Assembly (NCBI RefSeq): GCF_016401385.1
Contig: NZ_JAEACF010000001.1
Coordinates: forward strand, 1,798,001 to 1,862,000
Length of the DNA stretch: 64,000 nucleotides
Reading direction: 5' to 3'
Origin: Fictibacillus halophilus
GTDB taxonomy: Bacteria > Bacillota > Bacilli > Bacillales > Fictibacillaceae
Each line of letters starts with the position of its first letter. Positions within the stretch are counted from its first letter, which is position 1. A program made the position numbers and the translations under genes. The notes beneath the pieces are model-generated. The model was not told where the DNA came from and ran no database searches. It was given only the letters and a program-made list of their open reading frames with translations. Below are positions 1 to 64,000 of the stretch, piece by piece.

Positions 1-115
1 GCGTTACACCTGGCATATCTTCTACGATCGAGATACGATCTCCGGCAATTCTGTTAAAAATAGTAGATTTCCCTACGTTCGGTCTTCCTACTATGGCTAA
101 AACTGGTTTCGTCAT
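1..115 (-). CDS. der: Ribosome-assembly GTPase Der, N-terminal part only
   Basis: The first 38 codons of a gene that runs off the left edge of the window. The translation starts [18 protein letters not shown], whose GRPNVGKS stretch is the G1 (Walker A) motif of the TrmE-Era-EngA family of GTPases, here in the form typical of Der/EngA, a double-GTPase that helps mature the 50S subunit. The ATG at 113-115 is preceded by a purine-rich AAGGGAAG. The neighbouring yphA and S1-domain genes fit the der region of Bacillus. The second GTPase domain and KH domain lie outside the window. Confidence 0.9.
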
Positions 116-249
116 GTAGACACTTCCCTTTTTTCCTGATCAAGTCAATCATCAAATTTTCTTTTTTTATATGCTCTATCATTTTCTTGTAATTAGACAA
201 GTCCACTTATTTTAGCAAATTACTTATGGTTTAGACAACTGATTCTCTT

Positions 250-852
250 CTAAATCTGTTTGGCTGAAGTAACCCTTTTAAAAGCTGTTCGTCTTATTTT
301 TTTGAACATATCTACCAATACTACCATAAATAAGAGCATCATAGAAGTTGAGGCGAACAAATCCATCACATATAAAGAACCAATCTCAACTTTGCCAGCG
401 AGCCTAAGAATGATGAACTGATATGCAGCATCACCAATAAAAAGACCTATTGCAATCAGACTAAAGTGATCTTTCTTAGATCCTGCTAACGTAATTACTA
501 AAGAGGTTAGTAATACGAGGATCATTACTTTCTTGTTCACGAACAGTTTAGCGGGATCATATAGAGCAAAAAGCTCGACAGAAACATAAGCTGTAGCCAC
601 TATAAAACTGCTAGTAACGAAAAAAAAGAGCTGATGACTGTTGTTGATCACACGGATAAAACCGATCAGTAAAAAGAACACAAATGCAGCATTTAGGCTT
701 CCTATAGAAAAATGGATGTTGATACTCGACAATATTATTCCGAACAATGTTATAAAAACACATTGATTTCTTAGCTTCCCTTTAGGAATGAGAAAGGTCG
801 TAACAATCCAGCCCATCCACATGAACCAATAAAAAAGTATGCCATCGTTCAT
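250..852 (-). CDS. yphA: YphA-like integral membrane protein, function unknown
   Basis: A 200-residue, very hydrophobic protein with about six predicted membrane segments and a short basic C terminus (FKKIRRTAFKR). No catalytic motif is visible. Identification as YphA rests on size, membrane character and position between der and the S1-domain gene, which matches B. subtilis gene order as remembered; function is unknown there too. A GTG three codons upstream (861) is in frame, but the ATG at 852 is better spaced from GAGGTGA, so it was chosen. Confidence 0.7.
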   Translation of the reverse strand: MNDGILFYWFMWMGWIVTTFLIPKGKLRNQCVFITLFGIILSSINIHFSIGSLNAAFVFFLLIGFIRVINNSHQLFFFVTSSFIVATAYVSVELFALYDPAKLFVNKKVMILVLLTSLVITLAGSKKDHFSLIAIGLFIGDAAYQFIILRLAGKVEIGSLYVMDLFASTSMMLLFMVVLVDMFKKIRRTAFKRVTSAKQI

Positions 853-904
853 CTCTTTCACCTCGATAGCATTATTGCCACATTCTGTCCCCTTCTAACC
901 GCAA

Positions 905-940
905 GAAAAAACAGCTCTCGATGAAATTATCGAGAGCTGT
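905..940 (-). terminator. Rho-independent terminator after the S1-domain gene
   Basis: A perfect 12-bp stem (ACAGCTCTCGAT with its complement, loop of 6) lies just past the stop codon and is followed by a T run when read on the minus strand. Confidence 0.9.
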
Positions 941-953
941 AAATAATCGGGTA

Positions 954-2093
954 TTATTTGTAACCTTTTAGCTGATCACCGATCATATCTGCTAATGAAA
1001 ATCCTTTTTCTTCTTTAGGAAGGTTTTCTTTAAGGTTCGCTTTTTCCTTTTCATCTTGAACAGCTTTCATGCTTAAGCTCATACGCTTATCTTGACTGTT
1101 CACTTCAAGCACTTTTACAGAAACTTGCTGACCTTCTTTCACAACCTCACTTGGATTTCCGATGTGACGGTTCGCTAATTCTGAAATATGAACTAAGCCT
1201 TCGATGCCAGGTGCTACTTCTACGAATGCACCAAACGTTACGATGCGCTTTACAGTACCTTCAATAACACTTCCAGCTTGAATGGAAGAACTAGCTTCTT
1301 CCCAAGGTCCAGGCTGTGTTTCTTTTATCGACAATGAAATTCTGTCATTATCGCGGTCAACAGAGAGAACTTTTACTTTCACAGTCTCACCTTCGCTAAG
1401 AACCTCTGAAGGGTTATCAACACGGTTATGAGATAGCTGTGAAACATGGACTAATCCATCAACACCACCGATATCTACGAAAGCACCAAAGTCTGTCAAA
1501 CGCTGTACTTTACCTTCAATGATTTCGCCTGGTGCCAAACGGTCTAAGATTTCTTGTTTCTTTGCTACCGCTGCTTCTTCTGTCACAGCTCGATGAGATA
1601 AGATTACGCGACCTTTCTCTGCATCTAGCTCTACGATTTTAACAGAAAGTGATTTTCCTTTATAATCGGAAAAATCTTCAACAAAGTGAGACTCGACCAT
1701 CGAAGCTGGAATGAACGCTCGCACGCCAAGGTCTACCACAAGTCCACCTTTTACTACGTCATGAACAACGACTTCAAACGTTTCTTTAGAATCAAACTTT
1801 TCTTCTAGTTCGCTCCATGATTTTTCAGTGTCCACTGCTTTCTTAGAAACGAGAAGCTTGTCCTCCGTATGAGAAAGTACTTTAACCGTGATCTGATCTC
1901 CTTCATTCAACACGTCACTTACCTTTTCAATGAAAAGACTTGAAACTTCATTAATCGGTAAAAACGCGTCTTGCTTAGCGCTGATATCCACTAACGCGTG
2001 CTTGTCTTCCACTTTTAGTACAGTACCTTTAATGATTTCACCTTTTTCAGCCATAGAAGCATTTGTTAAACTTGTGCTCATTTCGTCTGTCAT
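954..2093 (-). CDS. ypfD: S1 RNA-binding domain protein (RpsA/YpfD type)
   Basis: A 379-residue protein made of four S1 (OB-fold) repeats, at roughly residues 18-88, 105-172, 190-262 and 275-347; repeats 3 and 4 carry the clear signatures DFGAFVDIGGVDGLVHVSQ and FGAFVEVAPGIEGLVHISE. It is shorter than the six-domain S1 of proteobacteria and fits the Firmicute homologue often called 30S ribosomal protein S1 or YpfD. Its role on the ribosome in low-GC Gram-positives is not settled; general RNA binding is safe. The ATG at 2093 follows GAGGAGG at ideal spacing. cmk and plsC lie upstream, the usual order. Confidence 0.93.
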   Translation of the reverse strand: MTDEMSTSLTNASMAEKGEIIKGTVLKVEDKHALVDISAKQDAFLPINEVSSLFIEKVSDVLNEGDQITVKVLSHTEDKLLVSKKAVDTEKSWSELEEKFDSKETFEVVVHDVVKGGLVVDLGVRAFIPASMVESHFVEDFSDYKGKSLSVKIVELDAEKGRVILSHRAVTEEAAVAKKQEILDRLAPGEIIEGKVQRLTDFGAFVDIGGVDGLVHVSQLSHNRVDNPSEVLSEGETVKVKVLSVDRDNDRISLSIKETQPGPWEEASSSIQAGSVIEGTVKRIVTFGAFVEVAPGIEGLVHISELANRHIGNPSEVVKEGQQVSVKVLEVNSQDKRMSLSMKAVQDEKEKANLKENLPKEEKGFSLADMIGDQLKGYK

Positions 2094-2206
2094 GTTCGTG
2101 ACCTCCTCAAAAATTAGAAAAGTAATTTATTGAACTTTCGGTATGAAAGAACATTAACATCGATCATGGAGTTGTTTTTGCAAAGATGCAGACCTCTGAA
2201 AGTGAT

Positions 2207-2332
2207 TGATTTGCGCTACAGGATGCTCGCTTTCCGCGGGGTGTGCGGTGAGCCGCTTAGCGCTATGCGCTGTTAAGAGTCTCACCTGTCCCACTGATCC
2301 CGCAGGAGTCTCGCACCTTACGCTACAATCAA
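2207..2332. repeat. Structured intergenic repeat, copy 1 (126 bp)
   Basis: Starts TTGATTTGCGCTACAG and ends CTTACGCTACAATCAA, an imperfect terminal inverted repeat. Inside lie CTTTCCGCGGGG and CCCGCAGGAG, which can pair, and GGTGAG with CTCACC, so the whole unit can fold into a long multi-stem hairpin. It fills the gap between plsC and the S1 gene and has no ribosome-binding site or plausible ORF. Related copies are at 13073, 27613, 36445, 46226, 46513 and 55768. Confidence 0.85.
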
Positions 2333-2399
2333 TTTATCAATGATGCCTTTGAAAAAAAACTCAAAAGTAAATTCTTTAAAGATAAAAACAGAAATTCAG

Positions 2400-2981
2400 T
2401 TATTCATGCTCTTTTTTTAACTGAGCTATATGTTTCATTATAAGCTCTGTCGCTTCTTTTGCGGAAGCTTTTTGCTCCCGAAAATGTGTAAAGTCGATCG
2501 GTTTGCCGAATACGACTTTCAGTTTTTTTCCTTTTTGATATTCTCCAACGATCGCACATGGAACGATGTGAGCATCTGATTTAAGGGCAAAGAAGCCTGC
2601 TCCTGCTAGGCCTTCTCCGATTTCTCCTGTCTTTGAGCGGGTTCCTTCTGGAAACAACCCAACAACTTTTCCCTCTTTTAAAAGATTCATTCCTGTTTTT
2701 AAAGCTGTTTTGTCACTCATCCCACGTTTAACAGGAAACGCGTTGATCTTTGGGAGAATATGTTTTAAAACCGGTACAGAAAAGAGCTCTGCTTTAGCCA
2801 TAAAATGCACATCTCGTGGTGAAGCTACCCCAACAAGAGGGGGATCGTAGTTATGGATATGGTTGGTGCATAAAAGCACGCCACCAGTTTTCGGCATGTT
2901 TTCTGCTCCAACGATTTCTGGCTTATATGTTCCTTTGAAATACGTCCCACATAGCCATTTACCGAAAGAATAAAGCATCAT
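2400..2981 (-). CDS. plsC: 1-acyl-sn-glycerol-3-phosphate acyltransferase (PlsC)
   Basis: A 193-residue acyltransferase that would transfer an acyl chain to lysophosphatidic acid in membrane phospholipid synthesis. The HX4D catalytic motif is visible as NHIHNYD, and the glycerol-phosphate binding block as FPEGTRSKTGE. An upstream in-frame ATG (3005) would overlap cmk by 23 bp; the ATG at 2981 gives the usual N terminus of the family and follows AAAGGG just inside the end of cmk, so it is preferred. The cmk-plsC-S1 order suggests one transcript. Confidence 0.9.
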   Translation of the reverse strand: MMLYSFGKWLCGTYFKGTYKPEIVGAENMPKTGGVLLCTNHIHNYDPPLVGVASPRDVHFMAKAELFSVPVLKHILPKINAFPVKRGMSDKTALKTGMNLLKEGKVVGLFPEGTRSKTGEIGEGLAGAGFFALKSDAHIVPCAIVGEYQKGKKLKVVFGKPIDFTHFREQKASAKEATELIMKHIAQLKKEHE

Positions 2982-2982
2982 T

Positions 2983-3657
2983 TTACAAAGCCCTTTCTTT
3001 TGCATAATGAAGAATGCTTGAAACTACCTCGTCGATCGTCATACTTGTTGTGTCCAGTTCGATAGCATCTTCTGCTTTTCTTAATGGAGCTACTTCTCTT
3101 TCGCTGTCGCGCTTATCTCTTAACGCAATCTCACTTTTTAAAAGTTCAAAATCTGCTTCGAACCCTTTTGTTAAATTTTCTTCATAGCGTCTGCGAGCTC
3201 TTTCTTCTACCGAAGCGATCAAGAAAATTTTCAGCTCTGCGTTTGGCATAACATGTGTCCCAATATCACGGCCATCCATGACAACTCCCCCAGATTCAGC
3301 TAAGAGTTGTTGTCTTTTCACCATTTCAGTACGTACTTCTTGCTGTCTGGCAACAAAAGATACATTATTCGTTACTTCACTTGTTCTGATCTCTTCTGAG
3401 ACATCTTTTCCATCAAGAAGAACAGCTTGTCCTCCATCCGTGATCACTAATTTAATATCTGTATCATTCAAAACGATTTCAAGTTCTCGTCCATCATTAA
3501 GATCTGCTCCTTTTAAAAGAGCTTTATATGTTAATGCCCTATACATGGCACCCGTGTCAATATAAATGAATGAAAGACGTTCAGCTACTTGTTTGGCTAC
3601 CGTACTTTTTCCTGCTCCAGCCGGGCCATCAATGGCGATTGATAATAATTTTTTCAT
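2983..3657 (-). CDS. cmk: Cytidylate kinase
   Basis: A 224-residue nucleoside-monophosphate kinase that phosphorylates CMP and dCMP. The Walker A loop GPAGAGKST is at about residues 10-18; [15 protein letters not shown] and [14 protein letters not shown] are signature blocks of bacterial Cmk. A 14-codon longer frame exists, but the ATG at 3657 directly follows GGAGG and gives the standard N terminus [12 protein letters not shown]. It lies one base before the chosen plsC start. Confidence 0.97.
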
Positions 3658-3789
3658 GTTTCCTCCTACCCCATACCTATGACAATGCATACATAGCAAT
3701 AAAAAGCAGGTGAGTATCCCCTGCTTTTTTCTGTGTATAAATCTGAATTTATCAGACTTAATCTATATGTATATTACCATACATGGTGT

Positions 3790-3966
3790 TTAACGGTCTA
3801 TTGTTTCCAAAGTCGGTTGTTTGTCACTTTTGATGACTCCTTCGTAATAGATACTCTTATTTGTATATAACTTAAAGGAAGGAATCTCAAGTAGAAACTG
3901 CGCGGCAACCAGTAAAATAAAATGAACAACGGCAAGCTGAATTAATATTCGTTCAAATCGTTTCAT
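3790..3966 (-). CDS. ypfB: YpfB-like small membrane protein (DUF5359 type)
   Basis: A short gene of 58 codons, translation MKRFERILIQLAVVHFILL onward, with one N-terminal membrane helix (about residues 8-27) and a polar tail containing YYEGVIK. An AAGGTGG ribosome-binding site stands nine bases before the ATG. Start, length and position between ypfA and cmk match YpfB of B. subtilis as remembered. Function unknown. Confidence 0.85.
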   Translation of the reverse strand: MKRFERILIQLAVVHFILLVAAQFLLEIPSFKLYTNKSIYYEGVIKSDKQPTLETIDR

Positions 3967-4024
3967 GAATACGCCACCTTCTTTTCGGGAGTATTTTTCC
4001 CAATAAGAAGAAAACTATGCAATT

Positions 4025-4690
4025 CTATAGACTCACGCTCTCTTTCTTCTTCATAAGAAGCTGTTGTTCAAAGCAGAATCGGATGATATGCTGACGATCT
4101 CTTTGTGCGAGTTTCCCGAATTGAAGTGAAGCTTTTTGTCGCCCACCCGCTTGGCCGTCGAATACTCTTAAAACTGTGCAGTCTAGGTCCAAATACAGTT
4201 TTTCTCCAGATTGCATAGGAAAAACAACAAGACAGTTCAATTGATCTTCACTCTTGACGGAATGAACTATTGGAAGTGAAAGAAGCATCCCTCCTGCACT
4301 TAGATCGAGGATCACAGAGTTAAAAGGTGGATACGCATCATTTTGGTTAACAACCGATGTATCGATCATCGTTTCTACCCTTACATATTCTCTTCGCTGA
4401 ATCTTTTGTATCTCTTCTTCTTTTGGAGAGGTGATCATCAATACTGGAATGTTTTCGATCTTTCTTCCTAAAAGCTCGGTTCGAAACGTATAAACATTCC
4501 TCTCTTTATCCACAAAAGAAGCTTTAAACTGTGTTCCATCAAAAAAATATTCTGTGCGATTTGTTTTTTCGTTGCTGGGATAATCGATATAAAGATGATC
4601 CTCTTTTACATCAAACACTTTGCAGCGATATTTATCTTTTTTGTCGGAAAACAACGGTTCTAAATATAACGGTTCACCCACTGTTATCAT
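4025..4690 (-). CDS. ypfA: PilZ-domain c-di-GMP receptor YpfA (MotI/DgrA type)
   Basis: A 221-residue cytoplasmic protein with an N-terminal YcgR-like domain (about 5-85) and a C-terminal PilZ domain (about 95-210). The c-di-GMP motif RxxxR is present as RREYVR and the D/NxSxxG motif as DLSAGG. In B. subtilis YpfA (MotI, DgrA) binds c-di-GMP and acts on the flagellar motor; whether this strain is motile cannot be judged from this window. The ATG at 4690 follows GGGGGAAG; a TTG one codon upstream is a less likely start. Confidence 0.9.
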   Translation of the reverse strand: MITVGEPLYLEPLFSDKKDKYRCKVFDVKEDHLYIDYPSNEKTNRTEYFFDGTQFKASFVDKERNVYTFRTELLGRKIENIPVLMITSPKEEEIQKIQRREYVRVETMIDTSVVNQNDAYPPFNSVILDLSAGGMLLSLPIVHSVKSEDQLNCLVVFPMQSGEKLYLDLDCTVLRVFDGQAGGRQKASLQFGKLAQRDRQHIIRFCFEQQLLMKKKESVSL

Positions 4691-4754
4691 CAAACTTCCC
4701 CCAAATAATGCTTTCTTGTCTATCTACCTTATTATGACAGTTTCAAAATAAAAG

Positions 4755-4792
4755 AAAAAGCAAAATTTCAAGTTACGAAATTTTGCTTTTGC
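4755..4792 (-). terminator. Rho-independent terminator after ypfA-ypeB boundary
   Basis: AAAAGCAAAATTTC pairs with GAAATTTTGCTTTT around a 7-base loop. It sits between ypfA and ypeB; as it lies downstream of the ypeB stop, on the minus strand it ends the sleB-ypeB transcript, and the A/T-rich flanks could make it work both ways. Confidence 0.75.
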
Positions 4793-4830
4793 TTGTAATT
4801 TAATTCAGCACCTTCTAGAAAAGATTACTT

Positions 4831-6180
4831 TTAGATGTCGTTATAAGACGGCTCTGCTTCTTTAAGCTTTCTTACTTCTTCTTCATTTCCGTTCTCTGCG
4901 TTAATGAAGACGCGGAACGTATCGTTACCTAGAATTCCTAGGAATTCGTAACAATACACTTCTTCGTTTATATCGTTTCGAATCAATGCTTTACTTGTTT
5001 CTTTTACTTGGAACTTAGGGTTAAGGTTTGTTCTTGCTTCTTGTTCTGAGATCTTAAATGTAGGCGTTCTATCGTCTACGTGTGCTAGAAGGAAGTCTGT
5101 ACCTTCATACCCCATGATGTCTCCATTATCTAATGCTACTTTTACAGACACGGTCTCAGGATAGATCCTTACACCATCGTCTAGTCGAGCATAAGTGAAC
5201 ACCCCGATGTTATCGTATTGGTCACTTGTTACCATCTCCATTTGACTTTCCATATGTTTCTTTAGAAAGTCATCAGCTTGAAGCATCGCTTCATTCAGTG
5301 AGATTTTTGGTTTCCCGACGTTACGATCGTAAAGTACATACAGTGGATATCCCCCCTTTTTTGTAAGATCCATGTATGTTGTTCCTTTAGTATCTGGGTT
5401 ATATAGCGTTAGTGAGTAAGCGTCATACTTTGCATCTTTTCCAGTGCTTTCAACTGTAATCTTAACGTTTTTCTTTAATTGAAAAAAGTCGATCGCAATC
5501 TTTTTAGCTTCTTCTTTTGTAATCTTTTTACCTTTTAACTGACTGAGATCACGGTCTTTCATTTTCTCCATGTTGGATACTTCTGTTCCAAAGTCTACAT
5601 CTGAATACCCTTCGACCGATTTATCAACGGTCTTAAATCCGTCAATGATCGTGTTGTCTTCTGGCTGCTTGTTTGTAGCTAGAGCCATCTCGACATCCAT
5701 CCAACGCAAGTTGTTCTTTTGTGCTAATGATTCTGTTTTTCTTAACTCGTTTTGAATTTCTGTTGAATTTGCGTACAACTCTTTTAACGTATTGTATTCT
5801 TTATCACTAAGCGGATTCTTATCTAGATCACGAACTGCTGCTCGATAACTAAATTCACCCATCTTTGTTAAAAATTCTTCCGTTTTGTTAAATGGTAGAA
5901 GCGCTAAAGGCAGTTGGCCTACATCATTATGAGCCTCTGATGTTAGTCTCCAAACTTGAGCTAAAGCTGGAGATAGCTGATTTCGTGTATTCATAGCGAT
6001 CGTTTCGCCAATCTTGTCATGAAGAGAATCCATATGGAAGTTCAAATCATGAAAAGCCCGTTGATAGTTGTTTTCAGCTTGAAGAAGTACAGCATTTTTT
6101 TCTTGATGTTCACTGTAGCCCCAATAGCCTGTTCCTGCTACAGCAACGAACAACAGTACAATTAGGATTGTGCGTATCAT
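4831..6180 (-). CDS. ypeB: Germination protein YpeB
   Basis: A 449-residue spore protein needed for assembly and stability of the cortex-lytic enzyme SleB. It has an uncleaved N-terminal membrane anchor (about residues 3-21), a long helical N domain, and C-terminal PepSY-type repeats (about 215-285, 295-360 and 375-440) with the recurring pattern TKEEAKKIA, SLNEAMLQA and SEQEARTNL. It lies 17 bp after sleB and has its own AAGGGGTGA site. The two are expected to be co-expressed in the forespore. Confidence 0.96.
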   Translation of the reverse strand: MIRTILIVLLFVAVAGTGYWGYSEHQEKNAVLLQAENNYQRAFHDLNFHMDSLHDKIGETIAMNTRNQLSPALAQVWRLTSEAHNDVGQLPLALLPFNKTEEFLTKMGEFSYRAAVRDLDKNPLSDKEYNTLKELYANSTEIQNELRKTESLAQKNNLRWMDVEMALATNKQPEDNTIIDGFKTVDKSVEGYSDVDFGTEVSNMEKMKDRDLSQLKGKKITKEEAKKIAIDFFQLKKNVKITVESTGKDAKYDAYSLTLYNPDTKGTTYMDLTKKGGYPLYVLYDRNVGKPKISLNEAMLQADDFLKKHMESQMEMVTSDQYDNIGVFTYARLDDGVRIYPETVSVKVALDNGDIMGYEGTDFLLAHVDDRTPTFKISEQEARTNLNPKFQVKETSKALIRNDINEEVYCYEFLGILGNDTFRVFINAENGNEEEVRKLKEAEPSYNDI

Positions 6181-6197
6181 ATCAGTTCACCCCTTTA

Positions 6198-7079
6198 TTA
6201 GTTGCAGAAAATGTGCTTTCCGATTTTTTTGATTTGAGGACGAGACCATATCCAGCCTGATGTAGCTGTATCAGGGTTAAAATAATATTCTGCTTCACCT
6301 GTTGGATCCCAACCGTTCAGTGCGTCCATTACCGCTTTTTTTGCTTGCGCATTTGGAGTCAGATAGATCTGACCATCCGCAACTGCTGTAAATGCTCCTG
6401 GTTCGAAGATTACACCAGAAACTGTATTCGGGAATGAAGCACTATTTACTCGATTAATAATTACTGCTGCTACTGCGACTTGACCGATGTAAGGCTCACC
6501 ACGTGCTTCACCATATACAGCATTAGCCATCAAGTTTACATCGTTCTGCGAATAACCATTAGGGATGTTCTTTGCTGGTTTAACTTGAGCAGGCTTTGCT
6601 TTAGGCTGTCCCGCTCCTTTTGTGCCCTTTGCAGTTCCAGCTTTTGGCGTGCCGCTTTTTGCAGTGCCCCCTTTAGCTGCTCCACTCTTCGCACTTTTCT
6701 TCTCACCACCGTAATAAGAGAACTTCTTACCGGTATCAATCTGCTTATTTACCCAAGCTTTATCGTATTTAGAAGCTTTGGCTAACTTGTTTTTTGTAGT
6801 ACCGCCTGCTAAACCATCAATCGGTAGACCGAATTCATATTGGAAGTTTCGTAATGCCCAATACGTTCTCCATCCAAAAACACCATCGATGTTTCCCGTG
6901 TAAAAACCTAGATATTGAAGCCTCGACTGAAGTTCGACTACATCTTCACCTGTAGCTCCTACCTGTATGACTTGGTTTGAAAATGCTTGTGCATTGTTCT
7001 GACCAAATCCAGCTAATAGCCCAAAACAAAGGGCGATTGCAAAGAATGCTCCCTTTATGTAAGCTGAATTTCTTTTCAT
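6198..7079 (-). CDS. sleB: Spore cortex-lytic enzyme SleB
   Basis: A 293-residue secreted lytic transglycosylase that breaks down spore cortex during germination. A signal peptide (about 1-32) ends near AQA; a peptidoglycan-binding domain (about 40-95, LQYLGFYTGNIDGVFG) follows; then a low-complexity linker of Ala/Lys/Gly/Thr units (about 125-165); then the SleB hydrolase domain (about 170-293) with VYGEARGEP, whose Glu is the expected catalytic acid. The ATG at 7079 follows AGGAGG; an 11-codon longer frame has no ribosome site. A sigma G-type promoter lies at 7129-7158. Confidence 0.96.
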   Translation of the reverse strand: MKRNSAYIKGAFFAIALCFGLLAGFGQNNAQAFSNQVIQVGATGEDVVELQSRLQYLGFYTGNIDGVFGWRTYWALRNFQYEFGLPIDGLAGGTTKNKLAKASKYDKAWVNKQIDTGKKFSYYGGEKKSAKSGAAKGGTAKSGTPKAGTAKGTKGAGQPKAKPAQVKPAKNIPNGYSQNDVNLMANAVYGEARGEPYIGQVAVAAVIINRVNSASFPNTVSGVIFEPGAFTAVADGQIYLTPNAQAKKAVMDALNGWDPTGEAEYYFNPDTATSGWIWSRPQIKKIGKHIFCN

Positions 7080-7128
7080 GAGAAAGTAAGCCTCCTGTAA
7101 TTTAATCTCCATTTTCGTGTTATACAGA

Positions 7129-7158
7129 TATCATTTGTAATCTGTTTTTTTTTATTCA
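7129..7158 (-). promoter_or_regulatory. Sigma G-type promoter for sleB-ypeB
   Basis: On the minus strand TGAATA, 17 bases, then AATGATA, against the sigma G pattern TGAATA-N17/18-CATACTA. The -35 is a perfect match and it lies about 50 bp before the sleB start, as expected for a forespore gene. Confidence 0.6.
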
Positions 7159-7185
7159 GCTTTCAAAGACTCATGGTTCACAATA

Positions 7186-7208
7186 AAGAAAACTTGGCTG
7201 ACGCCAAG
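7186..7208 (-). terminator. Possible second terminator downstream of prsW
   Basis: CTTGGC-GTCA-GCCAAG, a perfect 6-bp stem followed by TTTTCTTT on the minus strand, lies between the prsW terminator and the sleB promoter. Confidence 0.5.
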
Positions 7209-7306
7209 CTCTTCAAGTCTGCCTTAGTTGCGCTTATACTATCTACCTTAACTTGTTGCCACGTCGAATGAAATCGTGCTAACAAGTTATACTTTCTGAT
7301 AGTCAA

Positions 7307-7337
7307 ATAAAAGAAGACCGGTTAAATTCCGGTCTTC
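7307..7337 (-). terminator. Rho-independent terminator of prsW
   Basis: A 9-bp stem, GAAGACCGG with CCGGTCTTC around TTAAATT, overlaps the prsW stop codon and is followed by TTTTATTT on the minus strand. Confidence 0.85.
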
Positions 7338-8002
7338 GCATCTGGATTTGAATATGGAGTTAGAGTAGTATTAGCAATTCTTACTTTCCGAAGAGCAAAC
7401 CACCATAAGAAGATCATAAAAGGAAACATATAAAAGAAAATATATTTTGTACTGGATAACAACAAGAAGTTAAACGTACCGTGTAACACAATCGGTAATA
7501 GGAGTGAGAGGGTAAGATACATCTTCTTCTTTCTTCCTGTCGAGAATTTCCCTTTTCCTAAATAAAAACCCATGATCACACCAAACAAAGCATGACCACT
7601 TACAGGCAGAAGGGCTCGAACTAATGCTTCTTTAATTCCGAACGTATACAGATAAAAGATGTTTTCTAAAGACGCAAATCCTAATGACAATGCAGTGGCA
7701 TATACGATTCCATCATACGGTTCATTGAACTCTTCATGAAGATATGCTCCATAGAACACTAAGAACCATTTGAAGAACTCTTCTAATGTGCCACTGATAA
7801 AAAATGCCTCAACAAAAGAAGGTACGTTCAATTCTTCGGTAATTCCAAACTGAATAACCATAATCGGAAAGACGAGAAGAACGCCAAATATATATACTTT
7901 GACCACCAATGACAATGGTTCGGTCTCATATTTATCTTTTAGATAAAAAAAGGATAATAGAGCAATAGCCGGAGCCACCGCTGCAGAAATTACAGCTAGC
8001 AT
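7322..8002 (-). CDS. prsW: Intramembrane metalloprotease PrsW
   Basis: A 226-residue polytopic membrane protein with about seven helices, matching PrsW, the site-1 protease that cleaves the anti-sigma factor RsiW in B. subtilis under envelope stress. The putative catalytic signature EEFFKW is at about residues 86-91, with ENIFYLY and SGHALFGVIMG further on. The upstream frame has an ATG 13 codons earlier, but MLAVISAAVAPAIAL from 8002 matches the family start and follows AGAGGCAGG. rsiW itself is not in this window. Confidence 0.93.
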   Translation of the reverse strand: MLAVISAAVAPAIALLSFFYLKDKYETEPLSLVVKVYIFGVLLVFPIMVIQFGITEELNVPSFVEAFFISGTLEEFFKWFLVFYGAYLHEEFNEPYDGIVYATALSLGFASLENIFYLYTFGIKEALVRALLPVSGHALFGVIMGFYLGKGKFSTGRKKKMYLTLSLLLPIVLHGTFNFLLLSSTKYIFFYMFPFMIFLWWFALRKVRIANTTLTPYSNPDAKTGI

Positions 8003-8093
8003 GTCCTGCCTCTTTTCTACTGTTTTTTTATATCGTAACATGATATTTTAAGAAGTGGAATAGCGAACACGAAGAATAAGGAGGGCGGTAATC

Positions 8094-9062
8094 TTGAAAA
8101 AGATATTATTAATTCATACTGGCGGCACCATCGCGATGGAAGAAAACAAATCCACAGGAGGTGTAAATACGAAAGAAACACACCCACTAGAGGCAACCCT
8201 CAGAGAACTGTCTGATCTAGCAGAAATATCGGTAAAAAATTATGTAAATCTGCCATCTCCTCATATTACTCCTTCCCATATGCTGGAGTTAGCACAATTT
8301 ATTACTACACAAACAAATTCTGATCAATTCGATGGAATCGTCATCACTCACGGAACAGACACGCTCGAAGAAACGGCTTATGTATTAGATCTAGTACTGC
8401 AAACATCAATTCCAGTAATTGTTACGGGTGCAATGCGATCAAGTAACGAACATGGTTCAGATGGACCATACAACCTGATCTCATCTGTACGAGTTGCCTG
8501 TGAAGATCAATCGTTAGGCAAAGGAACACTTGTTGTGTTTAACGACGAGATCCACGCTGCAAAAAATGTTACGAAGACTCACACGAGCAACATCGCGACA
8601 TTCCAGAGTCCTCAATATGGACCGATCGGTATCGTAACAAAACGAGGAGTTCTGTTCCATCACACACCGATTCGATCAGACTTCTTTCATGTGAAGAACT
8701 TTTCTAAAAACGTCGTTTTACTTAAAGCATATGCAGGCATGGACGGTAATTTGATCCAAGCGGCAACAAATTCAGCAGATGGCGTTGTCATCGAAGCATT
8801 AGGTCAAGGGAACTTGCCTCCTGCAACAGTGCCTGCCATAAAAGAACTCATTTCAAATGGAATACCTGTTGTACTCGTATCAAGATGTTTTAACGGAATC
8901 GCTCAAGACATCTACTCATATGAAGGTGGAGGAAAGCACTTAAAAGAAATTGGCGCGATCTTCTCAAACGGACTAAACGGACAAAAAGCACGATTAAAAC
9001 TGATGATCGCCTTAGAAAATACGAGTGAACCACATCAGTTGCAACGACTTTTTCTGCAATAA
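8094..9062 (+). CDS. ansA: L-asparaginase, type I (cytoplasmic)
   Basis: A 322-residue enzyme that hydrolyses asparagine to aspartate and ammonia. The two threonine motifs of the family are visible: HTGGTIAM near residue 8 and THGTDTLEETAY near residue 85. No signal peptide is present, unlike the secreted AnsZ. The start codon is TTG at 8094, strongly set by GGAGGGCGG nine bases upstream. It is divergent from prsW and convergent with bdr; no linked aspartase gene is seen. Confidence 0.94.
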   Translation: MKKILLIHTGGTIAMEENKSTGGVNTKETHPLEATLRELSDLAEISVKNYVNLPSPHITPSHMLELAQFITTQTNSDQFDGIVITHGTDTLEETAYVLDLVLQTSIPVIVTGAMRSSNEHGSDGPYNLISSVRVACEDQSLGKGTLVVFNDEIHAAKNVTKTHTSNIATFQSPQYGPIGIVTKRGVLFHHTPIRSDFFHVKNFSKNVVLLKAYAGMDGNLIQAATNSADGVVIEALGQGNLPPATVPAIKELISNGIPVVLVSRCFNGIAQDIYSYEGGGKHLKEIGAIFSNGLNGQKARLKLMIALENTSEPHQLQRLFLQ

Positions 9063-9286
9063 TGGATATTTTCATCAATTGATTGAATGATTGACCATGA
9101 ATGATAAAGACTTAGTTAGTAGACATGGGAATCGGACATGTGATTTGAAAATTACGAAGATAATTTTAAAATATTTTTGATAATTAGATGAGTTTATCAA
9201 TTAATTTGACGAGTTCAACGCATATATCCACGAGTCGACAAAAACAGACAATTTAAACTGATTTTATTCTTTAATCAGAGATTCAC

Positions 9287-9325
9287 GAAAAAAACCGATA
9301 ACTTAAAAAGGTTATCGGTTTTTTT
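9287..9325. terminator. Bidirectional terminator between ansA and bdr
   Basis: AAAACCGATAAC and GTTATCGGTTTT form a 12-bp stem flanked by A and T runs on the two sides. It overlaps the bdr 3' end. The remaining stretch from 9063 to 9286 shows no gene or clear signal. Confidence 0.85.
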
Positions 9326-10313
9326 CTCTTTTCTCTATCGTTTCAGCGATCACTTCACCGTGAAACCTTCCATTTTCAATAAATATCTCATTAGCATTGT
9401 TACCAGCAGCAATTACACCTGCAATAAATAATCCGTCAACGTTTGTTTCCATCGTATCTTCAGAAAACGAAGGACGTCCGGTTTCTTCATCGATACCTAC
9501 ACCCATCTTAGATAAGAACGAATGATCAGGGTGATAGCCGATCATGGCAAACACTGCATGAAACGGATGATACGTTTCAGATCCATTATCTCCTTGTATC
9601 ACATACATGCCGTCCTCTGTTATTTTATTTACGCATGCATCAAAAGTCATCTGAATACTACCTGCTTTTACACATGCCTCAAATTCCGGAAGTACCCATG
9701 GTTTGATGCTCGGTGAATAATGACTTCCTCTGTAAAAGACGTGAGGACGTGCACCTGCTTTTTGCAGTTCTAACGCTGCATCGATCGCAGAATTTTTCCC
9801 ACCGATCACCGCAACATCAAGATCATAATAAGGATGACCTTCTTTAAAATAATGATGAACATGAGGCAGGTCTTCCCCCTCAATGTTCAATTGATTAGGG
9901 TTATCGTAATACCCTGTTGCGATAATGACGTATTTGGCATCATAACAAATCGTTTCATCTTTACGATTGATTGTTTCAACTTTAAATGTTCCATCAGACT
10001 GTTTGTTAACCGATTTCGCTCTTTCAAATGTACGAATATGGAGTTTATTTCTTTTAACTACTTCTCGATAGTACGTTAGCGCATGAATTCTTCTCGGCTT
10101 TCGTTGTTCATGCACGAAAGGAAAGTTGCCGATCTCAAGTTTTTCACTCGAGCTAAAAAAGGTCTGATGCGTTGGATATTGATAAATGGTGTTAACTACG
10201 TTTCCTTTTTCAATCACGCAGTAAGAAATTCCTTTTTTCTGTAGTGCAAGAGCTGCAGCCAATCCACATGGCCCACCACCAATAATACATACGTCTATAT
10301 TCACTTTTTTCAT
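9312..10313 (-). CDS. bdr: Bacillithiol-disulfide reductase (YpdA/Bdr)
   Basis: A 333-residue flavoprotein of the thioredoxin-reductase-like fold. It has an N-terminal FAD-binding GGGPCGLAAA (about residues 11-20) and an NADPH-binding GGKNSAIDAA (about 170-180). The family reduces bacillithiol disulfide with NADPH; the family lacks the CxxC of thioredoxin reductases, and none is seen here. Position next to gudB matches ypdA in B. subtilis. The start is uncertain by a few codons: GGAG stands very close to ATG 10313, and a GTG at 10301 is a possible alternative. Confidence 0.92.
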   Translation of the reverse strand: MKKVNIDVCIIGGGPCGLAAALALQKKGISYCVIEKGNVVNTIYQYPTHQTFFSSSEKLEIGNFPFVHEQRKPRRIHALTYYREVVKRNKLHIRTFERAKSVNKQSDGTFKVETINRKDETICYDAKYVIIATGYYDNPNQLNIEGEDLPHVHHYFKEGHPYYDLDVAVIGGKNSAIDAALELQKAGARPHVFYRGSHYSPSIKPWVLPEFEACVKAGSIQMTFDACVNKITEDGMYVIQGDNGSETYHPFHAVFAMIGYHPDHSFLSKMGVGIDEETGRPSFSEDTMETNVDGLFIAGVIAAGNNANEIFIENGRFHGEVIAETIEKREKNR

Positions 10314-10351
10314 CACTCCAAAAAAACACAGTTATTCTTCCTTAGCATACC

Positions 10352-10388
10352 AAAAAAATCTCCTATCATCATATGATAGGAGATTTGG
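10352..10388 (-). terminator. Rho-independent terminator of gudB
   Basis: ATCTCCTATCA and TGATAGGAGAT form an 11-bp stem followed by seven T on the minus strand, 20 bp after the gudB stop. Confidence 0.9.
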
Positions 10389-10406
10389 TATGAGTTTGCA
10401 AAAATT

Positions 10407-11690
10407 TTAAATCCAGCCTCTGAAGCGAGATGCTTCAGCCATTTTACGAACACCAACCATATAAGCGGCTAGTCTCATGTTTACTTTTCTGTTCATGGCA
10501 GTTGTATAAACGGTATCAAATGATTTTACCATTACTCGCTCAAGCTTCTCTTCTACTTCTTCTTCTGTCCAGTAATAACCTTGGTTGTTTTGTACCCACT
10601 CAAAGTAAGATACCGTAACTCCACCTGCGCTTGCCAATACGTCTGGTACTAAAAGAATTCCTCTTTCAGATAAGATTCTAGTCGCTTCAAGTGTAGTTGG
10701 TCCGTTCGCTGCTTCAACAACGATTGATGCTTTGATCTGGTGTGCATTCTTTTCAGTAATTTGGTTTTCAATAGCTGCAGGTACTAAAATGTCACAATCA
10801 AGCTCTAAAAGTTCTTGATTTGTTATCGTATCTTTGAAAAGCTTCGTTACTGTCCCAAAGCTATCACGACGTTCTAATAGATAATCGATATCTAACCCCT
10901 CAGGATCATATAGACCACCATAAGCATCTGAAATCGCGATTACTTTTGCACCAGCATCGTGCATGAATTTAGCAAGGAAGCTTCCCGCATTACCAAATCC
11001 TTGTACGACTACACGAGCACCTTCAAGTTGGATACCTTTTTTGGCTGCTGCCTCACGTATACAGATCGTAACACCTTTAGCAGTAGCTGTTTCACGGCCA
11101 TGAGACCCACCAAGTACAAGTGGTTTCCCTGTAATAAATCCAGGAGAATCAAACTCTCTAATTCTGCTGTACTCATCCATCATCCAAGCCATGATCTGTG
11201 AGTTTGTAAATACGTCTGGAGCCGGAATATCTTTAGTCGGTCCTACTAATTGACTGATTGCTCTTACATAGCCACGGCTTAATCTTTCAAGCTCTCTAAA
11301 AGACATTGTACGCGGATCACAAATGATTCCGCCTTTCCCTCCGCCATATGGCAGATCCACAATACCTGCTTTTAAGCTCATCCAGATTGATAGCGCTTTT
11401 ACTTCTGTTTCTGATACATTCGGATGAAAACGAACGCCGCCCTTAGTTGGACCAACAGCATCATTATGCTGGGCACGATATCCAGTAAAAATCTTAGTAC
11501 TTCCGTCATCCATCTTAACCGGAATTCGAACGGTCAACATGCGAATCGGTTCTTTTAATAACTCATAAACTTCGGAAGAGTATCCTAATTTATCGAGCGC
11601 ATCCGCGATTACGGATTGCGTGGATTGGAGTACATTGTCATTTTCGTGTTGATTGTCGGATTTTTGGTCTGTGTTATTTTGGGCTGTCAT
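10407..11690 (-). CDS. gudB: NAD-specific glutamate dehydrogenase GudB
   Basis: A 427-residue glutamate dehydrogenase that makes 2-oxoglutarate and ammonia from glutamate. The substrate lysine block GGGKGGI and the Rossmann motif GFGNAGS are clear. The sequence reads EVKALSIWMSL with a single VKA, so it lacks the three-residue duplication that makes the B. subtilis 168 GudB cryptic; this copy should be active. Upstream in-frame GTG and ATG exist, but ATG 11690 follows GGGAGG at ideal spacing. The N-terminal 25 residues are unusually rich in Asn, Asp and Gln. A cre-like site lies upstream. Confidence 0.97.
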   Translation of the reverse strand: MTAQNNTDQKSDNQHENDNVLQSTQSVIADALDKLGYSSEVYELLKEPIRMLTVRIPVKMDDGSTKIFTGYRAQHNDAVGPTKGGVRFHPNVSETEVKALSIWMSLKAGIVDLPYGGGKGGIICDPRTMSFRELERLSRGYVRAISQLVGPTKDIPAPDVFTNSQIMAWMMDEYSRIREFDSPGFITGKPLVLGGSHGRETATAKGVTICIREAAAKKGIQLEGARVVVQGFGNAGSFLAKFMHDAGAKVIAISDAYGGLYDPEGLDIDYLLERRDSFGTVTKLFKDTITNQELLELDCDILVPAAIENQITEKNAHQIKASIVVEAANGPTTLEATRILSERGILLVPDVLASAGGVTVSYFEWVQNNQGYYWTEEEVEEKLERVMVKSFDTVYTTAMNRKVNMRLAAYMVGVRKMAEASRFRGWI

Positions 11691-11798
11691 TTGTTTACCT
11701 CCCATATTCGTCACCTCTAGAGTTTAGTCAAGCTTCATCGTCAGTATACACCTTTGTATAAGCAAAGAGAAGAGAAAATTAGTGATTTTCACCTAAAA

Positions 11799-11813
11799 AG
11801 TAAACGCTTTCTT
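11799..11813. promoter_or_regulatory. Possible CcpA (cre) site upstream of gudB
   Basis: AGTAAACGCTTTCTT differs at its first base from the cre pattern TGNAANCGNWNNCWW. It lies about 110 bp before the gudB start. Carbon control of gudB by this site is inference. Confidence 0.4.
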
Positions 11814-11945
11814 AAGTCACGGACTGTTGAGAAAATAGCTAATTTTCTGCCAATATACCTATGTGGCATGTCCACTGCTTTTAATATGTAATCCCCACCC
11901 CGTAAAGAGGTGGAGACAAGGTTATTCCTTCAACACAGTTTGTTA

Positions 11946-12863
11946 TTACTTTTTTAAAGATAGCTCGATTAATTTTTCGATCATTGAAGGATAGTCCATT
12001 CCGATCTCTTTTGCTGCATCTGGAAACAGACTGGTCGGCGTCATACCTGGTAATGTGTTTACTTCTAAGATTACAGGTTCTGAACCATCGTGGGGAACGA
12101 TAAAATCTACACGTGAATACACTTCGCAGCCTAAAACTTCATGAGCAAGTACAGCTTGTTTTTGCAGTTTAGCTGTTGTGCTCTCGTCAAGTCTTGCAGG
12201 AACATAGTGAATACTTCCACCTTCTGCATACTTAGACTCATAGTCGTAATAAGCATTCTTAGGTTCGATCTCGACAACAGGAAGTGCCTTATAGTTGTTA
12301 TGTTCCCCCATAACAGCTACGGTAACCTCTTTCCCGCTTACGAATTGTTCAACGAGAATCGTATCATCATGCAAAAATGCTTCAGCGATTCCTTTTATCA
12401 GCTCATCATGATTTTGAGCGATTGTAAGGCCAATCGTTGATCCTTCTCTATTTGGCTTTACTACTGCCGGAAAATCGAAAGATAGTTCTAACTGGTTCTC
12501 ATCGTACGACTTTCTATAAAGAACTTTTTCCTTTGCGATATTAATGTTAGCATCTTTAAAGAACTGTTTGGATTTCGCTTTATCCATAGCGATACCTGAT
12601 GCTAGAGCACCTGATCCTACGTAAGGAATCCCCATCATATCTAAAAGACCTTGCAACCTGCCATCTTCTCCATACTTTCCATGAAGTCCTAGAAAAACAA
12701 CATCAGCTTCAAGTTCCAACAAATCTTTAAGTCGTGAAGGATGAAAGTCAATGCCCGTAACTTCATGACCTTTGCTTTCAAGCGCAGAGATGATCTGCTT
12801 GCCTGTTGATAAGGATACTTCTCTCTCAGCAGAAACACCGCCATATAATACTGCTATTTTCAT
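11946..12863 (-). CDS. ddl: D-alanine--D-alanine ligase
   Basis: A 305-residue ATP-grasp enzyme that makes D-Ala-D-Ala for peptidoglycan. Signatures include YGGVSAEREVSLSTG near the N terminus, HGKYGEDGRLQG (about 78-89), the ATP-grasp loop KPNREGSTIGL and the metal site LEVNTLPGMTPTSLFP near the C terminus. The chosen ATG (12863) gives the family start MKIAVLYGG and follows TAGGAG; a GTG four codons upstream would overlap that site. murF, its usual partner, is not adjacent here. Confidence 0.96.
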   Translation of the reverse strand: MKIAVLYGGVSAEREVSLSTGKQIISALESKGHEVTGIDFHPSRLKDLLELEADVVFLGLHGKYGEDGRLQGLLDMMGIPYVGSGALASGIAMDKAKSKQFFKDANINIAKEKVLYRKSYDENQLELSFDFPAVVKPNREGSTIGLTIAQNHDELIKGIAEAFLHDDTILVEQFVSGKEVTVAVMGEHNNYKALPVVEIEPKNAYYDYESKYAEGGSIHYVPARLDESTTAKLQKQAVLAHEVLGCEVYSRVDFIVPHDGSEPVILEVNTLPGMTPTSLFPDAAKEIGMDYPSMIEKLIELSLKK

Positions 12864-13072
12864 CTTAATGGTCACTCCTAGCCCAAAAGTTTATGTATAT
12901 ATTATATTCCCTGCCGTCATATCGGTTCAGTGGATGTGAAAAATATTAATAATCATAACACGTTTTGTCTCTAAATTCACAATGATATATACATGACATT
13001 TTCGTTTATGTTCATTCTTTATGCTGTTTGAATTTTCAAGACTGTTCTCGTTTAAATTATAGCGATTTGAGA

Positions 13073-13148
13073 GTGGTTAATTTACGCTCCAGATTGTTAA
13101 CTTTCCATGGGGAGACCGGTTAGTCGACAACCTTGCGCTCCAACCAAC
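13073..13148. repeat. Structured intergenic repeat, copy 2 (decayed, 76 bp)
   Basis: GTGGTTAATTTACGCTCCAG, CTTTCCATGGGGAGACCGGT and CCTTGCGCTCCAACCAAC align with the ends and left arm of the intact copy at 46226 in the same order. Pairing between the termini is poorer and the right arm is missing. Confidence 0.65.
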
Positions 13149-13208
13149 TTGCATGAGAAGAGAAACGAAAACTCCGAAGTCATCAATATTTTTAAAAAAC
13201 CTTCTCAC

Positions 13209-13241
13209 AAAATAAATAAGGACGCAAAAATTTTGCGCCCC
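13209..13241 (-). terminator. Rho-independent terminator of mecB
   Basis: GGGCGCAAAA pairs with TTTTGCGTCC and is followed by TTATTTATTTT on the minus strand, just after the mecB stop. Confidence 0.75.
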
Positions 13242-13253
13242 TCTCTTTTTCAG

Positions 13254-13844
13254 TTACTTAAAATAACGATACAGTTCGCTTATTGCATCGGATTTCATCA
13301 ATTCTTTTCCATACTCAATAACTCTGTAGCTTGTAATCGTCGAGGAGCTTCCGAACTCAGCAAGAAGAGCAATAAACAAATCAAGGTCTACTGGCTGGAC
13401 CTCATCTTCTTCAAACTTTAAGTAGAAGTGATTATTAAATGAATACAGAGTACCACCTTTAATCTCTAAAGAATGAAGGCGTTTTGCAAGTAAAATAACG
13501 TCTTCAAAAGACGAAAACTCATAAAATATCTCATCGTTCTCATCTAACGTGACTTGCATCTCTATATAATCTTCATCATATTCTTCTTCAAGTTCATACT
13601 CGTTAATTCCTTTTGTAACAATAACAACCATACCTTGAGCTGGAAGTGAAAAAACTTCAACCGCAATAGGACCATCAGCTTTAAATCCTACCTCATCATC
13701 AGCTTCAGTCATCATATCACGGAATAGCTGATGAACTTTAGGAATATCCTGCCATATTTCTTCCTTAGAAATACCTCGTTCATTCAGATCATCAAAAGTT
13801 AGGAAGATTTTTATTTTGTTATAGGTTAACCGTTCTACCCGCAT
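13254..13844 (-). CDS. mecB: ClpC adaptor protein MecB (YpbH)
   Basis: A 196-residue adaptor that would deliver substrates to the ClpCP protease. The N-terminal substrate-binding part begins MRVERLTYNKIKIFLTFDDL, and the C-terminal ClpC-binding part contains FEDVILLAKRL and ends near RVIEYGKELM. The middle is acidic (LEEEYDEDYIEM). N terminus, GPIAVEVFSLPAQGMVVIVT and position near gudB fit the YpbH/MecB paralogue rather than MecA, which starts MEIERI. The ATG follows AAGGGGG. Confidence 0.9.
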   Translation of the reverse strand: MRVERLTYNKIKIFLTFDDLNERGISKEEIWQDIPKVHQLFRDMMTEADDEVGFKADGPIAVEVFSLPAQGMVVIVTKGINEYELEEEYDEDYIEMQVTLDENDEIFYEFSSFEDVILLAKRLHSLEIKGGTLYSFNNHFYLKFEEDEVQPVDLDLFIALLAEFGSSSTITSYRVIEYGKELMKSDAISELYRYFK

Positions 13845-13946
13845 CTCTGGTCCCCCTTACGATCGGCGCTATTATGTCTTAATATCAATATATGAGTTTG
13901 CAAAAAGTTGGTGATAAACATCCAACAAATTATAAAACCTTAGGTA

Positions 13947-14855
13947 TTAATTTTTCAGCTTCTGAGCAATCCAGTCATCCCATTCTAACTTTGTATTACC
14001 GATCAGGAATGATTCATACTTCTCCTGAATTTCCGAAGAGATATGATTGATCGCTGCACCACCAACACCAAATGAGGTATCCGGAAATTCCTTTTCCAAG
14101 CTTTTTGCCCACTCCAAAGTTTTCTTAGAGTTTTCAGCGATCGTACATGAGAAAAATACCATCTTAGGTTCTACTTCTTTCAACACAACCTCAAAATCTC
14201 GTTTCGGTATTCCATGTCCTAAGTATATAACCTCAAACCCTTTTCTTCTTAGAAACAGTGTAAACATCAGAAGCCCTAGTTCATGCTCTTCATCTAAGCC
14301 ACACGCAGCAATAACCTTTGGTAAATATGGATCAGATGGCAGCCATTGAATAAGTTGTCCAATCTTACTACGTAAAAAGGATGAAGTAAAATGTTCGTGT
14401 GCAACAGTAATTTTTTGTTCTTCCCAAAGGTGTCCTACGCGTACTAATAATGTACCCAAAATATCAATAATGACTTTTTCCAAATTATACATACTGAAAG
14501 CTTGGCTCAAAAGATCGTTAGCTTTCTTCTCTTGAAAGGATAATAGAGCTTCTAATATCAAATTACCCATTTCAGCTGCACGATCAGTATTCTCAATAGA
14601 AAAAGGAGCTGCTTCTTTATAAAGTTCCCCGTTTTGGGCAACGTCAACCGCTTGACTGATCGTAAATCCTTGATTTACTTTGTTCACTAGCCATTTAAGT
14701 ATGTAAACTTGCTCGTCGGTGTAGAGTCGATGGCCAGCCTCATTTCGGATTGGCTTTACGATTGAATACCGTCTTTCCCAAGCTCTTAAAGTTCCTGCTT
14801 GAATGCCGAGCATCTTCGAAACCGCTTTAATGTTATATTTCCCTTCACTAGGCAT
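13947..14855 (-). CDS. MerR-family regulator with cobalamin-binding domain (CarH/LitR-like)
   Basis: A 302-residue protein in three parts: a MerR winged-helix DNA-binding domain (about 7-75, with LRAWERRY and RNEAGHRLYTDEQ), a helical B12-binding-2-type domain (about 95-170), and a Rossmann-like B12-binding domain (about 178-300). The helical part has W144-x9-E154-H155, the motif of photoreceptor-type AdoCbl regulators, and E189-x-H191-x-x-G194 supplies the expected lower-face cobalt-ligand histidine. This predicts a repressor that binds DNA with adenosylcobalamin in the dark and is released by light; only the motifs are seen. ATG 14855 follows GGAGG; a TTG upstream overlaps that site. Confidence 0.85.
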   Translation of the reverse strand: MPSEGKYNIKAVSKMLGIQAGTLRAWERRYSIVKPIRNEAGHRLYTDEQVYILKWLVNKVNQGFTISQAVDVAQNGELYKEAAPFSIENTDRAAEMGNLILEALLSFQEKKANDLLSQAFSMYNLEKVIIDILGTLLVRVGHLWEEQKITVAHEHFTSSFLRSKIGQLIQWLPSDPYLPKVIAACGLDEEHELGLLMFTLFLRRKGFEVIYLGHGIPKRDFEVVLKEVEPKMVFFSCTIAENSKKTLEWAKSLEKEFPDTSFGVGGAAINHISSEIQEKYESFLIGNTKLEWDDWIAQKLKN

Positions 14856-14886
14856 CCGTTCTTCCTCCAATAAATAGGTTAAGAAG

Positions 14887-14916
14887 AGTATATCGAATAA
14901 AACGTTGTAATGTAAA
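14887..14916 (-). promoter_or_regulatory. Sigma A-type promoter of the CarH-like gene
   Basis: TTTACA, 18 bases, TATACT on the minus strand, about 32 bp before the start codon and just past the ypbG stop. On the plus strand the -35 lies within TGTAATGTAAA, a short direct repeat that might belong to an operator. Confidence 0.6.
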
Positions 14917-14920
14917 CTTT

Positions 14921-15673
14921 TTACCGTATTAGGGTTATCAAATGTGTCTGACTTGGTGCACCTAACCTTAATGGTAGATGTGTTGCTCCATAGCCGTTAC
15001 TCACTAATAGCGTGTGTGTCGTCTCATCATACCAGCCGCCCCTTTTCGCTATTCCGAACGGTCCTATGCGGATTTGTCCTCCATGAGTGTGCCCAGTTAA
15101 GACAAGCTGAATGTTGTCGTCATTGCTAATTTGTTTTGATATATCAGGATTATGGCTGATTAAAATTCTGCAAGAAGATTGGCATTCTTTCAGTGCATCC
15201 TCTAGAGAGGCAAAACCTAACGATGTATCATTTACGCCAACTAAATCGATGACATCATCATTTCTTTTTACAATGAAGTTAGCATTGTCTAAGATCTTTG
15301 CACCTTCGTTTTCAATTGTTTTAGCTAACAATTTTGCACCCACATCATAATCATTGTTTCCCCATACAAAGAAAACAGGTCCAATTGTTGAAAGGCGTTT
15401 AATATTATCTTCTACCTTCTTCATCGAAACTCCTTTTTCAACAAGGTCTCCGCCGATTACAACGAGATCCGCTTTTTTTGATTCTTGGATTACCTTTTCA
15501 GATATTATCCGTTTATGAACATCTGATATAAAAAAGATCTTAAAATTTTCAAAGGACTTTGGCAGTTTTTCAATCTTGATCGAATCATGAATGACACGAT
15601 TTCGATGCGCTTCAATATACATATATAGTAATAGCGATAAACCTGCTAAGATGAATAAATAAAAAAAGATCAT
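14921..15673 (-). CDS. ypbG: Calcineurin-like metallophosphoesterase YpbG
   Basis: A 250-residue protein with one N-terminal membrane helix (about 2-19) and a metallophosphoesterase domain. The metal-binding blocks are visible in order: FISDVH (about 48-53), GGDLVEKG, WGNNDYD (GNHD-type), ISHNPD and LTGHTHGGQ. Substrate unknown; UDP-2,3-diacylglucosamine and wall-linked roles known for relatives cannot be assumed. ATG 15673 follows AGGAGGG. Name from ypb-cluster position. Confidence 0.85.
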   Translation of the reverse strand: MIFFYLFILAGLSLLLYMYIEAHRNRVIHDSIKIEKLPKSFENFKIFFISDVHKRIISEKVIQESKKADLVVIGGDLVEKGVSMKKVEDNIKRLSTIGPVFFVWGNNDYDVGAKLLAKTIENEGAKILDNANFIVKRNDDVIDLVGVNDTSLGFASLEDALKECQSSCRILISHNPDISKQISNDDNIQLVLTGHTHGGQIRIGPFGIAKRGGWYDETTHTLLVSNGYGATHLPLRLGAPSQTHLITLIR

Positions 15674-15776
15674 TGTGCCCTCCTGATATGAATTTAAATG
15701 ATCATATCATATTTTTTATAAGCATCCTATGCAGAAAGGAACTGGCGTTAATTTTTTGAATATTTAAAAAGATTTG

Positions 15777-15805
15777 TTGAAAAAAATGTAAATTTCACGT
15801 ATGAT
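15777..15805 (+). promoter_or_regulatory. Sigma A promoter for the 71-codon gene
   Basis: TTGAAA, 17 bases, TATGAT, ending 43 bp before the ATG at 15849. Five of six bases match the consensus -10 and four of six the -35. Confidence 0.65.
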
Positions 15806-15848
15806 TAATTTACATGATTAACCAAAATAAGAGGAGAGGAAAAACATC

Positions 15849-16064
15849 ATGACATTAACTAAATTGAAGAATAAATCTCTCGCAACAGACCCGGAGCTGT
15901 CTTATAGCATGCGACTCGGCCTTCCAATAGAAGTGTATTGTACAGAAAAACACGAAACACTAGCATTCGGAAGAATTGATCATTTTTGTGAGATGACAGT
16001 CGTTATTCAAGGTCAGCGCCACGATCGAAATTCTTGTTTATTTTTTGGATGTCCCTGTCAGTAA
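15849..16064 (+). CDS. Small protein of unknown function (71 aa)
   Basis: An unrecognised 71-residue protein, plausible because a good promoter (15777-15805) and a GAGGAGAGG ribosome site precede its ATG. It has a polar N-terminal third, a compact middle (RLGLPIEVYCTEKHETLAFGRIDHF) shown here only in part as RLGLPIEVY, and a C terminus ending LFFGCPCQ with two of its four cysteines. No membrane segment. It converges on ypbF with six bases between stops and no terminator. The odd C terminus could reflect a frameshift. Confidence 0.6.
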   Translation: MTLTKLKNKSLATDPELSYSMRLGLPIEVYCTEKHETLAFGRIDHFCEMTVVIQGQRHDRNSCLFFGCPCQ

Positions 16065-16070
16065 AGCTCA

Positions 16071-16523
16071 TTATTTGTGAAGAATATTTATGTTGTATTC
16101 TTGTTTCATAAATTCAAAAACAACATGCCTCTGGTTCCATTGTTCCTCATCACTCCACCATTCTTCATTACGATCTATAAAATCTTTTCTGATCGCTTCA
16201 AAATCATCGTCAGCTTTTTTGTACTTCTTTTTCATCCAGATCATATAGAAGCTCGCAAAAATAATAAAACCTGTACAAATCCATACCATCTCATCAGAGA
16301 ATAACAACGTTAATGGATTTGAAAACCTTGAGGCTGTTGGAAGCTTATAGTAGTAAAGGTAAACGAAGGTTGCTAGTACAACAAAAATCATCGATAATCC
16401 CCATTGGTTGATGGCTTTTTTCCACTTGTCTTTCTCAGCTTTTTTATCAACAAGCTGCGCTAGCACAATACTCGTTAGTTCATTAACAAAGGGCTTTATC
16501 TTCCAGTGATTTAGAGCATTCAT
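16071..16523 (-). CDS. ypbF: YpbF-like membrane protein
   Basis: A 150-residue protein with two membrane helices (about 45-62 and 80-100) and a basic cytoplasmic patch WMKKKYKKADDDFE after the second. No enzymatic motif. Name by size, topology and place between ypbG and the ypbE-like gene; function unknown. The ATG at 16523 is eight bases from GGAGG; an ATG two codons upstream is too close to it. Confidence 0.65.
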   Translation of the reverse strand: MNALNHWKIKPFVNELTSIVLAQLVDKKAEKDKWKKAINQWGLSMIFVVLATFVYLYYYKLPTASRFSNPLTLLFSDEMVWICTGFIIFASFYMIWMKKKYKKADDDFEAIRKDFIDRNEEWWSDEEQWNQRHVVFEFMKQEYNINILHK

Positions 16524-16684
16524 CAGCATAACCTCCTGTACACATAACTATGCCTATACAAGCAGATTCATGCTTTTTAAAAATAGTTGTTCCGGTTAAC
16601 AAGCTTAAAATTCATTATTGTTCAAACGGATCAAGAACACCAACAATCGTCTTTAAAGAGATTTAATAAAAGCATATGTGTAAC

Positions 16685-16725
16685 AAAAAAAAGACCGTCT
16701 GGATATTAAAAATCAGACGGTCTTT
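16685..16725 (-). terminator. Rho-independent terminator after the ypbE-like gene
   Basis: AAAGACCGTCTG and CAGACGGTCTTT form a 12-bp perfect stem, overlapping the stop codon at 16724 and followed by an eight-base T run on the minus strand. Confidence 0.9.
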
Positions 16726-17032
16726 AGTCTTCGATTTCAACTTGTTCAACACCTTCTCTATCCTCACTTTGAACAGGGATATAAAGATCTTTTGACCACA
16801 ATTTATACGTAAGTGTGATTCCGACCAAAAGAATAAATGCTGTTAAAAGCAATCGAGTCACTAAAAAAGTTGTTTTTCTCTTTTCTTTTTTAGCATTTCT
16901 TTGTTTTTCTTCATTTTCTCTCTTTTTTCCGTGCACTTCACTTCTTGAAGGCAAAGAATGAACATGATTTACAGCAGCAGTCGTATTATCTGCTGTTCTA
17001 CTTCTTAAACCCTCTGCCTGATCATTCTTCAT
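16724..17032 (-). CDS. YpbE-like membrane protein lacking a LysM domain
   Basis: A 102-residue protein: a polar N-terminal half ending in a very basic run (GKKRENEEKQRNAKKEKRK), one membrane helix (about 57-74) and a short acidic tail. Layout, HSLPSRSEV and its place between ypbF and ypbD resemble the N-terminal half of B. subtilis YpbE, which continues outside the membrane to a C-terminal LysM domain. Here the frame ends after about 28 residues past the helix and runs straight into a strong terminator, so the LysM part is absent. The ATG at 17032 overlaps the ypbD stop by 11 bp. Confidence 0.6.
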   Translation of the reverse strand: MKNDQAEGLRSRTADNTTAAVNHVHSLPSRSEVHGKKRENEEKQRNAKKEKRKTTFLVTRLLLTAFILLVGITLTYKLWSKDLYIPVQSEDREGVEQVEIED

Positions 17033-17651
17033 CCTGACCCACACTCCTACTCTCGCTGTCTGTAATATTGATGTTGCTCTTGTTTTGATTAGCTATCCAG
17101 CATCCTGAAATAAAATCGATTAAGAAATGAGCTATGAAAGGCACCCAGATGTTATCCGTCATCTCATAGATCATACCTAGCCAAAAGCTTAAACCACATA
17201 CGATACTAAAAAGAACAGGTTTTTTTATATAACGAACATGCAAAACAGCGAAAATAATACTCGTTAAGAATAGCCCTAATAACGATTGTAGGACTCCTCG
17301 GAATAACCACTCTTCAGCAAAAGCAATGATTCCTGTTAGGAAAAAGATATGAACGTAAGAGAGAGAACCAAATATCTTTTCGTTGATTCCACCATCATCT
17401 AACGATTCTTCAGGCAACCTCTTTTTTAATTGAATCGATAAAAAAGGAAGGAACAATCCAGTACTTATAGCAAGCAGCCATTCGTCTACTGATAGATCGA
17501 GGGCATTCAGCTCCCAAGGAAATGAAACCTTAAAGAAAAATGCAAGGCCAAACGCGCCTATCATAAACAAGCTCTGTGAAAAATAGACGTTCAACAAAAG
17601 CTCTTTCGGGGTGATCTGATCAATCCAATTGTTTTTTACAGATTTCCTCAT
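17022..17651 (-). CDS. ypbD: CPBP-family intramembrane protease (YpbD)
   Basis: A 209-residue membrane protein with about six helices and the Abi/CPBP signatures: EEWLFRG (about 108-114), a second block FAVLHVRY (about 133-140) and a third histidine in HFLIDF (about 178). These are the glutamates and histidines of the Rce1-type active site. Substrate unknown. Lies between recS and the ypbE-like gene in what looks like one transcript. No strong ribosome site is seen at the ATG. Confidence 0.88.
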   Translation of the reverse strand: MRKSVKNNWIDQITPKELLLNVYFSQSLFMIGAFGLAFFFKVSFPWELNALDLSVDEWLLAISTGLFLPFLSIQLKKRLPEESLDDGGINEKIFGSLSYVHIFFLTGIIAFAEEWLFRGVLQSLLGLFLTSIIFAVLHVRYIKKPVLFSIVCGLSFWLGMIYEMTDNIWVPFIAHFLIDFISGCWIANQNKSNINITDSESRSVGQDEE

Positions 17652-17674
17652 CCTTTAGTTGTACACTTCCTGTC

Positions 17675-19168
17675 TTAAAAGTCGTTTCTTAAAAGTCGTT
17701 TTAGTTCATCTTCCCATAATCCATAAGAAGTGTTAAGTGATGCTTGTTTTCCATAAAAGTGCGAAAGGTCTGTTCCACAATGTCCACAGCACATCTTATC
17801 TGGTTCAGTTCCAGGTTCTCCGAAATATCTCAGCAGTCCATTCCGTTTACAATCAGCACTGGTTGCCCACTTTTCAATCGCCTTTAACGATTCTATTTTA
17901 TCAGCTTTTCTATTCTCAATCGTGAATTTTATTTTTGAAATCAGAACATTTTTTTCTTGGCCATCAAGATTCTCTTTATGAAGAACACCTGCTTTTTTCA
18001 AATGATATTCCATGAACCGCTGACCCGTTTCAGATAGTCCAACAAGCTTTAACTTTTCTGCGTACGTATTCTCTTCTAACTGTTCGTGGTCGGAAAACAA
18101 ATAATCAATTTGTACAGAATCAGGCAGCTCTTGATCAATAAAATGATAGGGTATCTCAAGATCGGCTGGATGATACAGCAGAATGGCTGCAGATGGTCCG
18201 GAGTCTCTGCCAGCTCTGCCTATTTCCTGAATATAACCTTCGATCGTAGATGGAGTATGAAAATGAATCACAAATCTGATGTCAGATTTATTAATACCCA
18301 TTCCAAAAGCATTTGTACAAACAATGATGTTCAATTGAGATTCAAGAAACTGTTTTTGAACAAGAAGTCTCTCATCTGCATTCATGCCACCATGATAATA
18401 AGCAACTCCTTCTATATCATGATCTTGAAATCTTTTTACTAGCCCTTCTGCAGCATTCCTGGTATTCGTATAAATAATGCCTGGACCTTTAAGCTGCTGA
18501 ACTAGCTTTATCGCGCGATCCACTTTTACATCATGATCAACAAAGCATTCAACAAAGATAGATATGTTCGGACGGTTCACACTATGAATATGTACCTTTG
18601 CATTCTTCATGTCTAGATGATGAAGGATATCCTTCTGTACTTTTTTGGTTGCAGTAGCTGTTAATGCAAGACAAAGAGGATCTCCCATCGTTTTTTTCAT
18701 ATCTGCTAACTCTAAATAAAATGGACGAAACTCATGCCCCCACTGTGAGATACAATGGGCTTCATCTACTACGAATAGAGACCAATTAACGGACAGCAGA
18801 ATAGAACGGATATAAGAGTTTTGAATGATTTCAGGACTCACAAACACAAACTGATACTCTTGTATTCTCTTTAAGATGTTTTGCTTCTCACCCTGATCTA
18901 AAAAGCTGTTAAGAGCGACCGTTCTCTTAAAACCCGCTTGTTTAAACTGATCTACTTGGTCTTCCATCAATGACACCAACGGAGAAATGATAAGAGCTCT
19001 TCCCCTTAATAGATGGGCGGCCATCTGATAGATTAACGTTTTTCCCGTTCCAGTCGGCAGCATCCCTAACACATCATTACCTGAAAGCAGATCAGTAATA
19101 ATTTCTTTTTGGCCAGATCTAAACGTAGAAAATCCGTATAATTCTTTAAGTGCTGCTTCCAGTTGCAT
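17675..19168 (-). CDS. recS: RecQ-family ATP-dependent DNA helicase (RecS)
   Basis: A 497-residue helicase with motif I PTGTGKT (about 38-44), motif II DEAH ([14 protein letters not shown]), motif III TATAT, motif [15 protein letters not shown] and GRAGRDSG, and a zinc-binding [12 protein letters not shown]...CCGHCG block. There is no HRDC domain, so it is the short RecQ paralogue found next to ypbB (RecS, formerly YpbC) rather than the longer RecQ. ATG 19168 follows GAAGGTGG; it overlaps ypbB by 23 bp, which suggests translational coupling. Confidence 0.93.
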
Positions 19169-20138
19169 GTTTTCCACCTTCTTTTGCGAGTACTAGCCTA
19201 ATTTGAAAATATGAAAGATGAGGAAAGGCATCTTTAAACGGGCGAAGCTTCGTTTCATTCGTCTTAGTGTAAAAATGTTTAACCTTCAAAAATTCTTTAT
19301 CATTAATATAAGGAGTAATCGGAAAATCATGGACTTCTCTCGCAATCTCTACAAGATGATCTTCTAACGTACTAATTTTTAGATTCCTAACATTCATGAT
19401 CTCCTCTAGAGATTTGTTGTTAGTTAACATTCTATAGGTTAGCGATGCAGATTTAGTTAATGCTGGAGCTTCTGTAAATGAGCCTATTAAAGAATGCAAC
19501 ATAGGAAAATTTATCTTTTCATAAGCTATCTTGTGTATAAGAGAGTGCAAGACTGCCCTGAAACGGAGGACTATCTCTTCCTGACTCGCGCCTTCAATCC
19601 GTGATAACTGCTCAAAAGTACTGCCTATTCTATTGTAGCCAGACAGTTTTTTAACGAATAGCTGAGCTGATACTGAATCATGTTCTAACAGTACTTGAGA
19701 TAACTCTTGATAAAGTTTTTCCGCTTGAATCTTTCTTTCTGATTCGGTTTTTGGAAAAACTGATTTAACTTTTTGGATCACTGAGAAGTCCCTTATGACC
19801 GGTGAATAATTAGAATGACCATAAAGAGAATTGGATAGAGCTTGTACATATAGCGTAATGACTTGCCAACATGAAGTCTCTATTGAGGCATATTTTAATC
19901 CGTTTAAATGATTTAAGGATGATAATCTACCACTCTCACTCCTAAGAACTTGTTCACCCTTTTCAGTAAGGATATAAACATGTTCTTCTAATGCCTTCAT
20001 ATATTTTTCTTTTACAAGGCTTTCTATTGATGCAGTAAAAGTGTCATGGGCCATGCCCTTGAAAGCGGCATAATAGCGTTCTATTCCAAACCATTGGCTG
20101 TCGGACAAAGACTGCGCTGTCTTCTTTCCTGTAACCAT
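19146..20138 (-). CDS. ypbB: YpbB, helicase-associated winged-helix protein
   Basis: A protein of at least 330 residues with a C-terminal helix-turn-helix region (about 255-325, [20 protein letters not shown]) of the type found in or beside RecQ-family helicases. It is probably an accessory subunit to RecS. The first ATG (20138) has no ribosome-binding site, and the same frame continues upstream to 20222 with family-like sequence ([16 protein letters not shown]), so the true protein is probably about 27 residues longer with an unusual start codon. See findings. Confidence 0.85.
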
Positions 20139-20692
<554 letters not shown>

Positions 20693-20707
20693 TTTTAATC
20701 TTACCTG

Positions 20708-20736
20708 GAACCCTCTTTCATTTAGAGGGTTTTTAT
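20708..20736 (+). terminator. Rho-independent terminator of fer
   Basis: AACCCTCT and AGAGGGTT around TTCATTT, followed by TTTATTT. Confidence 0.9.
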
Positions 20737-20885
20737 TTATTTTATTAAGGATGATTCTCATTGTCAATTAGTTTTCTTACATTTTGAAACCGCTATCTTA
20801 AAAATCATTGTTGTACCTATCGTCAGAATGTGATAAATTATCAAAATATTGATGCTATTCATAAAGATAGACAAGGGGTGGAACT

Positions 20886-22460
20886 GTGACAGCAACCGTA
20901 TTAGTCTGTGATGGAATAACGAGTGAAGGTGTTGAACCGTTAGTAAAGCTTGAAGGTGTTGAACTGATCTTCGGAAAACTTGACGAAATCACTCAACCAG
21001 AGAACATTCAAGGAATCATGGTAAGAAGTGCAACAAAGATTACTGAAGATGTTTTGAATCAGCTGCCAGCGCTTCAGATCATCGCACGAGCTGGAGTTGG
21101 TGTAGATAATATCGATCTGAACGCAGCGACAAAAAGAGGTGTGCTCGTCGTAAATGCACCTGAAGGAAACACCATTTCAACAGCAGAACATACATGGGCC
21201 ATGATGATGGCATTGGTCCGCAACATCCCACAAGCCAATCAATCTGTCAAACAAGGTGAATGGAACCGTAAAAAGTATACCGGTCAAGAACTTTACCAAA
21301 AAACGCTTGGAATCGTAGGTATGGGAAGAATCGGCTCTGAACTTGCAAAACGCGCGAAAAGCTTCTCCATGAACGTACTCGTTTTTGATCCTTATTTTCC
21401 GAAAGAAAAACAAAAAGAATTATCCGTTACTTCTGTTGATCTTGATACGTTAATCCAACAGAGTGACATTATCACCGTTCATACCCCGCTTACAAAAGAT
21501 ACCCATAAACTATTAAATTTTGATAACTTAAAATACGCTAAAAAAGGTGCGTTCATCTTAAACTGTGCTCGCGGTGGCATCATCGATGAGGAAGCTCTTC
21601 TACATTACTTAGATAATGATCATCTATCTGGCTGTGCCCTTGACGTCTTTGAACAAGAACCACCCGTCAGCCGCTCTTTAGTCGATCACCCTAAAGTAAT
21701 TGTTACACCTCACATTGCTGCATCCACGGTGCAAGCGCAAAAGAATGTCGCCTATATGGCGAGCGATGAGATTCGGTCTCATTTTTTACATCAACCTTTA
21801 AAACATGCGGTAAACTTTCCTTCGTTATCAAAAGATACGTATGAGAAGCTGATTGCTTATTATGACTTCTCAAATCTTCTAGGTTCCTTTACGACTCAGT
21901 TCTTTAAAGAACCTGTTTCAGAGATTTCGATCGGTTATGGTGGATCATTATCTGAAACGGATACAACATCTCTTACACGCAGTTTTTTGTGTGGCTTCTT
22001 AAAAACGAGATTAGACCGTCCTGTTAACGATGTAAACAGCATGGTGGCCGCGAAGGAACAAGGAATTGTAGTCGGTGAAAAGCACGGAACAGACGATCAT
22101 GGTTATCCGAATATCATCCATGTAAAAGTCACAGGTCTGAACACAACATTTACCCTTTCAGCGACGCTCGTTAAAGGCTTTGGAGGCAGAATCATCAAGT
22201 TGAACGGTTATACAGTTGATTTTGTACCACAAGGTTCTCTTCTTTACATCGAACATCGTGACACTCCAGGAATTATCGGAAAAGTAGGAGCTTTCTTAGG
22301 AGAACGCAACATAAATATCGCAACGATGCACGTTGGCCGTAAATCAGCTGGCGGTGAAGCCATGATGGTTCTTACATTTGACACGCAACTTCCTGAATCT
22401 ACTCAGAAAGAACTCGCGAGTATTGAGGATCTTCTCGTGTGTAAGCCTTTGGATCTGTAA
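20886..22460 (+). CDS. serA: D-3-phosphoglycerate dehydrogenase
   Basis: A 524-residue enzyme that oxidises 3-phosphoglycerate in the first step of serine synthesis. The NAD-binding block [14 protein letters not shown] is at about residues 147-160; catalytic Arg and His lie in [10 protein letters not shown] and TPHIAAS. The long C-terminal part has the intervening ASB domain and an ACT domain (about 452-524, [17 protein letters not shown]), the usual serine-sensing module. Start codon is GTG, fixed by AAGGGGTGG six bases upstream. Confidence 0.97.
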
Positions 22461-22472
22461 AAAAGAAATAGT

Positions 22473-22507
22473 AAAAAGCTCTGCATGAAATTCTGCAGAG
22501 CTTTTTT
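22473..22507. terminator. Bidirectional terminator between serA and the PHP gene
   Basis: AAAAAGCTCTGCA and TGCAGAGCTTTTT form a 13-bp stem with A and T runs on both sides. Confidence 0.88.
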
Positions 22508-22514
22508 AGTATGC

Positions 22515-23327
22515 TTAACCCAGTTGTACCTCTTTTCTTTCCCCATCCTTAAAAGTCATCAACTTAGTGTAACCGATCTCTTTCGCTAGCTTTATCGAAG
22601 CCTCGTAATTCTCTCCAACTTGGTGAGGTTCATGAGCATCTGAAGAGAGTACGATCGGTATCCCTTTTTTATAGCAAAGTGATAGAAGTTCTGGCTCTGG
22701 ATAAATTCGTCCGACAGGTTTTCTTAGACCCGCAGATGAAATTTCTACACATGTTTTTGAATTTTGTAACGCATTCGTGATGCGCTCATACTGTTCGAAG
22801 AGAAATTCTTGATCAGTCGGGACATATTTAAAGATCTTGACTAGATCGATATGTCCAACAATATCAAATAGATTTGATTCTGCAAGTGTTACAATTTGAT
22901 CATAGTACGAACGATACGTTTCATAAAGATCACGACGATCCCACTCTTTTCGGTATTCTGCAAGGTCTATCCCAAAATCATCGACCCAATGCACAGATCC
23001 GATCACATAATCGAAAGGATAGGCCTTTATAAAAGCCTCCATCTCAGCGTGTCTACCTGGCGTATAATCCATTTCAATCGACATGCGAACGTCCATCCCT
23101 AATTGGTCGGCACGCTTAAACAGATTCACATAATCGTCCATCTTGTAATAACGTCTTTCTTCCATCCATGGTTTTGATACGATGTTTTTTGTTTCATAAA
23201 AGTGATAAGCGTGTTCAGAGATCCCAAACTCTTGTATTCCCTTCTCTTTTGCTGTGTCTACAAACTGTTTTAGATAATCAATCGTCAATGTCCCTTTTTC
23301 GAGATGAGAATGGTAATCTGTTAGCAT
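22515..23327 (-). CDS. PHP-domain phosphoesterase, histidinol-phosphatase family
   Basis: A 270-residue PHP-fold metal enzyme. Metal-binding blocks appear in order: DYHSHLEKG (about 4-12), SEHAY, EMDYTPG, GSVHWVDD, GHIDLVK and SSDAHEP. It belongs to the HisJ/HisK histidinol-phosphatase family, but the N terminus differs from the GHIHTPFC form of known B. subtilis HisK, and no his genes are near, so the substrate is open. ATG 23327 follows AAAGGAGA; the longer frame starting at 23366 has no ribosome site. Confidence 0.85.
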   Translation of the reverse strand: MLTDYHSHLEKGTLTIDYLKQFVDTAKEKGIQEFGISEHAYHFYETKNIVSKPWMEERRYYKMDDYVNLFKRADQLGMDVRMSIEMDYTPGRHAEMEAFIKAYPFDYVIGSVHWVDDFGIDLAEYRKEWDRRDLYETYRSYYDQIVTLAESNLFDIVGHIDLVKIFKYVPTDQEFLFEQYERITNALQNSKTCVEISSAGLRKPVGRIYPEPELLSLCYKKGIPIVLSSDAHEPHQVGENYEASIKLAKEIGYTKLMTFKDGERKEVQLG

Positions 23328-23389
23328 ATTAATCTCCTTTTTAAAACGTTTTACCATATGTACCATGAAATCATTGTTCGTTCAAGTGT

Positions 23390-23479
23390 TTATGCTCCCA
23401 ATTTACCTCCGATAAATAGGACGCTTAAGCACATCATTAAAAAGATCACAGCAAAAAAACGGTTCAGATAATCTCGCAT
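23390..23479 (-). CDS. Very small membrane protein (29 aa)
   Basis: A 29-codon ORF, MRDYLNRFFAVIFLMMCLS then VLFIGGKLGA, with a single membrane helix (about 8-25). An ideal TAGGAGG site stands seven bases before its ATG, which is rare by chance. It is on the same strand as its neighbours, between the ECF operon and the PHP gene. Not recognised. Confidence 0.6.
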   Translation of the reverse strand: MRDYLNRFFAVIFLMMCLSVLFIGGKLGA

Positions 23480-23554
23480 TTTGTCCTCCTAGGTAAAAGT
23501 AAAATCAACTTTATCATCCTATTCAGCTTTTCAACTTTTTGAACCGGTTTTTAA

Positions 23555-23588
23555 AGAAAAAAAGCTCCCTATTCAAAGGCAGCTTTTT
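23555..23588 (-). terminator. Terminator of the B12 riboswitch operon
   Basis: AAAAGCTGCC and GGGAGCTTTT (one mismatch) form a stem that overlaps the last codons of the S-component gene, followed by a T run on the minus strand. Confidence 0.65.
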
Positions 23589-24099
23589 GACTAACATCCT
23601 TATTTATATAATTTTCCATCACATATAGAAGTGGTTTGTAAAGAACGATAAAGAAAACCACGTTACCAATTGCATGATTCAAATCAAAGGGGAGACTCGC
23701 TAAGTAATACGGCCAGAACTTCTGCATGATGATTCCGCCAAAGAGAACGGACATGATAAAACCAAACAGAAAGCCACAGAAGCCAGCATAGATAGTGAGC
23801 AACAACCAAGGAATCTTATGTCGGTATCTTCCTAGGTATGCACTCATTACGGCGATCAGCCCCCAAGCGAACATCTGACCGAACGTCCACAAGCCGTGCC
23901 CTAAAAAAAGGTTGGTTGTAATCGTACTTAATATCGCAAGTAAGAGCCCTTGAGCTGGCCCGAGTACGAATGAAGCAAGAATGAGTATCGTTGTATTCGG
24001 CTGAACATTCGGTATCATAGCAAAGGCGATTCTACCCACTGTTAATATCGCAGCTAGTAATGCAATGATCGTTATTCTTTTTACCGTAAGCTTATTCAT
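23569..24099 (-). CDS. ECF transporter S component, predicted cobalamin uptake
   Basis: A 176-residue membrane protein with about six helices and an N-terminal alanine-rich helix (IIALLAAILTVGRIAF), typical of substrate-binding S components of energy-coupling factor transporters. Motifs include NTTILILASFVLGPAQG and a Trp/Phe-rich core. No ATPase (A) or T component is adjacent, so it would share a housekeeping EcfAA'T module. ATG 24099 overlaps the lipoprotein stop by eight bases. Specificity for a cobalamin-like compound is inferred from the riboswitch and DUF4430 partner. Confidence 0.8.
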   Translation of the reverse strand: MNKLTVKRITIIALLAAILTVGRIAFAMIPNVQPNTTILILASFVLGPAQGLLLAILSTITTNLFLGHGLWTFGQMFAWGLIAVMSAYLGRYRHKIPWLLLTIYAGFCGFLFGFIMSVLFGGIIMQKFWPYYLASLPFDLNHAIGNVVFFIVLYKPLLYVMENYINKDVSQKAAFE

Positions 24100-24493
24100 A
24101 CTTGTGAAGGTCAAATTCTACGACATCGCCAGGTTTTAACGTAATATCCTTAGCACCCTTCATCGCTTCTTCACCGTTAACAGAAAAGAACCAAGATGTT
24201 TTGTCCTGTTCGCTCCCAGCCACTCCTTCAATACTGCTTATAAATGCTCCATCGTATTGTGTTTCAATCTTAAAGTTATCTTGCATCACGTCCATGATCG
24301 TTTCATCTTTTGCAATCTCGATTTTCTTTTCGGTAACCTTTTCTTTTCCGTTATCTTTTGTGATCTGAACCGTTACTTGCTCTTTTTTCGTTTCTTCTTG
24401 TTTAGGCTGATCAGCTGTTTCCTTCGTTTCAGTCGTTCCACAGCCCACCAACATCATCATCATTGTTGCTAATACTAAAAGTAATTTTTTCAT
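24092..24493 (-). CDS. DUF4430 lipoprotein, putative cobalamin-binding
   Basis: A 133-residue secreted lipoprotein: signal peptide with lipobox LVGC (Cys18), a low-complexity Lys/Glu/Thr linker (about 20-45) and a single DUF4430 domain (about 45-133, ETIMDVMQDNF, DKTSWFFSVNGEEA, KPGDVVEFDL). This domain is related to the C-terminal domain of transcobalamin and intrinsic factor. Lying first behind a cobalamin riboswitch and overlapping an ECF S component, it probably captures B12 or a corrinoid at the cell surface. Confidence 0.85.
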   Translation of the reverse strand: MKKLLLVLATMMMMLVGCGTTETKETADQPKQEETKKEQVTVQITKDNGKEKVTEKKIEIAKDETIMDVMQDNFKIETQYDGAFISSIEGVAGSEQDKTSWFFSVNGEEAMKGAKDITLKPGDVVEFDLHKYE

Positions 24494-24552
24494 GATTTAC
24501 CTCTTTCTGTTATAAAAACGCTTTGTTTGATACTACAATTTACTTTACGCAA

Positions 24553-24840
24553 CTAAAAAAATCCCCTTCAGCTACGAAGGAGATTAATAGTATACAGGCA
24601 GAAAACAGCAACCGGCCCCGGTACTGTTAAACACCCCCCTATCCTCGTAGGTCATGTCATGTAACAAACAGGCAGGTCTCCTGGCTCTTGATCATCGTCT
24701 CCTAACGCCTTCCCGTTTTCACAGTGGCGATATTTTAGGATTCTCACAATTACAGTGGCGGGACCGCAACGGAATCTAACCGTTTTCCCTATTAAGCTCG
24801 TCCTATAAAGGACTGCACCTGTTTAACACTTATGAAATTT
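24553..24840 (-). ncRNA. Cobalamin riboswitch
   Basis: On the minus strand the region begins near ACAGGTGCAGTCCTTTATAG and contains the conserved core GCGGTCCCGCCACTGT and, at 24672-24687, the B12 box AGCCAGGAGACCTGCC. Downstream, AATCTCCTTC and GAAGGGGATT (24559-24584) form an intrinsic terminator with seven T. CTACGAGGA (24642-24650) can pair with TCCTTCGTAG (24572-24581), an antiterminator. This predicts transcription shut-off when cobalamin is bound. It controls the DUF4430 and ECF genes. Confidence 0.95.
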
Positions 24841-24903
24841 TATAAATCACAATTCCTATTATAAACTTATTGGAGAAATTTGTGAAATCATTTTTAAAAA
24901 CTG

Positions 24904-24925
24904 CTCTTGTTCCTTATGAAACAAG
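24904..24925 (-). terminator. Weak terminator downstream of resE
   Basis: CTTGTT and AACAAG pair around an 8-base loop, followed after five bases by TTTTTAAAA on the minus strand. Confidence 0.35.
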
Positions 24926-24948
24926 ATTAATCGGGACGTATTGCTAAT

Positions 24949-26748
24949 TTATTTCAACGTTCGCGGAATAACGAAAGAAAATGTCGTTCCTTCATTATTC
25001 TTACTATGCACGCTGATCTGACCACCATGTGCTTCCACAATGTTTCTTGCGATGGCAAGTCCAAGTCCCGTTCCACCTGATTTTCCTCTTGTTCTTGCTT
25101 TATCACCTTTATAGAAACGTTCGAAAACAAATGGCAGATCTTCTTCTTTTATGCCGGTTCCATTATCTTTGACAAAGAATTTCACGTTCTGATCGCTCAC
25201 TTCTACAGTCAGGATTACAAAACCGCCTTGAGAAGTATGACGAATCGCATTGTCGATTAAATTCGTTAAGACCTGTTCAATCCGGTCTGGGTCGATATCC
25301 ATCTCCTCTTGCAGACTTTTGAGATCTTTCTTAAACTCCAGATTTAATTGAATCTCTCTGTCTTTTGCTGGACCTTGAAATTTTCGCACGATCCTTTCTG
25401 CAAAAGGTATGATCGGAAGAGAGCTATAATGAAGCTTCATATGACCTGCTTCTAATCTTGCGAGATCGAGAAGTTCGTTAACTAGTCTTCCCATCCGTTT
25501 CGATTCGTCTAAGATGATTCCTGCTAATTCTTTCTTCTCTTCTTCAGATTCTGCGATATCATCTACGATCGCTTCACTATATCCTTGAAGCATAGCAATC
25601 GGCGTCTTCAATTCATGTGAAACGTTCGCTACAAAATCTTCTCTAAGCTTGTCCATACGTCGTTCTTCCGTCATATCACGAAGAACAGCTACTGCTCCCC
25701 GTATTAAAGATTGGTCATACAGAGGCGTCATTACAACTACCCACGAACGGCCTTGTATCGCGATCTCTGTCATCTGTTCACTCTCGAGAGCCACAACCTG
25801 TCCAAAGAGCTGTCTAACCGTCTCAGGAACGTTTCCGTTGACCTCTGTCTTCATGCCTGATTCGTAATAGAACGCCTGTAGGAAACGATCAGCAGGAGGA
25901 TTCGTAACAAGAATATTCATTTTTCTATCAAAAGTGATCACACCATCTGCCATCGAACTCAAAACACTCGTTAACTGCTCTTTTTCTTGATTTAACGCTG
26001 TGATGTTGTTTTTTAATTGTCTGCCCATCCGATTAAACGTCATGCCAAGTTCGCCGATCTCATCATGTGTTAAAATCGGTACTTTCATATCAAACTCACC
26101 TTTAGCCACAGATGTCGCCGCTTCCCTCATCCTTCTTAAAGGTGCCGTAATTCGGGTGGATAAGAAAAACGCAAAAACCGTAGTTAAGATGATTGCGATC
26201 CCTGCCGCTAAAAAGATCAGATACTTTGTGTGGTTTGTTGTTTTTTCCACATTCTCGATGGATTGATAGACGTAAACGGCTCCTGCATTTTCCCCTGATC
26301 CATACGGTTCACCGTAAATAATCATCCTTTGCATTGTCTCATCATTTTTATTCAAAACGGGAAAATCTCCGTTTACGTAGATCTTTTTTCCACTCTCTGC
26401 GACAGTTGATAACTTATCGTTCTCTTTAAAAACAGATACAGGGATATATGGTGCATCATCGTAAGAATTCTCAGACATAAAGGATTCCTGATTTTCATCT
26501 ATGATCATGATAGACATGGAATATGCTTCAGCCATTTCACTTGTGATGCGTATCGCTTCTTCCTTATTCTCATCGCTTTCCATAATCAACATTAGTCGAT
26601 CGGCCATTTTCGTTAATTGGTCTCTCGCTTGATCATCGTAAAACGATTCAAAAAATTGCGTAAGGAGAATGGTCAGAAGGGTTAAAACAACTGAAACTAA
26701 TAAAAGTATCGTTATCCAAAGTTTACCAACTACACTTCTCCAGATCAT
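24949..26748 (-). CDS. resE: Sensor histidine kinase ResE
   Basis: A 599-residue kinase with two membrane helices (about 10-32 and 176-197) around an extracellular sensor, a HAMP domain (about 198-250), a PAS domain (about 258-360), HisKA with the phospho-accepting His in VSHELKTPI (about 377) and an ATPase domain with DNAIRH, KDNGTGI and GGTGLGLAIARN. With ResD it regulates respiration under oxygen limitation or nitric oxide. The start overlaps the resD stop by four bases. Confidence 0.95.
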   Translation of the reverse strand: MIWRSVVGKLWITILLLVSVVLTLLTILLTQFFESFYDDQARDQLTKMADRLMLIMESDENKEEAIRITSEMAEAYSMSIMIIDENQESFMSENSYDDAPYIPVSVFKENDKLSTVAESGKKIYVNGDFPVLNKNDETMQRMIIYGEPYGSGENAGAVYVYQSIENVEKTTNHTKYLIFLAAGIAIILTTVFAFFLSTRITAPLRRMREAATSVAKGEFDMKVPILTHDEIGELGMTFNRMGRQLKNNITALNQEKEQLTSVLSSMADGVITFDRKMNILVTNPPADRFLQAFYYESGMKTEVNGNVPETVRQLFGQVVALESEQMTEIAIQGRSWVVVMTPLYDQSLIRGAVAVLRDMTEERRMDKLREDFVANVSHELKTPIAMLQGYSEAIVDDIAESEEEKKELAGIILDESKRMGRLVNELLDLARLEAGHMKLHYSSLPIIPFAERIVRKFQGPAKDREIQLNLEFKKDLKSLQEEMDIDPDRIEQVLTNLIDNAIRHTSQGGFVILTVEVSDQNVKFFVKDNGTGIKEEDLPFVFERFYKGDKARTRGKSGGTGLGLAIARNIVEAHGGQISVHSKNNEGTTFSFVIPRTLK

Positions 26749-27461
26749 TCATTCCCAACCTCAAATTTGTAACCTACTCCCCAAACCGTCGCGATCATAG
26801 ATGCAGCATCCGGTGAGACTTTGTTAAGCTTTTCTCTTAGTCTTTTCACATGTGTGTCTACCGTTCTTAGATCACCAAAGAATTCATAGTTCCATACATC
26901 TTTTAGCAATTGTTCGCGCGCATAAACTTTATCTGGTGTCTTCGCCAAGTAGTACAACAACTCATATTCTTTTGGTGTTAAGTTCACTTCTTTTCCGCCA
27001 GCTGTTACACGATGAGCATCGTGATCGATCGTAAGGTGCTTAAACACAACAACGTTCTTTGCAACCGTTTCGGTTTGAAGGAACTTCGTAGGAGAAGATC
27101 TTCTTAACAGTGCTTTTACACGCAGAATGACTTCTCTTGGACTGAACGGCTTCGCGATATAATCGTCCGTACCTGCTTCGAATCCTTCTATGCGATTAAG
27201 CTCTTCTCCTTTAGCAGTTAGCATGATTACAGGAGTCGCCTTCTTTTCTCTTAACTTTTCACAAACCTCGATGCCATCCATACCCGGAAGCATAAGGTCG
27301 AGCAAGATGAGATCAAAATTAATGGATACTGCCATCTGAAGCGCATCCTCACCGTTTTCTGCCTCATGAACTTCATAGTTCTCTCGCTCTAGATACATCG
27401 TTAATAGTTTTCGAATTCTTTCTTCATCATCAACAACTAGAATTTTAGCTTCTGTATCCAT
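26745..27461 (-). CDS. resD: Response regulator ResD
   Basis: A 238-residue OmpR-class regulator. Receiver domain (about 5-120) with acidic pocket DDEERIR, phospho-acceptor Asp in LLDLMLPGMDG, and Lys in AKPFSP; winged-helix DNA-binding domain (about 140-235) with LTPKEYELL and RTVDTHVKRLR. Distance from resC (about 610 bp with a long repeat) means resDE may have its own promoter here. ATG 27461 follows GGAGG at seven bases. Confidence 0.95.
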   Translation of the reverse strand: MDTEAKILVVDDEERIRKLLTMYLERENYEVHEAENGEDALQMAVSINFDLILLDLMLPGMDGIEVCEKLREKKATPVIMLTAKGEELNRIEGFEAGTDDYIAKPFSPREVILRVKALLRRSSPTKFLQTETVAKNVVVFKHLTIDHDAHRVTAGGKEVNLTPKEYELLYYLAKTPDKVYAREQLLKDVWNYEFFGDLRTVDTHVKRLREKLNKVSPDAASMIATVWGVGYKFEVGNE

Positions 27462-27612
27462 ATTCAATCCTCCACTTAAAATCAGTTAAAAAAGATTTTT
27501 TCCTGTCTCTATCATACATGAAACCAAGTACACTAAACAAACCGGACATGTTGTCTATCTTAATTCTTTAATGTAGGGCTGAGTTCGTATAGATTGTTGC
27601 TCTTTGACAGTA

Positions 27613-27956
27613 GTTGATTTCCGTTACAGATGCTCGCTTTCAAACCGGGCGTGCGGTGTTCGAAGAAGTATGTGTGCTCCTGCGTCTACAAGAAAATCCT
27701 ACCGAAGCGAGCTTCCTCGTCACATGCCTTACGAGAAGAATTTGCAGAGCGGCTGGCACGCTACGCGCCGTTAGGAGTCTCCACCTGTCTAGATGCAGCG
27801 GCTAGCCCCTCGAGGTCAAAAGTTGAATGGTCAAGAAGGCAATGTGCGCCTTCATAGTCCATTCACCTTTTGCTTGTCGGGGCTAAACGAGCCACTCCTT
27901 CTTTTCAAACTAACCGCTCGTCCCGTAGGGGTTTCGCATCTTACACTTCAATCAAC
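27613..27956. repeat. Structured intergenic repeat, copy 3 (long form, 344 bp)
   Basis: Outer ends GTTGATTTCCGTTACAG and CTTACACTTCAATCAAC match the family. Between them is an extra block: TGCTCCTGCGTCTACAAG, TTCCTCGTCACATGCCTT, then AGCCCC-TCGAGG and a later CTTGTCGGGGCT flanking about 60 bp. The same block occurs in reverse in copy 6 (46513-46850). It fills most of the 610-bp gap between resD and resC; the ORFs running through it are not supported by ribosome sites. Confidence 0.85.
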
Positions 27957-28032
27957 TTGGCAATGAAGTTAAAAAAAGCATTAAAAGCAACAATTCATAT
28001 AGGTCTTATGTATTGATTATGTTCGTCTCTTA

Positions 28033-28063
28033 TAAAAAAGTCTCTCTAATGAAAGAGAGACTT
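28033..28063 (-). terminator. Rho-independent terminator after resC
   Basis: AAGTCTCTCT and AGAGAGACTT, a 10-bp stem with a six-base loop, followed by a T run on the minus strand. It separates resABC from resDE. Confidence 0.88.
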
Positions 28064-28072
28064 CTAAAATCT

Positions 28073-29257
28073 TTATGCGTATGAATGCAATCCTACAAGA
28101 ACAAGGTTTACTGCGATCAAGTTAAATGTGATGATCCAGAAACCTAACACACAAAGCCATGCAGACTTTTCTCCGTGCCAGCCTCTTGATAATCGTAAAT
28201 GAAGAAAAGCGGCATAGAACAAGAACGTAATAAGAGCCCAAACTTCTTTTGGATCCCATCCCCAGAATCTCGACCAAGCTTGCTGAGCCCAAATCATGGC
28301 AAAGATAAGTGCTCCGAGTGTAAAGATAGGAAAACCGATCGCAACTGCTCGGTAGCTGATCTCATCAAGAAGATCTGGTTTCATCTTAACTTTTGTCTGA
28401 AGAGCTGCTGCAATTCTTTTTCTTAGAATCAGACGAAGCAAGCCATAAAGGATACCACCTGCTAAGAGTGACCAAATGAACGTATTCAACTTAACAGAAG
28501 CATCAACACCGTTCATCCATGATGGAGTTGAGAATAGTGGTCCGAACGAATTGTCCAGTTGCTCTCCATTACTTGGACCTGCAATGGCAGGCATATCATA
28601 GACGACTTTAACGGCCTGATTGTTATCATCCATCATTTCAAATGTCGTTTCATATCCAGCACCTTTAAACCCGATAGATACAAAGATGAACCCAACAACA
28701 GCAATCAGGCTGTAAAGAATAATCTCTAACCATAAAGTCTTTTTAGATGAGACCGTCTGATCGACCGTACGAATCAAATATATCAGTCCAGATACGAAAG
28801 AGATCGCAAGGATTCCTTCTCCTAAGGCTGCTGTCGTAACATGGATCTTAAGCCAGTCACTTTGAAGTGCAGGAATCAGCGGAGAAATATCTCTCGGAAA
28901 CATGCTCGCATACGCGATAACAAGTACGGCAATTGGCATCGCAAAAACGCCTAGACCGTTCGTTCGATAGATGATGTATAAAATAATGAATGCAAGTACC
29001 ATCATCATTCCGAAGAAGGTAGTAAACTCAAACAAGTTACTTACAGGAGCATGTCCACTTGCCATCCACCTTGTAATAAAATAGCCTAGTTGAGCTACAA
29101 AACCAATACAAGAACTTATGAACCCTATTTTTCCCCATTTTTTTGTATGTGCAGCATCTTTTCCTTTTTTATCTGAAATAGACATTGCAAAGAATAGAGT
29201 AGAGAACAAATAAATCATAAATGCACTATATAAAAGTGTACTGCTGATTTCAGCCAT
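28073..29257 (-). CDS. resC: Cytochrome c biogenesis protein ResC (CcsA)
   Basis: A 394-residue membrane protein with about eight helices. The haem-handling signature [12 protein letters not shown] (WWD motif) is near residue 335, and conserved histidines appear in [14 protein letters not shown] and near the C terminus. Together with ResB it forms the System II machine that exports haem and attaches it to apocytochrome c. ATG 29257 is seven bases from GGGAGG; an ATG one codon upstream is possible. Confidence 0.95.
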
Positions 29258-29282
29258 CATTAACCCTCCCGCTTGAACAGCA

Positions 29283-30887
29283 TTACTTTGAAGCTGTTTC
29301 TTTTTCTTCTAAAGGTGTGAGATTGGTCTTATCAGACAGAAATTCCACATCTTTTTTCAAGCCATACCAGTTCTTGTTCGTATGAGCGGCAGCCCATACT
29401 TCTCCAGCATTTTGTTTGATCCAAATTCTTCTATAGTTCCAATACAATCCTTGCGTTACACCTATCATAAAGATAATTCCACCAAGCGCGATGATCCAAA
29501 GCGTATGGTCTTTTCGGACTGTCAGCGCCGTTAGATCTTTTGTTTCAATACCAGCGAACGACATTTTAAACTGATTTTCACCTGAATCTATATTTTTCTG
29601 AATTCCTACAAATGCTTTTTCTCCTTCTGGTGTTTTAGGAGAATACATAGAGAATACAAACGCTGGATTATCAGGTAAATTATTAACAGTTGATGGCTGG
29701 TTCTGATCGTTTAAGACGAAGTTTGGAAAATATTCTTCAATCTTAACTTTATAACCTTTCCCAAGATCATACTCTTTTTTAGGATCATGAAGATCTACTG
29801 TTAACTTACCAAACTTGTTGCCTGTTGCTTTTTCTTCGAGTTCGAAACTCATCTTATAAAACTCGTTAAGCTTAAAGTCGGTCTGGTAAAGAGCAAACGA
29901 GTCGAACTTAAACGGTTCGTTCACTCGAATTTCACCACTCTTAACTTTTTCAAGCTCTGGCTCTGCACCAATCGTATGGTTCTCTTTTGTTTTATAAAGA
30001 GTAACATTACTTTGATAGTTCTTAGCGACTTCTCCATCAACAGAGCTTAGCGCTCTATTAAACTTCTTTTCTTCTTTATCATACATCTCAAGAATGAATT
30101 CGTTATTCTCCAGATAATATTGCCCTTCTTCACTTGAAGTACCTGGAATAGAAGCTTTTTCACCTTCTCGAACCCATAAGATATCATCAACATACATTCC
30201 TGGAAAAAATCGAAGCATCGCTCCTGTTAAAAAGATAATCAGTCCAACATGGTTTACATAAGCTCCCCATCTTGAGAATCGTCCTTTTTCCGCAAAAAGG
30301 TTACCATCTTCTTCTCGAACTTTATAGCGCAGAGATTCAAGTGTGTACTTGATCTCATCAAGTTCCACATCATTGCTTTTAGAGAACAAGCGTTGATTTT
30401 TCATGAATTGATCATGTCGAGTGACTCTTTGTGTCTTTAATGCTTTATAGAGCGGTATACCACGGTCAAGACTAGCAATAATGATAGATAAACCTAGCAT
30501 TCCTAGTAAAAGAATGAACCACCATGAACCATAAAGGTTATGAAATCCTAACAAATAATAGATGAGTCCAAACGTATCGTATTCGCTTTCATAATGAGTG
30601 GCAGGATCAACATTAGGGGGAATGAACGTTTCCTGTGGAAAAATTGTCCCGATCGCTGCTGCTACTAATATAATAACGATGAGCCATACTCCGACTTTAA
30701 CAGACGAAAAGAAGTTCCAAATCTTATCAACAAGCGTTTGTTTATAGGTTTGTGATCGTCTAGCGCTTCCTTCATACCTCATGCTTGATAGTACTTCAAC
30801 ATCTTGCTCCAACGGTTTACCGCAGGCTTGACAAAGGCTTGTTCCGTATGGGTTAGAGTGGCCGCATTCACATGTTATCGTTTGCAT
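29283..30887 (-). CDS. resB: Cytochrome c biogenesis protein ResB (Ccs1)
   Basis: A 534-residue protein with an N-terminal four-cysteine zinc ribbon ([18 protein letters not shown]), four membrane helices (about 68-88, 122-140, 210-228 and near 470-490) and a large extracellular domain between the last two. It works with ResC in haem attachment. It lies 9 bp after resA and 25 bp before resC. ATG 30887 follows GGGGTG. Confidence 0.95.
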
Positions 30888-30899
30888 CAATTCACCCCG

Positions 30900-31427
30900 T
30901 TACGGCTTTATTTTTTCCATAAAGGAAATAATTTTTTTCTCTGATAATGATTCACTCGTCCGTTCTACTACTTTTCCGTTCTTATCAATCAAAATTGTAG
31001 TAGGAATCGGTCCGATACCGTAAGCTTTTGTTACTTCTCTTTGTTTGTCCATAGGAACAGGAAAGCTCAAAGAATAGCGATCAACAAAATTTTTAACGGA
31101 TACGTTCGTTTCACTCACGTTTACAGCAAGTATTTCTACACCCTGCTCTTTATATTTCTCGTATTGCCTTTGCATATATGGCATCTCTCGTTCACACGGT
31201 TTACACCACGTACCCCAGAAATTCAAGAAAACACCTTTACCACGGTAATCTTCTAACTCTACTTGTTTGCCATTCAGATCGGTTAGTACAAAATTTGGAG
31301 CCGTATCGCCTTTATTTATGTATGTACCTGACTCTTCATTCATACTGTTATAGATCGTATAACCGACCGCAACAACTAAAATGGCAAGCAGAGCAGAGCG
31401 AAACCAGAACCTATTTTTTTTCAACAT
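30900..31427 (-). CDS. resA: Thiol-disulfide oxidoreductase ResA
   Basis: A 175-residue membrane-anchored thioredoxin-fold protein. N-terminal anchor at about 10-28; active site WCKPC at about residues 73-77; and the cis-proline loop GIGPIPT. It reduces the haem-binding cysteines of apocytochrome c before haem attachment. First gene of resABC, behind a GGAGCGG site. Confidence 0.96.
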   Translation of the reverse strand: MLKKNRFWFRSALLAILVVAVGYTIYNSMNEESGTYINKGDTAPNFVLTDLNGKQVELEDYRGKGVFLNFWGTWCKPCEREMPYMQRQYEKYKEQGVEILAVNVSETNVSVKNFVDRYSLSFPVPMDKQREVTKAYGIGPIPTTILIDKNGKVVERTSESLSEKKIISFMEKIKP

Positions 31428-31467
31428 CCATCCGCTCCTTTAAGCCGCTTCCATTTTACTATAACTT

Positions 31468-31497
31468 GAAAAAAAAGCCTATCTACGGCTTTTTTTT
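31468..31497 (-). terminator. Terminator of rluB
   Basis: AAAAAAGCC and GGCTTTTTT around GTAGATA, overlapping the last rluB codons; the T run continues on the minus strand. It separates rluB from resA. Confidence 0.8.
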
Positions 31498-32225
31498 GAC
31501 GTTTGTGTGACAGCCAAATTTCTTAGCTGTTTGATTTCATGTGGAGTAAGCTCTCTGAACTCACCAGGATTCAGCCCTTTAAGATCTAAATAGCCGTATC
31601 TTTCACGCTTTAATTTCATGACAGGTGTTCCGATCGCTTCTAACATACGCTTAACTTGACGGTTCTTCCCTTCATGAATCGTAAGTTCGATGATCGCCGT
31701 TCCCTTTTTCTTATCGATTGATGTTACTTTTACTTTAGCAGGAGCTGTCATTCCGTCCTCTAAGCGAATTCCTCTTTCAAGCTGCTTGATCTTTTCTCTC
31801 TGTGGAATTCCTTTTACTTTTGCGATGTACACTTTATCAAGCTGATAACGTGGATGCATAAGCACGTTCGCAAATTCACCATCGTTCGTCATGATGATGG
31901 CACCTGTCGTATCATAATCCAATCTTCCAACAGGGAATACACGCTGTTCGATGATGTCTTTAAAGTAATCAGCTACTACTTTTCTTCCCTTATCATCAGA
32001 AACCGCCGTAATCACACCAGAAGGTTTATACATCAAAAAATAAACGGGTTGTTCCCGTTGAATTTGAATCTCATTCACTTCAATCTTATCTTTTGTACCT
32101 ACTTTTGTGCCGAGCTCGGTCACTACATTTCCGTTCACTTTCACTTTGCCTTCACGTATTAACTCCTCCGCTTTTCTTCTGGAAGTTACGCCGCTTTGGG
32201 CAATTACTTTTTGCAATCGTTCCAT
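31479..32225 (-). CDS. rluB: 23S rRNA pseudouridine synthase RluB
   Basis: A 248-residue enzyme with an N-terminal S4 RNA-binding domain (about 2-60, KVIAQSGVTSRRKAEELI) and a pseudouridine synthase domain with the catalytic Asp in GRLDYDTTGAII (about 101-112). It modifies a uridine in helix 80-93 region of 23S rRNA in relatives. Position between spmB and resA fits YpuL of B. subtilis. Confidence 0.93.
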   Translation of the reverse strand: MERLQKVIAQSGVTSRRKAEELIREGKVKVNGNVVTELGTKVGTKDKIEVNEIQIQREQPVYFLMYKPSGVITAVSDDKGRKVVADYFKDIIEQRVFPVGRLDYDTTGAIIMTNDGEFANVLMHPRYQLDKVYIAKVKGIPQREKIKQLERGIRLEDGMTAPAKVKVTSIDKKKGTAIIELTIHEGKNRQVKRMLEAIGTPVMKLKRERYGYLDLKGLNPGEFRELTPHEIKQLRNLAVTQTSKKSRR

Positions 32226-32285
32226 GATTTCACCTCATGTCTCATCATACCTTCATTATTCGTAATTCTCAACCTCAGTAAACGT

Positions 32286-32312
32286 AAAAAAGAGCCATAA
32301 CGGCTCTTTTTT
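32286..32312 (-). terminator. Terminator of dacB-spmA-spmB
   Basis: AAAAAGAGCC and GGCTCTTTTT around ATAAC; T run on the minus strand, just after spmB. Confidence 0.9.
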
Positions 32313-32318
32313 GTCGAA

Positions 32319-32852
32319 TTATGAATAAAACAATAGAGAGATTACAGCTATAGATGCTAAAAATCCGATCAGATCAGCTAATAATCCTACTTTTAACGCG
32401 TATTTCATCTTTTTAATACCAACTGCTCCAAAATAGACGGTCAATACATAAAAGGTTGTATCCGTGCTTCCTTGTATTGTAGACGCGAGTCTTCCGATAA
32501 ACGAATCAGGCCCGTGTGTTGCTATTAAATCTGAGGTCATTCCAAGAGCGCCTGTTCCTGATATCGTCCTCATAAGCCCTAGCGGAACAACTTCTGCTGG
32601 AATATGAAACAATGAAAATAGTGGACGCATCGCCATCATGACATAATCCAAAGCTCCTGATGCCCGAAAAACAGAAATCGCAACAAGCATGCCGACTAAA
32701 AAAGGGATGATGTTGATCGCGATCGAGAAACCTTCTTTTCCACCCTCTACAAAAGTCTCATAAGTAGGTACTTTTTTGTAGGTACCATATAAAAGGATAA
32801 AACCGATCAAAAAAGGAATAAACCATATGGAAAAGGATTGGACGATCGACAT
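32319..32852 (-). CDS. spmB: Spore maturation protein SpmB
   Basis: A 177-residue membrane protein of the nucleoside-recognition (Gate) family with four to five helices. Signature: GLMRTISGTGALGM then GSTDTTFYVL. SpmA and SpmB are required for full core dehydration in Bacillus spores. The ATG is next to the spmA stop and has AAGGGGAGG within spmA. Confidence 0.94.
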   Translation of the reverse strand: MSIVQSFSIWFIPFLIGFILLYGTYKKVPTYETFVEGGKEGFSIAINIIPFLVGMLVAISVFRASGALDYVMMAMRPLFSLFHIPAEVVPLGLMRTISGTGALGMTSDLIATHGPDSFIGRLASTIQGSTDTTFYVLTVYFGAVGIKKMKYALKVGLLADLIGFLASIAVISLLFYS

Positions 32853-33446
32853 CTATTTCCCTCCCCTTGGCAAAGAGCGGTAGTAATAATATCGATCTAT
32901 TAATATAGCACCCACCGTTGATATCGCAGTAGCAATCAATGTTGGCGCAACGATATCAGTAGGTGACGCCGAGTTATAGCTCATTCTAATCGCGATGATT
33001 GTTGTCGGAATAAGCGTAATACTCGACGTGTTGATCGCTAGAAGCGTGATCATCGACCGGCTCGCTTCATTTTTTCCGCCATTTAATATTTTTAGCTGTT
33101 CCATTGCTTTAATTCCCATTGGTGTTGCAGCATTTCCGAGTCCAAGCAGGTTTGCTGCCATATTCGAAAGAATGTACCCTTGAGCAGGGTGATCCTTTGG
33201 AATATCTGGGAAAAGCCGTTTAACGATCGGACGGAACATGACTGCCAATACTTCTAATAATCCGCCTTTTTCTGCAATCTTCATAATTCCTAACCAGAAT
33301 ACTAAAATGCTAATCATTCCAAAACTCAAAGTGACAGCTTCTTTCGCACTTGTAAATATCGCTTCATTCACTTTATCCATTGTGCCGTTGAATCCTGCCA
33401 CAATGAAGCCGATTACCATCATTCCTACCCAGATGTAATTCACCAT
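32853..33446 (-). CDS. spmA: Spore maturation protein SpmA
   Basis: A 197-residue membrane protein, Gate-domain partner of SpmB. Signatures NMAANLLGLGNAATPMGIKA and LLAINTSSITLIPTT are typical. It overlaps dacB by seven bases, so dacB-spmA-spmB is one translationally coupled unit. Confidence 0.94.
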   Translation of the reverse strand: MVNYIWVGMMVIGFIVAGFNGTMDKVNEAIFTSAKEAVTLSFGMISILVFWLGIMKIAEKGGLLEVLAVMFRPIVKRLFPDIPKDHPAQGYILSNMAANLLGLGNAATPMGIKAMEQLKILNGGKNEASRSMITLLAINTSSITLIPTTIIAIRMSYNSASPTDIVAPTLIATAISTVGAILIDRYYYYRSLPRGGK

Positions 33447-34615
33447 AGGCGATTGTCTTCCTTAGCTACAAAAAATAATTTGTTGAATATGCTTTTAAAT
33501 GACGACCAGAGACCTCCCTGATCAGGTTTGATCAATGCTTTACCATCATAATAAAGAGGTAGATCAGCGATTCTTGTTTCCTTTAAATCTATGAAATACC
33601 TACCAACAGGCTTAGGAACTTTTTCTTCTTCCCACTTACCTGATTTAGGAAGTTCATACAACTGGATGGAAGAAGAGATCTGTTTCATCTCTTCTTTTTG
33701 CAAAGGATAAGTGAACGTTCGAGCAGCTTCAACTTTCCCTTTATATCCTTTATCTTTGATTCCCGGAATTTCGCCTTCTTTAATTAGTTCTGTCATCTTA
33801 AACGAATGGAATCCCCACTCAAACAAATTCCGATGATCGTCCCAATCGTTAGGATCGTTGAGTGTTACAGCAATCAGTTCCATTCCGTCTTTTTCAGCAG
33901 TTGATACTAGCGTTCTTTTAGCACGTTTTGTATATCCGGTTTTGCCGCCAGTTGAATATTCATATAACTTCAACATCTTATTTTTGTTGCGCCATACTCT
34001 ATCCCATTTTTCACCGGTTTGTTCTGAACGGTATACCTTTGTTGATGACACGTCTTTAAACGTATCATTATTCATCGCATACTTCGTTAGAATAGCCATA
34101 TCATAAGCGGTCGAATAATGATCTTCATGCGTGTCGAGTCCATGAGGATTTCTAAACCTTGTGTGTTTCATTCCTATTTCTTCTGCTTTTTGGTTCATCA
34201 GAAAGGAAAAGCCATCTAAACTTCCTCCAACATGCTCAGCGATCGCTACTGCAGAATCATTTCCAGAGCGAAGCATCAAGCCATACACTAAATCTTTTAA
34301 TGGTATCTTCTCACCTGGCTTTAAGTATAGAGATGATCCTTCTGTTCGGGATGCAGCTTCCGTTATGGTCACCGTATCATTCATCTTTCCTGACTCTATC
34401 GCAAGAATCGCCGTCATGATCTTCGTGATACTTGCTATTCTCATGGGGCGATGTTCATTGCGTCCATATAATACTCTTCCAGATGATTGCTCCATCAACA
34501 CAGCAGCATTTGCTGATACACCGGGTTCAGCTTTTGCTTCTTGCGGGAATGCAGCAAGGATAAGCATACAGATCATAACGAGGAGCAGTGGTTTTCGTTT
34601 TAGTCTTCGTTTCAT
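33440..34615 (-). CDS. dacB: Sporulation D-Ala-D-Ala carboxypeptidase DacB (PBP5*)
   Basis: A 391-residue secreted low-molecular-weight PBP. Signal peptide (about 1-29), then serine peptidase motifs SITK (about residue 64), SGN (LRSGNDSA) and KTG (GGKTGYT). In B. subtilis it trims spore cortex cross-links in the mother cell. A second related enzyme, dacF, is at 48597. Sigma E control is expected; a weak match lies at 34647-34674. Confidence 0.92.
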   Translation of the reverse strand: MKRRLKRKPLLLVMICMLILAAFPQEAKAEPGVSANAAVLMEQSSGRVLYGRNEHRPMRIASITKIMTAILAIESGKMNDTVTITEAASRTEGSSLYLKPGEKIPLKDLVYGLMLRSGNDSAVAIAEHVGGSLDGFSFLMNQKAEEIGMKHTRFRNPHGLDTHEDHYSTAYDMAILTKYAMNNDTFKDVSSTKVYRSEQTGEKWDRVWRNKNKMLKLYEYSTGGKTGYTKRAKRTLVSTAEKDGMELIAVTLNDPNDWDDHRNLFEWGFHSFKMTELIKEGEIPGIKDKGYKGKVEAARTFTYPLQKEEMKQISSSIQLYELPKSGKWEEEKVPKPVGRYFIDLKETRIADLPLYYDGKALIKPDQGGLWSSFKSIFNKLFFVAKEDNRLW

Positions 34616-34646
34616 TCATAATCCCGCCCTTTAGGTGTTTTGTAAA

Positions 34647-34674
34647 AGTTTATGCAAACAAGGACAGGTTATGA
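34647..34674 (-). promoter_or_regulatory. Weak sigma E-like promoter before dacB
   Basis: CATAAACT at the -10 position and TCATAACC twelve bases upstream on the minus strand partly fit the sigma E pattern; spacing is shorter than usual. Confidence 0.3.
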
Positions 34675-34694
34675 ATGGGATTTACTTCCGCTAA

Positions 34695-35249
34695 TTATTG
34701 GGAAGGAAAAAACCGTTGTTTTTGACCATGGCTTTTTTCGTAGTCTGTTAATTCCATGAGTGCTTTTTCTTCAGCTGGTATCCGCACTCTTAACATGAAG
34801 ATATTTAAGATCGTGAAAAGGATAGCCGTAAAATAAGCACCAAAAATTAATGGCATAACTAAGAGCTCTAAAGATACGACTGTATAATTTGGATGTCTCA
34901 TAAAACGATATGGTCCTTTAGCTACCACATTCGCACCAGGAAGCAGAATTATCTTCGTATTCCAAAACTCGCCTAAAGATGAAATCGCCCACACACGAAT
35001 CACTTGAGCTATTAAAAACAGGATAAATGGAACAACCCACCAGCTAGGCGGCTGTGCGTTAAACACGTATACTTCTAAAAAGAAAACAACAAAGAACGCT
35101 ACATGCATGGAAACCATCCACTTATAGTGATCACTCCCCGCTTCCACTGCGCCTTTACTCACAAGCTTCTTTTCGTTAGATTTAGCAATCCTTACTTCTG
35201 CTAATCTCTGTACGATGAGAAAACTCCAAAATAGAAGAAACCAGTTCAT
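34695..35249 (-). CDS. bpsB: Alkylpyrone O-methyltransferase, ICMT family (BpsB/YpbQ)
   Basis: A 184-residue membrane protein with about five helices and the isoprenylcysteine methyltransferase signature GPYRFMRHPNY (about 119-129). In B. subtilis BpsB methylates the alkylpyrones made by BpsA. Its ATG follows the bpsA stop codon without a gap, with GGAGG inside the bpsA end. Confidence 0.9.
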   Translation of the reverse strand: MNWFLLFWSFLIVQRLAEVRIAKSNEKKLVSKGAVEAGSDHYKWMVSMHVAFFVVFFLEVYVFNAQPPSWWVVPFILFLIAQVIRVWAISSLGEFWNTKIILLPGANVVAKGPYRFMRHPNYTVVSLELLVMPLIFGAYFTAILFTILNIFMLRVRIPAEEKALMELTDYEKSHGQKQRFFPSQ

Positions 35250-36326
35250 CTACTTCCTCCATTCCACTAAAAGAAGTTCAGAAGAAAAACCTGGTCCTAA
35301 AGCAGCCATCACACCTAGATCTCCCTCTTCTTTTTCTGTTTGCATGAAATTTTTTAAGACATAGAAAACAGTCGCAGATGACATATTTCCATTTTCTCTT
35401 AATACTTCTCTTGAGATATCGGTTTTGGATAACGGAATTCCTAGGGCATCCACGTATGCTTGTAAAACTTTCTTTCCGCCAGGATGAGCGATGAAGTGTT
35501 TGATCTGTTCTCCGACAAGCTGATTTCTATGTAAGAACTCATCTACGTTCGGTTTGAGCCACGTCCGAATGACATTAGGAATATCTCTAGAGAAAACAAC
35601 ATATAAACCTGTGTCCTTTACTTCCCACCCCATCACATCTTCAGAATGCGGCTTCAATGTGGACATCGTATCTTTTATGTAAGGAGATACTTCTGATGGT
35701 TTTGCTGCGTCGGACTCATCACCGCATATTAGTGCGCACGCAACTCCATCTGCAAACAAAGATGTACCTACTAAATTGCTCTTTGAAAGATCTTCGTGCT
35801 GAAATGTTAGTGAACAAAGTTCTACACTTAATACGAGCACGTTTGATTTTGGATATGCTTTACAATAATCGTGTGCTCTTGAAAAACCTGATGCACCACC
35901 AGCACATCCTAATCCCCAAATTGGAATCCTTTTTGTATGTGAAGAAAACGGGAGGATGTTCATGATTCTAGCTTCAATACTTGGAGTTGATAGACCTGAA
36001 CTCGAGATGAAGAAAATGGCATCAATATCTTCATATGAAACGTTAAGACTTCGATCAGACATAACTTTCTCGATACATTCTGCCCCTAAATTAGTTGCAA
36101 AGTCTATATATAAATCATTTTTCTCTTGAAAACTTCTTTTTTCCTTGAACCACTCTATAGGCATCGCGAAATAGCGTGACTCGATCTCACCATTCTGAAA
36201 TACTTTGAGCAAACGCTCGATATCTGAGAACGCGTCTTGAAATAGGTTCCTTGCAAATTCCATTGTTTGATTCTGGGAAAGTTGATGAGGGGGATTTATC
36301 GTTTCTACTGCTGCTATTCTTGGCAA
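35250..36326 (-). CDS. bpsA: Type III polyketide synthase BpsA
   Basis: A 358-residue chalcone synthase-like enzyme that would extend long-chain acyl-CoA with malonyl-CoA to alkylpyrones. The catalytic triad is visible: Cys in GLGCAGGASG, His in AHPGGKK and Asn in ENGNMSSAT. The frame stays open upstream to 36500, through a copy of the intergenic repeat, but that extension is basic and unlike the family. TTG at 36326 follows AAGGAGA and gives the expected N terminus MPRIAAVETINPPHQL; ATG 36350 is a weaker choice. Confidence 0.93.
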   Translation of the reverse strand: MPRIAAVETINPPHQLSQNQTMEFARNLFQDAFSDIERLLKVFQNGEIESRYFAMPIEWFKEKRSFQEKNDLYIDFATNLGAECIEKVMSDRSLNVSYEDIDAIFFISSSGLSTPSIEARIMNILPFSSHTKRIPIWGLGCAGGASGFSRAHDYCKAYPKSNVLVLSVELCSLTFQHEDLSKSNLVGTSLFADGVACALICGDESDAAKPSEVSPYIKDTMSTLKPHSEDVMGWEVKDTGLYVVFSRDIPNVIRTWLKPNVDEFLHRNQLVGEQIKHFIAHPGGKKVLQAYVDALGIPLSKTDISREVLRENGNMSSATVFYVLKNFMQTEKEEGDLGVMAALGPGFSSELLLVEWRK

Positions 36327-36444
36327 TTGATCTCTCTCCTTCGGCTGCATATCCTTTTTTAGTAATTTACCCTTAAACTGCCTTTTAAAACGAAGACTTA
36401 AAAGATTCGTTTGTTTTTTGAGTGAACGTCGCAGTAGTGGAAGA

Positions 36445-36501
36445 GTTGATTTCCGTTCCAGCTTAGGAGTCAGCCACCTTACGCCTGACACTTCCATCAA
36501 C
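36445..36501. repeat. Structured intergenic repeat, copy 4 (short, 57 bp)
   Basis: GTTGATTTCCGTTCCAG at the left and CATCAAC at the right, with TTAGGAGTCAGCCACCTTACG between. It is reduced to the two ends of the family, lacking the CGCGGGG arms. It lies between bpsA and the 123-aa gene. Confidence 0.75.
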
Positions 36502-36512
36502 TTGCCTAGGAA

Positions 36513-36547
36513 GAAAAAAAAACAGCCTAAATGAATAAAGGCTGTTT
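36513..36547 (-). terminator. Terminator after the scpA-scpB-36546 gene set
   Basis: AAACAGCC and GGCTGTTT around a 12-base loop, overlapping the stop codon of the 123-aa gene and followed by nine T on the minus strand. Confidence 0.85.
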
Positions 36548-36917
36548 ACTTTGTTATTTGTTTTAGAGTATTGAGGTGTGAACTTAGCAACTCTTCATTT
36601 GGTTGGATGAATAGTTTTCTAAATTCTTCATAGTTGTTGATATAGCTTCGTTTACGTTTTAGATAGGCAGGATCCTTAAGCAATGCGGTAAGGGCTGCAA
36701 TATCTGTAATCTTATAGAAGTCCAAATAATTTTTCCAAAAGTCATGATGCGTTAATTCTTCTTGAAGTTTTTCTTCAAAAAATCGTACATAAAGAAGATG
36801 AAAAGTTTGAGTTTTTCCGTTACATTCATAGGTTACTTCTGAACGGTTAAAAAAATCCTCAGATGTGTTTGGCTTTTCTTTTTCTAACTCCATACCATCA
36901 ATATGCTGAATCAACAA
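36546..36917 (-). CDS. Protein of unknown function (123 aa), downstream of scpB
   Basis: An unrecognised 123-residue soluble protein, charged and probably mostly helical (RFFEEKLQEELTHHDFWKN, LLKDPAYLKRKRSYINNYEE). No membrane segment, cysteine motif or nucleotide site. TTG start at 36917 with GGGGGAG eight bases upstream; an ATG eight codons later (36893) is possible. It is 17 bp after scpB and shares its terminator, so it is co-transcribed with scpAB. It does not resemble YpuI, the neighbour in B. subtilis as I recall it. Confidence 0.75.
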   Translation of the reverse strand: MLIQHIDGMELEKEKPNTSEDFFNRSEVTYECNGKTQTFHLLYVRFFEEKLQEELTHHDFWKNYLDFYKITDIAALTALLKDPAYLKRKRSYINNYEEFRKLFIQPNEELLSSHLNTLKQITK

Positions 36918-36934
36918 TGCATGACTCCCCCTTG

Positions 36935-37525
36935 TTATTCGTCAGTAGATAGTGATTCTTGAAACTTTGAAAAGAACAGATCTGCTTCTTGTTCTACATT
37001 TTCTTCCTGAATGTTCTCAGGAAGAGGCGGCAGCTCTTTTACACTTTGCAAACCGAAATGTTCTAGGAATGCTTTTGTTGTTCCATATAATATTGCCCGT
37101 CCTGTTCCTTCTGCTCTTCCAACTTCTTTTACTAACCCTTTTGCAGATAGTGTCTGTAACGGTTTTTCAGTTTTCACACCTCTTACTTCTTCGATCTCTG
37201 ACCTCGTAATAGGCTGTTTATAGGCAATGATCGCAAGCGTTTCAAGGGCAGCTTGAGAAAGTGTCGCATGACCAGGCGTTTCAACAAGGCGCTCATAAAA
37301 GGCAGCATGTTCTGCTTTAGTTACAAATTGAAGGGACCCTGCATACTCAACAATAGACATCCCTCTTTCTGATGAAGCATAACTTTGTTTCAACTCTTCA
37401 ATGATGGGATCAAGTTCTTTGCTATCGATCTCCAACACTTGAGCGATCTGTTTTCTGTCGATTCCTTCATCTCCGCTGACAAAAAGCAGACCCTCAACAA
37501 CCGCTTTATATTCATTTCGTTCCAA
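36935..37525 (-). CDS. scpB: Segregation and condensation protein B
   Basis: A 196-residue protein with two winged-helix domains (about 5-85 and 90-160; ETLAIIAYKQPITRSEIEEVRGV is the hallmark). It binds the ScpA kleisin as a dimer in the SMC condensin complex that organises the chromosome. Acidic C-terminal tail. Start is TTG with AGAGGAG upstream. Confidence 0.95.
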   Translation of the reverse strand: MERNEYKAVVEGLLFVSGDEGIDRKQIAQVLEIDSKELDPIIEELKQSYASSERGMSIVEYAGSLQFVTKAEHAAFYERLVETPGHATLSQAALETLAIIAYKQPITRSEIEEVRGVKTEKPLQTLSAKGLVKEVGRAEGTGRAILYGTTKAFLEHFGLQSVKELPPLPENIQEENVEQEADLFFSKFQESLSTDE

Positions 37526-37531
37526 ATCGTT

Positions 37532-38275
37532 TTACTCCTCTAACATCGTTATATATATTTCGCTAAAATGATCTTGTTGTTCGCAATTAATTGATTTTAC
37601 TTTCATAAGTTCTAATATAGCAAGAAACGTTACAACGACATGTTCTTTCGTACTCTTATCAAAAAGGTCTGTAAACTTTTTTCTTCCTCCTACTGAAAGA
37701 AGAGAGGTTTTGATCTGTTCCATCCTTCTTTCGATCGGTATCTCTTGCCGCTCGATAGTCGTTTGTTTTGGTGCTCGCGTAACCTTTTCTTGAAAGACCT
37801 TCTGCATGGCCTGCAACATATCATAAAGTGTTACGTTGGTGACCTGTTTTGCCGATTCTTCTTTCTCAAACTGCGAGAGATCGGCAGGCTGTCGTGTATA
37901 TATTAAGCTTCTTGCTGATTCTCGTTCTTTAAGTTCATCCGCAGCATGCTTGTACTTTCTATATTCAACAAGTCTTCTTACTAGTTCATCTCTTGGGTCT
38001 TCTTCCATCTCGAGTTCCATTTGATTCTCAAAAAGCTCTTCTTCATGCTTTGGGAGCAACATCTTGCTCTTGATTGCAAGAAGAGTAGCTGCCATAACTA
38101 AAAATTCACTTGCCACATCAAGTTTAAGTTCTTTCATCGTATGTATATATTGAAGGTATTGCTCAGTTATGATGGCTACCGGAATATCATAAATATCCAC
38201 TTCGTAGGTTTGTATCAAATGAAGCAGTAAGTCTAGCGGACCTTCAAATCCATCAAGCTTCACACTATATTGCAT
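37532..38275 (-). CDS. scpA: Segregation and condensation protein A (kleisin)
   Basis: A 247-residue kleisin bridging the SMC heads. The N-terminal signature LDGFEGPLDLLLHLIQ is at about residues 6-21, followed by the SMC-neck helices and a C-terminal winged helix (about 185-245, VTFLAILELMK). Six bases separate it from scpB. The ATG at 38275 gives the normal N terminus MQYSVKLDGF. Confidence 0.96.
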   Translation of the reverse strand: MQYSVKLDGFEGPLDLLLHLIQTYEVDIYDIPVAIITEQYLQYIHTMKELKLDVASEFLVMAATLLAIKSKMLLPKHEEELFENQMELEMEEDPRDELVRRLVEYRKYKHAADELKERESARSLIYTRQPADLSQFEKEESAKQVTNVTLYDMLQAMQKVFQEKVTRAPKQTTIERQEIPIERRMEQIKTSLLSVGGRKKFTDLFDKSTKEHVVVTFLAILELMKVKSINCEQQDHFSEIYITMLEE

Positions 38276-38342
38276 AACATTTCCCCAGTTTTTCAACGAT
38301 TTTGTATTATAAAATTATATCATATTTTGTGAGTCTCGCGGC

Positions 38343-38370
38343 TTGTTTTTATTCATACTATGCATATGGT
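38343..38370 (+). promoter_or_regulatory. Possible promoter for ypuF
   Basis: TTGTTT, 16 bases, TATGGT, ending 39 bp before the GTG at 38410. The match to sigma A consensus is moderate. Confidence 0.4.
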
Positions 38371-38409
38371 AAACTTAAAGTTGAGCTTATTAAGGGGCGT
38401 GAACGACTA

Positions 38410-38922
38410 GTGACTTACCCAAAACCATGGATTGAATACTTAGTGCATTTTCATAGAGATCAAGATTACTTTGAATGTCATGAAGTGCTTGAAGAGCATT
38501 GGAAGGATGAAGGAATGGAAGGTGACCTGTGGCCAGGACTGATCCAGCTTGCAGTAGCTCAATACCATCATCGGCGCGGAAACTACAATGGAGCTAAACG
38601 AATGATCTTGAGTTGTAAATTGAAACTACAAAAAGAAGAACTAGCATTGAAAGCACTCGGTATTAAAACTGAACCATTTTTTGAATTACTCGACAAAAGT
38701 ATACAAAGAATCGAGCAACAGCAACCTTTTGAGTCAATAGCTCTTCCTCTGACGACGGAGTTATTTCAAACATGCTTATTTGAAGCGAATGCAACTGAAG
38801 AAGTTTGGGTCTCACAAACCAAAATTGATGACAACATCATTCATAAGCACTCATTAAGAGATCGCTCCTCTGTCATTGATGAACGAAATCGACAAAAACG
38901 AAAGAAGAACAGAATCTTATAA
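38410..38922 (+). CDS. ypuF: DUF309-family protein YpuF
   Basis: A 170-residue helical protein with the DUF309 signature FECHEVLEEHWKDE and GLIQLAVAQYHHRRGN. Family function is unknown; the conserved His and Glu might bind a metal. The frame remains open to 38302, but the extra 36 codons overlap the promoter; GTG 38410, after AAGGGGCG, gives the expected N terminus. Divergent from scpA. The C terminus is basic (RNRQKRKKNR). Confidence 0.85.
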   Translation: MTYPKPWIEYLVHFHRDQDYFECHEVLEEHWKDEGMEGDLWPGLIQLAVAQYHHRRGNYNGAKRMILSCKLKLQKEELALKALGIKTEPFFELLDKSIQRIEQQQPFESIALPLTTELFQTCLFEANATEEVWVSQTKIDDNIIHKHSLRDRSSVIDERNRQKRKKNRIL

Positions 38923-38967
38923 AGACTAAGGTGTACAATTTGTCACGTACCAGCTTTAATTTGAATA

Positions 38968-38998
38968 TAAAAAGCTCCGGAAAAATCCGGAGCTTTTC
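38968..38998. terminator. Bidirectional terminator between ypuF and ppiB
   Basis: AAAAGCTCCGG and CCGGAGCTTTT around AAAAAT, an 11-bp perfect stem serving both converging genes. Confidence 0.9.
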
Positions 38999-39010
38999 TT
39001 CGTCTAGAAA

Positions 39011-39445
39011 TTATTCTTCCCAAACTTTAACTTCTTTCATTACATCGCCTTGTTTAATACGAAGAACCGTTTCCATACCTTCTGTAACTTGTCCAAAAAC
39101 AGTATGAACACCGTTCAAGTGCGGCTGTGGCTCGTGTACGATAAAGAATTGGCTTCCACCTGTATCGCGGCCAGCATGCGCCATTGAAAGAGATCCTGCT
39201 ACGTGCTTATGCGGGTTTCCTTCTGTTTCACAAGGAATTGAATAACCAGGGCCGCCAGCTCCAGTTCCTGTTGGATCTCCACCTTGAGCAACAAATCCAG
39301 GGATAACACGGTGGAACGTTACACCGTTGTAAAATCCTTCGTTTGCAAGTTTTTCAAAGTTTTCTACTGTTCCAGGTGCTTCCTCCTGATACAGATCAAA
39401 TACAATTTTTTCGCCGTTTTCAAATTCAATCGAACCTTTTTTCAT
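39011..39445 (-). CDS. ppiB: Peptidyl-prolyl cis-trans isomerase B (cyclophilin)
   Basis: A 144-residue cytoplasmic cyclophilin. Active-site blocks [14 protein letters not shown] and [12 protein letters not shown] are intact. It assists protein folding and is not essential in relatives. ATG 39445 follows AGGAGG at ten bases; the ten-codon longer frame has no ribosome site. Confidence 0.95.
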
Positions 39446-39514
39446 AAAAAACAGGCCTCCTTCTACTTCATTCAACTTCCATTGTACGGTTAAATGGCTG
39501 CTCCGTAAACTAAT

Positions 39515-40837
39515 TTACACAAAAACATTCGATTTTAACGGAACATCGTTCTTGATAAGGTCTTCATACGTTTCCCGCTTAACTACCAGCTGTTCTTCAC
39601 CGTTCTCTACAAAAACCACAGCCGGCCGCTGGATTCTATTATAGTTGCTCGCCATACTATAACCGTAAGCACCGGTACAGGAAACTGCTAAGAAGTCGTG
39701 TTCACATACTTCAGGAAGGGCGATGTCCCAGATCAACATATCGCCACTCTCACAGCATTTGCCTGCGATAGATACCGTTTGTGTTGGTTCTGCGTTCATC
39801 TTATTTGCTACGAATGCTTCATATTTTGCTTGATAGAGTGCAGGACGAATGTTATCTGTCATCCCACCATCAATAGACACATAGTGTCTAACTCCTTCGA
39901 TCTCTTTTTGTGAGCCGATCGAATAGATCGTCGTACCTGCATCACCTACGAGTGAACGGCCTGGTTCGATCCAAAGTTCAGGCAGCTCTTGCCCTTCAAA
40001 GTGAATCATCTGCTTTTTCACTTCTACAATCATCGCCGAAACGTACTGTTCAGGAGAAAGCGGTGTATCCTCTGATGTGTATTGAATGCCGAACCCGCCT
40101 CCAAGGTTTACGACACTTGGAAAATAGCTATAGTTTTCTTCCCATTTCTTAAAGTGACCGAATAACTTTTCAATCGCAAGGGTGAACCCTTCTGTTTCAA
40201 AGATTTGAGAGCCAATATGACAGTGAATGCCTAAAACTCGAAAGCCTTCAAATGCAAGTACTTCTTGAAGTGCTTTGTCTCCTTGACCATTTCCTAGATC
40301 AAATCCAAATTTAGAATCTTCTTGACCTGTTATGATGTAATCATGTGTGTGTGCTTCAATTCCCGGAGTTAAGCGTAGTAAGATGTTTACTTTTTTGTTC
40401 AGCTTACTGCTCAGCATTTTTAACAATGAGATCTCATGAAAGTTATCCACTACAATACAGCCGACTCCAGCGGTAAGTGCAAATTCTAATTCTGCTAAGC
40501 TCTTGTTGTTTCCATGAAAGTGTATTCTCTCAGGTGGAAATTCGGCTTGAAGTGCTGTGTAAAGTTCACCGCCTGAAACTACATCGAGACTCAATCCTTC
40601 TTGCTCGATTAGCTGAAACATAGCGATCGATGAAAAAGCTTTTGAAGCATAAGCGACTTGATATCCTACCTCATTTTCCTCGAATGCTTTTTTGAAGCCT
40701 CTTGCTCTATTTTTAATTAAGGATAGATCATACAGATAAAGCGGCGTTCCGTATTTTTTCGCTAGATCTACCGTATCTAAACCACCGATCCATAGATGAT
40801 GATTATCTCCAATTTTTGATGTTCCGTGTAAATTCAC
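39515..40837 (-). CDS. lysA: Diaminopimelate decarboxylase
   Basis: A 440-residue PLP enzyme that makes L-lysine from meso-diaminopimelate. The PLP-binding lysine lies in YASKAFS (about residues 60-66); the HCHIGSQIF and GGGFGIQY blocks and CESGDML near the C terminus are typical. The GTG at 40837 follows GAGAGGGGA; a 21-codon upstream extension lies in the riboswitch terminator and is not real. Expression is controlled by the lysine riboswitch at 40885-41110. Confidence 0.96.
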   Translation of the reverse strand: MNLHGTSKIGDNHHLWIGGLDTVDLAKKYGTPLYLYDLSLIKNRARGFKKAFEENEVGYQVAYASKAFSSIAMFQLIEQEGLSLDVVSGGELYTALQAEFPPERIHFHGNNKSLAELEFALTAGVGCIVVDNFHEISLLKMLSSKLNKKVNILLRLTPGIEAHTHDYIITGQEDSKFGFDLGNGQGDKALQEVLAFEGFRVLGIHCHIGSQIFETEGFTLAIEKLFGHFKKWEENYSYFPSVVNLGGGFGIQYTSEDTPLSPEQYVSAMIVEVKKQMIHFEGQELPELWIEPGRSLVGDAGTTIYSIGSQKEIEGVRHYVSIDGGMTDNIRPALYQAKYEAFVANKMNAEPTQTVSIAGKCCESGDMLIWDIALPEVCEHDFLAVSCTGAYGYSMASNYNRIQRPAVVFVENGEEQLVVKRETYEDLIKNDVPLKSNVFV

Positions 40838-40884
40838 AAAAAATCCCCTCTCGTTGTTGATAGAGAATTCAATCCCGACAAATA

Positions 40885-41110
40885 CAAAAGACAGCCGCAA
40901 CTAAGGCAGGCTGTCATAACCGTACCCTCATGTCGGAATAGCTCTCCACTACAGTTGTAGTGACAGTCCGTTGCTTGTTCAGCAGCGGCCCAGCATAAAA
41001 AGAGATGGAGCTCTTTCTACACTTCGGCAAATTGACCTTTCAACATATTTCATCGTCATCCACAAACTCCATATGCTACTCATTCGTTTTGCGCCTCTAC
41101 CTCATATGAG
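40885..41110 (-). ncRNA. Lysine riboswitch (L box)
   Basis: On the minus strand it opens AGGTAGAGGCGCAAAACG, then GAGTAGC, GAAAGGTC, GCCGAAGTG, GCTGGGCCGCTGC, ACGGACTGTCAC and TGTAGTGGAGAGCT, the conserved segments of the five-way lysine aptamer in order. It ends in a terminator, GACAGCC with GGCTGTC (40890-40915), then TTTTGT. It predicts premature termination of lysA when lysine is plentiful. Confidence 0.95.
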
Positions 41111-41166
41111 GCATATTTAATTAGTTATGAATTTAACACAATTTTCAACAATCAGCAAGGGACAGA

Positions 41167-42642
41167 TTAATTAGTTGGCTGTTTTTTGGTGTTCTGCGGA
41201 TGTACGATACTTGGCCGAACTTTAGATAGTGGAACGGCTACTCGAATAACGATCTGCAGGAATGCTTTAGGATTAAATGGAATGAACGGCCATAGATAAG
41301 GCGTGTTCAGATTCTTAATCGTTGCCATATAAATGATCATAATCGTAAAACCAACGATAAACCCAGGAACTTTGAAAAGCATGACCATTATTATCAGAAA
41401 GAGGCGCAAAACCCTGTTGGCGATACTTAACTCATAACTAGGTGTAGAGAACGCTCCGATCGCTGCAATCGCAACGTATAAAATAACTTCTGGAACGAAT
41501 AAACCTACATCTATTGCAATTTGGCCGATCAATACAGCTGCAATTAGACCCATGGCAGTTGAGAGTGCACTAGGTGTATGAATGGCGGCAAGTCTTAAGA
41601 TATCTATACCGATCTCTGCAAAAATAATCTGGAGAAACAAAGGTATGTTCGTGTGCTTATTGGGCCCTATAAAATCAATAAAAGGTGGCAGCAACTGTTC
41701 TTCCATCGAGAACAATAGCCACATTGGTACTAAGAATACCGATGCCAGCATACCTGTAAAACGGGTCCATCTTAAAAATGCACCTATGAATGGTGTCTGC
41801 CTAAACTCTTCTGCATGTTGTACGTGATGAAAAAGTGTTGTAGGTGTGATGATGACACTTGGCGATGTATCTGTGATGATTAAAACATGACCTTCCATCA
41901 AGTGTTGAGCAGCAACATCGGGTCTTTCTGTGTAACGGACTAAAGGAAACGGATTCCAGCCTTGTTTTACTACAAATTCTTCTATCGTCTTATCGGCCAT
42001 GGGTATTCCGTCGATCTCAATAGAGTTTAGCTCTTTTCTAATAAGGTCAACGAGTCCAGGATCAGCTACATCTTGAATATAAGCCAGACACACATCCGTT
42101 TTGGAACGCTCACCTACTTGAAGAATTTCGTGTCTTAATCGTTCATCTCGAATACGCCTTCTCGTAAGAGCAGTATTGATGATAATATTCTCCGTGTATC
42201 CATCACGAGCTCCCCTTACCACTTTCTCAATGTCTGGCTCTTCTGGTGATCTTCCTGGATAACTTCTTACATCCACAACGAATGCTTCTTCTTCACCATC
42301 AATGAATATAACGATCAGACCTGAGAGCATACGGTCTACAGCTTCATCCAACGACTTCGTAATCTCTACTTGCTGATGGGCAAGGTGGTTATGTACAAGA
42401 TCTTTTACTTTACTTGGTGCGCGATGACCATGATCCATATCCATTAGTTCGCGATAGATCATGATAATGAACTCACTGTCACAAAGTCCCGTACAATAAT
42501 ACAGCTGAAGTTCCTTTTTTAAAACAAAGATCTTTCTGACACCAACATCAAAACTTACACCAATGCCGAGTCGCTCTTTTAGAAACCTTTCCGTATCTTC
42601 AATGTTTTTACTGATTGGTGTTTTATTTTTTTCGGTTGCCAA
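41167..42642 (-). CDS. spoVAF: Stage V sporulation protein AF
   Basis: A 491-residue membrane protein related to GerA-type germinant receptor A subunits: soluble N-terminal half and about five helices from residue 285 onward. Last gene of the spoVA operon; SpoVAF has been linked to faster germination. TTG start at 42642 with AAAGGAG upstream; it overlaps spoVAEA by 20 bp. Confidence 0.95.
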   Translation of the reverse strand: MATEKNKTPISKNIEDTERFLKERLGIGVSFDVGVRKIFVLKKELQLYYCTGLCDSEFIIMIYRELMDMDHGHRAPSKVKDLVHNHLAHQQVEITKSLDEAVDRMLSGLIVIFIDGEEEAFVVDVRSYPGRSPEEPDIEKVVRGARDGYTENIIINTALTRRRIRDERLRHEILQVGERSKTDVCLAYIQDVADPGLVDLIRKELNSIEIDGIPMADKTIEEFVVKQGWNPFPLVRYTERPDVAAQHLMEGHVLIITDTSPSVIITPTTLFHHVQHAEEFRQTPFIGAFLRWTRFTGMLASVFLVPMWLLFSMEEQLLPPFIDFIGPNKHTNIPLFLQIIFAEIGIDILRLAAIHTPSALSTAMGLIAAVLIGQIAIDVGLFVPEVILYVAIAAIGAFSTPSYELSIANRVLRLFLIIMVMLFKVPGFIVGFTIMIIYMATIKNLNTPYLWPFIPFNPKAFLQIVIRVAVPLSKVRPSIVHPQNTKKQPTN

Positions 42643-43201
42643 TTGATTCGCTCCTTTCTAAAATGAGTTGAATTGCTTTTACAGTAATTGGAGCTCCTTT
42701 TTCTATTGCATCAAAACCTGCCATTTTTCCGATGTCCCCGACACCTACTACGAAAGGAAGGTTTAATTCATCGAGGATATAGACGGTATCCCCGTTAATC
42801 CTTCCTGTTTCTAGGTCCGGAATCCCACTCTTATCAATACCAAACTCTGTTAGTTCTCCATATCGATCCATAGAACAGTGAACTTTTGTCCATTCTGTAA
42901 AATGCGTTTTCGAAGCTACGGCTACAGCACCAATAACCTCTATATCTTTCTGTTGATGAATGTATCTCATCGCATGTTCTCCCGGACCTTCTCCTTTAAA
43001 TCCACAGTCATCAAACATCACAAGTACAGGGTCATGAGGTGTTTTACGGATCATCTCTACAAGCTCTATACCGCTTTTTCTCGTTGGATTTCCCCAAGAT
43101 TGTGAAATACAACGTCCTCCAACTTGTTTTGCCGCATGCTCTACAACTCGCAACGCATACAGATCTCCATCTGTTATGAAAATGACCCGTTTTTTCACCA
43201 T
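42623..43201 (-). CDS. spoVAEA: Stage V sporulation protein AE, soluble part (SpoVAEa)
   Basis: A 192-residue soluble protein with FITDGDLYALRVVE at the start and ALVMFDDCGFKGEGPGEHA-type blocks; in other species it resembles the soluble half of SpoVAE. ATG 43201 follows AAGGGGTG within the end of spoVAEB. Its exact role in dipicolinic acid movement is unknown. Confidence 0.92.
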   Translation of the reverse strand: MVKKRVIFITDGDLYALRVVEHAAKQVGGRCISQSWGNPTRKSGIELVEMIRKTPHDPVLVMFDDCGFKGEGPGEHAMRYIHQQKDIEVIGAVAVASKTHFTEWTKVHCSMDRYGELTEFGIDKSGIPDLETGRINGDTVYILDELNLPFVVGVGDIGKMAGFDAIEKGAPITVKAIQLILERSESIGNRKK

Positions 43202-43205
43202 GTGA

Positions 43206-43556
43206 TCACCCCTTTGGTTCAAAGATGACTGCTACTAAAAACCCAAACAGAACAGCAGATGATATTCCTGCAGATGTTAACTCAAAGATTCCCATAGCGA
43301 TTCCGATAAAGCCATGTTCCTCAGCTGAAGCCATCGCTCCATGCAGAAGAGAGTGACCAAAACTGGTAATGGGAACGGTAGCACCTGCACCGGCAAATTT
43401 AATCAGGTTATCATAGATACCAAAAGCATCAAGAAGTGCGCCAATAACTACGAAAGAAGTAGTAACATGAGCAGGTGTCAGTTTCATTACATCCATCATC
43501 AGCTGGCCGACAACACAGATTGCGCCACCAACTACAAACGCCCAAAAAAATTCCAT
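43206..43556 (-). CDS. spoVAEB: Stage V sporulation protein AE, membrane part (SpoVAEb)
   Basis: A 116-residue membrane protein with four helices, homologous to SpoVAC (same [11 protein letters not shown] and GIFELTSAG positions as GFANAVTSAA and NLFKLAGA). Part of the spore inner-membrane channel for calcium dipicolinate. Starts one base after the spoVAD stop. Confidence 0.94.
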
Positions 43557-43557
43557 C

Positions 43558-44574
43558 TTATTGCCCTCCTTCCGCTCGCTCTAGAACCACGCCGTGAGCA
43601 ACCGTTGGAATACTCTCTTTTTGCTGAACCATTACCGGATTCAATAATGCACCCGTTGCGACCATTAAGACTTTCTTCAGATTGCCTTTTCGAATCTCGT
43701 CTAAGATATATCCGTACGTAACGACTGCAGAACAGGCACAGCCACTTCCTCCTGCAAAAACCTGCTGTCCACTTCGATAGATCATCAATCCACAATCTCG
43801 ATGATTGTCGGACACATCATAACCTTGCTCTTTTAATAACATCTTAACGATTGGTGCACCGACTCCAGAAAGATCACCTGTTGCGATTAAATCGTACTCA
43901 TCTGGTTGAACATCCATCTCTTTAAAATGAGCCGCGATCGTGTCTGCAGCTGCCGGAGCCATCGCTGACCCCATGTCAAAAGGATCTTTGATTCCTAAGT
44001 CCACTACTTTTCCGACAGTTGCCGATGTGATCTTTATATCTGAGACCTCTTTGCTCACAAGTGCAGCACCAGCACCTGTTACGGTAAACGTAGCTGTATC
44101 TGGCTTCTGCCCGCCGTATTCAGTAGGATATCTAAACTGTCTTTCAGCTGTAGCATTGTGTGAGCTTACTGCAGCGACAATTCGATTCGCATACCCGCCA
44201 TCCACTAAAGCTGCACCTAATGCTAGGGACTCCATTGATGTTGAACATGCTCCGAATACACCTAGGAACGGTATACCGTTTCCTCTAGCTGTATAGTTTG
44301 ACGAAACAATTTGGTTTAACAAGTCTCCTGCCAACAAGAAGTTGATATCTTCTGGCTTCATCTTTACTTTGTGCAAACAAGCATTGATCGCATCTTCCAT
44401 CAACTGACGTTCAGCAAGTTCCCAATTCTTTTGTCCACAGTGAAGGTTGTTATACGTTTTATCAAAATATTTGCCTAAAGGTCCTTCGCTTTCCATCGGA
44501 CCTACTGCAGTTCCGGCCGCATTTAAGTAAATATTATTTGCAAATTTCCATGTTTGTCTTCCGAATAAATTCAA
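43558..44574 (-). CDS. spoVAD: Stage V sporulation protein AD
   Basis: A 338-residue protein with a thiolase-like fold that binds dipicolinic acid in B. subtilis. Markers are [35 protein letters not shown] and GSGCACSA. The TTG at 44574, eight bases after AAGGAG, gives the family N terminus MNLFGRQTW; the GTG three codons earlier overlaps the ribosome site. Confidence 0.95.
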
Positions 44575-44586
44575 TGCCCTCACTCC

Positions 44587-45042
44587 TTATGTCAAGTGCT
44601 GAAAGATGTAGCGGATCATACCGAAAACGTAGGCGGAAACAGCTCCGAATACAATAACAGCTCCAGCTAATTTGAAGAGATTTGTAGCGACTCCGAGTAC
44701 TAGACCTTCACTTTTATGTTCTAAAGCCGCACTCGTAACGGCATTAGCGAATCCTGTTACAGGAACAACAGAACCCGCTCCAGCGAATTGACCAATCTTA
44801 TCGTATACTCCAAGTCCTGTTAACAGTGCTGCGATTAGAATGAGCGTAGCAACTGTCGGATTTCCCGCTGTTTCTTGCGTGAAATTAAAGTAAGTCATAT
44901 AAAACATTTGAATCGCTTGACCGATCGTGCAGATGATCCCACCTATTAAAAAAGCTTTTAAACAATTTAAAACATACGGAGGTTTCGGCTGTATCGACTT
45001 AATTTTTTCGGCATATGCCTGCTGTTCTTCTTTTGTTGCCAT
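44587..45042 (-). CDS. spoVAC: Stage V sporulation protein AC
   Basis: A 151-residue membrane protein with four helices; SpoVAC behaves as a mechanosensitive channel in B. subtilis. The N terminus is cytoplasmic and basic/polar (KIKSIQPKPPY). Paralogous to the product of spoVAEB. Confidence 0.94.
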   Translation of the reverse strand: MATKEEQQAYAEKIKSIQPKPPYVLNCLKAFLIGGIICTIGQAIQMFYMTYFNFTQETAGNPTVATLILIAALLTGLGVYDKIGQFAGAGSVVPVTGFANAVTSAALEHKSEGLVLGVATNLFKLAGAVIVFGAVSAYVFGMIRYIFQHLT

Positions 45043-45057
45043 CGTACAATCACTTCC

Positions 45058-45480
45058 TTAATGATTAATGTAGTACATCCAATGAAACAAAGATCCTGAG
45101 ATTTTCCCAAGTACAATTGCCATTAATATAATGATGATTTTCTCTCCAAAACCAACTCTTTTCGCAAGAATCGGGAGTACGTTTAATACTTCTGTTAACG
45201 CTGCGGCTAACATCCCAACAAAGATACCTGTAAATAATCCGATCGGTACAAGAAAGAAAGCAGGAAACCCAATCGAAGCGTTTCTTAGATTCATCCACCC
45301 ACCGATGACAGCACCTAAAATGATGCTTAACTCATAACCTCTAATGTATCGATACGTTTTAGAGAGCTGCATGAGCCTTGGCACGATTCCAAGAACAGTG
45401 ATTAGGGCCACAAGACCAGAGCCTACGGTGATTCCACCGCCAAAACCGATAAAGGCAATGAGCAAAACTTTAATTCCCAT
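45058..45480 (-). CDS. spoVAB: Stage V sporulation protein AB
   Basis: A 140-residue membrane protein with four helices and a glycine-rich first helix (FIGFGGGITVGSG). The ATG at 45480 matches the family N terminus; the upstream ATG at 45510 has no ribosome site. It overlaps spoVAA by 11 bp. Confidence 0.92.
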   Translation of the reverse strand: MGIKVLLIAFIGFGGGITVGSGLVALITVLGIVPRLMQLSKTYRYIRGYELSIILGAVIGGWMNLRNASIGFPAFFLVPIGLFTGIFVGMLAAALTEVLNVLPILAKRVGFGEKIIIILMAIVLGKISGSLFHWMYYINH

Positions 45481-46090
45481 TGATCTTTTTCTCTGTTTCT
45501 TTGTTTTCATGAACGATCACATACTGATCGAGGTCTTGCTGATAGTTAAACATCTCAACCTCTAAAGGGCTTGGTTCTTCATTAAGTCTTTTTCTGAAAA
45601 GATGGTTAAAAAAAAGAATCATGCCTAGACCCAGACCGAACGAGTATGGAATTTGGAGTAAAAGAGGTTGCTCTTTATAATGCCCCGTTATCATGAAATA
45701 GATTTTCTGGTGAACAAGCTGCATACTAACATCTTCATGAAAATTCATGATTGCAAGAGCCGAGCCTGTAAAAAGCAGAAGCCACACCAAGACAAAATAC
45801 ACTGGTGCCAGCTTTTTTTGTTGCATCTGTATCTCCAGAATCGATTGTGCCGGTCCGATGGTTTGAACATCTAAGCCTGGATTTTTCTTTTGAATCGTAG
45901 CGATCACACGCATAACATCTATCACAATCAAATGCTTATCTTCAGGGGTTACTTCGTGGATAATATATCCCTTGATGGCTTCTTCTAATTCATCAGATGC
46001 TACAATCTGTGCAACTTCACCAATCGTGACTTTCTGATGCTGAATGACCTGTACGCGTTGACGCATACGCAGGTATACCGTTTTATCCAA
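45470..46090 (-). CDS. spoVAA: Stage V sporulation protein AA
   Basis: A 206-residue protein with a soluble N-terminal part (about 1-95) and two membrane helices (about 97-117 and 150-167). First gene of spoVA. TTG start with AGAGGTGA eight bases upstream. A sigma G-type promoter lies 35 bp before it. Confidence 0.93.
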   Translation of the reverse strand: MDKTVYLRMRQRVQVIQHQKVTIGEVAQIVASDELEEAIKGYIIHEVTPEDKHLIVIDVMRVIATIQKKNPGLDVQTIGPAQSILEIQMQQKKLAPVYFVLVWLLLFTGSALAIMNFHEDVSMQLVHQKIYFMITGHYKEQPLLLQIPYSFGLGLGMILFFNHLFRKRLNEEPSPLEVEMFNYQQDLDQYVIVHENKETEKKINGN

Positions 46091-46125
46091 TTTTCACTTC
46101 ACCTCTTTCTAAGCGCATTTGTGTT

Positions 46126-46155
46126 TAGTATGCGATTATGGAATTCTTATCATGC
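46126..46155 (-). promoter_or_regulatory. Sigma G promoter of the spoVA operon
   Basis: GCATG, 18 bases, CATACTA on the minus strand, a full match to the sigma G pattern gnATr-N17/18-cAtnnTA. It lies about 35 bp before the spoVAA start. Confidence 0.75.
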
Positions 46156-46225
46156 CTCACATGTAACAGCATCCAAAAACTACCACAAAAAAACGTTTTG
46201 GGGTTCATTGATGTATTTGAAAGTG

Positions 46226-46352
46226 GTTGATCTCCGTTTCAGGTGATCCCTTTCCGCGGGGCGACCGGTGAGCCACTTGCCGCTTCGCGCCTCTAAGTGT
46301 CTCACCTGACCGCTCGTCCCGCAGGAGTCTCTCACCTTACACTACAATCAAC
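46226..46352. repeat. Structured intergenic repeat, copy 5 (127 bp)
   Basis: GTTGATCTCCGTTTCAG to CTTACACTACAATCAAC. The inner arms CTTTCCGCGGGGCGACCGGT and CCGCTCGTCCCGCAGGAG, and GGTGAGCC with GTCTCACC, are complementary. One of two copies in the 826-bp gap between spoVAA and sigF; the 160 bp between them holds nothing recognisable. Confidence 0.85.
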
Positions 46353-46512
46353 CTAATCAGTGAAGTTTATGGGTAACGCTGAAGACTGTTTGAACTTTTG
46401 ATTGTGTGTCATAAGTATGTTTCAATAACTTGAACAGCTTCTTGATAAAACATCTGAATAAAGGGCTAAGCGATTTACGTTTAGATTTTTTCTTTTTATA
46501 CTTCCTATGCAA

Positions 46513-46850
46513 GTTGATTGTAGCGTAAGGTTGCCTGCCTGCCACATGAGGAGCTTCTCGCAAGGCATGCGACGAGGAAATTCACTTCGTTAGCATAAAC
46601 TTGTAGACGCAGGAGCAGAGAGACAACCTTTAAGCGGTCAGGTGGAGACTCCTAACGGCGCAAAGCGGCAGTCCGAAAAGTGGAAGTGACTCGTTCAGCC
46701 CCGACAAGCAAAAGGGAAATGGGCGAGGACGGCGCACTTTGCTCATCACAGACCGTTTACCTTTTGACCTCGAGGGGCTAGTCACTGCAACTAGACAGGA
46801 GGCTCACCGTTCGCCCCATGGAAAGTGTGCAACCTGGAGCGTAAATCAAC
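46513..46850. repeat. Structured intergenic repeat, copy 6 (long form, inverted, 338 bp)
   Basis: Runs from GTTGATTGTAGCGTAAGG to GCGTAAATCAAC, opposite in direction to copies 3 and 5. It carries the same inner block as copy 3, seen as AAGGCATGCGACGAGGAA, CTTGTAGACGCAGGAGCA and AGCCCCGACAAGCAAAAG with CTTTTGACCTCGAGGGGCT. With copy 5 it forms an inverted pair. Confidence 0.85.
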
Positions 46851-46894
46851 TTTCTATCAAGACCCGCATCTATGCGAAAGCATAAATAGAACAA

Positions 46895-46937
46895 AACAAA
46901 AAACCAGATAGGACGTTTAAGTCTCCATCTGGTTTTT
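46895..46937 (-). terminator. Rho-independent terminator of sigF
   Basis: AAAAACCAGAT and ATCTGGTTTTT around a 15-base loop; overlaps the sigF stop and runs into T residues on the minus strand. Confidence 0.85.
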
Positions 46938-47681
46938 CATAAACAATAATATTTTCTTTTCGAGTCTAGATACCTGTACTTGAGAAATAGCCAGCCGGTC
47001 GGCTACTTCGGATTGTGTTTGATCTTTAAAATACCTCAAATACACAATCAACCGCTCTCTCTCATCAAGCTTATCCATAATATCTTTTACCGCGATCTTA
47101 TCGAACCACTTGTTTTCCGAGTGATCAGAGATTTGGTCGAGTAGCGTAATGGGATCACCATCGTTCTCATAAACAGTTTCATGAATCGATTGTGGTGCTC
47201 GTACAGCATCCTGCGCCATGATAACATCTTCCACCGCAATCTCTAGAAATTCTGCTACTTCTGAAATGGTAGGTGTTCTTCCAAGCGATTTAGATAGTTC
47301 ATCTTTTGCTTTACGCACTTTATTACCGGTCTCTTTTAATGATCTGCTGACTTTGACAGTTCCATCATCTCTGATGAAACGCTGAATCTCACCGATGATC
47401 ATAGGCACTGCATAGGTAGAGAACCTAACATCATAAGAAAGATCAAATTTATCAACAGATTTTAATAGCCCGATAGAGCCGATTTGAAAGAGGTCATCTG
47501 CTTCATAACCTCTGTTTAAAAAGCGCTGAACCACAGACCAGACAAGCCGCATGTTCTTCTCAACAATCGTATCACGTGCTGACTGATCTCCATCCTGACT
47601 CTGTTTGATCAATAACTTAATCTCTTCATCCTTAAGAAACGGTTCACTTTTGCTGCCTTTCACCTCGACATCCATAGACAT
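46917..47681 (-). CDS. sigF: RNA polymerase sigma factor SigF
   Basis: A 254-residue sigma-70-family factor for early forespore genes. Region 2 (about 40-110) has DLFQIGSIGLLKSVDKFD and FSTYAVPMIIGEIQRFIRDD; region 4 (about 190-250) ends with QTQSEVADRLAISQVQVSRLEK. Last gene of spoIIA, six bases after spoIIAB. Confidence 0.98.
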   Translation of the reverse strand: MSMDVEVKGSKSEPFLKDEEIKLLIKQSQDGDQSARDTIVEKNMRLVWSVVQRFLNRGYEADDLFQIGSIGLLKSVDKFDLSYDVRFSTYAVPMIIGEIQRFIRDDGTVKVSRSLKETGNKVRKAKDELSKSLGRTPTISEVAEFLEIAVEDVIMAQDAVRAPQSIHETVYENDGDPITLLDQISDHSENKWFDKIAVKDIMDKLDERERLIVYLRYFKDQTQSEVADRLAISQVQVSRLEKKILLFMKNQMET

Positions 47682-47687
47682 ACTCCC

Positions 47688-48128
47688 TTAATTACACATA
47701 GCTTTATTTTTGGTTAAGTATTTTGTCAAATGAATCGTTGTTCCGTAAGACGGTTCTGAGATGACTTCTACACTGTCCATAAAATTCTCCATGATTGTAA
47801 AACCCATACCTGAGCGTTCTAACTCAGGCTTAGACGTATAAAGAGGCTGCCTTGCCTGATCAAGATCACGAATGCCCATGCCTTCGTCACGAATCGTAAG
47901 GTGGATTGTATCCTCTTCAATAGCAGCTTCAATATAAACCATGCCTGTTGCTTTGTTTTCGTATCCGTGAATGATCGCATTTGTTACAGCTTCAGATACA
48001 ACGGTCTTGATCTCTGTCAGTTCATCAACTGTCGGATCGATCTGAGCGATAAACGCAGCAACCGTCACACGTGCGAAGGATTCATTCTGACTTAACGCTG
48101 AAAACTGAATCTTCATCTCATTTCTCAT
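47688..48128 (-). CDS. spoIIAB: Anti-sigma F factor SpoIIAB
   Basis: A 146-residue GHKL-fold kinase that holds SigF inactive and phosphorylates SpoIIAA. ATP-site blocks are [22 protein letters not shown] and [15 protein letters not shown]. Nearly the same length as the B. subtilis protein; the ribosome site GGGGGTGG lies in the end of spoIIAA. Confidence 0.97.
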
Positions 48129-48130
48129 TT

Positions 48131-48481
48131 TTAAGCCACCCCCAAAGCCTGAAGGGCAAGCTCTTCATCTTCTTCAAGCTTGATAATCTTAAATAGTCCC
48201 GACATTTCAAAAAGACGTTTTACCGCTGGAGATATGGCGCATACCACCATCTCACCATTCTGACTCTTGATCTGTTTATAACGCCCTAGTATAACGCCTA
48301 ACCCTGAACTATCCATGAAACTCAAACCTTCTAAATTTAAGACAATATGGTTTACCGTATGCTTCCTTAAATATTCCTCAACTTGTGACCGAAGCATATC
48401 TGCTGTATGGTGATCAAGTTCTCCGTCTAAGCGGATGCATAATACGGTGTGTTTAAGTTCCAAATTGACAGCTAATCCCAC
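48131..48481 (-). CDS. spoIIAA: Anti-anti-sigma factor SpoIIAA
   Basis: A 116-residue STAS-domain protein. The phosphorylated Ser is in [17 protein letters not shown] (about residue 57-58). Its dephosphorylated form displaces SigF from SpoIIAB. The frame is open upstream to 48583, but the GTG at 48481 follows AGGAGAGG and gives the family N terminus; the extension covers the sigma H promoter. Confidence 0.96.
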
Positions 48482-48515
48482 GCTATCCTCTCCTTCTTTT
48501 TTGGATAACGTGAAT

Positions 48516-48542
48516 TTTCTATAAAAAAAGACGAATTCCTTC
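48516..48542 (-). promoter_or_regulatory. Sigma H-type promoter of spoIIA
   Basis: GAAGGAATT, 11 bases, ATAGAAA on the minus strand, against RnAGGAwWW-N11/12-RnnGAAT: one mismatch in all. It lies 35 bp before the spoIIAA start. Confidence 0.65.
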
Positions 48543-48596
48543 ACTCTTGACAAAACTAGTGGGAATTCGCCTATAACTGTCAAGAAACCATTCTAG

Positions 48597-49769
48597 TTAA
48601 GAGGATTTTGACATTTGTCCTGCTGTTCGTTTGAAAAGTTTCCACCAAGATGCTTTTTTCACCGTCTCTGATGCTAAAACCGGACTTTCTGTAATCAGCT
48701 TGTTCCCGTTATAAATTTTTAAAGAACCAATCTGCTGCCCCTTTTTAACCGGTAGTTTTAAATCTTTATCTACATTTACTTCTGTTTTCACTTTTTTCGC
48801 TGTCTCACCTTTTTTCAATAACAGAGAAATGTGTTCTGAAGTAACTACAGGAAGTTTAGGTTTTTCAGCTTTTTGCACTTTAACCTCTTTTACAATCTCA
48901 TGTCTTGCATAAAGTTTTTTCGTCGAAAACTGAGTAAAAGCATAGTCAAGCATCGATGTTACTTGTGCGTTTCGATCTTTAGGAGATGGCGCTCCCATAA
49001 CAACTGCAATTACCCTCATCCCGTTCTTGTTTGCCGTAGCCGTTAAACAATATTTTGCTTCATTCGTAAAACCTGTTTTCAATCCATCTACTCCAGGATA
49101 GAATTTAACAAGTCTGTTTGTGTTGACAAGCCAAAACTTCTTCTCTGTTTCTTCTCTTAAATAATCTTCATAAAGCCCTGTGAACTTTGTAACTTCCTCA
49201 TGCTTTAGAAGCTCTTTTCCCATGATTGCCATATCATGAGCAGATGTATAATGCCCTGCTGCAGGAAGCCCAGTAGGATTCTTAAAGAACGTATCGTTTA
49301 AACCGAGCTCTTTCGCTTTATCGTTCATACGATTTACGAACGAATCGACAGAACCAGCAATATGTTCTGCCATTGCTACTGAAGCATCGTTAGCGCTCCC
49401 GATCGCAATGCCTTTCACCATGTCTTCTACACGCATCTCTTCACCTGGTTCAAGGAAGATCTGAGATCCACCCATGCTTGCCGCATATTCACTTACACGA
49501 ATCTTATCGTTCCAACTGATCTTGCCTTTATCAATGGCCTCCATGATTAATATCATTGTCATGATTTTTGTCATGCTTGCAGGCGGCAGTTTCTCATGGC
49601 TATTCTTTTCGAATAACACACTCCCACTATCTTGTTCCATTAAAATGGCTGAGTGGCTCTGTTCTGCGAGCTTTATTTTTTCTTTTGCTTTTTCTGCTGC
49701 ATCCGCTTTTGGAATTGAAAAAGAAGCCAACAAACAAATACTTAATAGACCTGAAATAACGCCTTTCAT
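48597..49769 (-). CDS. dacF: Sporulation D-Ala-D-Ala carboxypeptidase DacF
   Basis: A 390-residue secreted PBP. Signal peptide to about residue 24 (ending near ADA), then SMTK (about 66-69), SAN (GIAIGSANDAS) and KTG (VDGLKTGF); C-terminal PBP5-type domain with basic tail. It trims forespore-side peptidoglycan. ATG 49769 follows GGAGGG. It is upstream of spoIIAA on the same strand; late read-through from dacF into spoIIA occurs in B. subtilis. Confidence 0.94.
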   Translation of the reverse strand: MKGVISGLLSICLLASFSIPKADAAEKAKEKIKLAEQSHSAILMEQDSGSVLFEKNSHEKLPPASMTKIMTMILIMEAIDKGKISWNDKIRVSEYAASMGGSQIFLEPGEEMRVEDMVKGIAIGSANDASVAMAEHIAGSVDSFVNRMNDKAKELGLNDTFFKNPTGLPAAGHYTSAHDMAIMGKELLKHEEVTKFTGLYEDYLREETEKKFWLVNTNRLVKFYPGVDGLKTGFTNEAKYCLTATANKNGMRVIAVVMGAPSPKDRNAQVTSMLDYAFTQFSTKKLYARHEIVKEVKVQKAEKPKLPVVTSEHISLLLKKGETAKKVKTEVNVDKDLKLPVKKGQQIGSLKIYNGNKLITESPVLASETVKKASWWKLFKRTAGQMSKSS

Positions 49770-50016
49770 ACAGTTCCCTCCATTCATATAGTCTTATTTT
49801 TTCCATAATTTTTCACTTTATACCGGATCTTCCACCTAAAATCGCTTAGTAAATTGACTGACTAGATGCTTCACTTCCAATGGCTACTTCTAAAAAGGCC
49901 TATGAATATTCAATAATCTAAAAATATAGACTAAACTCTTTTTATTTGATATTCTTCATTATAATTATGGATAAATATGTTAAATGATTTCAGATGCAGC
50001 AGGGGGATGTACGTTA

Positions 50017-50832
50017 ATGCCTACACTAAAAATGAATGAATTCGTGTTAAATTATGAGGTTAGAGGAAGTGGTAAACCCATTGTATTCTTACATGGATTA
50101 GGAGCAAGCTGGAGAATGTGGGAGCCCCAGATTGAAACTTTTTCTAAAAAGTATCAAATGATTATGGTTGATTTAAGAGGTCATGGAGGCTCGACAAGAT
50201 CATTTCCTAATCATGAATTTTCTGCAAAAGTAATGTCAGAAGATATTAAACAGTTTTTAGATGCGTTGAATATAAAAAAAACATATATGGTTGGACTATC
50301 TTATGGCTCTGTTGTCGCACAATTATTTGCTTGTAAATATTCAAGTTACCTTGAAAAACTTATTTTATCAAATGGTTATAGTGAAATTCCTAGCAAAGTC
50401 TCTGGCTGGGTTTTGAGTCTATCCAATTTTATATTTAAGAGACTTTCTTATAAAACAATTATCAATCTTATTTTAAAGACTTATAAAGATGATGAATTTA
50501 CCAAGAAGATCTTGCGGGATTCTTTTACTTTTGACAAAGACATGTTTTTGTTTGCAAAAAATTCTGTATTCCCAACCCATACTAATGAACTTCATGGTAT
50601 AAGCGTTCCTACTTTAGTATTGGGAGGCGATAAAAAAGTCATGGGGGTAGATGAGCGCAAAGCTTCAGAAATCTTGTTCAATCATATTCCATTCTCAACC
50701 CTAGCTTTATTTAAAAATGCCTTTGATCCCCTTAGTACAATGAAAGTAAGTACATTTAATGAAATGATTCTTTGTTTTTTGGAAGATAAAAATTTCAAGG
50801 TTTATGATGATGTTACGATCTACACTAAGTAA
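50017..50832 (+). CDS. Alpha/beta hydrolase-fold protein without catalytic histidine
   Basis: A 271-residue alpha/beta hydrolase. Oxyanion block HGLGASW (about 26-32), nucleophile elbow GLSYG with Ser95, and likely acid Asp205 in LGGDKK are present. At the usual C-terminal GH position the sequence reads NAFDPLSTMKVSTFN, with Asp237 instead of His, so the triad is incomplete. The gene is noticeably AT-rich and Lys/Phe/Ile-rich compared with its neighbours and lies on the opposite strand between dacF and pdp. ATG 50017 follows GGGGGA. Confidence 0.8.
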   Translation: MPTLKMNEFVLNYEVRGSGKPIVFLHGLGASWRMWEPQIETFSKKYQMIMVDLRGHGGSTRSFPNHEFSAKVMSEDIKQFLDALNIKKTYMVGLSYGSVVAQLFACKYSSYLEKLILSNGYSEIPSKVSGWVLSLSNFIFKRLSYKTIINLILKTYKDDEFTKKILRDSFTFDKDMFLFAKNSVFPTHTNELHGISVPTLVLGGDKKVMGVDERKASEILFNHIPFSTLALFKNAFDPLSTMKVSTFNEMILCFLEDKNFKVYDDVTIYTK

Positions 50833-50865
50833 AATTCCTAATATTACTAGCACCTCTATGAAAAT

Positions 50866-50908
50866 TAAAAAAGATGCCCCAAATATTTAAATATTTGAGG
50901 CATCTTTT
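50866..50908. terminator. Bidirectional terminator, hydrolase and pdp
   Basis: AAAAGATGCCCCAAATATT and AATATTTGAGGCATCTTTT form a long stem with one mismatch, between two converging genes. Confidence 0.9.
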
Positions 50909-50916
50909 CGTTTTTA

Positions 50917-52221
50917 TTATTTTTTAATCTCTTTATAAACAAGCGGTGGAGCTTCTACAGCATCCTTCGAGATCGTATAAGCTTCACGGATTTTCTTCTT
51001 CACTTCGTCTACATTTTCAGTGTTGCTGTAGATGGTTACAAGTGAATCACCTCTTGAGACTTTATCTCCGACTTTTTTGTTAAGCATCAAACCAACCGCT
51101 AGATCGATCTGAGATTCTTTCGTTGCGCGTCCTGCACCTAAGATCATTGCCGCAGTACCAATCTCATCAGCAACAATTTCAGAAACATAGCCTTCTTCTT
51201 CTGCCGTTAGCTCAAAAGTATGTGCAGCTTGTGGCATTCTTTCTGGATGATCCACTACAGATTCGTCTCCACCTTGAGCTTTCAAGAACACTTTTAACGT
51301 TTCAAGCGCTTTTCCTGAAGCGATGACTTCTTTTAACATCTCACGTGCTTGTTCAAGTGAATCTGCTTTTTTCGCAAGATACACCATGTGAGAACCTAAT
51401 GTTAAGCAAAGTTCTTCAAGGTCTTTTGGTCCTTTACCATTAAGCGTATCGATGGCTTCTTTGATCTCTAAAGCATTACCGATCGCAAGACCTAAAGGCT
51501 GGCTCATATCAGAGATAACAGCCATCGTGTTACGTCCTACCGCATTTCCTATTTTCACCATCGCGTTTGCTAGTTCTTCTGCTTCTTCTGGTGTTTTCAT
51601 GAATGCTCCTGCACCTGTTTTTACATCAAGTACGATTGCATCAGCACCAGCTGCGATCTTTTTACTCATGATCGAGCTCGCGATCAATGGGATTGAGTTA
51701 ACCGTTGCCGTTACGTCACGAAGACCATACAGCTTTTTATCAGCTGGTGTCAGGTTTCCGCTTTGTCCGATAACAGCAAGCTTATTTTTATTTACAAGGT
51801 CAATAAATTCTTGGTTGTCAATTTCAACGTGGAATCCAGGAACAGCTTCCAATTTGTCGATCGTTCCACCTGTATGACCTAGTCCTCTTCCGGACATTTT
51901 TGCTACTGGTACATCAAGCGCAGCAACTAGAGGAGCTAGTACAAGAGTCGTTGTATCACCAACACCACCTGTTGAGTGCTTGTCTACTTTAATTCCTTCG
52001 ATCGCAGAAAGATCGATTTGATCACCTGACTCTACCATCGCCATTGTTAAATGGGCACGTTCTTCAGTAGTCATGTCTTTGAAATATACAGCCATTGCAA
52101 ATGCAGACATTTGATAGTCAGGAATTTCACCATTTGTATAGTTTTGAATAATAAAATCGATCTCAGCTTTTGTAAGTTCTTTTCCATCACGCTTTTTTTG
52201 AATCAAGTCAACCATTCTCAT
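50917..52221 (-). CDS. pdp: Pyrimidine-nucleoside phosphorylase
   Basis: A 434-residue enzyme that splits uridine, thymidine and deoxyuridine with phosphate. Phosphate-site block [18 protein letters not shown] and signature [17 protein letters not shown] are clear. With punA and drm it feeds ribose and deoxyribose 1-phosphates into central metabolism. Confidence 0.95.
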
Positions 52222-52314
52222 GTTAATAGCACCACTTTCTTATCACTTTACATATGAACATATTTTTTTAGAAGTTAAATATTAAATCCTTCGTAATTCA
52301 CTTTGGACTCTCTG

Positions 52315-53127
52315 TTAAATTTCCTTGACGATTCCTTTAACTAAAGAAAGGAAATTGGATTTTACCATCTCAGTTGTTTCCATTACTTCATCATGTGTTA
52401 ACGGCTGATCTAAAATACCTGCTGCCATATTAGAAATACATGAAATTCCAAGTACTTGCATACCAGCATGACGTGCGATGATAACTTCTGGAACCGTAGA
52501 CATTCCAACTGCATCCGCTCCCCATACACGAAGCATTCTAACTTCTGCAGGCGTTTCGTATGAAGGACCTGTGTTTCCAGCGTAAACACCTTCTTTTAAT
52601 GAGATGTTCAAATCTTTTGCTACACCACGTGCAACGTCTTGCAGAGACAACGTGTACGCTTCACTCATATCTGGAAAACGAACGCCAAACGAATCATCAT
52701 TACCACCGATTAACGGGTTGTTACCAAAGTTATTGATATGATCTGTGATCAACATAAGATCTCCAGCTTCAAAATCCTTGTTAACGCCACCAGCAGCATT
52801 CGTTACAACAATTGTTTCTACACCGATCAATTTCATCACACGAACGGGGAACGTTACTTTTTCCATCGAGTATCCTTCGTAATAATGAAAACGCCCTTGC
52901 ATCGCGACTACTTGTTTTCCAGCAAGCTCGCCAATCACAAGCTGTCCAGCGTGACCTTCTACAGTCGAAACAGGAAATTCAGGAATATCTGAGTATGGAA
53001 TAATAACTGGGTTTTGAATTTCTTCAGCAAGGATTCCTAGACCAGAGCCTAAGATCAAACCTATTTTTGGAACAGAAGTAAGTTTTGATTGAATAAAATC
53101 AGCAGATGTCTGTAGTTGTTTAGACAT
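52315..53127 (-). CDS. punA: Purine-nucleoside phosphorylase (guanosine/inosine type)
   Basis: A 270-residue trimeric-type PNP (PupG). Signatures: GLGILAEEI, phosphate-binding VTNAAGGVN and GPSYETPAEVRMLR with the base-binding Glu. Acts on inosine, guanosine and their deoxy forms. AAGGGGG precedes its ATG; 26 bp separate it from drm. Confidence 0.95.
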   Translation of the reverse strand: MSKQLQTSADFIQSKLTSVPKIGLILGSGLGILAEEIQNPVIIPYSDIPEFPVSTVEGHAGQLVIGELAGKQVVAMQGRFHYYEGYSMEKVTFPVRVMKLIGVETIVVTNAAGGVNKDFEAGDLMLITDHINNFGNNPLIGGNDDSFGVRFPDMSEAYTLSLQDVARGVAKDLNISLKEGVYAGNTGPSYETPAEVRMLRVWGADAVGMSTVPEVIIARHAGMQVLGISCISNMAAGILDQPLTHDEVMETTEMVKSNFLSLVKGIVKEI

Positions 53128-53153
53128 GTTTATTTTCCCCCTTAAACTAAACC

Positions 53154-54338
53154 TTAAAGTTGATTTAAAAAGCTTTGTCCGATACTAGGTTTTTTCACAT
53201 CATATATTTCAGCGATCGTTGCACCAATATCTGCGAACGTGTTACCTACGTTCAGTTCTTTACCTTTTTCAATCCCTTTGTAATATACCATCAATGGAAC
53301 ATATTCACGTGTATGATCTGTTCCATGATGAACAGGATCGTTTCCATGGTCAGCCGTGATGATAAGCAGATCGTCTTCTCGAAGCTTTTCTAGAACTTCT
53401 GGCAATCGAGCATCAAATTCTTCTAATGCTTGACCATATCCTTTTGGATCTCTTCTATGTCCGAATAATGCATCAAAATCAACCAAGTTTAAAAAGTTAA
53501 GACCTGTAAAATCTTCATCCATAGACTTCACCAGCTTGTCCATTCCATCCATGTTCGATTTCGTGCGAATGGCTTTCGTTACACCTTCACCGTCAAAGAT
53601 ATCGGATATTTTTCCTAGTGCGATGCTATCATATCCTGCGTCTTCTAACTCGTTCATAACCGTTCTTCCGAATGGTTTTAATGCATAATCGTGACGGTTA
53701 GACGTTCTTTCAAATGCTCCAGTCTCACCTTTAAACGGACGAGCAATGATTCTTCCTAACATATACTTGCCATCACGTGTCATTTCTCTTGCTGTTTCAC
53801 AGATCTCATAAAGTTCTTCTAATGGAACAACATCTTCATGAGCAGCAATCTGAAGCACAGAGTCAGCAGACGTGTAAACGATCAACTTACCTGTTTTCAC
53901 ATGTTCTTCTCCAAGCTCAGAAATAATTTCTGTACCTGAAGCTGCTTTGTTACCTAGAATTCCTCTGCCCCATTTTTCGGTAAGCATATCGATCAACTCA
54001 TCAGGAAAGCCATCTGGAAACGTTTGAAAAGGTTCCTTGATATGTAGGCCCATGATTTCCCAGTGTCCTGTCATCGTATCTTTCCCGTTTGAAAGTTCAG
54101 GCAGTTTCGCATAATGAGCAATTGGATTCGTTGCTTTCTGAATACCTTCCATCGTCGAATCAATATTTCCAAGTCCAAGCTTCTCCATATTCGGAACGTT
54201 TAGACCGTTCATCTCACGTGCGATATGCCCTAGCGTGTGAGCTCCTTTATCTCCAAATTTTTCTGCATCTGGTGCTTCACCAATTCCTACAGAATCCATT
54301 ACGACTAAAAAAGTTCTCTTAAAACGTGATTGTTTCAT
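53154..54338 (-). CDS. drm: Phosphopentomutase
   Basis: A 394-residue alkaline-phosphatase-superfamily mutase converting (deoxy)ribose 1-phosphate to the 5-phosphate. Metal-site blocks [21 protein letters not shown] and HTREYVP; nucleophile Thr in [12 protein letters not shown] 54338 follows AGGAGG. First gene of drm-punA-pdp. Confidence 0.96.
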
Positions 54339-54451
54339 TTTGTCCTCCTGAAATTCGTACATTCACTTTATTTACTATTTCCTTATAGCAGAAACAACAA
54401 ACAAATCCTTGGTGATGTCAGAAGTCTGACATCTTATTGAAAAAAGAAAGC

Positions 54452-55342
54452 TCACGCCCTCGGATGGAAGGCGGAGTATACATCTTTTAATCTTGTTTTT
54501 GTTACATGGGTATAAATTTGTGTTGTGGAAATATCAGCATGTCCTAACATCTCTTGCACTGCACGCAAATCCGCACCGTTTTCTAATAGATGAGTAGCGA
54601 ACGAATGTCGAAGAGTATGCGGTGTAAGTTCCTTCTCAATATGAGCTTTTCTTGCTAGTTGCTTTAATATCTTCCAAAATCCCTGTCGAGATAAACGATT
54701 TCCGTGATGGTTCAAAAAGAGTGCATCCGTTTTTTTGCTTTTTAACATGATTGAACGTCCGTTTTGTAAATAGCGTTCAATTGCCGTTTGAGCCATCTTT
54801 CCTAAAGGAATGATCCTTTCTTTATTCCCTTTACCTATACAGCGGATGAATCCCATTTCTAGGTGTACATCCCCTATATTAAGCTGAACAAGTTCTGAAA
54901 CTCGAATGCCAGTTGCATACAACAGCTCGAGCATACCTTTGTCTCTTTGAGAAAATGGATCGTTACCAGCAGGTGTATCTAATAGTGCTTCAACCTCTTC
55001 AGTGGATAATACTTTCGGAAGCTTCCGCTCTGTTTTAGGTGTTTCAATATGTACAGAAGGATCTTGACTAGAGACCTTCTCTCTTAGAAGAAACTGGTGA
55101 AAAGACCGAATAGACGCAATGTTGCGAGCTAGCGTCGTGGAAGCCTTACCATTCTCTTTTAAAAATAATAGATATCCCATTATATGATTACGGTCAATCT
55201 CATGAATGGTTTCAAGAGATTCGACTTTATCGAGATATCGTACATATTGAGTTAAATCTCTCTTATAGGAGTCGATTGTGTTCTTAGAGAGGGCTCGTTC
55301 TACAATAATGTATTGAAGAAAATCCTGAACATGTTCGTTCAC
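54452..55342 (-). CDS. xerD: Tyrosine recombinase XerD
   Basis: A 296-residue recombinase that resolves chromosome dimers with XerC at dif. N-terminal SAM-like core-binding domain (about 1-85); catalytic Arg in ATGIRVSEL, HxxR as HTLRHSFA, His in LGHADISTT and Tyr in QIYTHV. GTG start behind AGGAGGGG. Chromosomal context (fur-yqzK-xerD-drm) identifies XerD rather than a mobile-element integrase. Confidence 0.95.
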
Positions 55343-55353
55343 TCTACCCCTCC

Positions 55354-55581
55354 TTACTCACCCGTCTGATAAAAATAGAAAAGCCTTTTTACTGCGTTTG
55401 AATCTTTATCAGAACTCAAGTTAAATACTTTAACAGCTTTACCTTTAGGTTCGTCATATCTATGATAGTTTTCATATTCTTGATTGATCCAAAGCAAACC
55501 GAAATAAAACACGAGCGTGCAAATTGAAAAAGCAAAGAACACCTTTGTTGTATTCCAAACGATTTTCATCCAGGAAATCAT
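55354..55581 (-). CDS. yqzK: YqzK-like small membrane protein
   Basis: A 75-residue protein with one membrane helix (about 9-29) and an external tail containing [15 protein letters not shown]. Several in-frame starts exist; ATG 55581 is best spaced from AGGGGTGG. Name from its conserved place between fur and xerD; function unknown. Confidence 0.75.
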
Positions 55582-55767
55582 CATGTCCACCCCTGTCCTC
55601 ATATAGTACAGGTTATGCCCACATGTTCCCCGATTATACATAAAAGTTGAATCTACACATCATACGTTACCCGATTCTTGGGACTTTGTAAATATTCTTT
55701 GCCTTATATTTTATAAATACATTTTAAATAAAGTCTGTTTTCGAAAACAATGGTGTTTTTGGAAGTA

Positions 55768-55850
55768 GTTGCTCTCCCTTACAGGTGTATCGCTTTCCAC
55801 GGGGCGACATGTGAGCCCCGTGGAGTCTCACACCTTACACTCCGATCAAC
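55768..55850. repeat. Structured intergenic repeat, copy 7 (short, 83 bp)
   Basis: Starts GTTGCTCTCCCTTACAGG and ends CCTTACACTCCGATCAAC. Inner CTTTCCACGGGGCGACATGTGAG can fold with CCCCGTGGAG and CTCAC. It is flanked by a 9-bp perfect inverted repeat, AACAATGGT (55746-55754) and ACCATTGTT (55853-55861), so the hairpin extends past the family ends. Confidence 0.85.
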
Positions 55851-55865
55851 TTACCATTGTTGGAA

Positions 55866-55899
55866 AAATAAAAAGGAAGCGCTACTCTTCGCTTCCTTC
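55866..55899 (-). terminator. Rho-independent terminator of fur
   Basis: AAGGAAGCG and CGCTTCCTT around an 8-base loop, overlapping the fur stop and followed by TTTTATTTTT on the minus strand. Confidence 0.85.
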
Positions 55900-56352
55900 A
55901 CTTTCATTATTATCTTTAGGATGACATCTGTGACAGATTCCATGAAATGTCAGTCTATGATCTTTAATTTTAAAATTCCAGCCTTCTTCAACTACTTTTT
56001 CCACATCGCCAAGAAGGTCTTCTTGTATTTCATCCACCGCTCCACATTCGATACAAACAAGATGATGATGAAAATGATCAGCACCCTCTGTTCTAAGATC
56101 GTAACGGGACACCCCATCACCAAAGTTAATCTTATCTACTACTTTAAGCTCGGTTAAGAGTTCCAGAGTACGGTAAACGGTCGCCAAACCAATCTCTGGC
56201 GCCTTTTCTTTTACGAGCAGATAAACATCTTCCGCACTTAAATGATCTTCTTCGTTTTCGAGGAGGACTCTAACGGTCGCCTCACGCTGTGGAGTCAGCT
56301 TATAACTTTGTGAATGCAGCTGTTTTTTGATACGGTCGATTCTGCTTTCCAT
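55882..56352 (-). CDS. fur: Ferric uptake regulator Fur
   Basis: A 156-residue Fur-family repressor. Winged helix (about 1-85, YKLTPQREATVRVLL, GLATVYRTLELL), metal site HFHHHLVC, and structural zinc cysteines C-x2-C twice (CIEC, CHRC). Assignment to Fur rather than PerR or Zur rests on its place next to yqzK-xerD. ATG 56352 follows GGAGG. The 20-codon extension upstream overlaps the promoter. Confidence 0.92.
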   Translation of the reverse strand: MESRIDRIKKQLHSQSYKLTPQREATVRVLLENEEDHLSAEDVYLLVKEKAPEIGLATVYRTLELLTELKVVDKINFGDGVSRYDLRTEGADHFHHHLVCIECGAVDEIQEDLLGDVEKVVEEGWNFKIKDHRLTFHGICHRCHPKDNNESEGSEE

Positions 56353-56383
56353 ACCCTTTTCCTCCTTATGTATACACAAGATA

Positions 56384-56412
56384 ATTATAAGCATGGAGAA
56401 AAAAGTTGTCAA
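56384..56412 (-). promoter_or_regulatory. Fully consensus sigma A promoter of fur
   Basis: TTGACA, 17 bases, TATAAT on the minus strand, ending 31 bp before the fur start. All twelve consensus bases match. Confidence 0.85.
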
Positions 56413-56454
56413 TTTAAAGTCATTTTAATTAACGATTTAAACTTATTATAAACA

Positions 56455-56467
56455 AATAATCATTATT
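56455..56467. promoter_or_regulatory. AT-rich palindrome resembling part of a Fur box
   Basis: AATAAT-C-ATTATT is a perfect palindrome and matches the core of the 7-1-7 Fur box TGATAATnATTATCA at 11 of 15 positions at most. It lies about 43 bp upstream of the fur -35. Self-regulation is inference. Confidence 0.3.
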
Positions 56468-56472
56468 CTGAA

Positions 56473-57108
56473 TTAGATCGACCATTTGATAACTTGTTCC
56501 ATCAAAGCTGGAGTAAAGAACGCTTCCATTGTTGAGGCCAGCAGAACCATCACTCCTACACCTGCAACCAAAAGTGTATATCTTAACAGCTGCGGTAAAA
56601 AAGGCATGTGGTGCCTTTTAAAAGCCAGCTGACGAATCATCTTAAAAGAAAAAGCAACTGCCGCTACTGTCACGATAATGAAAGCTGGAATTAATAGAAC
56701 GTTCTGAGGCAGAACAGATACAAAAGATAATAAAAAGCCGTACCATCCCATTTGATTCACTAAGAAACCCACAGTAAAGCCGATCACTACTCCTTTTAAG
56801 AACAGCATAACTAAGATAACAGGCAGACCGATCACGGATAATCCTAGAATCCACATGAGACCCATGTATTTTAGATAATGGCCAAAGCTTTGAAAGAACA
56901 TATCTGTTTTGCTCGTAAAGCCACCTTCTGCAGCTTGAACAAAAAATCGTGACAAATACGTGTACAGATCTTGTTTTTGATTCAAACTTAACGAATTAAC
57001 GATAATTGCTCCAAAAATGACACCCATTAAAAAGAGAACACCAACAAACGCATACAACGTTTTATTTTCTTCAAGATGCCGCTGCATGTAGTAGCGCGCA
57101 CTCTCCAT
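56473..57108 (-). CDS. spoIIM: Stage II sporulation protein M
   Basis: A 211-residue membrane protein with five helices, part of the SpoIIDMP machine that drives engulfment. N-terminal cytoplasmic part YYMQRHLEENKTLY and central GLSVIGLPVILVMLFLKGVV are typical of the DUF95 family. GGAGGGGG precedes its ATG. Confidence 0.94.
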   Translation of the reverse strand: MESARYYMQRHLEENKTLYAFVGVLFLMGVIFGAIIVNSLSLNQKQDLYTYLSRFFVQAAEGGFTSKTDMFFQSFGHYLKYMGLMWILGLSVIGLPVILVMLFLKGVVIGFTVGFLVNQMGWYGFLLSFVSVLPQNVLLIPAFIIVTVAAVAFSFKMIRQLAFKRHHMPFLPQLLRYTLLVAGVGVMVLLASTMEAFFTPALMEQVIKWSI

Positions 57109-57141
57109 ATGTAAGCCCCCTCCATCGAATCTCTTAATTCT

Positions 57142-57166
57142 ATTCTATGAATCAGGGGAGAAGGTA
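57142..57166 (-). promoter_or_regulatory. Possible sigma E promoter of spoIIM
   Basis: CATAGAAT on the minus strand, 15 bases after an ATA, partly fits the sigma E pattern ATA-N16/18-CATACAnT. It lies about 33 bp before spoIIM. Confidence 0.35.
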
Positions 57167-57170
57167 TGTC

Positions 57171-58382
57171 TTATTTTTTACTTTTACTAGGATGGTTTAC
57201 CATTACTTTTCCGTAAGCTCCGCCACCGCCGATCTGGACAGAGAGATTTCCGTCTCTAGCAGACAAAATCTGTTCAGCTATAGCTGGTTTAACAATTTCC
57301 TTCAGTTGGTCTTCTGTAGAAGAATGTATGATATCCATGTCTGTTCCAATCGCTTCACGCATCTTCACTAAAGATTTCGGACCTAACCCTGGTATGAACT
57401 CGAGTGGAATTTGATGGATATAAGGTGGTCTGTTTCTTTTACTTTTCGTTGTACCTGTCCCTTGAAGTTCGTTGATCCGATCGTTGACTCCCTTTATAAA
57501 CTTCCTACTTCCGCATTTAACGCAGTTCTCACTGTTCGGAAGATATACTTTTAAACATGCTTCACAAACCGAATTATAGTATTTACCGAGATATGGATTG
57601 AGCCCATAATTTGCAATAATTTCTCTACCATTCTTTTCTTGAAGAGCCATTTTAAATTCTTTAAACGTTGGTTCCTTTAAGGAAAGCATCTGATATTCGC
57701 GAGCGATCTTCTCTAACGAATGGGCATCTGAATTGGTTAAGAAGGCGAATGGAGAAAGCTCTTCAAGCCGGGATGCCATCTCGGTATTTGAACTTAAACC
57801 TAGTTCAACACCATCTATCATAGCTGGATCTAATATTTCAGTCAGAGAAAAGGCTACTCCTTTTCCGTATAAACTCTTGAACGGAGTAAAAATATGAGCT
57901 GGAATAAATAATCCGCCTAAATCTTTAACAAATTCTTGAAGTTCACGAGCGCTCCCATACATTCGTTGAGAGCTTAGATGGATGTTCTTCATTCGAGGTG
58001 TCAGCCATCCACTTAAGTTCTCCATTGCAGCAAGGCTGGGCATGTACACAAGAACGTGAATCGGCCCCTTACAATGTTCATCGTTAATTTCGATCTCGGC
58101 TCCTGGTATAAGTGTTAATCCATCAATCGATAAGCCTCCATCCTCTAACTCTTGCAAGTATCCATCATGCTTAAGCTCTTTTAATTCCTGAAGTACTTCA
58201 GGTGAATGACAATCGATGATTCCTATGATATCCATACCTTTTACATGTTTGGCTACGCGTAAAATATTTCGGAGCGTCAAGGATCTTGAACCTGTGATTT
58301 TAATCGCTTTTCCCGTTCTAGATGCGCCGATGTGAATGTGCATATCCGCAAAGAACGGCAAAAGTTTATTTTTTGAGGGCAC
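57171..58382 (-). CDS. Endonuclease Q homologue (PHP domain, DNA repair)
   Basis: A 403-residue PHP-fold protein. Metal blocks: FADMHIHIG (about 11-19), GIIDCHSPE, GAEIEIND, PAHIFTPF and TNSDAHS. A four-cysteine zinc motif CEACLKVYLPNSENCVKC (about 273-290) and a C-terminal helix-hairpin segment (EFIPGLGPKSLVKM) follow. This layout matches EndoQ, which nicks DNA 5' of deaminated bases such as hypoxanthine and uracil and is known from archaea and some Bacillus. GTG start inside the 3' end of nudF (17-bp overlap). Confidence 0.85.
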   Translation of the reverse strand: MPSKNKLLPFFADMHIHIGASRTGKAIKITGSRSLTLRNILRVAKHVKGMDIIGIIDCHSPEVLQELKELKHDGYLQELEDGGLSIDGLTLIPGAEIEINDEHCKGPIHVLVYMPSLAAMENLSGWLTPRMKNIHLSSQRMYGSARELQEFVKDLGGLFIPAHIFTPFKSLYGKGVAFSLTEILDPAMIDGVELGLSSNTEMASRLEELSPFAFLTNSDAHSLEKIAREYQMLSLKEPTFKEFKMALQEKNGREIIANYGLNPYLGKYYNSVCEACLKVYLPNSENCVKCGSRKFIKGVNDRINELQGTGTTKSKRNRPPYIHQIPLEFIPGLGPKSLVKMREAIGTDMDIIHSSTEDQLKEIVKPAIAEQILSARDGNLSVQIGGGGAYGKVMVNHPSKSKK

Positions 58383-58914
58383 GGTTTAACTCCATATACA
58401 TGACACTGTAAGCTGTTTTTGCATCATGAATTTTTTCTTCTTTCATTAATTCTTTCGCTTCATCTACGCTTATTTCAAGTACGTTCAAGAATTCATCTTC
58501 ATCTGTCATCTGATCACCTTGTTTTGAAAGAGTATTCGTATAGTAGAGATGAATCAGTTCATCTGCAAATCCTGGAGAGGTGTAGAAAGAGCCAATGGAC
58601 TCCATAGATTCGCAAGCAAAACCCGTTTCTTCTAACAACTCACGCTTGGCACATTCTAAAGGATCTTCTCCTTTTTCGAGCTTACCTGCTGGAATTTCAA
58701 TGATCGTCTTTTCGAGTGGTTTACGGAACTGCTCAACCATTAACATCTTACCTTCTTTTGTTACTGCTAGTACGGCTACTGCACCAGGGTGTTTAACGAT
58801 CTCTCGTTTCCCTATCTTCTTATTAGGCAGTTCTACTTCTTCTATATATAGATCAATGACTTTACCGCTGTAGATCTGTTCTTTGCTTAGAGTTTTTTCG
58901 TTTAAGTTTTCCAT
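58366..58914 (-). CDS. nudF: ADP-ribose pyrophosphatase (Nudix)
   Basis: A 182-residue Nudix hydrolase. The Nudix box GKLEKGEDPLECAKRELLEE with TGF reads G-x5-E-x7-REL-x-EE-x-G (about residues 76-98). It hydrolyses ADP-ribose, cleaning up NAD turnover products. ATG 58914 is eight bases after GGAG; the GTG three codons earlier is too close. Translationally coupled to the EndoQ homologue. Confidence 0.93.
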   Translation of the reverse strand: MENLNEKTLSKEQIYSGKVIDLYIEEVELPNKKIGKREIVKHPGAVAVLAVTKEGKMLMVEQFRKPLEKTIIEIPAGKLEKGEDPLECAKRELLEETGFACESMESIGSFYTSPGFADELIHLYYTNTLSKQGDQMTDEDEFLNVLEISVDEAKELMKEEKIHDAKTAYSVMYMELNRALKK

Positions 58915-59012
58915 TTTCCACACTCCAATGGTCTATTTATCTTCTTTTCTACATAAAGTCTATCATACTTTGGAATACTTCATTTAATAGGACATTGAAG
59001 GAGGCATAGCAG

Positions 59013-59147
59013 ATGAAGATCTATCTTCAACCTAAAGGGATCACGCTTGTGGGCAAGGCATGGCAGATCAAATACATGCTACAAAATTATAGTAAGCAGC
59101 ATGAACTTGTTCAAGACTGGATCAACGCCACTTCTCCTAAAAAATAA
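59013..59147 (+). CDS. mciZ: Mother-cell inhibitor of FtsZ, MciZ
   Basis: A 44-residue peptide, MKIYLQPKGITLVGKAWQI onward, aligning over its length with B. subtilis MciZ as remembered (PKG-x-x-LVGKAW-x-I, and a late DWI). MciZ caps FtsZ filaments in the mother cell during sporulation. GAAGGAGG lies eight bases before the ATG and a strong terminator follows. Location next to nudF matches B. subtilis. Confidence 0.9.
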   Translation: MKIYLQPKGITLVGKAWQIKYMLQNYSKQHELVQDWINATSPKK

Positions 59148-59166
59148 ACGTATTTAAAGATGGCTG

Positions 59167-59199
59167 ACGATGTGAAACCTTTCTTCACATCGTTTTTTT
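59167..59199 (+). terminator. Rho-independent terminator of mciZ
   Basis: CGATGTGAA and TTCACATCG around ACCTTTC, followed by seven T. Confidence 0.92.
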
Positions 59200-59278
59200 G
59201 TGCGGACTTTTTTCTTTTTTCTAATCATTATGATAGGTTTAGAACAGAAGCAAATCGAATAAAGTTGAGGTGACTAGG

Positions 59279-60190
59279 ATGAAGAAAAGAAGACTAGGTT
59301 CTTCTGATCTGTATGTAAGTGAATTGAGTTTAGGGTGTATGTCACTTGCTCCTGAGCTTGGAAACGAGAACGAGAGAATGGTGAAGACAGCACTCGATCA
59401 TGGCATAAATTATTTTGACACAGCCGATTTATATGGCTTCGGGTGGAATGAAGAGTTTATTGGAAAAGCACTAAAAGACGTTAGACAAGACATCATTCTT
59501 GCAACAAAAGGTGGGAACGATTGGAGCCAACCTGGAGATGGTTGGAAGTGGAATCCTTCGAAAACTTATATTAAATCTGCGTTAAAGGATAGCCTGAAAC
59601 GTCTGCAAACTGATTATATCGATCTTTACCAGCTTCACGGAGGGACGATTGATGATCCGCTTGATGAAACAATCGAAGCTTTTGATGAACTCGTCTCAGA
59701 AGGATATATTCGTTATTATGGCATTTCTTCTATACGGCCGAACACGATTAAATATTTTGCAGAGCACTCAAATATTCAAAGTATCATGATGCAATATAGT
59801 TTGTTGGACAGACGTCCTGAAGAACTGTTTCCATATCTTGAGTCAAAGAATATTAGTGTTATCGCTAGAGGTCCTGTTGCTAAAGGATGGCTGAGTGAAA
59901 AAGCATTTCAAAAGAGTGCTGATGGCGAGTTCCTTCATTACACGGGAGCTGACATACAAAAAAGAATCGAGAAGAGTAGAACATTCTTAGGAGATAAGAA
60001 CATCACACATGCTGCTTTGCAATATGTGTTGCGTCAACGGTCGGTGGCAACTGCAGCTGCTGGTGCAAGCTCTGTTGAACAACTCATTGAAAACATCAAA
60101 ACCTTTGAAGCTACACTTTTAAACGAAGCGGAGTCAGAGTCATTACGCTCTCTTTTTCCAGCTGAGATCTACGAAACGCACCGTGCATAA
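59279..60190 (+). CDS. yqkF: Aldo/keto reductase (YqkF-like)
   Basis: A 303-residue NADPH-dependent reductase. The catalytic tetrad is visible: Asp and Tyr in DTADLYGFGWNE, Lys in LATKGG, His in YQLHGG. Substrate unknown. Start chosen at ATG 59279, after GAGGTGA; GTG 59270 overlaps that site. Position beside mciZ fits YqkF. Confidence 0.88.
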   Translation: MKKRRLGSSDLYVSELSLGCMSLAPELGNENERMVKTALDHGINYFDTADLYGFGWNEEFIGKALKDVRQDIILATKGGNDWSQPGDGWKWNPSKTYIKSALKDSLKRLQTDYIDLYQLHGGTIDDPLDETIEAFDELVSEGYIRYYGISSIRPNTIKYFAEHSNIQSIMMQYSLLDRRPEELFPYLESKNISVIARGPVAKGWLSEKAFQKSADGEFLHYTGADIQKRIEKSRTFLGDKNITHAALQYVLRQRSVATAAAGASSVEQLIENIKTFEATLLNEAESESLRSLFPAEIYETHRA

Positions 60191-60197
60191 TCCAATA

Positions 60198-60241
60198 GAA
60201 AAAGTCCCGTTGCAGCGATGTCGCTCCACGGGACTTTTTTT
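60198..60241. terminator. Bidirectional terminator between yqkF and thiolase
   Basis: AAAAAGTCCCG and CGGGACTTTTT enclose a further short GCAGCGA/TCGCT helix; A and T runs on both sides. Confidence 0.9.
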
Positions 60242-61409
60242 ATACTAGTTTTAGTAACATCGCAATTCCTTGTCCACCGCCAATACAAAGGCTCGCTATT
60301 CCGTACTTTTCTTGACGTTGTTTCATTTCATAACTTAAAGTGAGCAGCAGCCTTGCGCCACTCGCACCTACAGGGTGGCCTAGCGCAATCGCTCCTCCGT
60401 TTACATTCGTTTTTTCGCGGTCTAATTTTAGTTCTTTTTCTACAGCTAAGTATTGAGAACTAAACGCTTCATTAATTTCAAACAAACCTATGTCATCGAT
60501 GGAAAGACCTGTTTTTTGAAGTAGTTTCTGAATAGCAGGTACTGGACCGATCCCCATCACCGATGGATCGACCCCTGTTACTGACCACGAGACGATCTCA
60601 ACGAGAGGTTTTAAACTTTTTTCTTTAACCGACTTTTCATGAGCAAGAATGAGTGACACAGCGCCATCGTTAATTGAAGAAGAATTTCCAGCTGTAACCG
60701 TTCCGTCTTTTTGAAAAGATGGTCTCAACTCTCCTAGCAAAGAAACAGATGTTTCAGGTTTAATCCCTTCATCCTCAGTAAAGAGAGCTCCGTTTTTTAA
60801 AGGTACTGTAACGATCTCTTTTGTAAATCTTCCACTCTCTCTTGCTTCAGCCGCTTTTCTATGACTTAGACTTGCGAACTCATCTTGCTCTTCTCTTGAA
60901 ATGGTATATTGATTAGCTAAATTTTCAGCTGTTATCCCCATGCCACAACCGATGTATTCATCACTTAACGTCTGAAGAAGCATGTCATCAAACGTGATCG
61001 GACCAAACTTTTGATTATGGAACCGGTGGTGAAAAGAAACGTGCGGCGACTGCGACATATTTTCGATGCCTCCAGAAAGCGCGATTCCTTCTTCCTGATC
61101 ACGAAGGTTCTGCATGGCTGAAACAACTGCTTGCAGGCCAGAGCCACACAAGCGGTTGACGAGCATGGCAGGAACATCGGATGGCACGCCTGCTTTTAGA
61201 GCAGTATGTCTCGCTACATATGCAGCATTCTTGCTCGAATGAATAACATTGCCATAAACGACATCCGTTATATCTGCTGGAGAAATATTGGCACGTTTTA
61301 TCGCCTCTATCGCAGATATCTCACCTAGAACTGTCGGACTCACACCAGTCAATGATTTTCCATATGATCCAAACGGCGTTCTCGCACCGTCTATTAAATA
61401 GATAGCCAT
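60240..61409 (-). CDS. Acetyl-CoA acetyltransferase (thiolase), distal copy
   Basis: A 389-residue thiolase. Nucleophile Cys in NRLCGSGLQ (about residue 88), [19 protein letters not shown] with the catalytic His, and CIGGGQG with the second Cys are all present. It joins or splits acetyl-CoA and acetoacetyl-CoA or longer 3-ketoacyl-CoA. About 90 bp after scoB and last in the acetoacetate gene set. It differs clearly in sequence from the thiolase at 62906. Confidence 0.93.
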
Positions 61410-61500
61410 GTGGTTGCACCTCTTTATTTAAAAGATTAAGAACCTTCTACTGATCATCATACTTATTCTTGTATTCAGTATAGAGCACAAAGAGCTTCCA

Positions 61501-62154
61501 TTAATAAGCGTTTAACTTAACATCCTCTGCGACAGACAGTTTGGCCTCGGTTGAATTCACTACATCCTCAACGGAATATCCTTCTGCTACTTCTCTTAAG
61601 ACGAGACCTTTTTCAGAAACGTCCATGACAGCTCGATCGGTAATGATTCGTTCTACCACTCCTTTACCTGTTAAGGGAAGCTGACATTGTTTTAAGATCT
61701 TACTTTCACCTGCTTTGTTTACATGTTCCATGATGACGATGATCTTCTTTGCCCCGTGCACAAGGTCCATCGCCCCGCCCATTCCTTTTATCATCTTTCC
61801 TGGAATCATCCAGTTTGCTAGATCACCGTTCTCTGACACTTCCATTCCGCCTAGGATCGCGATATCGATATGACCGCCGCGAATCATGGCAAACGACTCA
61901 GAACTGTCAAAATAAGAAGAACCTTTGATTGCTGTTACGGTCTCTTTCCCTGCATTGATCAGATCGGGATCAACTTCACTTTCAAGCGGGTAAGGTCCGA
62001 TTCCTAAAAGTCCGTTCTCTGACTGTAGAACGACCTCTTTATTATCGGAAATAAAATTGGCAACCATCGTTGGCATTCCGATCCCTAAATTTACATAGAA
62101 TCCTGATTCGATCTCTTTTTCGGCTCTTTTTGCAATTCTTTCTCTTATATTCAT
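61501..62154 (-). CDS. scoB: 3-oxoacid CoA-transferase subunit B
   Basis: A 217-residue subunit. The catalytic Glu lies in [14 protein letters not shown] (about residue 46), the hallmark of family I CoA-transferases. With ScoA it moves CoA between succinyl-CoA or another acyl-CoA and acetoacetate. 16 bp after scoA; GAGGGAGA ribosome site. Confidence 0.94.
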
Positions 62155-62170
62155 AATGGTCTCCCTCCTC

Positions 62171-62863
62171 TTACCCTTTTTTTACAGTTAATCGTTCAAT
62201 ACGTTTTTCTTGAGTTCCAACAATCAGCTTTTGAACATATACACCTGGTGTATGTATGTAATCAGGGTGCAGATCACCGATCTCAACAATCTCTTCTACT
62301 TCAGCAATCGTCACCTTTCCAGCTGCTGCTATCATCGGATTAAAGTTACGAGCCGTTTTGTTATAGATCAGGTTTCCTGCTTTGTCTCCTTTTGCTGCGC
62401 GAATTAAACTAAAGTCAGCTACGATTCCTTCTTCAAGCAGATATTCCTTACCGTTAAACGTACGTGTTTCTTTTCCTTCTGAGATCGGTGTTCCTACTCC
62501 TGCTGGAGTATAGAACGCAGGAATGCCTGCACCGCCTGCTCTAATCCTTTCCGCAAGTGTACCTTGTGGGATTAAATCTACTTCAATCTCACCTGATAAT
62601 ACTTGTCTTTCAAACTCTTTGTTTTCACCAACGTAAGATCCGACCATCTTTTTGATCTGTTTATTTTTTAATAGAAGGCCAAGACCCCAGTCGTCCACTC
62701 CACAGTTGTTTGAGATGACGGTAAGATCTTTCGTTCCTTTTTCGACTAGTGCTAAGATTAAGTTCTCAGGAATTCCAACAAGACCGAACCCTCCTACTAA
62801 AAGAGTAGATCCATCTTTTATATCTGCTACAGCTTCAAGTGCTGAGTTCAATATTGGTTTCAT
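62171..62863 (-). CDS. scoA: 3-oxoacid CoA-transferase subunit A
   Basis: A 230-residue subunit with the glycine-rich [14 protein letters not shown] (about 22-35), [12 protein letters not shown] and [15 protein letters not shown] blocks. Forms the heterodimer with ScoB. Ribosome site AAAGGAGA. About 42 bp after the upstream thiolase. Confidence 0.94.
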
Positions 62864-62905
62864 TTTTCTCTCTCCTTTTTACGATCATTGTCCTTAAACA
62901 GTCAT

Positions 62906-64000
62906 TTACTCTTCTTCGTTTTCAAAAACCGACGCTACCCCTTGGCCACCACCAATACAGAGCGTTGCAAGACCTCGTTTTGCATTTCTGCGTTTCATCT
63001 CATGAAGCAATGTTACGACGATTCTTGCGCCGCTTGCTCCGATCGGATGCCCAAGTGCGATCGCTCCACCGTTTACGTTCAGTTTTTCTTTGTCAAACTC
63101 AAGATCCTTGCCAACCGCTAGAGATTGACTTGCAAATGCTTCATTTGCTTCAACTAAATCAAAGTCTTTCATGCTCAACTCTGTCTTCTTCAATACTTTT
63201 TTAACGGCTTCTACTGGTCCGATTCCCATCACTTCTGGTGCAACACCTGCGCTCGCGTTCCCTTTTACGACGGCAAGCGGTTTAAGGCCTAATTCTTCTG
63301 CTTTCTTTCGGCTCATCACAACGAGTGCTGCTGCACCGTCATTGATGCCTGACGCATTACCAGCCGTAACCATGCCGTCTTTCTTGAAAGCTGGGCGTAG
63401 TTTCCCTAACTTTTCAGCCGTTGAACTTGGCTTTGGATATTCATCTGTATCAACAATAATCGGATCACCTTTACGTTGAGGAATCTCTACCGGCGTGATC
63501 TCGTCATTAAATTTTCCTTGTTCTTGTGCTTGTGCACATTTTCTTTGACTTTCTGCTGCGAACTCGTCTAGCTCTTCACGGGATAATGAATGAGTCTCAC
63601 ATAAGTTTTCCGCAGTGATTCCCATATGATAATCACCAAATGCACACCATAATCCGTCTTGAATCATGGAATCTACCATAGGAGCGTTACCCATTCGAAG
63701 ACCATCTCTCGCGCCGTTTAAAAGATAAGGAGCTTGGCTCATGTTTTCCATTCCGCCGCAAACGATAATATCTGCTTCGTTCAGCCAGATCGCTTGGCAC
63801 GCTAGATGAATAGCCTTAAGACCTGATCCGCATACTTTATTGATCGTCATGCTAGAAACTTCATTCGGCAACCCAGCTTTTATAGCTGCTTGTCGGGCTG
63901 GGTTCTGTCCTAGTCCGGCTTGCAGAACATTTCCCATGATTACTTCATCTACTGAATCATTCGGGACACCGGCTTTTTTTAATGCATCTGTAATCGCGAT
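62906..64000 (-). CDS. Acetyl-CoA acetyltransferase (thiolase), N terminus outside window
   Basis: The frame is open from the stop at 62906 to the window edge; the last visible residues are [20 protein letters not shown], typical of thiolases from about residue 28, so some 25-30 N-terminal residues are missing. Cys in [27 protein letters not shown] and CIGGGQG are intact. First visible gene of the thiolase-scoA-scoB-thiolase set; it may be mmgA or yqiL-like. Confidence 0.93.

Follow-up and report, generated by a model that had tools for sequence, protein, structure and literature searches.

The seven repeats in the window, a 64,000-nucleotide stretch of the Fictibacillus halophilus genome, belong to a large family of gene-less miniature mobile elements whose hairpin core is common to many Bacillus relatives. 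Judging from sequence, they are very probably non-autonomous mini-transposons (MITEs) moved in trans by an IS1595-family transposase, a reading based on the ends they share with insertion sequences (ISs), their 8-bp duplications, and the presence of filled and empty gaps at orthologous sites. The analysis relocates the boundaries of a highly repeated sequence, which sometimes yields false gene calls in a large bacterial group, and points to the enzyme family that probably mobilises it.

A model, R1, was built from 31 host-genome copies, window copies 46226 (as L001) and 2207 among them. It yielded at least 149 matches in the host genome, at least 104 of them strong (over 100 bits), the former figure being a lower bound because 150 of 1035 first-look candidates were scored; seven related repeats in the window are thus far beyond chance. 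Sampling of contig C1 in 20-kb pieces gave 22 matches of 35 bits or more in 400 kb, after removal of eight opposite-strand shadows from 30, for an estimate of about 216 host copies. These are unevenly spread, with counts differing strongly among chromosome regions. The family is present in 50 of the 60 genomes searched, among them that of the host and each of the 17 further genus genomes, so that the search of genome and relatives proposed in the earlier note did uncover further copies. The core was also matched on seven plasmids, and two of these matches lie under an annotated “hypothetical protein”, giving some support to the earlier remark that such repeats produce spurious ORFs. The long form had no match in plasmids, and the repeat had none in a phage collection of 50,697 records. 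With Rfam 15, only lysine and cobalamin riboswitches exceeded the gathering score in the window, none of them on the repeat, and at four copy-bearing loci nothing was found on the repeat copies up to an E value of 1. No description of the family was found in the open-licence literature by title and abstract start, and the five papers returned there for the sequence itself had unrelated titles.

All seven window copies are indeed related (Table 1), five being recognised by R1, among which 46226 and 2207 match by construction, since both are members of the model. Copies 27613 and 46513 reach no more than 15 bits when scored whole; each is a core into which two modules have been inserted, and they align to each other in inverted orientation over blocks of 73, 71 and 52 nt, with 81-87% identity. 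The ends named earlier (GTTGATT/CAATCAAC) bound only the inner core, and the true element ends lie further out. The inner arm CTTTCCGCGGGG, described as shared, occurs literally only in 2207 and 46226, while the other five carry a variant or lack it (CTTTCCATGGGG in 13073 and 46513, CTTTCCACGGGG in 55768, an altered form in 27613, none in 36445). Nor do all copies fold into long hairpins: copies 13073 and 36445 have internal deletions, and no single hairpin dominates the fold of either. Location between genes holds with respect to the main ORFs, apart from copy 36445-36501, which shares bases with the opening codons of a TTG-start ORF (35250-36500) whose true start probably lies further downstream; the other plus-strand ORFs covering copies 13073 and 55768 are probably spurious. 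Relics of type-A ends (see below) flank several copies. Weaker matches were given by the left arm of copy 1 (p 0.05) and the right end of copy 2 (p 0.06), while the end search recognised neither end of copy 4 (p 0.375 and 0.5) or copy 6 (p 0.25 and 0.09), nor the right end of copy 5 (p 0.38), and gave no support for the right end of copy 7 (p 0.815).

Table 1. Repeat copies, modules and terminal relics in the window.
Feature	Coordinates	Strand	Evidence
Copy 1, full short core of 127 nt	2207..2333	+	R1 152.7 bits (2195-2346), model member; 8 of 18 genus genomes have the orthologous gap filled
Copy 1, right arm with type-A relic	2334..2379	+	right-end consensus local alignment, 0 of 200 shuffles equal; outermost bases unaligned, end extrapolated
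Copy 2, core with internal deletion	13073..13129	+	R1 38.7 bits (13066-13161)
Copy 2, relic of left type-A end (CTGTTCTCG...)	13040..13072	+	end search p 0.005
Copy 3, long form, modules 2 and 1 inside core	27613..27956	+	core/module alignment
Module 2 of copy 3 (L368), replaces core positions 31-56	27659..27757	+	
Module 1 of copy 3 (L368), after core position 85 (CTG)	27789..27910	+	
Copy 3, left type-A end (GGCTGAGTTCGTATAGATTGTTGCT...)	27577..27612	+	0 of 200 shuffles equal
Copy 3, right arm with relic of right type-A end (end position extrapolated)	27957..28011	+	0 of 200 shuffles equal
Copy 4, smallest derivative, reduced to the outer core (57 bp)	36445..36501	+	R1 30.8 bits (36435-36514)
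Copy 5, complete short core	46226..46352	+	R1 166.3 bits (46216-46366), model member; orthologous cores compared
Copy 5, left type-A end relic	46191..46225	+	0 of 200 shuffles equal
Copy 6, long form in reverse orientation, core containing modules 1 and 2	46513..46850	-	block alignment to copy 3, module alignment
Module 1 of copy 6 (L392), after core position 55 (CTG)	46675..46794	-	
Module 2 of copy 6 (L392), between core positions 91 and 111	46554..46617	-	
Copy 7, core shortened at its apex, 83 nt	55768..55850	+	R1 68.2 bits (55758-55863)
Copy 7, relic of left type-A end (CTGTTTTCGAAAACAATGGTG...)	55733..55767	+	0 of 200 shuffles equal

The element as a whole is made up of an 8-bp duplication, a left terminal repeat, a spacer, the 127-nt core, a second spacer, a right terminal repeat, and the other copy of the 8-bp duplication, with complete short copies measuring 182-294 bp. 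The core is an imperfect hairpin running GTTGATTTCCG..CAATCAAC. The ends are of two types, A (GGCTGTTTTCG.., mostly about 35-60 bp) and B (GGCTCTGTTAAA.., about 20-40 bp), the left terminal repeat being GGCTGTTTTCGTAAACTTTGTTGCT or GGCTCTGTTAAAC, respectively. The duplications are AT-rich and agree at a mean of 6.23 of 8 bases, versus 3.54 after shuffling (the maximum of 1000 shuffles being 4.30); 20 are perfect and 31 have seven or more bases equal among the 57 testable copies, i.e. those of 169 with both ends, the remaining 112 having failed the two-end filter. Where MITEs of the genus retain both ends, these are mostly of type A; in the host, both type-A ends are kept in only 16 of 47 copies and neither in 12.

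The same ends are found on transposase-bearing elements. In 12 IS1595 loci from relatives, both ends could be read in six, one end in four and none in two. Type A ends occur on L266, L259 (7 of 8 bases duplicated) and L270 (6 of 8), and type B ends on L265, L272 (8 of 8) and L269 (7 of 8); the transposases of L266 (341 aa), L268 and L269 belong to IS1595 by NCBIfam, at 196-204 bits. The 127-nt core was not found in the 12 loci examined. As expected of MITEs of the IS1595 family, the repeats share terminal inverted repeats with these elements, are flanked by 8-bp duplications, lack a transposase gene, and are short and present in many copies. Against this reading stands that the IS1595 transposase has zero matches in the host's own genome and is present in 2 of 18 genus genomes, each time with a single end that could be recognised, of type B rather than the type A usual in two-ended MITEs of the genus; the loss of one or both type-A ends from most of the 47 host copies also counts against it. 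A partner transposase in the same genome is not required of old copies. ISL3 elements also have 8-bp AT-rich duplications and GGCT ends, and a resemblance of ends would be the only argument for mobilisation by that family, which we regard as most improbable: the domain DDE_Tnp_ISL3 was found in none of the 18 genus genomes, and the elements sharing the ends encode IS1595 transposases, so that an ISL3 mobiliser was rejected. The repeats resemble IS1595 elements, for which 8-bp target duplications have been reported (PMC8101967), in these duplications and in having the same ends, starting with GGC, as the IS1595 elements of relatives, and differ in carrying a non-coding hairpin core instead of a transposase. 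The earlier suggestion of a mobile element moved by a host enzyme is thus upheld as to mobility, on the evidence of terminal repeats, 8-bp duplications, orthologous gaps both filled and empty, and ISs bearing matching ends, while a housekeeping host enzyme is unlikely, because the element ends match the IS1595 transposase family. An IS1595-type transposase, arriving and departing on ISs or plasmids, would move the repeats in trans; within the genus the ends would often have decayed, and the core would have stayed similar through copy exchange, structural selection, or both.

At four loci, orthologous gaps are filled or empty depending on the species, and empty in many sister species, although they were judged by eye rather than base-aligned and deletion may account for individual ones. 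Inner parts have been gained or lost while ends were kept, as the earlier note had supposed: the site orthologous to copy 3 varies between species in the set of modules it contains. Module 1, about 120 nt, follows one of two CTG positions in the core and adjoins core sequence, in the orientation of the core, in all 26 module-1 loci examined; module 2, matched over about 65-100 nt, replaces part of either core arm. The size range of 57-344 bp is the product of internal deletion and nesting of modules 1 and 2. Among 14 non-own orthologous cores, nine are nearest to the orthologous copy of the host (with a paralog equally near in two cases) and five are nearer to a different host copy, which, together with the differing module sets, suggests exchange between copies. 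These two observations also favour a purely selfish MITE with a functionless core, kept similar by gene conversion and hairpin-templated repair, a reading compatible with MITE origin to which we give somewhat less than an even chance. The nine cores nearest their own ortholog speak against it, and conserved bulges and internal loops would be unlike the outcome of palindrome-perfecting repair.

The structure of the core is supported by covariation. In an alignment that was fitted to the structure and has related rows, 95.2% of the cells are paired, as opposed to at most 48.2% when slid, and 272 cells are double changes, as opposed to 72 when shuffled. Both compensatory stem changes and empty orthologous sites, which the earlier note had called for, were found. 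The majority fraction is 0.88 in paired, 0.84 in unpaired and 0.67 in flanking columns, the internal loops being conserved. Core divergence per site at two loci is 0.085 and 0.126, compared with 0.358 and 0.379 for the fourfold sites in the adjacent gene, although one plsC flank is as slow as the core (0.119 versus 0.126), and at the sigF locus at least two orthologous copies (L283, L292) were dropped as partial cores, which favours conservation. In 5 of 11 cases, the core most similar to that of a B element is found in an A element, placing the same core behind both end types. Covariation with conserved loops, slow change and the sharing of one core by two end types would all suit a structured RNA element maintained by the host, such as an mRNA 3′-end or processing hairpin or a 3′-end protector, with the ends as mere vehicle; this reading, also compatible with MITE origin, is possible but must be regarded as tentative. 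Against it stand the gaps empty in many sister species, the lack of an Rfam match on the repeat, and the gene context: no fixed gene neighbourhood was seen, and the host genome gave no clear context (21 copies sense, 19 antisense, 11 convergent, 6 divergent and 1 at an edge; of the total length of background gaps, 63% is tandem, 20% divergent and 17% convergent).

The strand signal is equivocal. After removal of 14 orthologous rows, the GTTGATTGNAG.. strand is co-transcribed in 61 versus 40 copies between tandem genes (p 0.046), and wobbles match the transcribed strand in 48 versus 32 cases (p 0.09), in favour of an RNA role; however, the orientation bias is contributed by the named-genome set (35:14) and absent from the genus set (26:26), and wobbles show no bias in sense copies (12 G-U versus 13 A-C), the whole set having 58 G-U and 75 A-C. 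With orthologous copies of two loci kept as separate rows, 70 copies were antisense and 42 sense, with 22 G-U and 42 A-C wobbles in the former and 14 of each in the latter, both leanings weakening once the 14 rows were removed. The earlier idea of a structured RNA is supported as to structure, and the RNA strand is left without clear signal. Orientation-neutral placement in the host, the lack of G-U preference and the strongly differing regional counts might instead point to a DNA-level site, for nucleoid binding or gyrase as in BIMEs. We consider this improbable, given the mobile ends and empty gaps, and the nucleoid sites proposed earlier received no direct support, the uneven spread being equally expected from insertions. 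More speculatively still than the RNA reading, the MITE core may be a functional element spread through the order behind at least two IS1595 end types, selected at its sites after end decay and serving as a landing platform for modules (CTG entry, 3-bp duplication); if so, it would be a transposon-delivered modular regulatory hairpin common to many Bacillus relatives. The slow core at orthologous sites opens to direct test a question of long standing, whether bacterial MITE hairpins are kept for their action in RNA or merely seem conserved through mutual correction of copies.

Several repeat families invite comparison. REP/BIME sequences are 20-40 bp palindromes linked to the RAYT tyrosine transposase, and our repeats fit them neither in size nor in ends, the two features compared. 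ERIC, Correia and BOX elements are likewise small and hairpin-bearing, with inserts known in ERIC and modularity in BOX; they occupy other hosts and have other ends, and our repeats are set apart by IS1595 ends and by two end types on one core. Cleavage of Correia elements by RNase III and unmasking of an RNase E site by ERIC have been reported (PMC10969869). Bcr1-bcr3 of the Bacillus cereus group, like our repeats, are intergenic, MITE-like and found in Bacillaceae; they are reported to be often transcribed, with longer mRNA half-lives for genes co-transcribed with bcr3 (PMC3446304). By description rather than sequence they may differ: bcr1 is called specific to the B. cereus group in the title of another paper, and no B. 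cereus-group record was among the seven plasmids matching the core. By analogy with roles in transcripts (processing, 3′-end protection) reported for some other bacterial MITEs, the core might act in a similar way, though this is less likely than not. Finally, the Bhal-1 family of Bacillus halodurans, reported as 74 bp long with 36 copies (PMC2267715), is, as far as its description goes, structured, intergenic and from Bacillaceae as are our repeats, and may be an already described relative of them.

The true ends of the repeats lie outside the 127-nt imperfect hairpin, or core. Copies from other genera show conserved sequence continuing beyond the termini that the earlier note had taken as element ends, and those termini bound the core alone. 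The outer ends are of two types: type A starts with GGCTGTTTTCG, mostly ~35-60 bp outside the core, and type B with GGCTCTGTTAAAC, outside it by ~20 bp on the left and ~40 bp on the right. Both ends are recognisable in 57 of the 169 copies having enough flank (46 A, 11 B), and the 8-mers outside these two-ended copies are equal at a mean of 6.23 of 8 positions, as against 3.54 when randomly re-paired (highest mean in 1000 rounds, 4.30); 20 of the 57 duplications are perfect, and 31 have at least seven positions equal. Among 47 copies of the host genome, 16 have significant type-A ends on both sides, 12 on neither, and 35 on one side or more.

A plasmid search with the type-A end led to an IS with type-A ends and broken transposase frames on a Priestia flexa plasmid. 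Together with 11 genome loci, from the 11 of 60 genomes in which DDE_Tnp_IS1595 was found (above the curated cut-off in 8), it makes up the 12 IS1595 loci that were read. Six of these show both ends, of type A at L266 and L259 (7/8 duplicated) and at L270 (6/8), and of type B at L265 and L272 (8/8) and at L269 (7/8); L267, L268, L271 and L275 have one recognisable end only, and none was found on L273 and L274. All three transposases tested carry the NCBIfam name IS1595 and score above the cut-off for Pfam DDE_Tnp_IS1595. Few genomes of the genus have this partner (2/18), a DDE_Tnp_IS1595 search of the host genome gave no match, and neither did a search for the MITE core in the 12 loci. That the family is a kind of MITE with IS1595 ends is well supported. 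ISL3, a first guess at the partner, was dropped after DDE_Tnp_ISL3 was found in none of the 18 genus genomes. The IS1595-ended element at L272 (positions 719-2479) is flanked on both sides by the duplication TAATTTTT, and encodes, beside a transposase fragment, a 162-aa protein which by eye reads like a GNAT acetyltransferase.

The empty orthologous gaps that the earlier note proposed to look for are present at four loci. Both the gap counts and the gene names come from reading printed sequences by eye, not from base-level alignment, and the call at L283, a sigF locus, rests on blast rows. In one genus genome (G007, locus L292), the gap downstream of sigF holds a short tandem array with a unit like ATTAGACTCAATTCCTCAAC.

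Repeat-bearing gaps and their state in genus genomes, with two riboswitches of the window
Feature	Window position	Strand	State in genus genomes
plsC gap	2207		18 genomes: filled 8; ~30-45 bp up to shared motif 9; unrelated gap 1
sigF gap	46226/46513		copies 9; remnant 1; none 8
ccsA-like gene gap	27613		filled 7; partial copies 2; empty 9
fur-like gene gap	55768		copy/remnant near site 4; long form 1; none 13
Lysine riboswitch	40931-41107	minus	
Cobalamin riboswitch	24654-24837	minus	

All seven copies first reported in the window, positions 1798001-1862000 of the host contig C1, are present, with corrections, and there are many more genome-wide. With the 46226 copy as query, blastn listed 44 matches in the host genome (40 of 158 candidates scored); the best 40, the query itself included, are 82-100% identical and cover at least 127 of its 145 bases, with one exception (111). 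A covariance model built from 31 copies gave at least 149 matches, at least 104 of them above 100 bits (150 of 1035 candidates scored). Twenty 20-kb stretches spread over the host contig C1 hold 22 copies, opposite-strand shadows dropped, which extrapolates to about 216 copies in the whole genome of 3.92 Mb. Copies above 60 bits are very uneven along C1, with at least 1 in 200-800 kb, at least 30 in 3.0-3.38 Mb and none in 2.8-3.0 Mb among the matches listed (best 150 of 1035 candidates scored); with the GC skew switching sign at 1.37-1.52 Mb, this suggests a strong difference between the two replichores.

At 1e-5 the family was matched in 50 of 60 genomes, the host counted: 18/18 of the genus, 12/16 others of the family and 20/26 others of the order. 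A draw from the phylum gave matches at 1e-6 in 3 of 299 genomes: the host itself, one genome from its order and one from its class. Named genomes, scanned with a pattern, gave at least 120 stretches carrying the family; the 80 listed include Fictibacillus, Cytobacillus, Peribacillus, Metabacillus, Mesobacillus, Neobacillus, Alkalihalobacillus and Bacillus records, and the best-scoring of the named copies are from Fictibacillus. Copies also occur in records named 'Pseudomonas sp. ISL-84' (L145, L147, L152, L164, L169), probably misnamed or contaminated. G228, a 2.6-Mb genome of the class but from a different order, has a distant core version, GTTGAGT..ACTCAAC (L324, L327, L328). Inspection by eye of ~100 bp to either side showed neither type-A nor type-B ends, and therefore a third end type may exist.

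Compensatory changes in the stems, a check suggested at the outset, were found at 25 of 40 pairs as double-sided changes among 97 distinct copies. In these copies 95.2% of pair cells hold standard pairs versus 37.6-48.2% in slid versions, and 272 cells have double-sided changes versus 72 in shuffles; these figures and the pair count alike are inflated by structure-fitted alignment and orthologous rows; in a first set of 31 independently aligned copies, kept double changes occur at 13/40 pairs. Column conservation is 0.88 for paired core, 0.84 for unpaired core and 0.67 for flanking positions. Without orthologous rows, all copies together have 58 G-U and 75 A-C wobbles (p 0.17), tandem copies 12 and 13 in sense and 19 and 36 in antisense orientation, and wobbles agree with the transcribed strand in 48 cases against 32 (p 0.09). 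Tandem copies, again without such rows, number 61 antisense and 40 sense (p 0.046), the sum of 35:14 in named genomes and 26:26 in the genus set; in the host genome the ratio is 19:21. These counts lean towards an RNA of the reverse strand, short of establishing it.

Core identity is 0.811 within type A, 0.841 within type B and 0.817 between them, and for 5 of the 11 B cores the closest core is one of type A. Module 1, present in the long forms, was studied at 26 loci (25 elements, one with two copies), leaving out three weaker matches listed without loci, and at all 26 it adjoins core sequence in the orientation of the core. In clear cases it comes after core position 85 or 55, both CTG, and the core restarts at 83 or 53-54, the two pieces overlapping by at most 3 bp (CTG). 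Divergence of the left core piece keeps the junction from being placed in several copies. In one copy module 2 replaces core positions 31-56; elsewhere it is found between ~91 and 111. Since module sets differ between orthologous sites, modules come and go in place, for which exchange between copies would be the simplest route.

Orthologous cores diverge by 0.085 per site at sigF and 0.126 at plsC (8 genomes each; at least two partial sigF-locus cores fell out of the comparison), whereas the fourfold sites of the gene next to them diverge by 0.358 and 0.379, respectively. For the two flanks the values are 0.350 and 0.173 (sigF) and 0.201 and 0.119 (plsC), and indels are far more numerous there than in the core; the slower plsC flank, which matches the core in substitutions, perhaps holds independently conserved sequence. 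Mean identity is 91.3% and 87.2% for orthologous cores and 83.7% for host paralogs. Of the 14 non-host orthologous cores, nine (two tied) are closest to their ortholog in the host and five to a different host copy; the slow change would therefore fit either selection or gene conversion.

As to what the core does, we give most weight, tentatively, to its having no host function, with copies exchanging sequence. Second in weight, and somewhat less probable, is an RNA-level effect in transcribed gaps, which would resemble what is reported for Correia, ERIC and bcr3 repeats.
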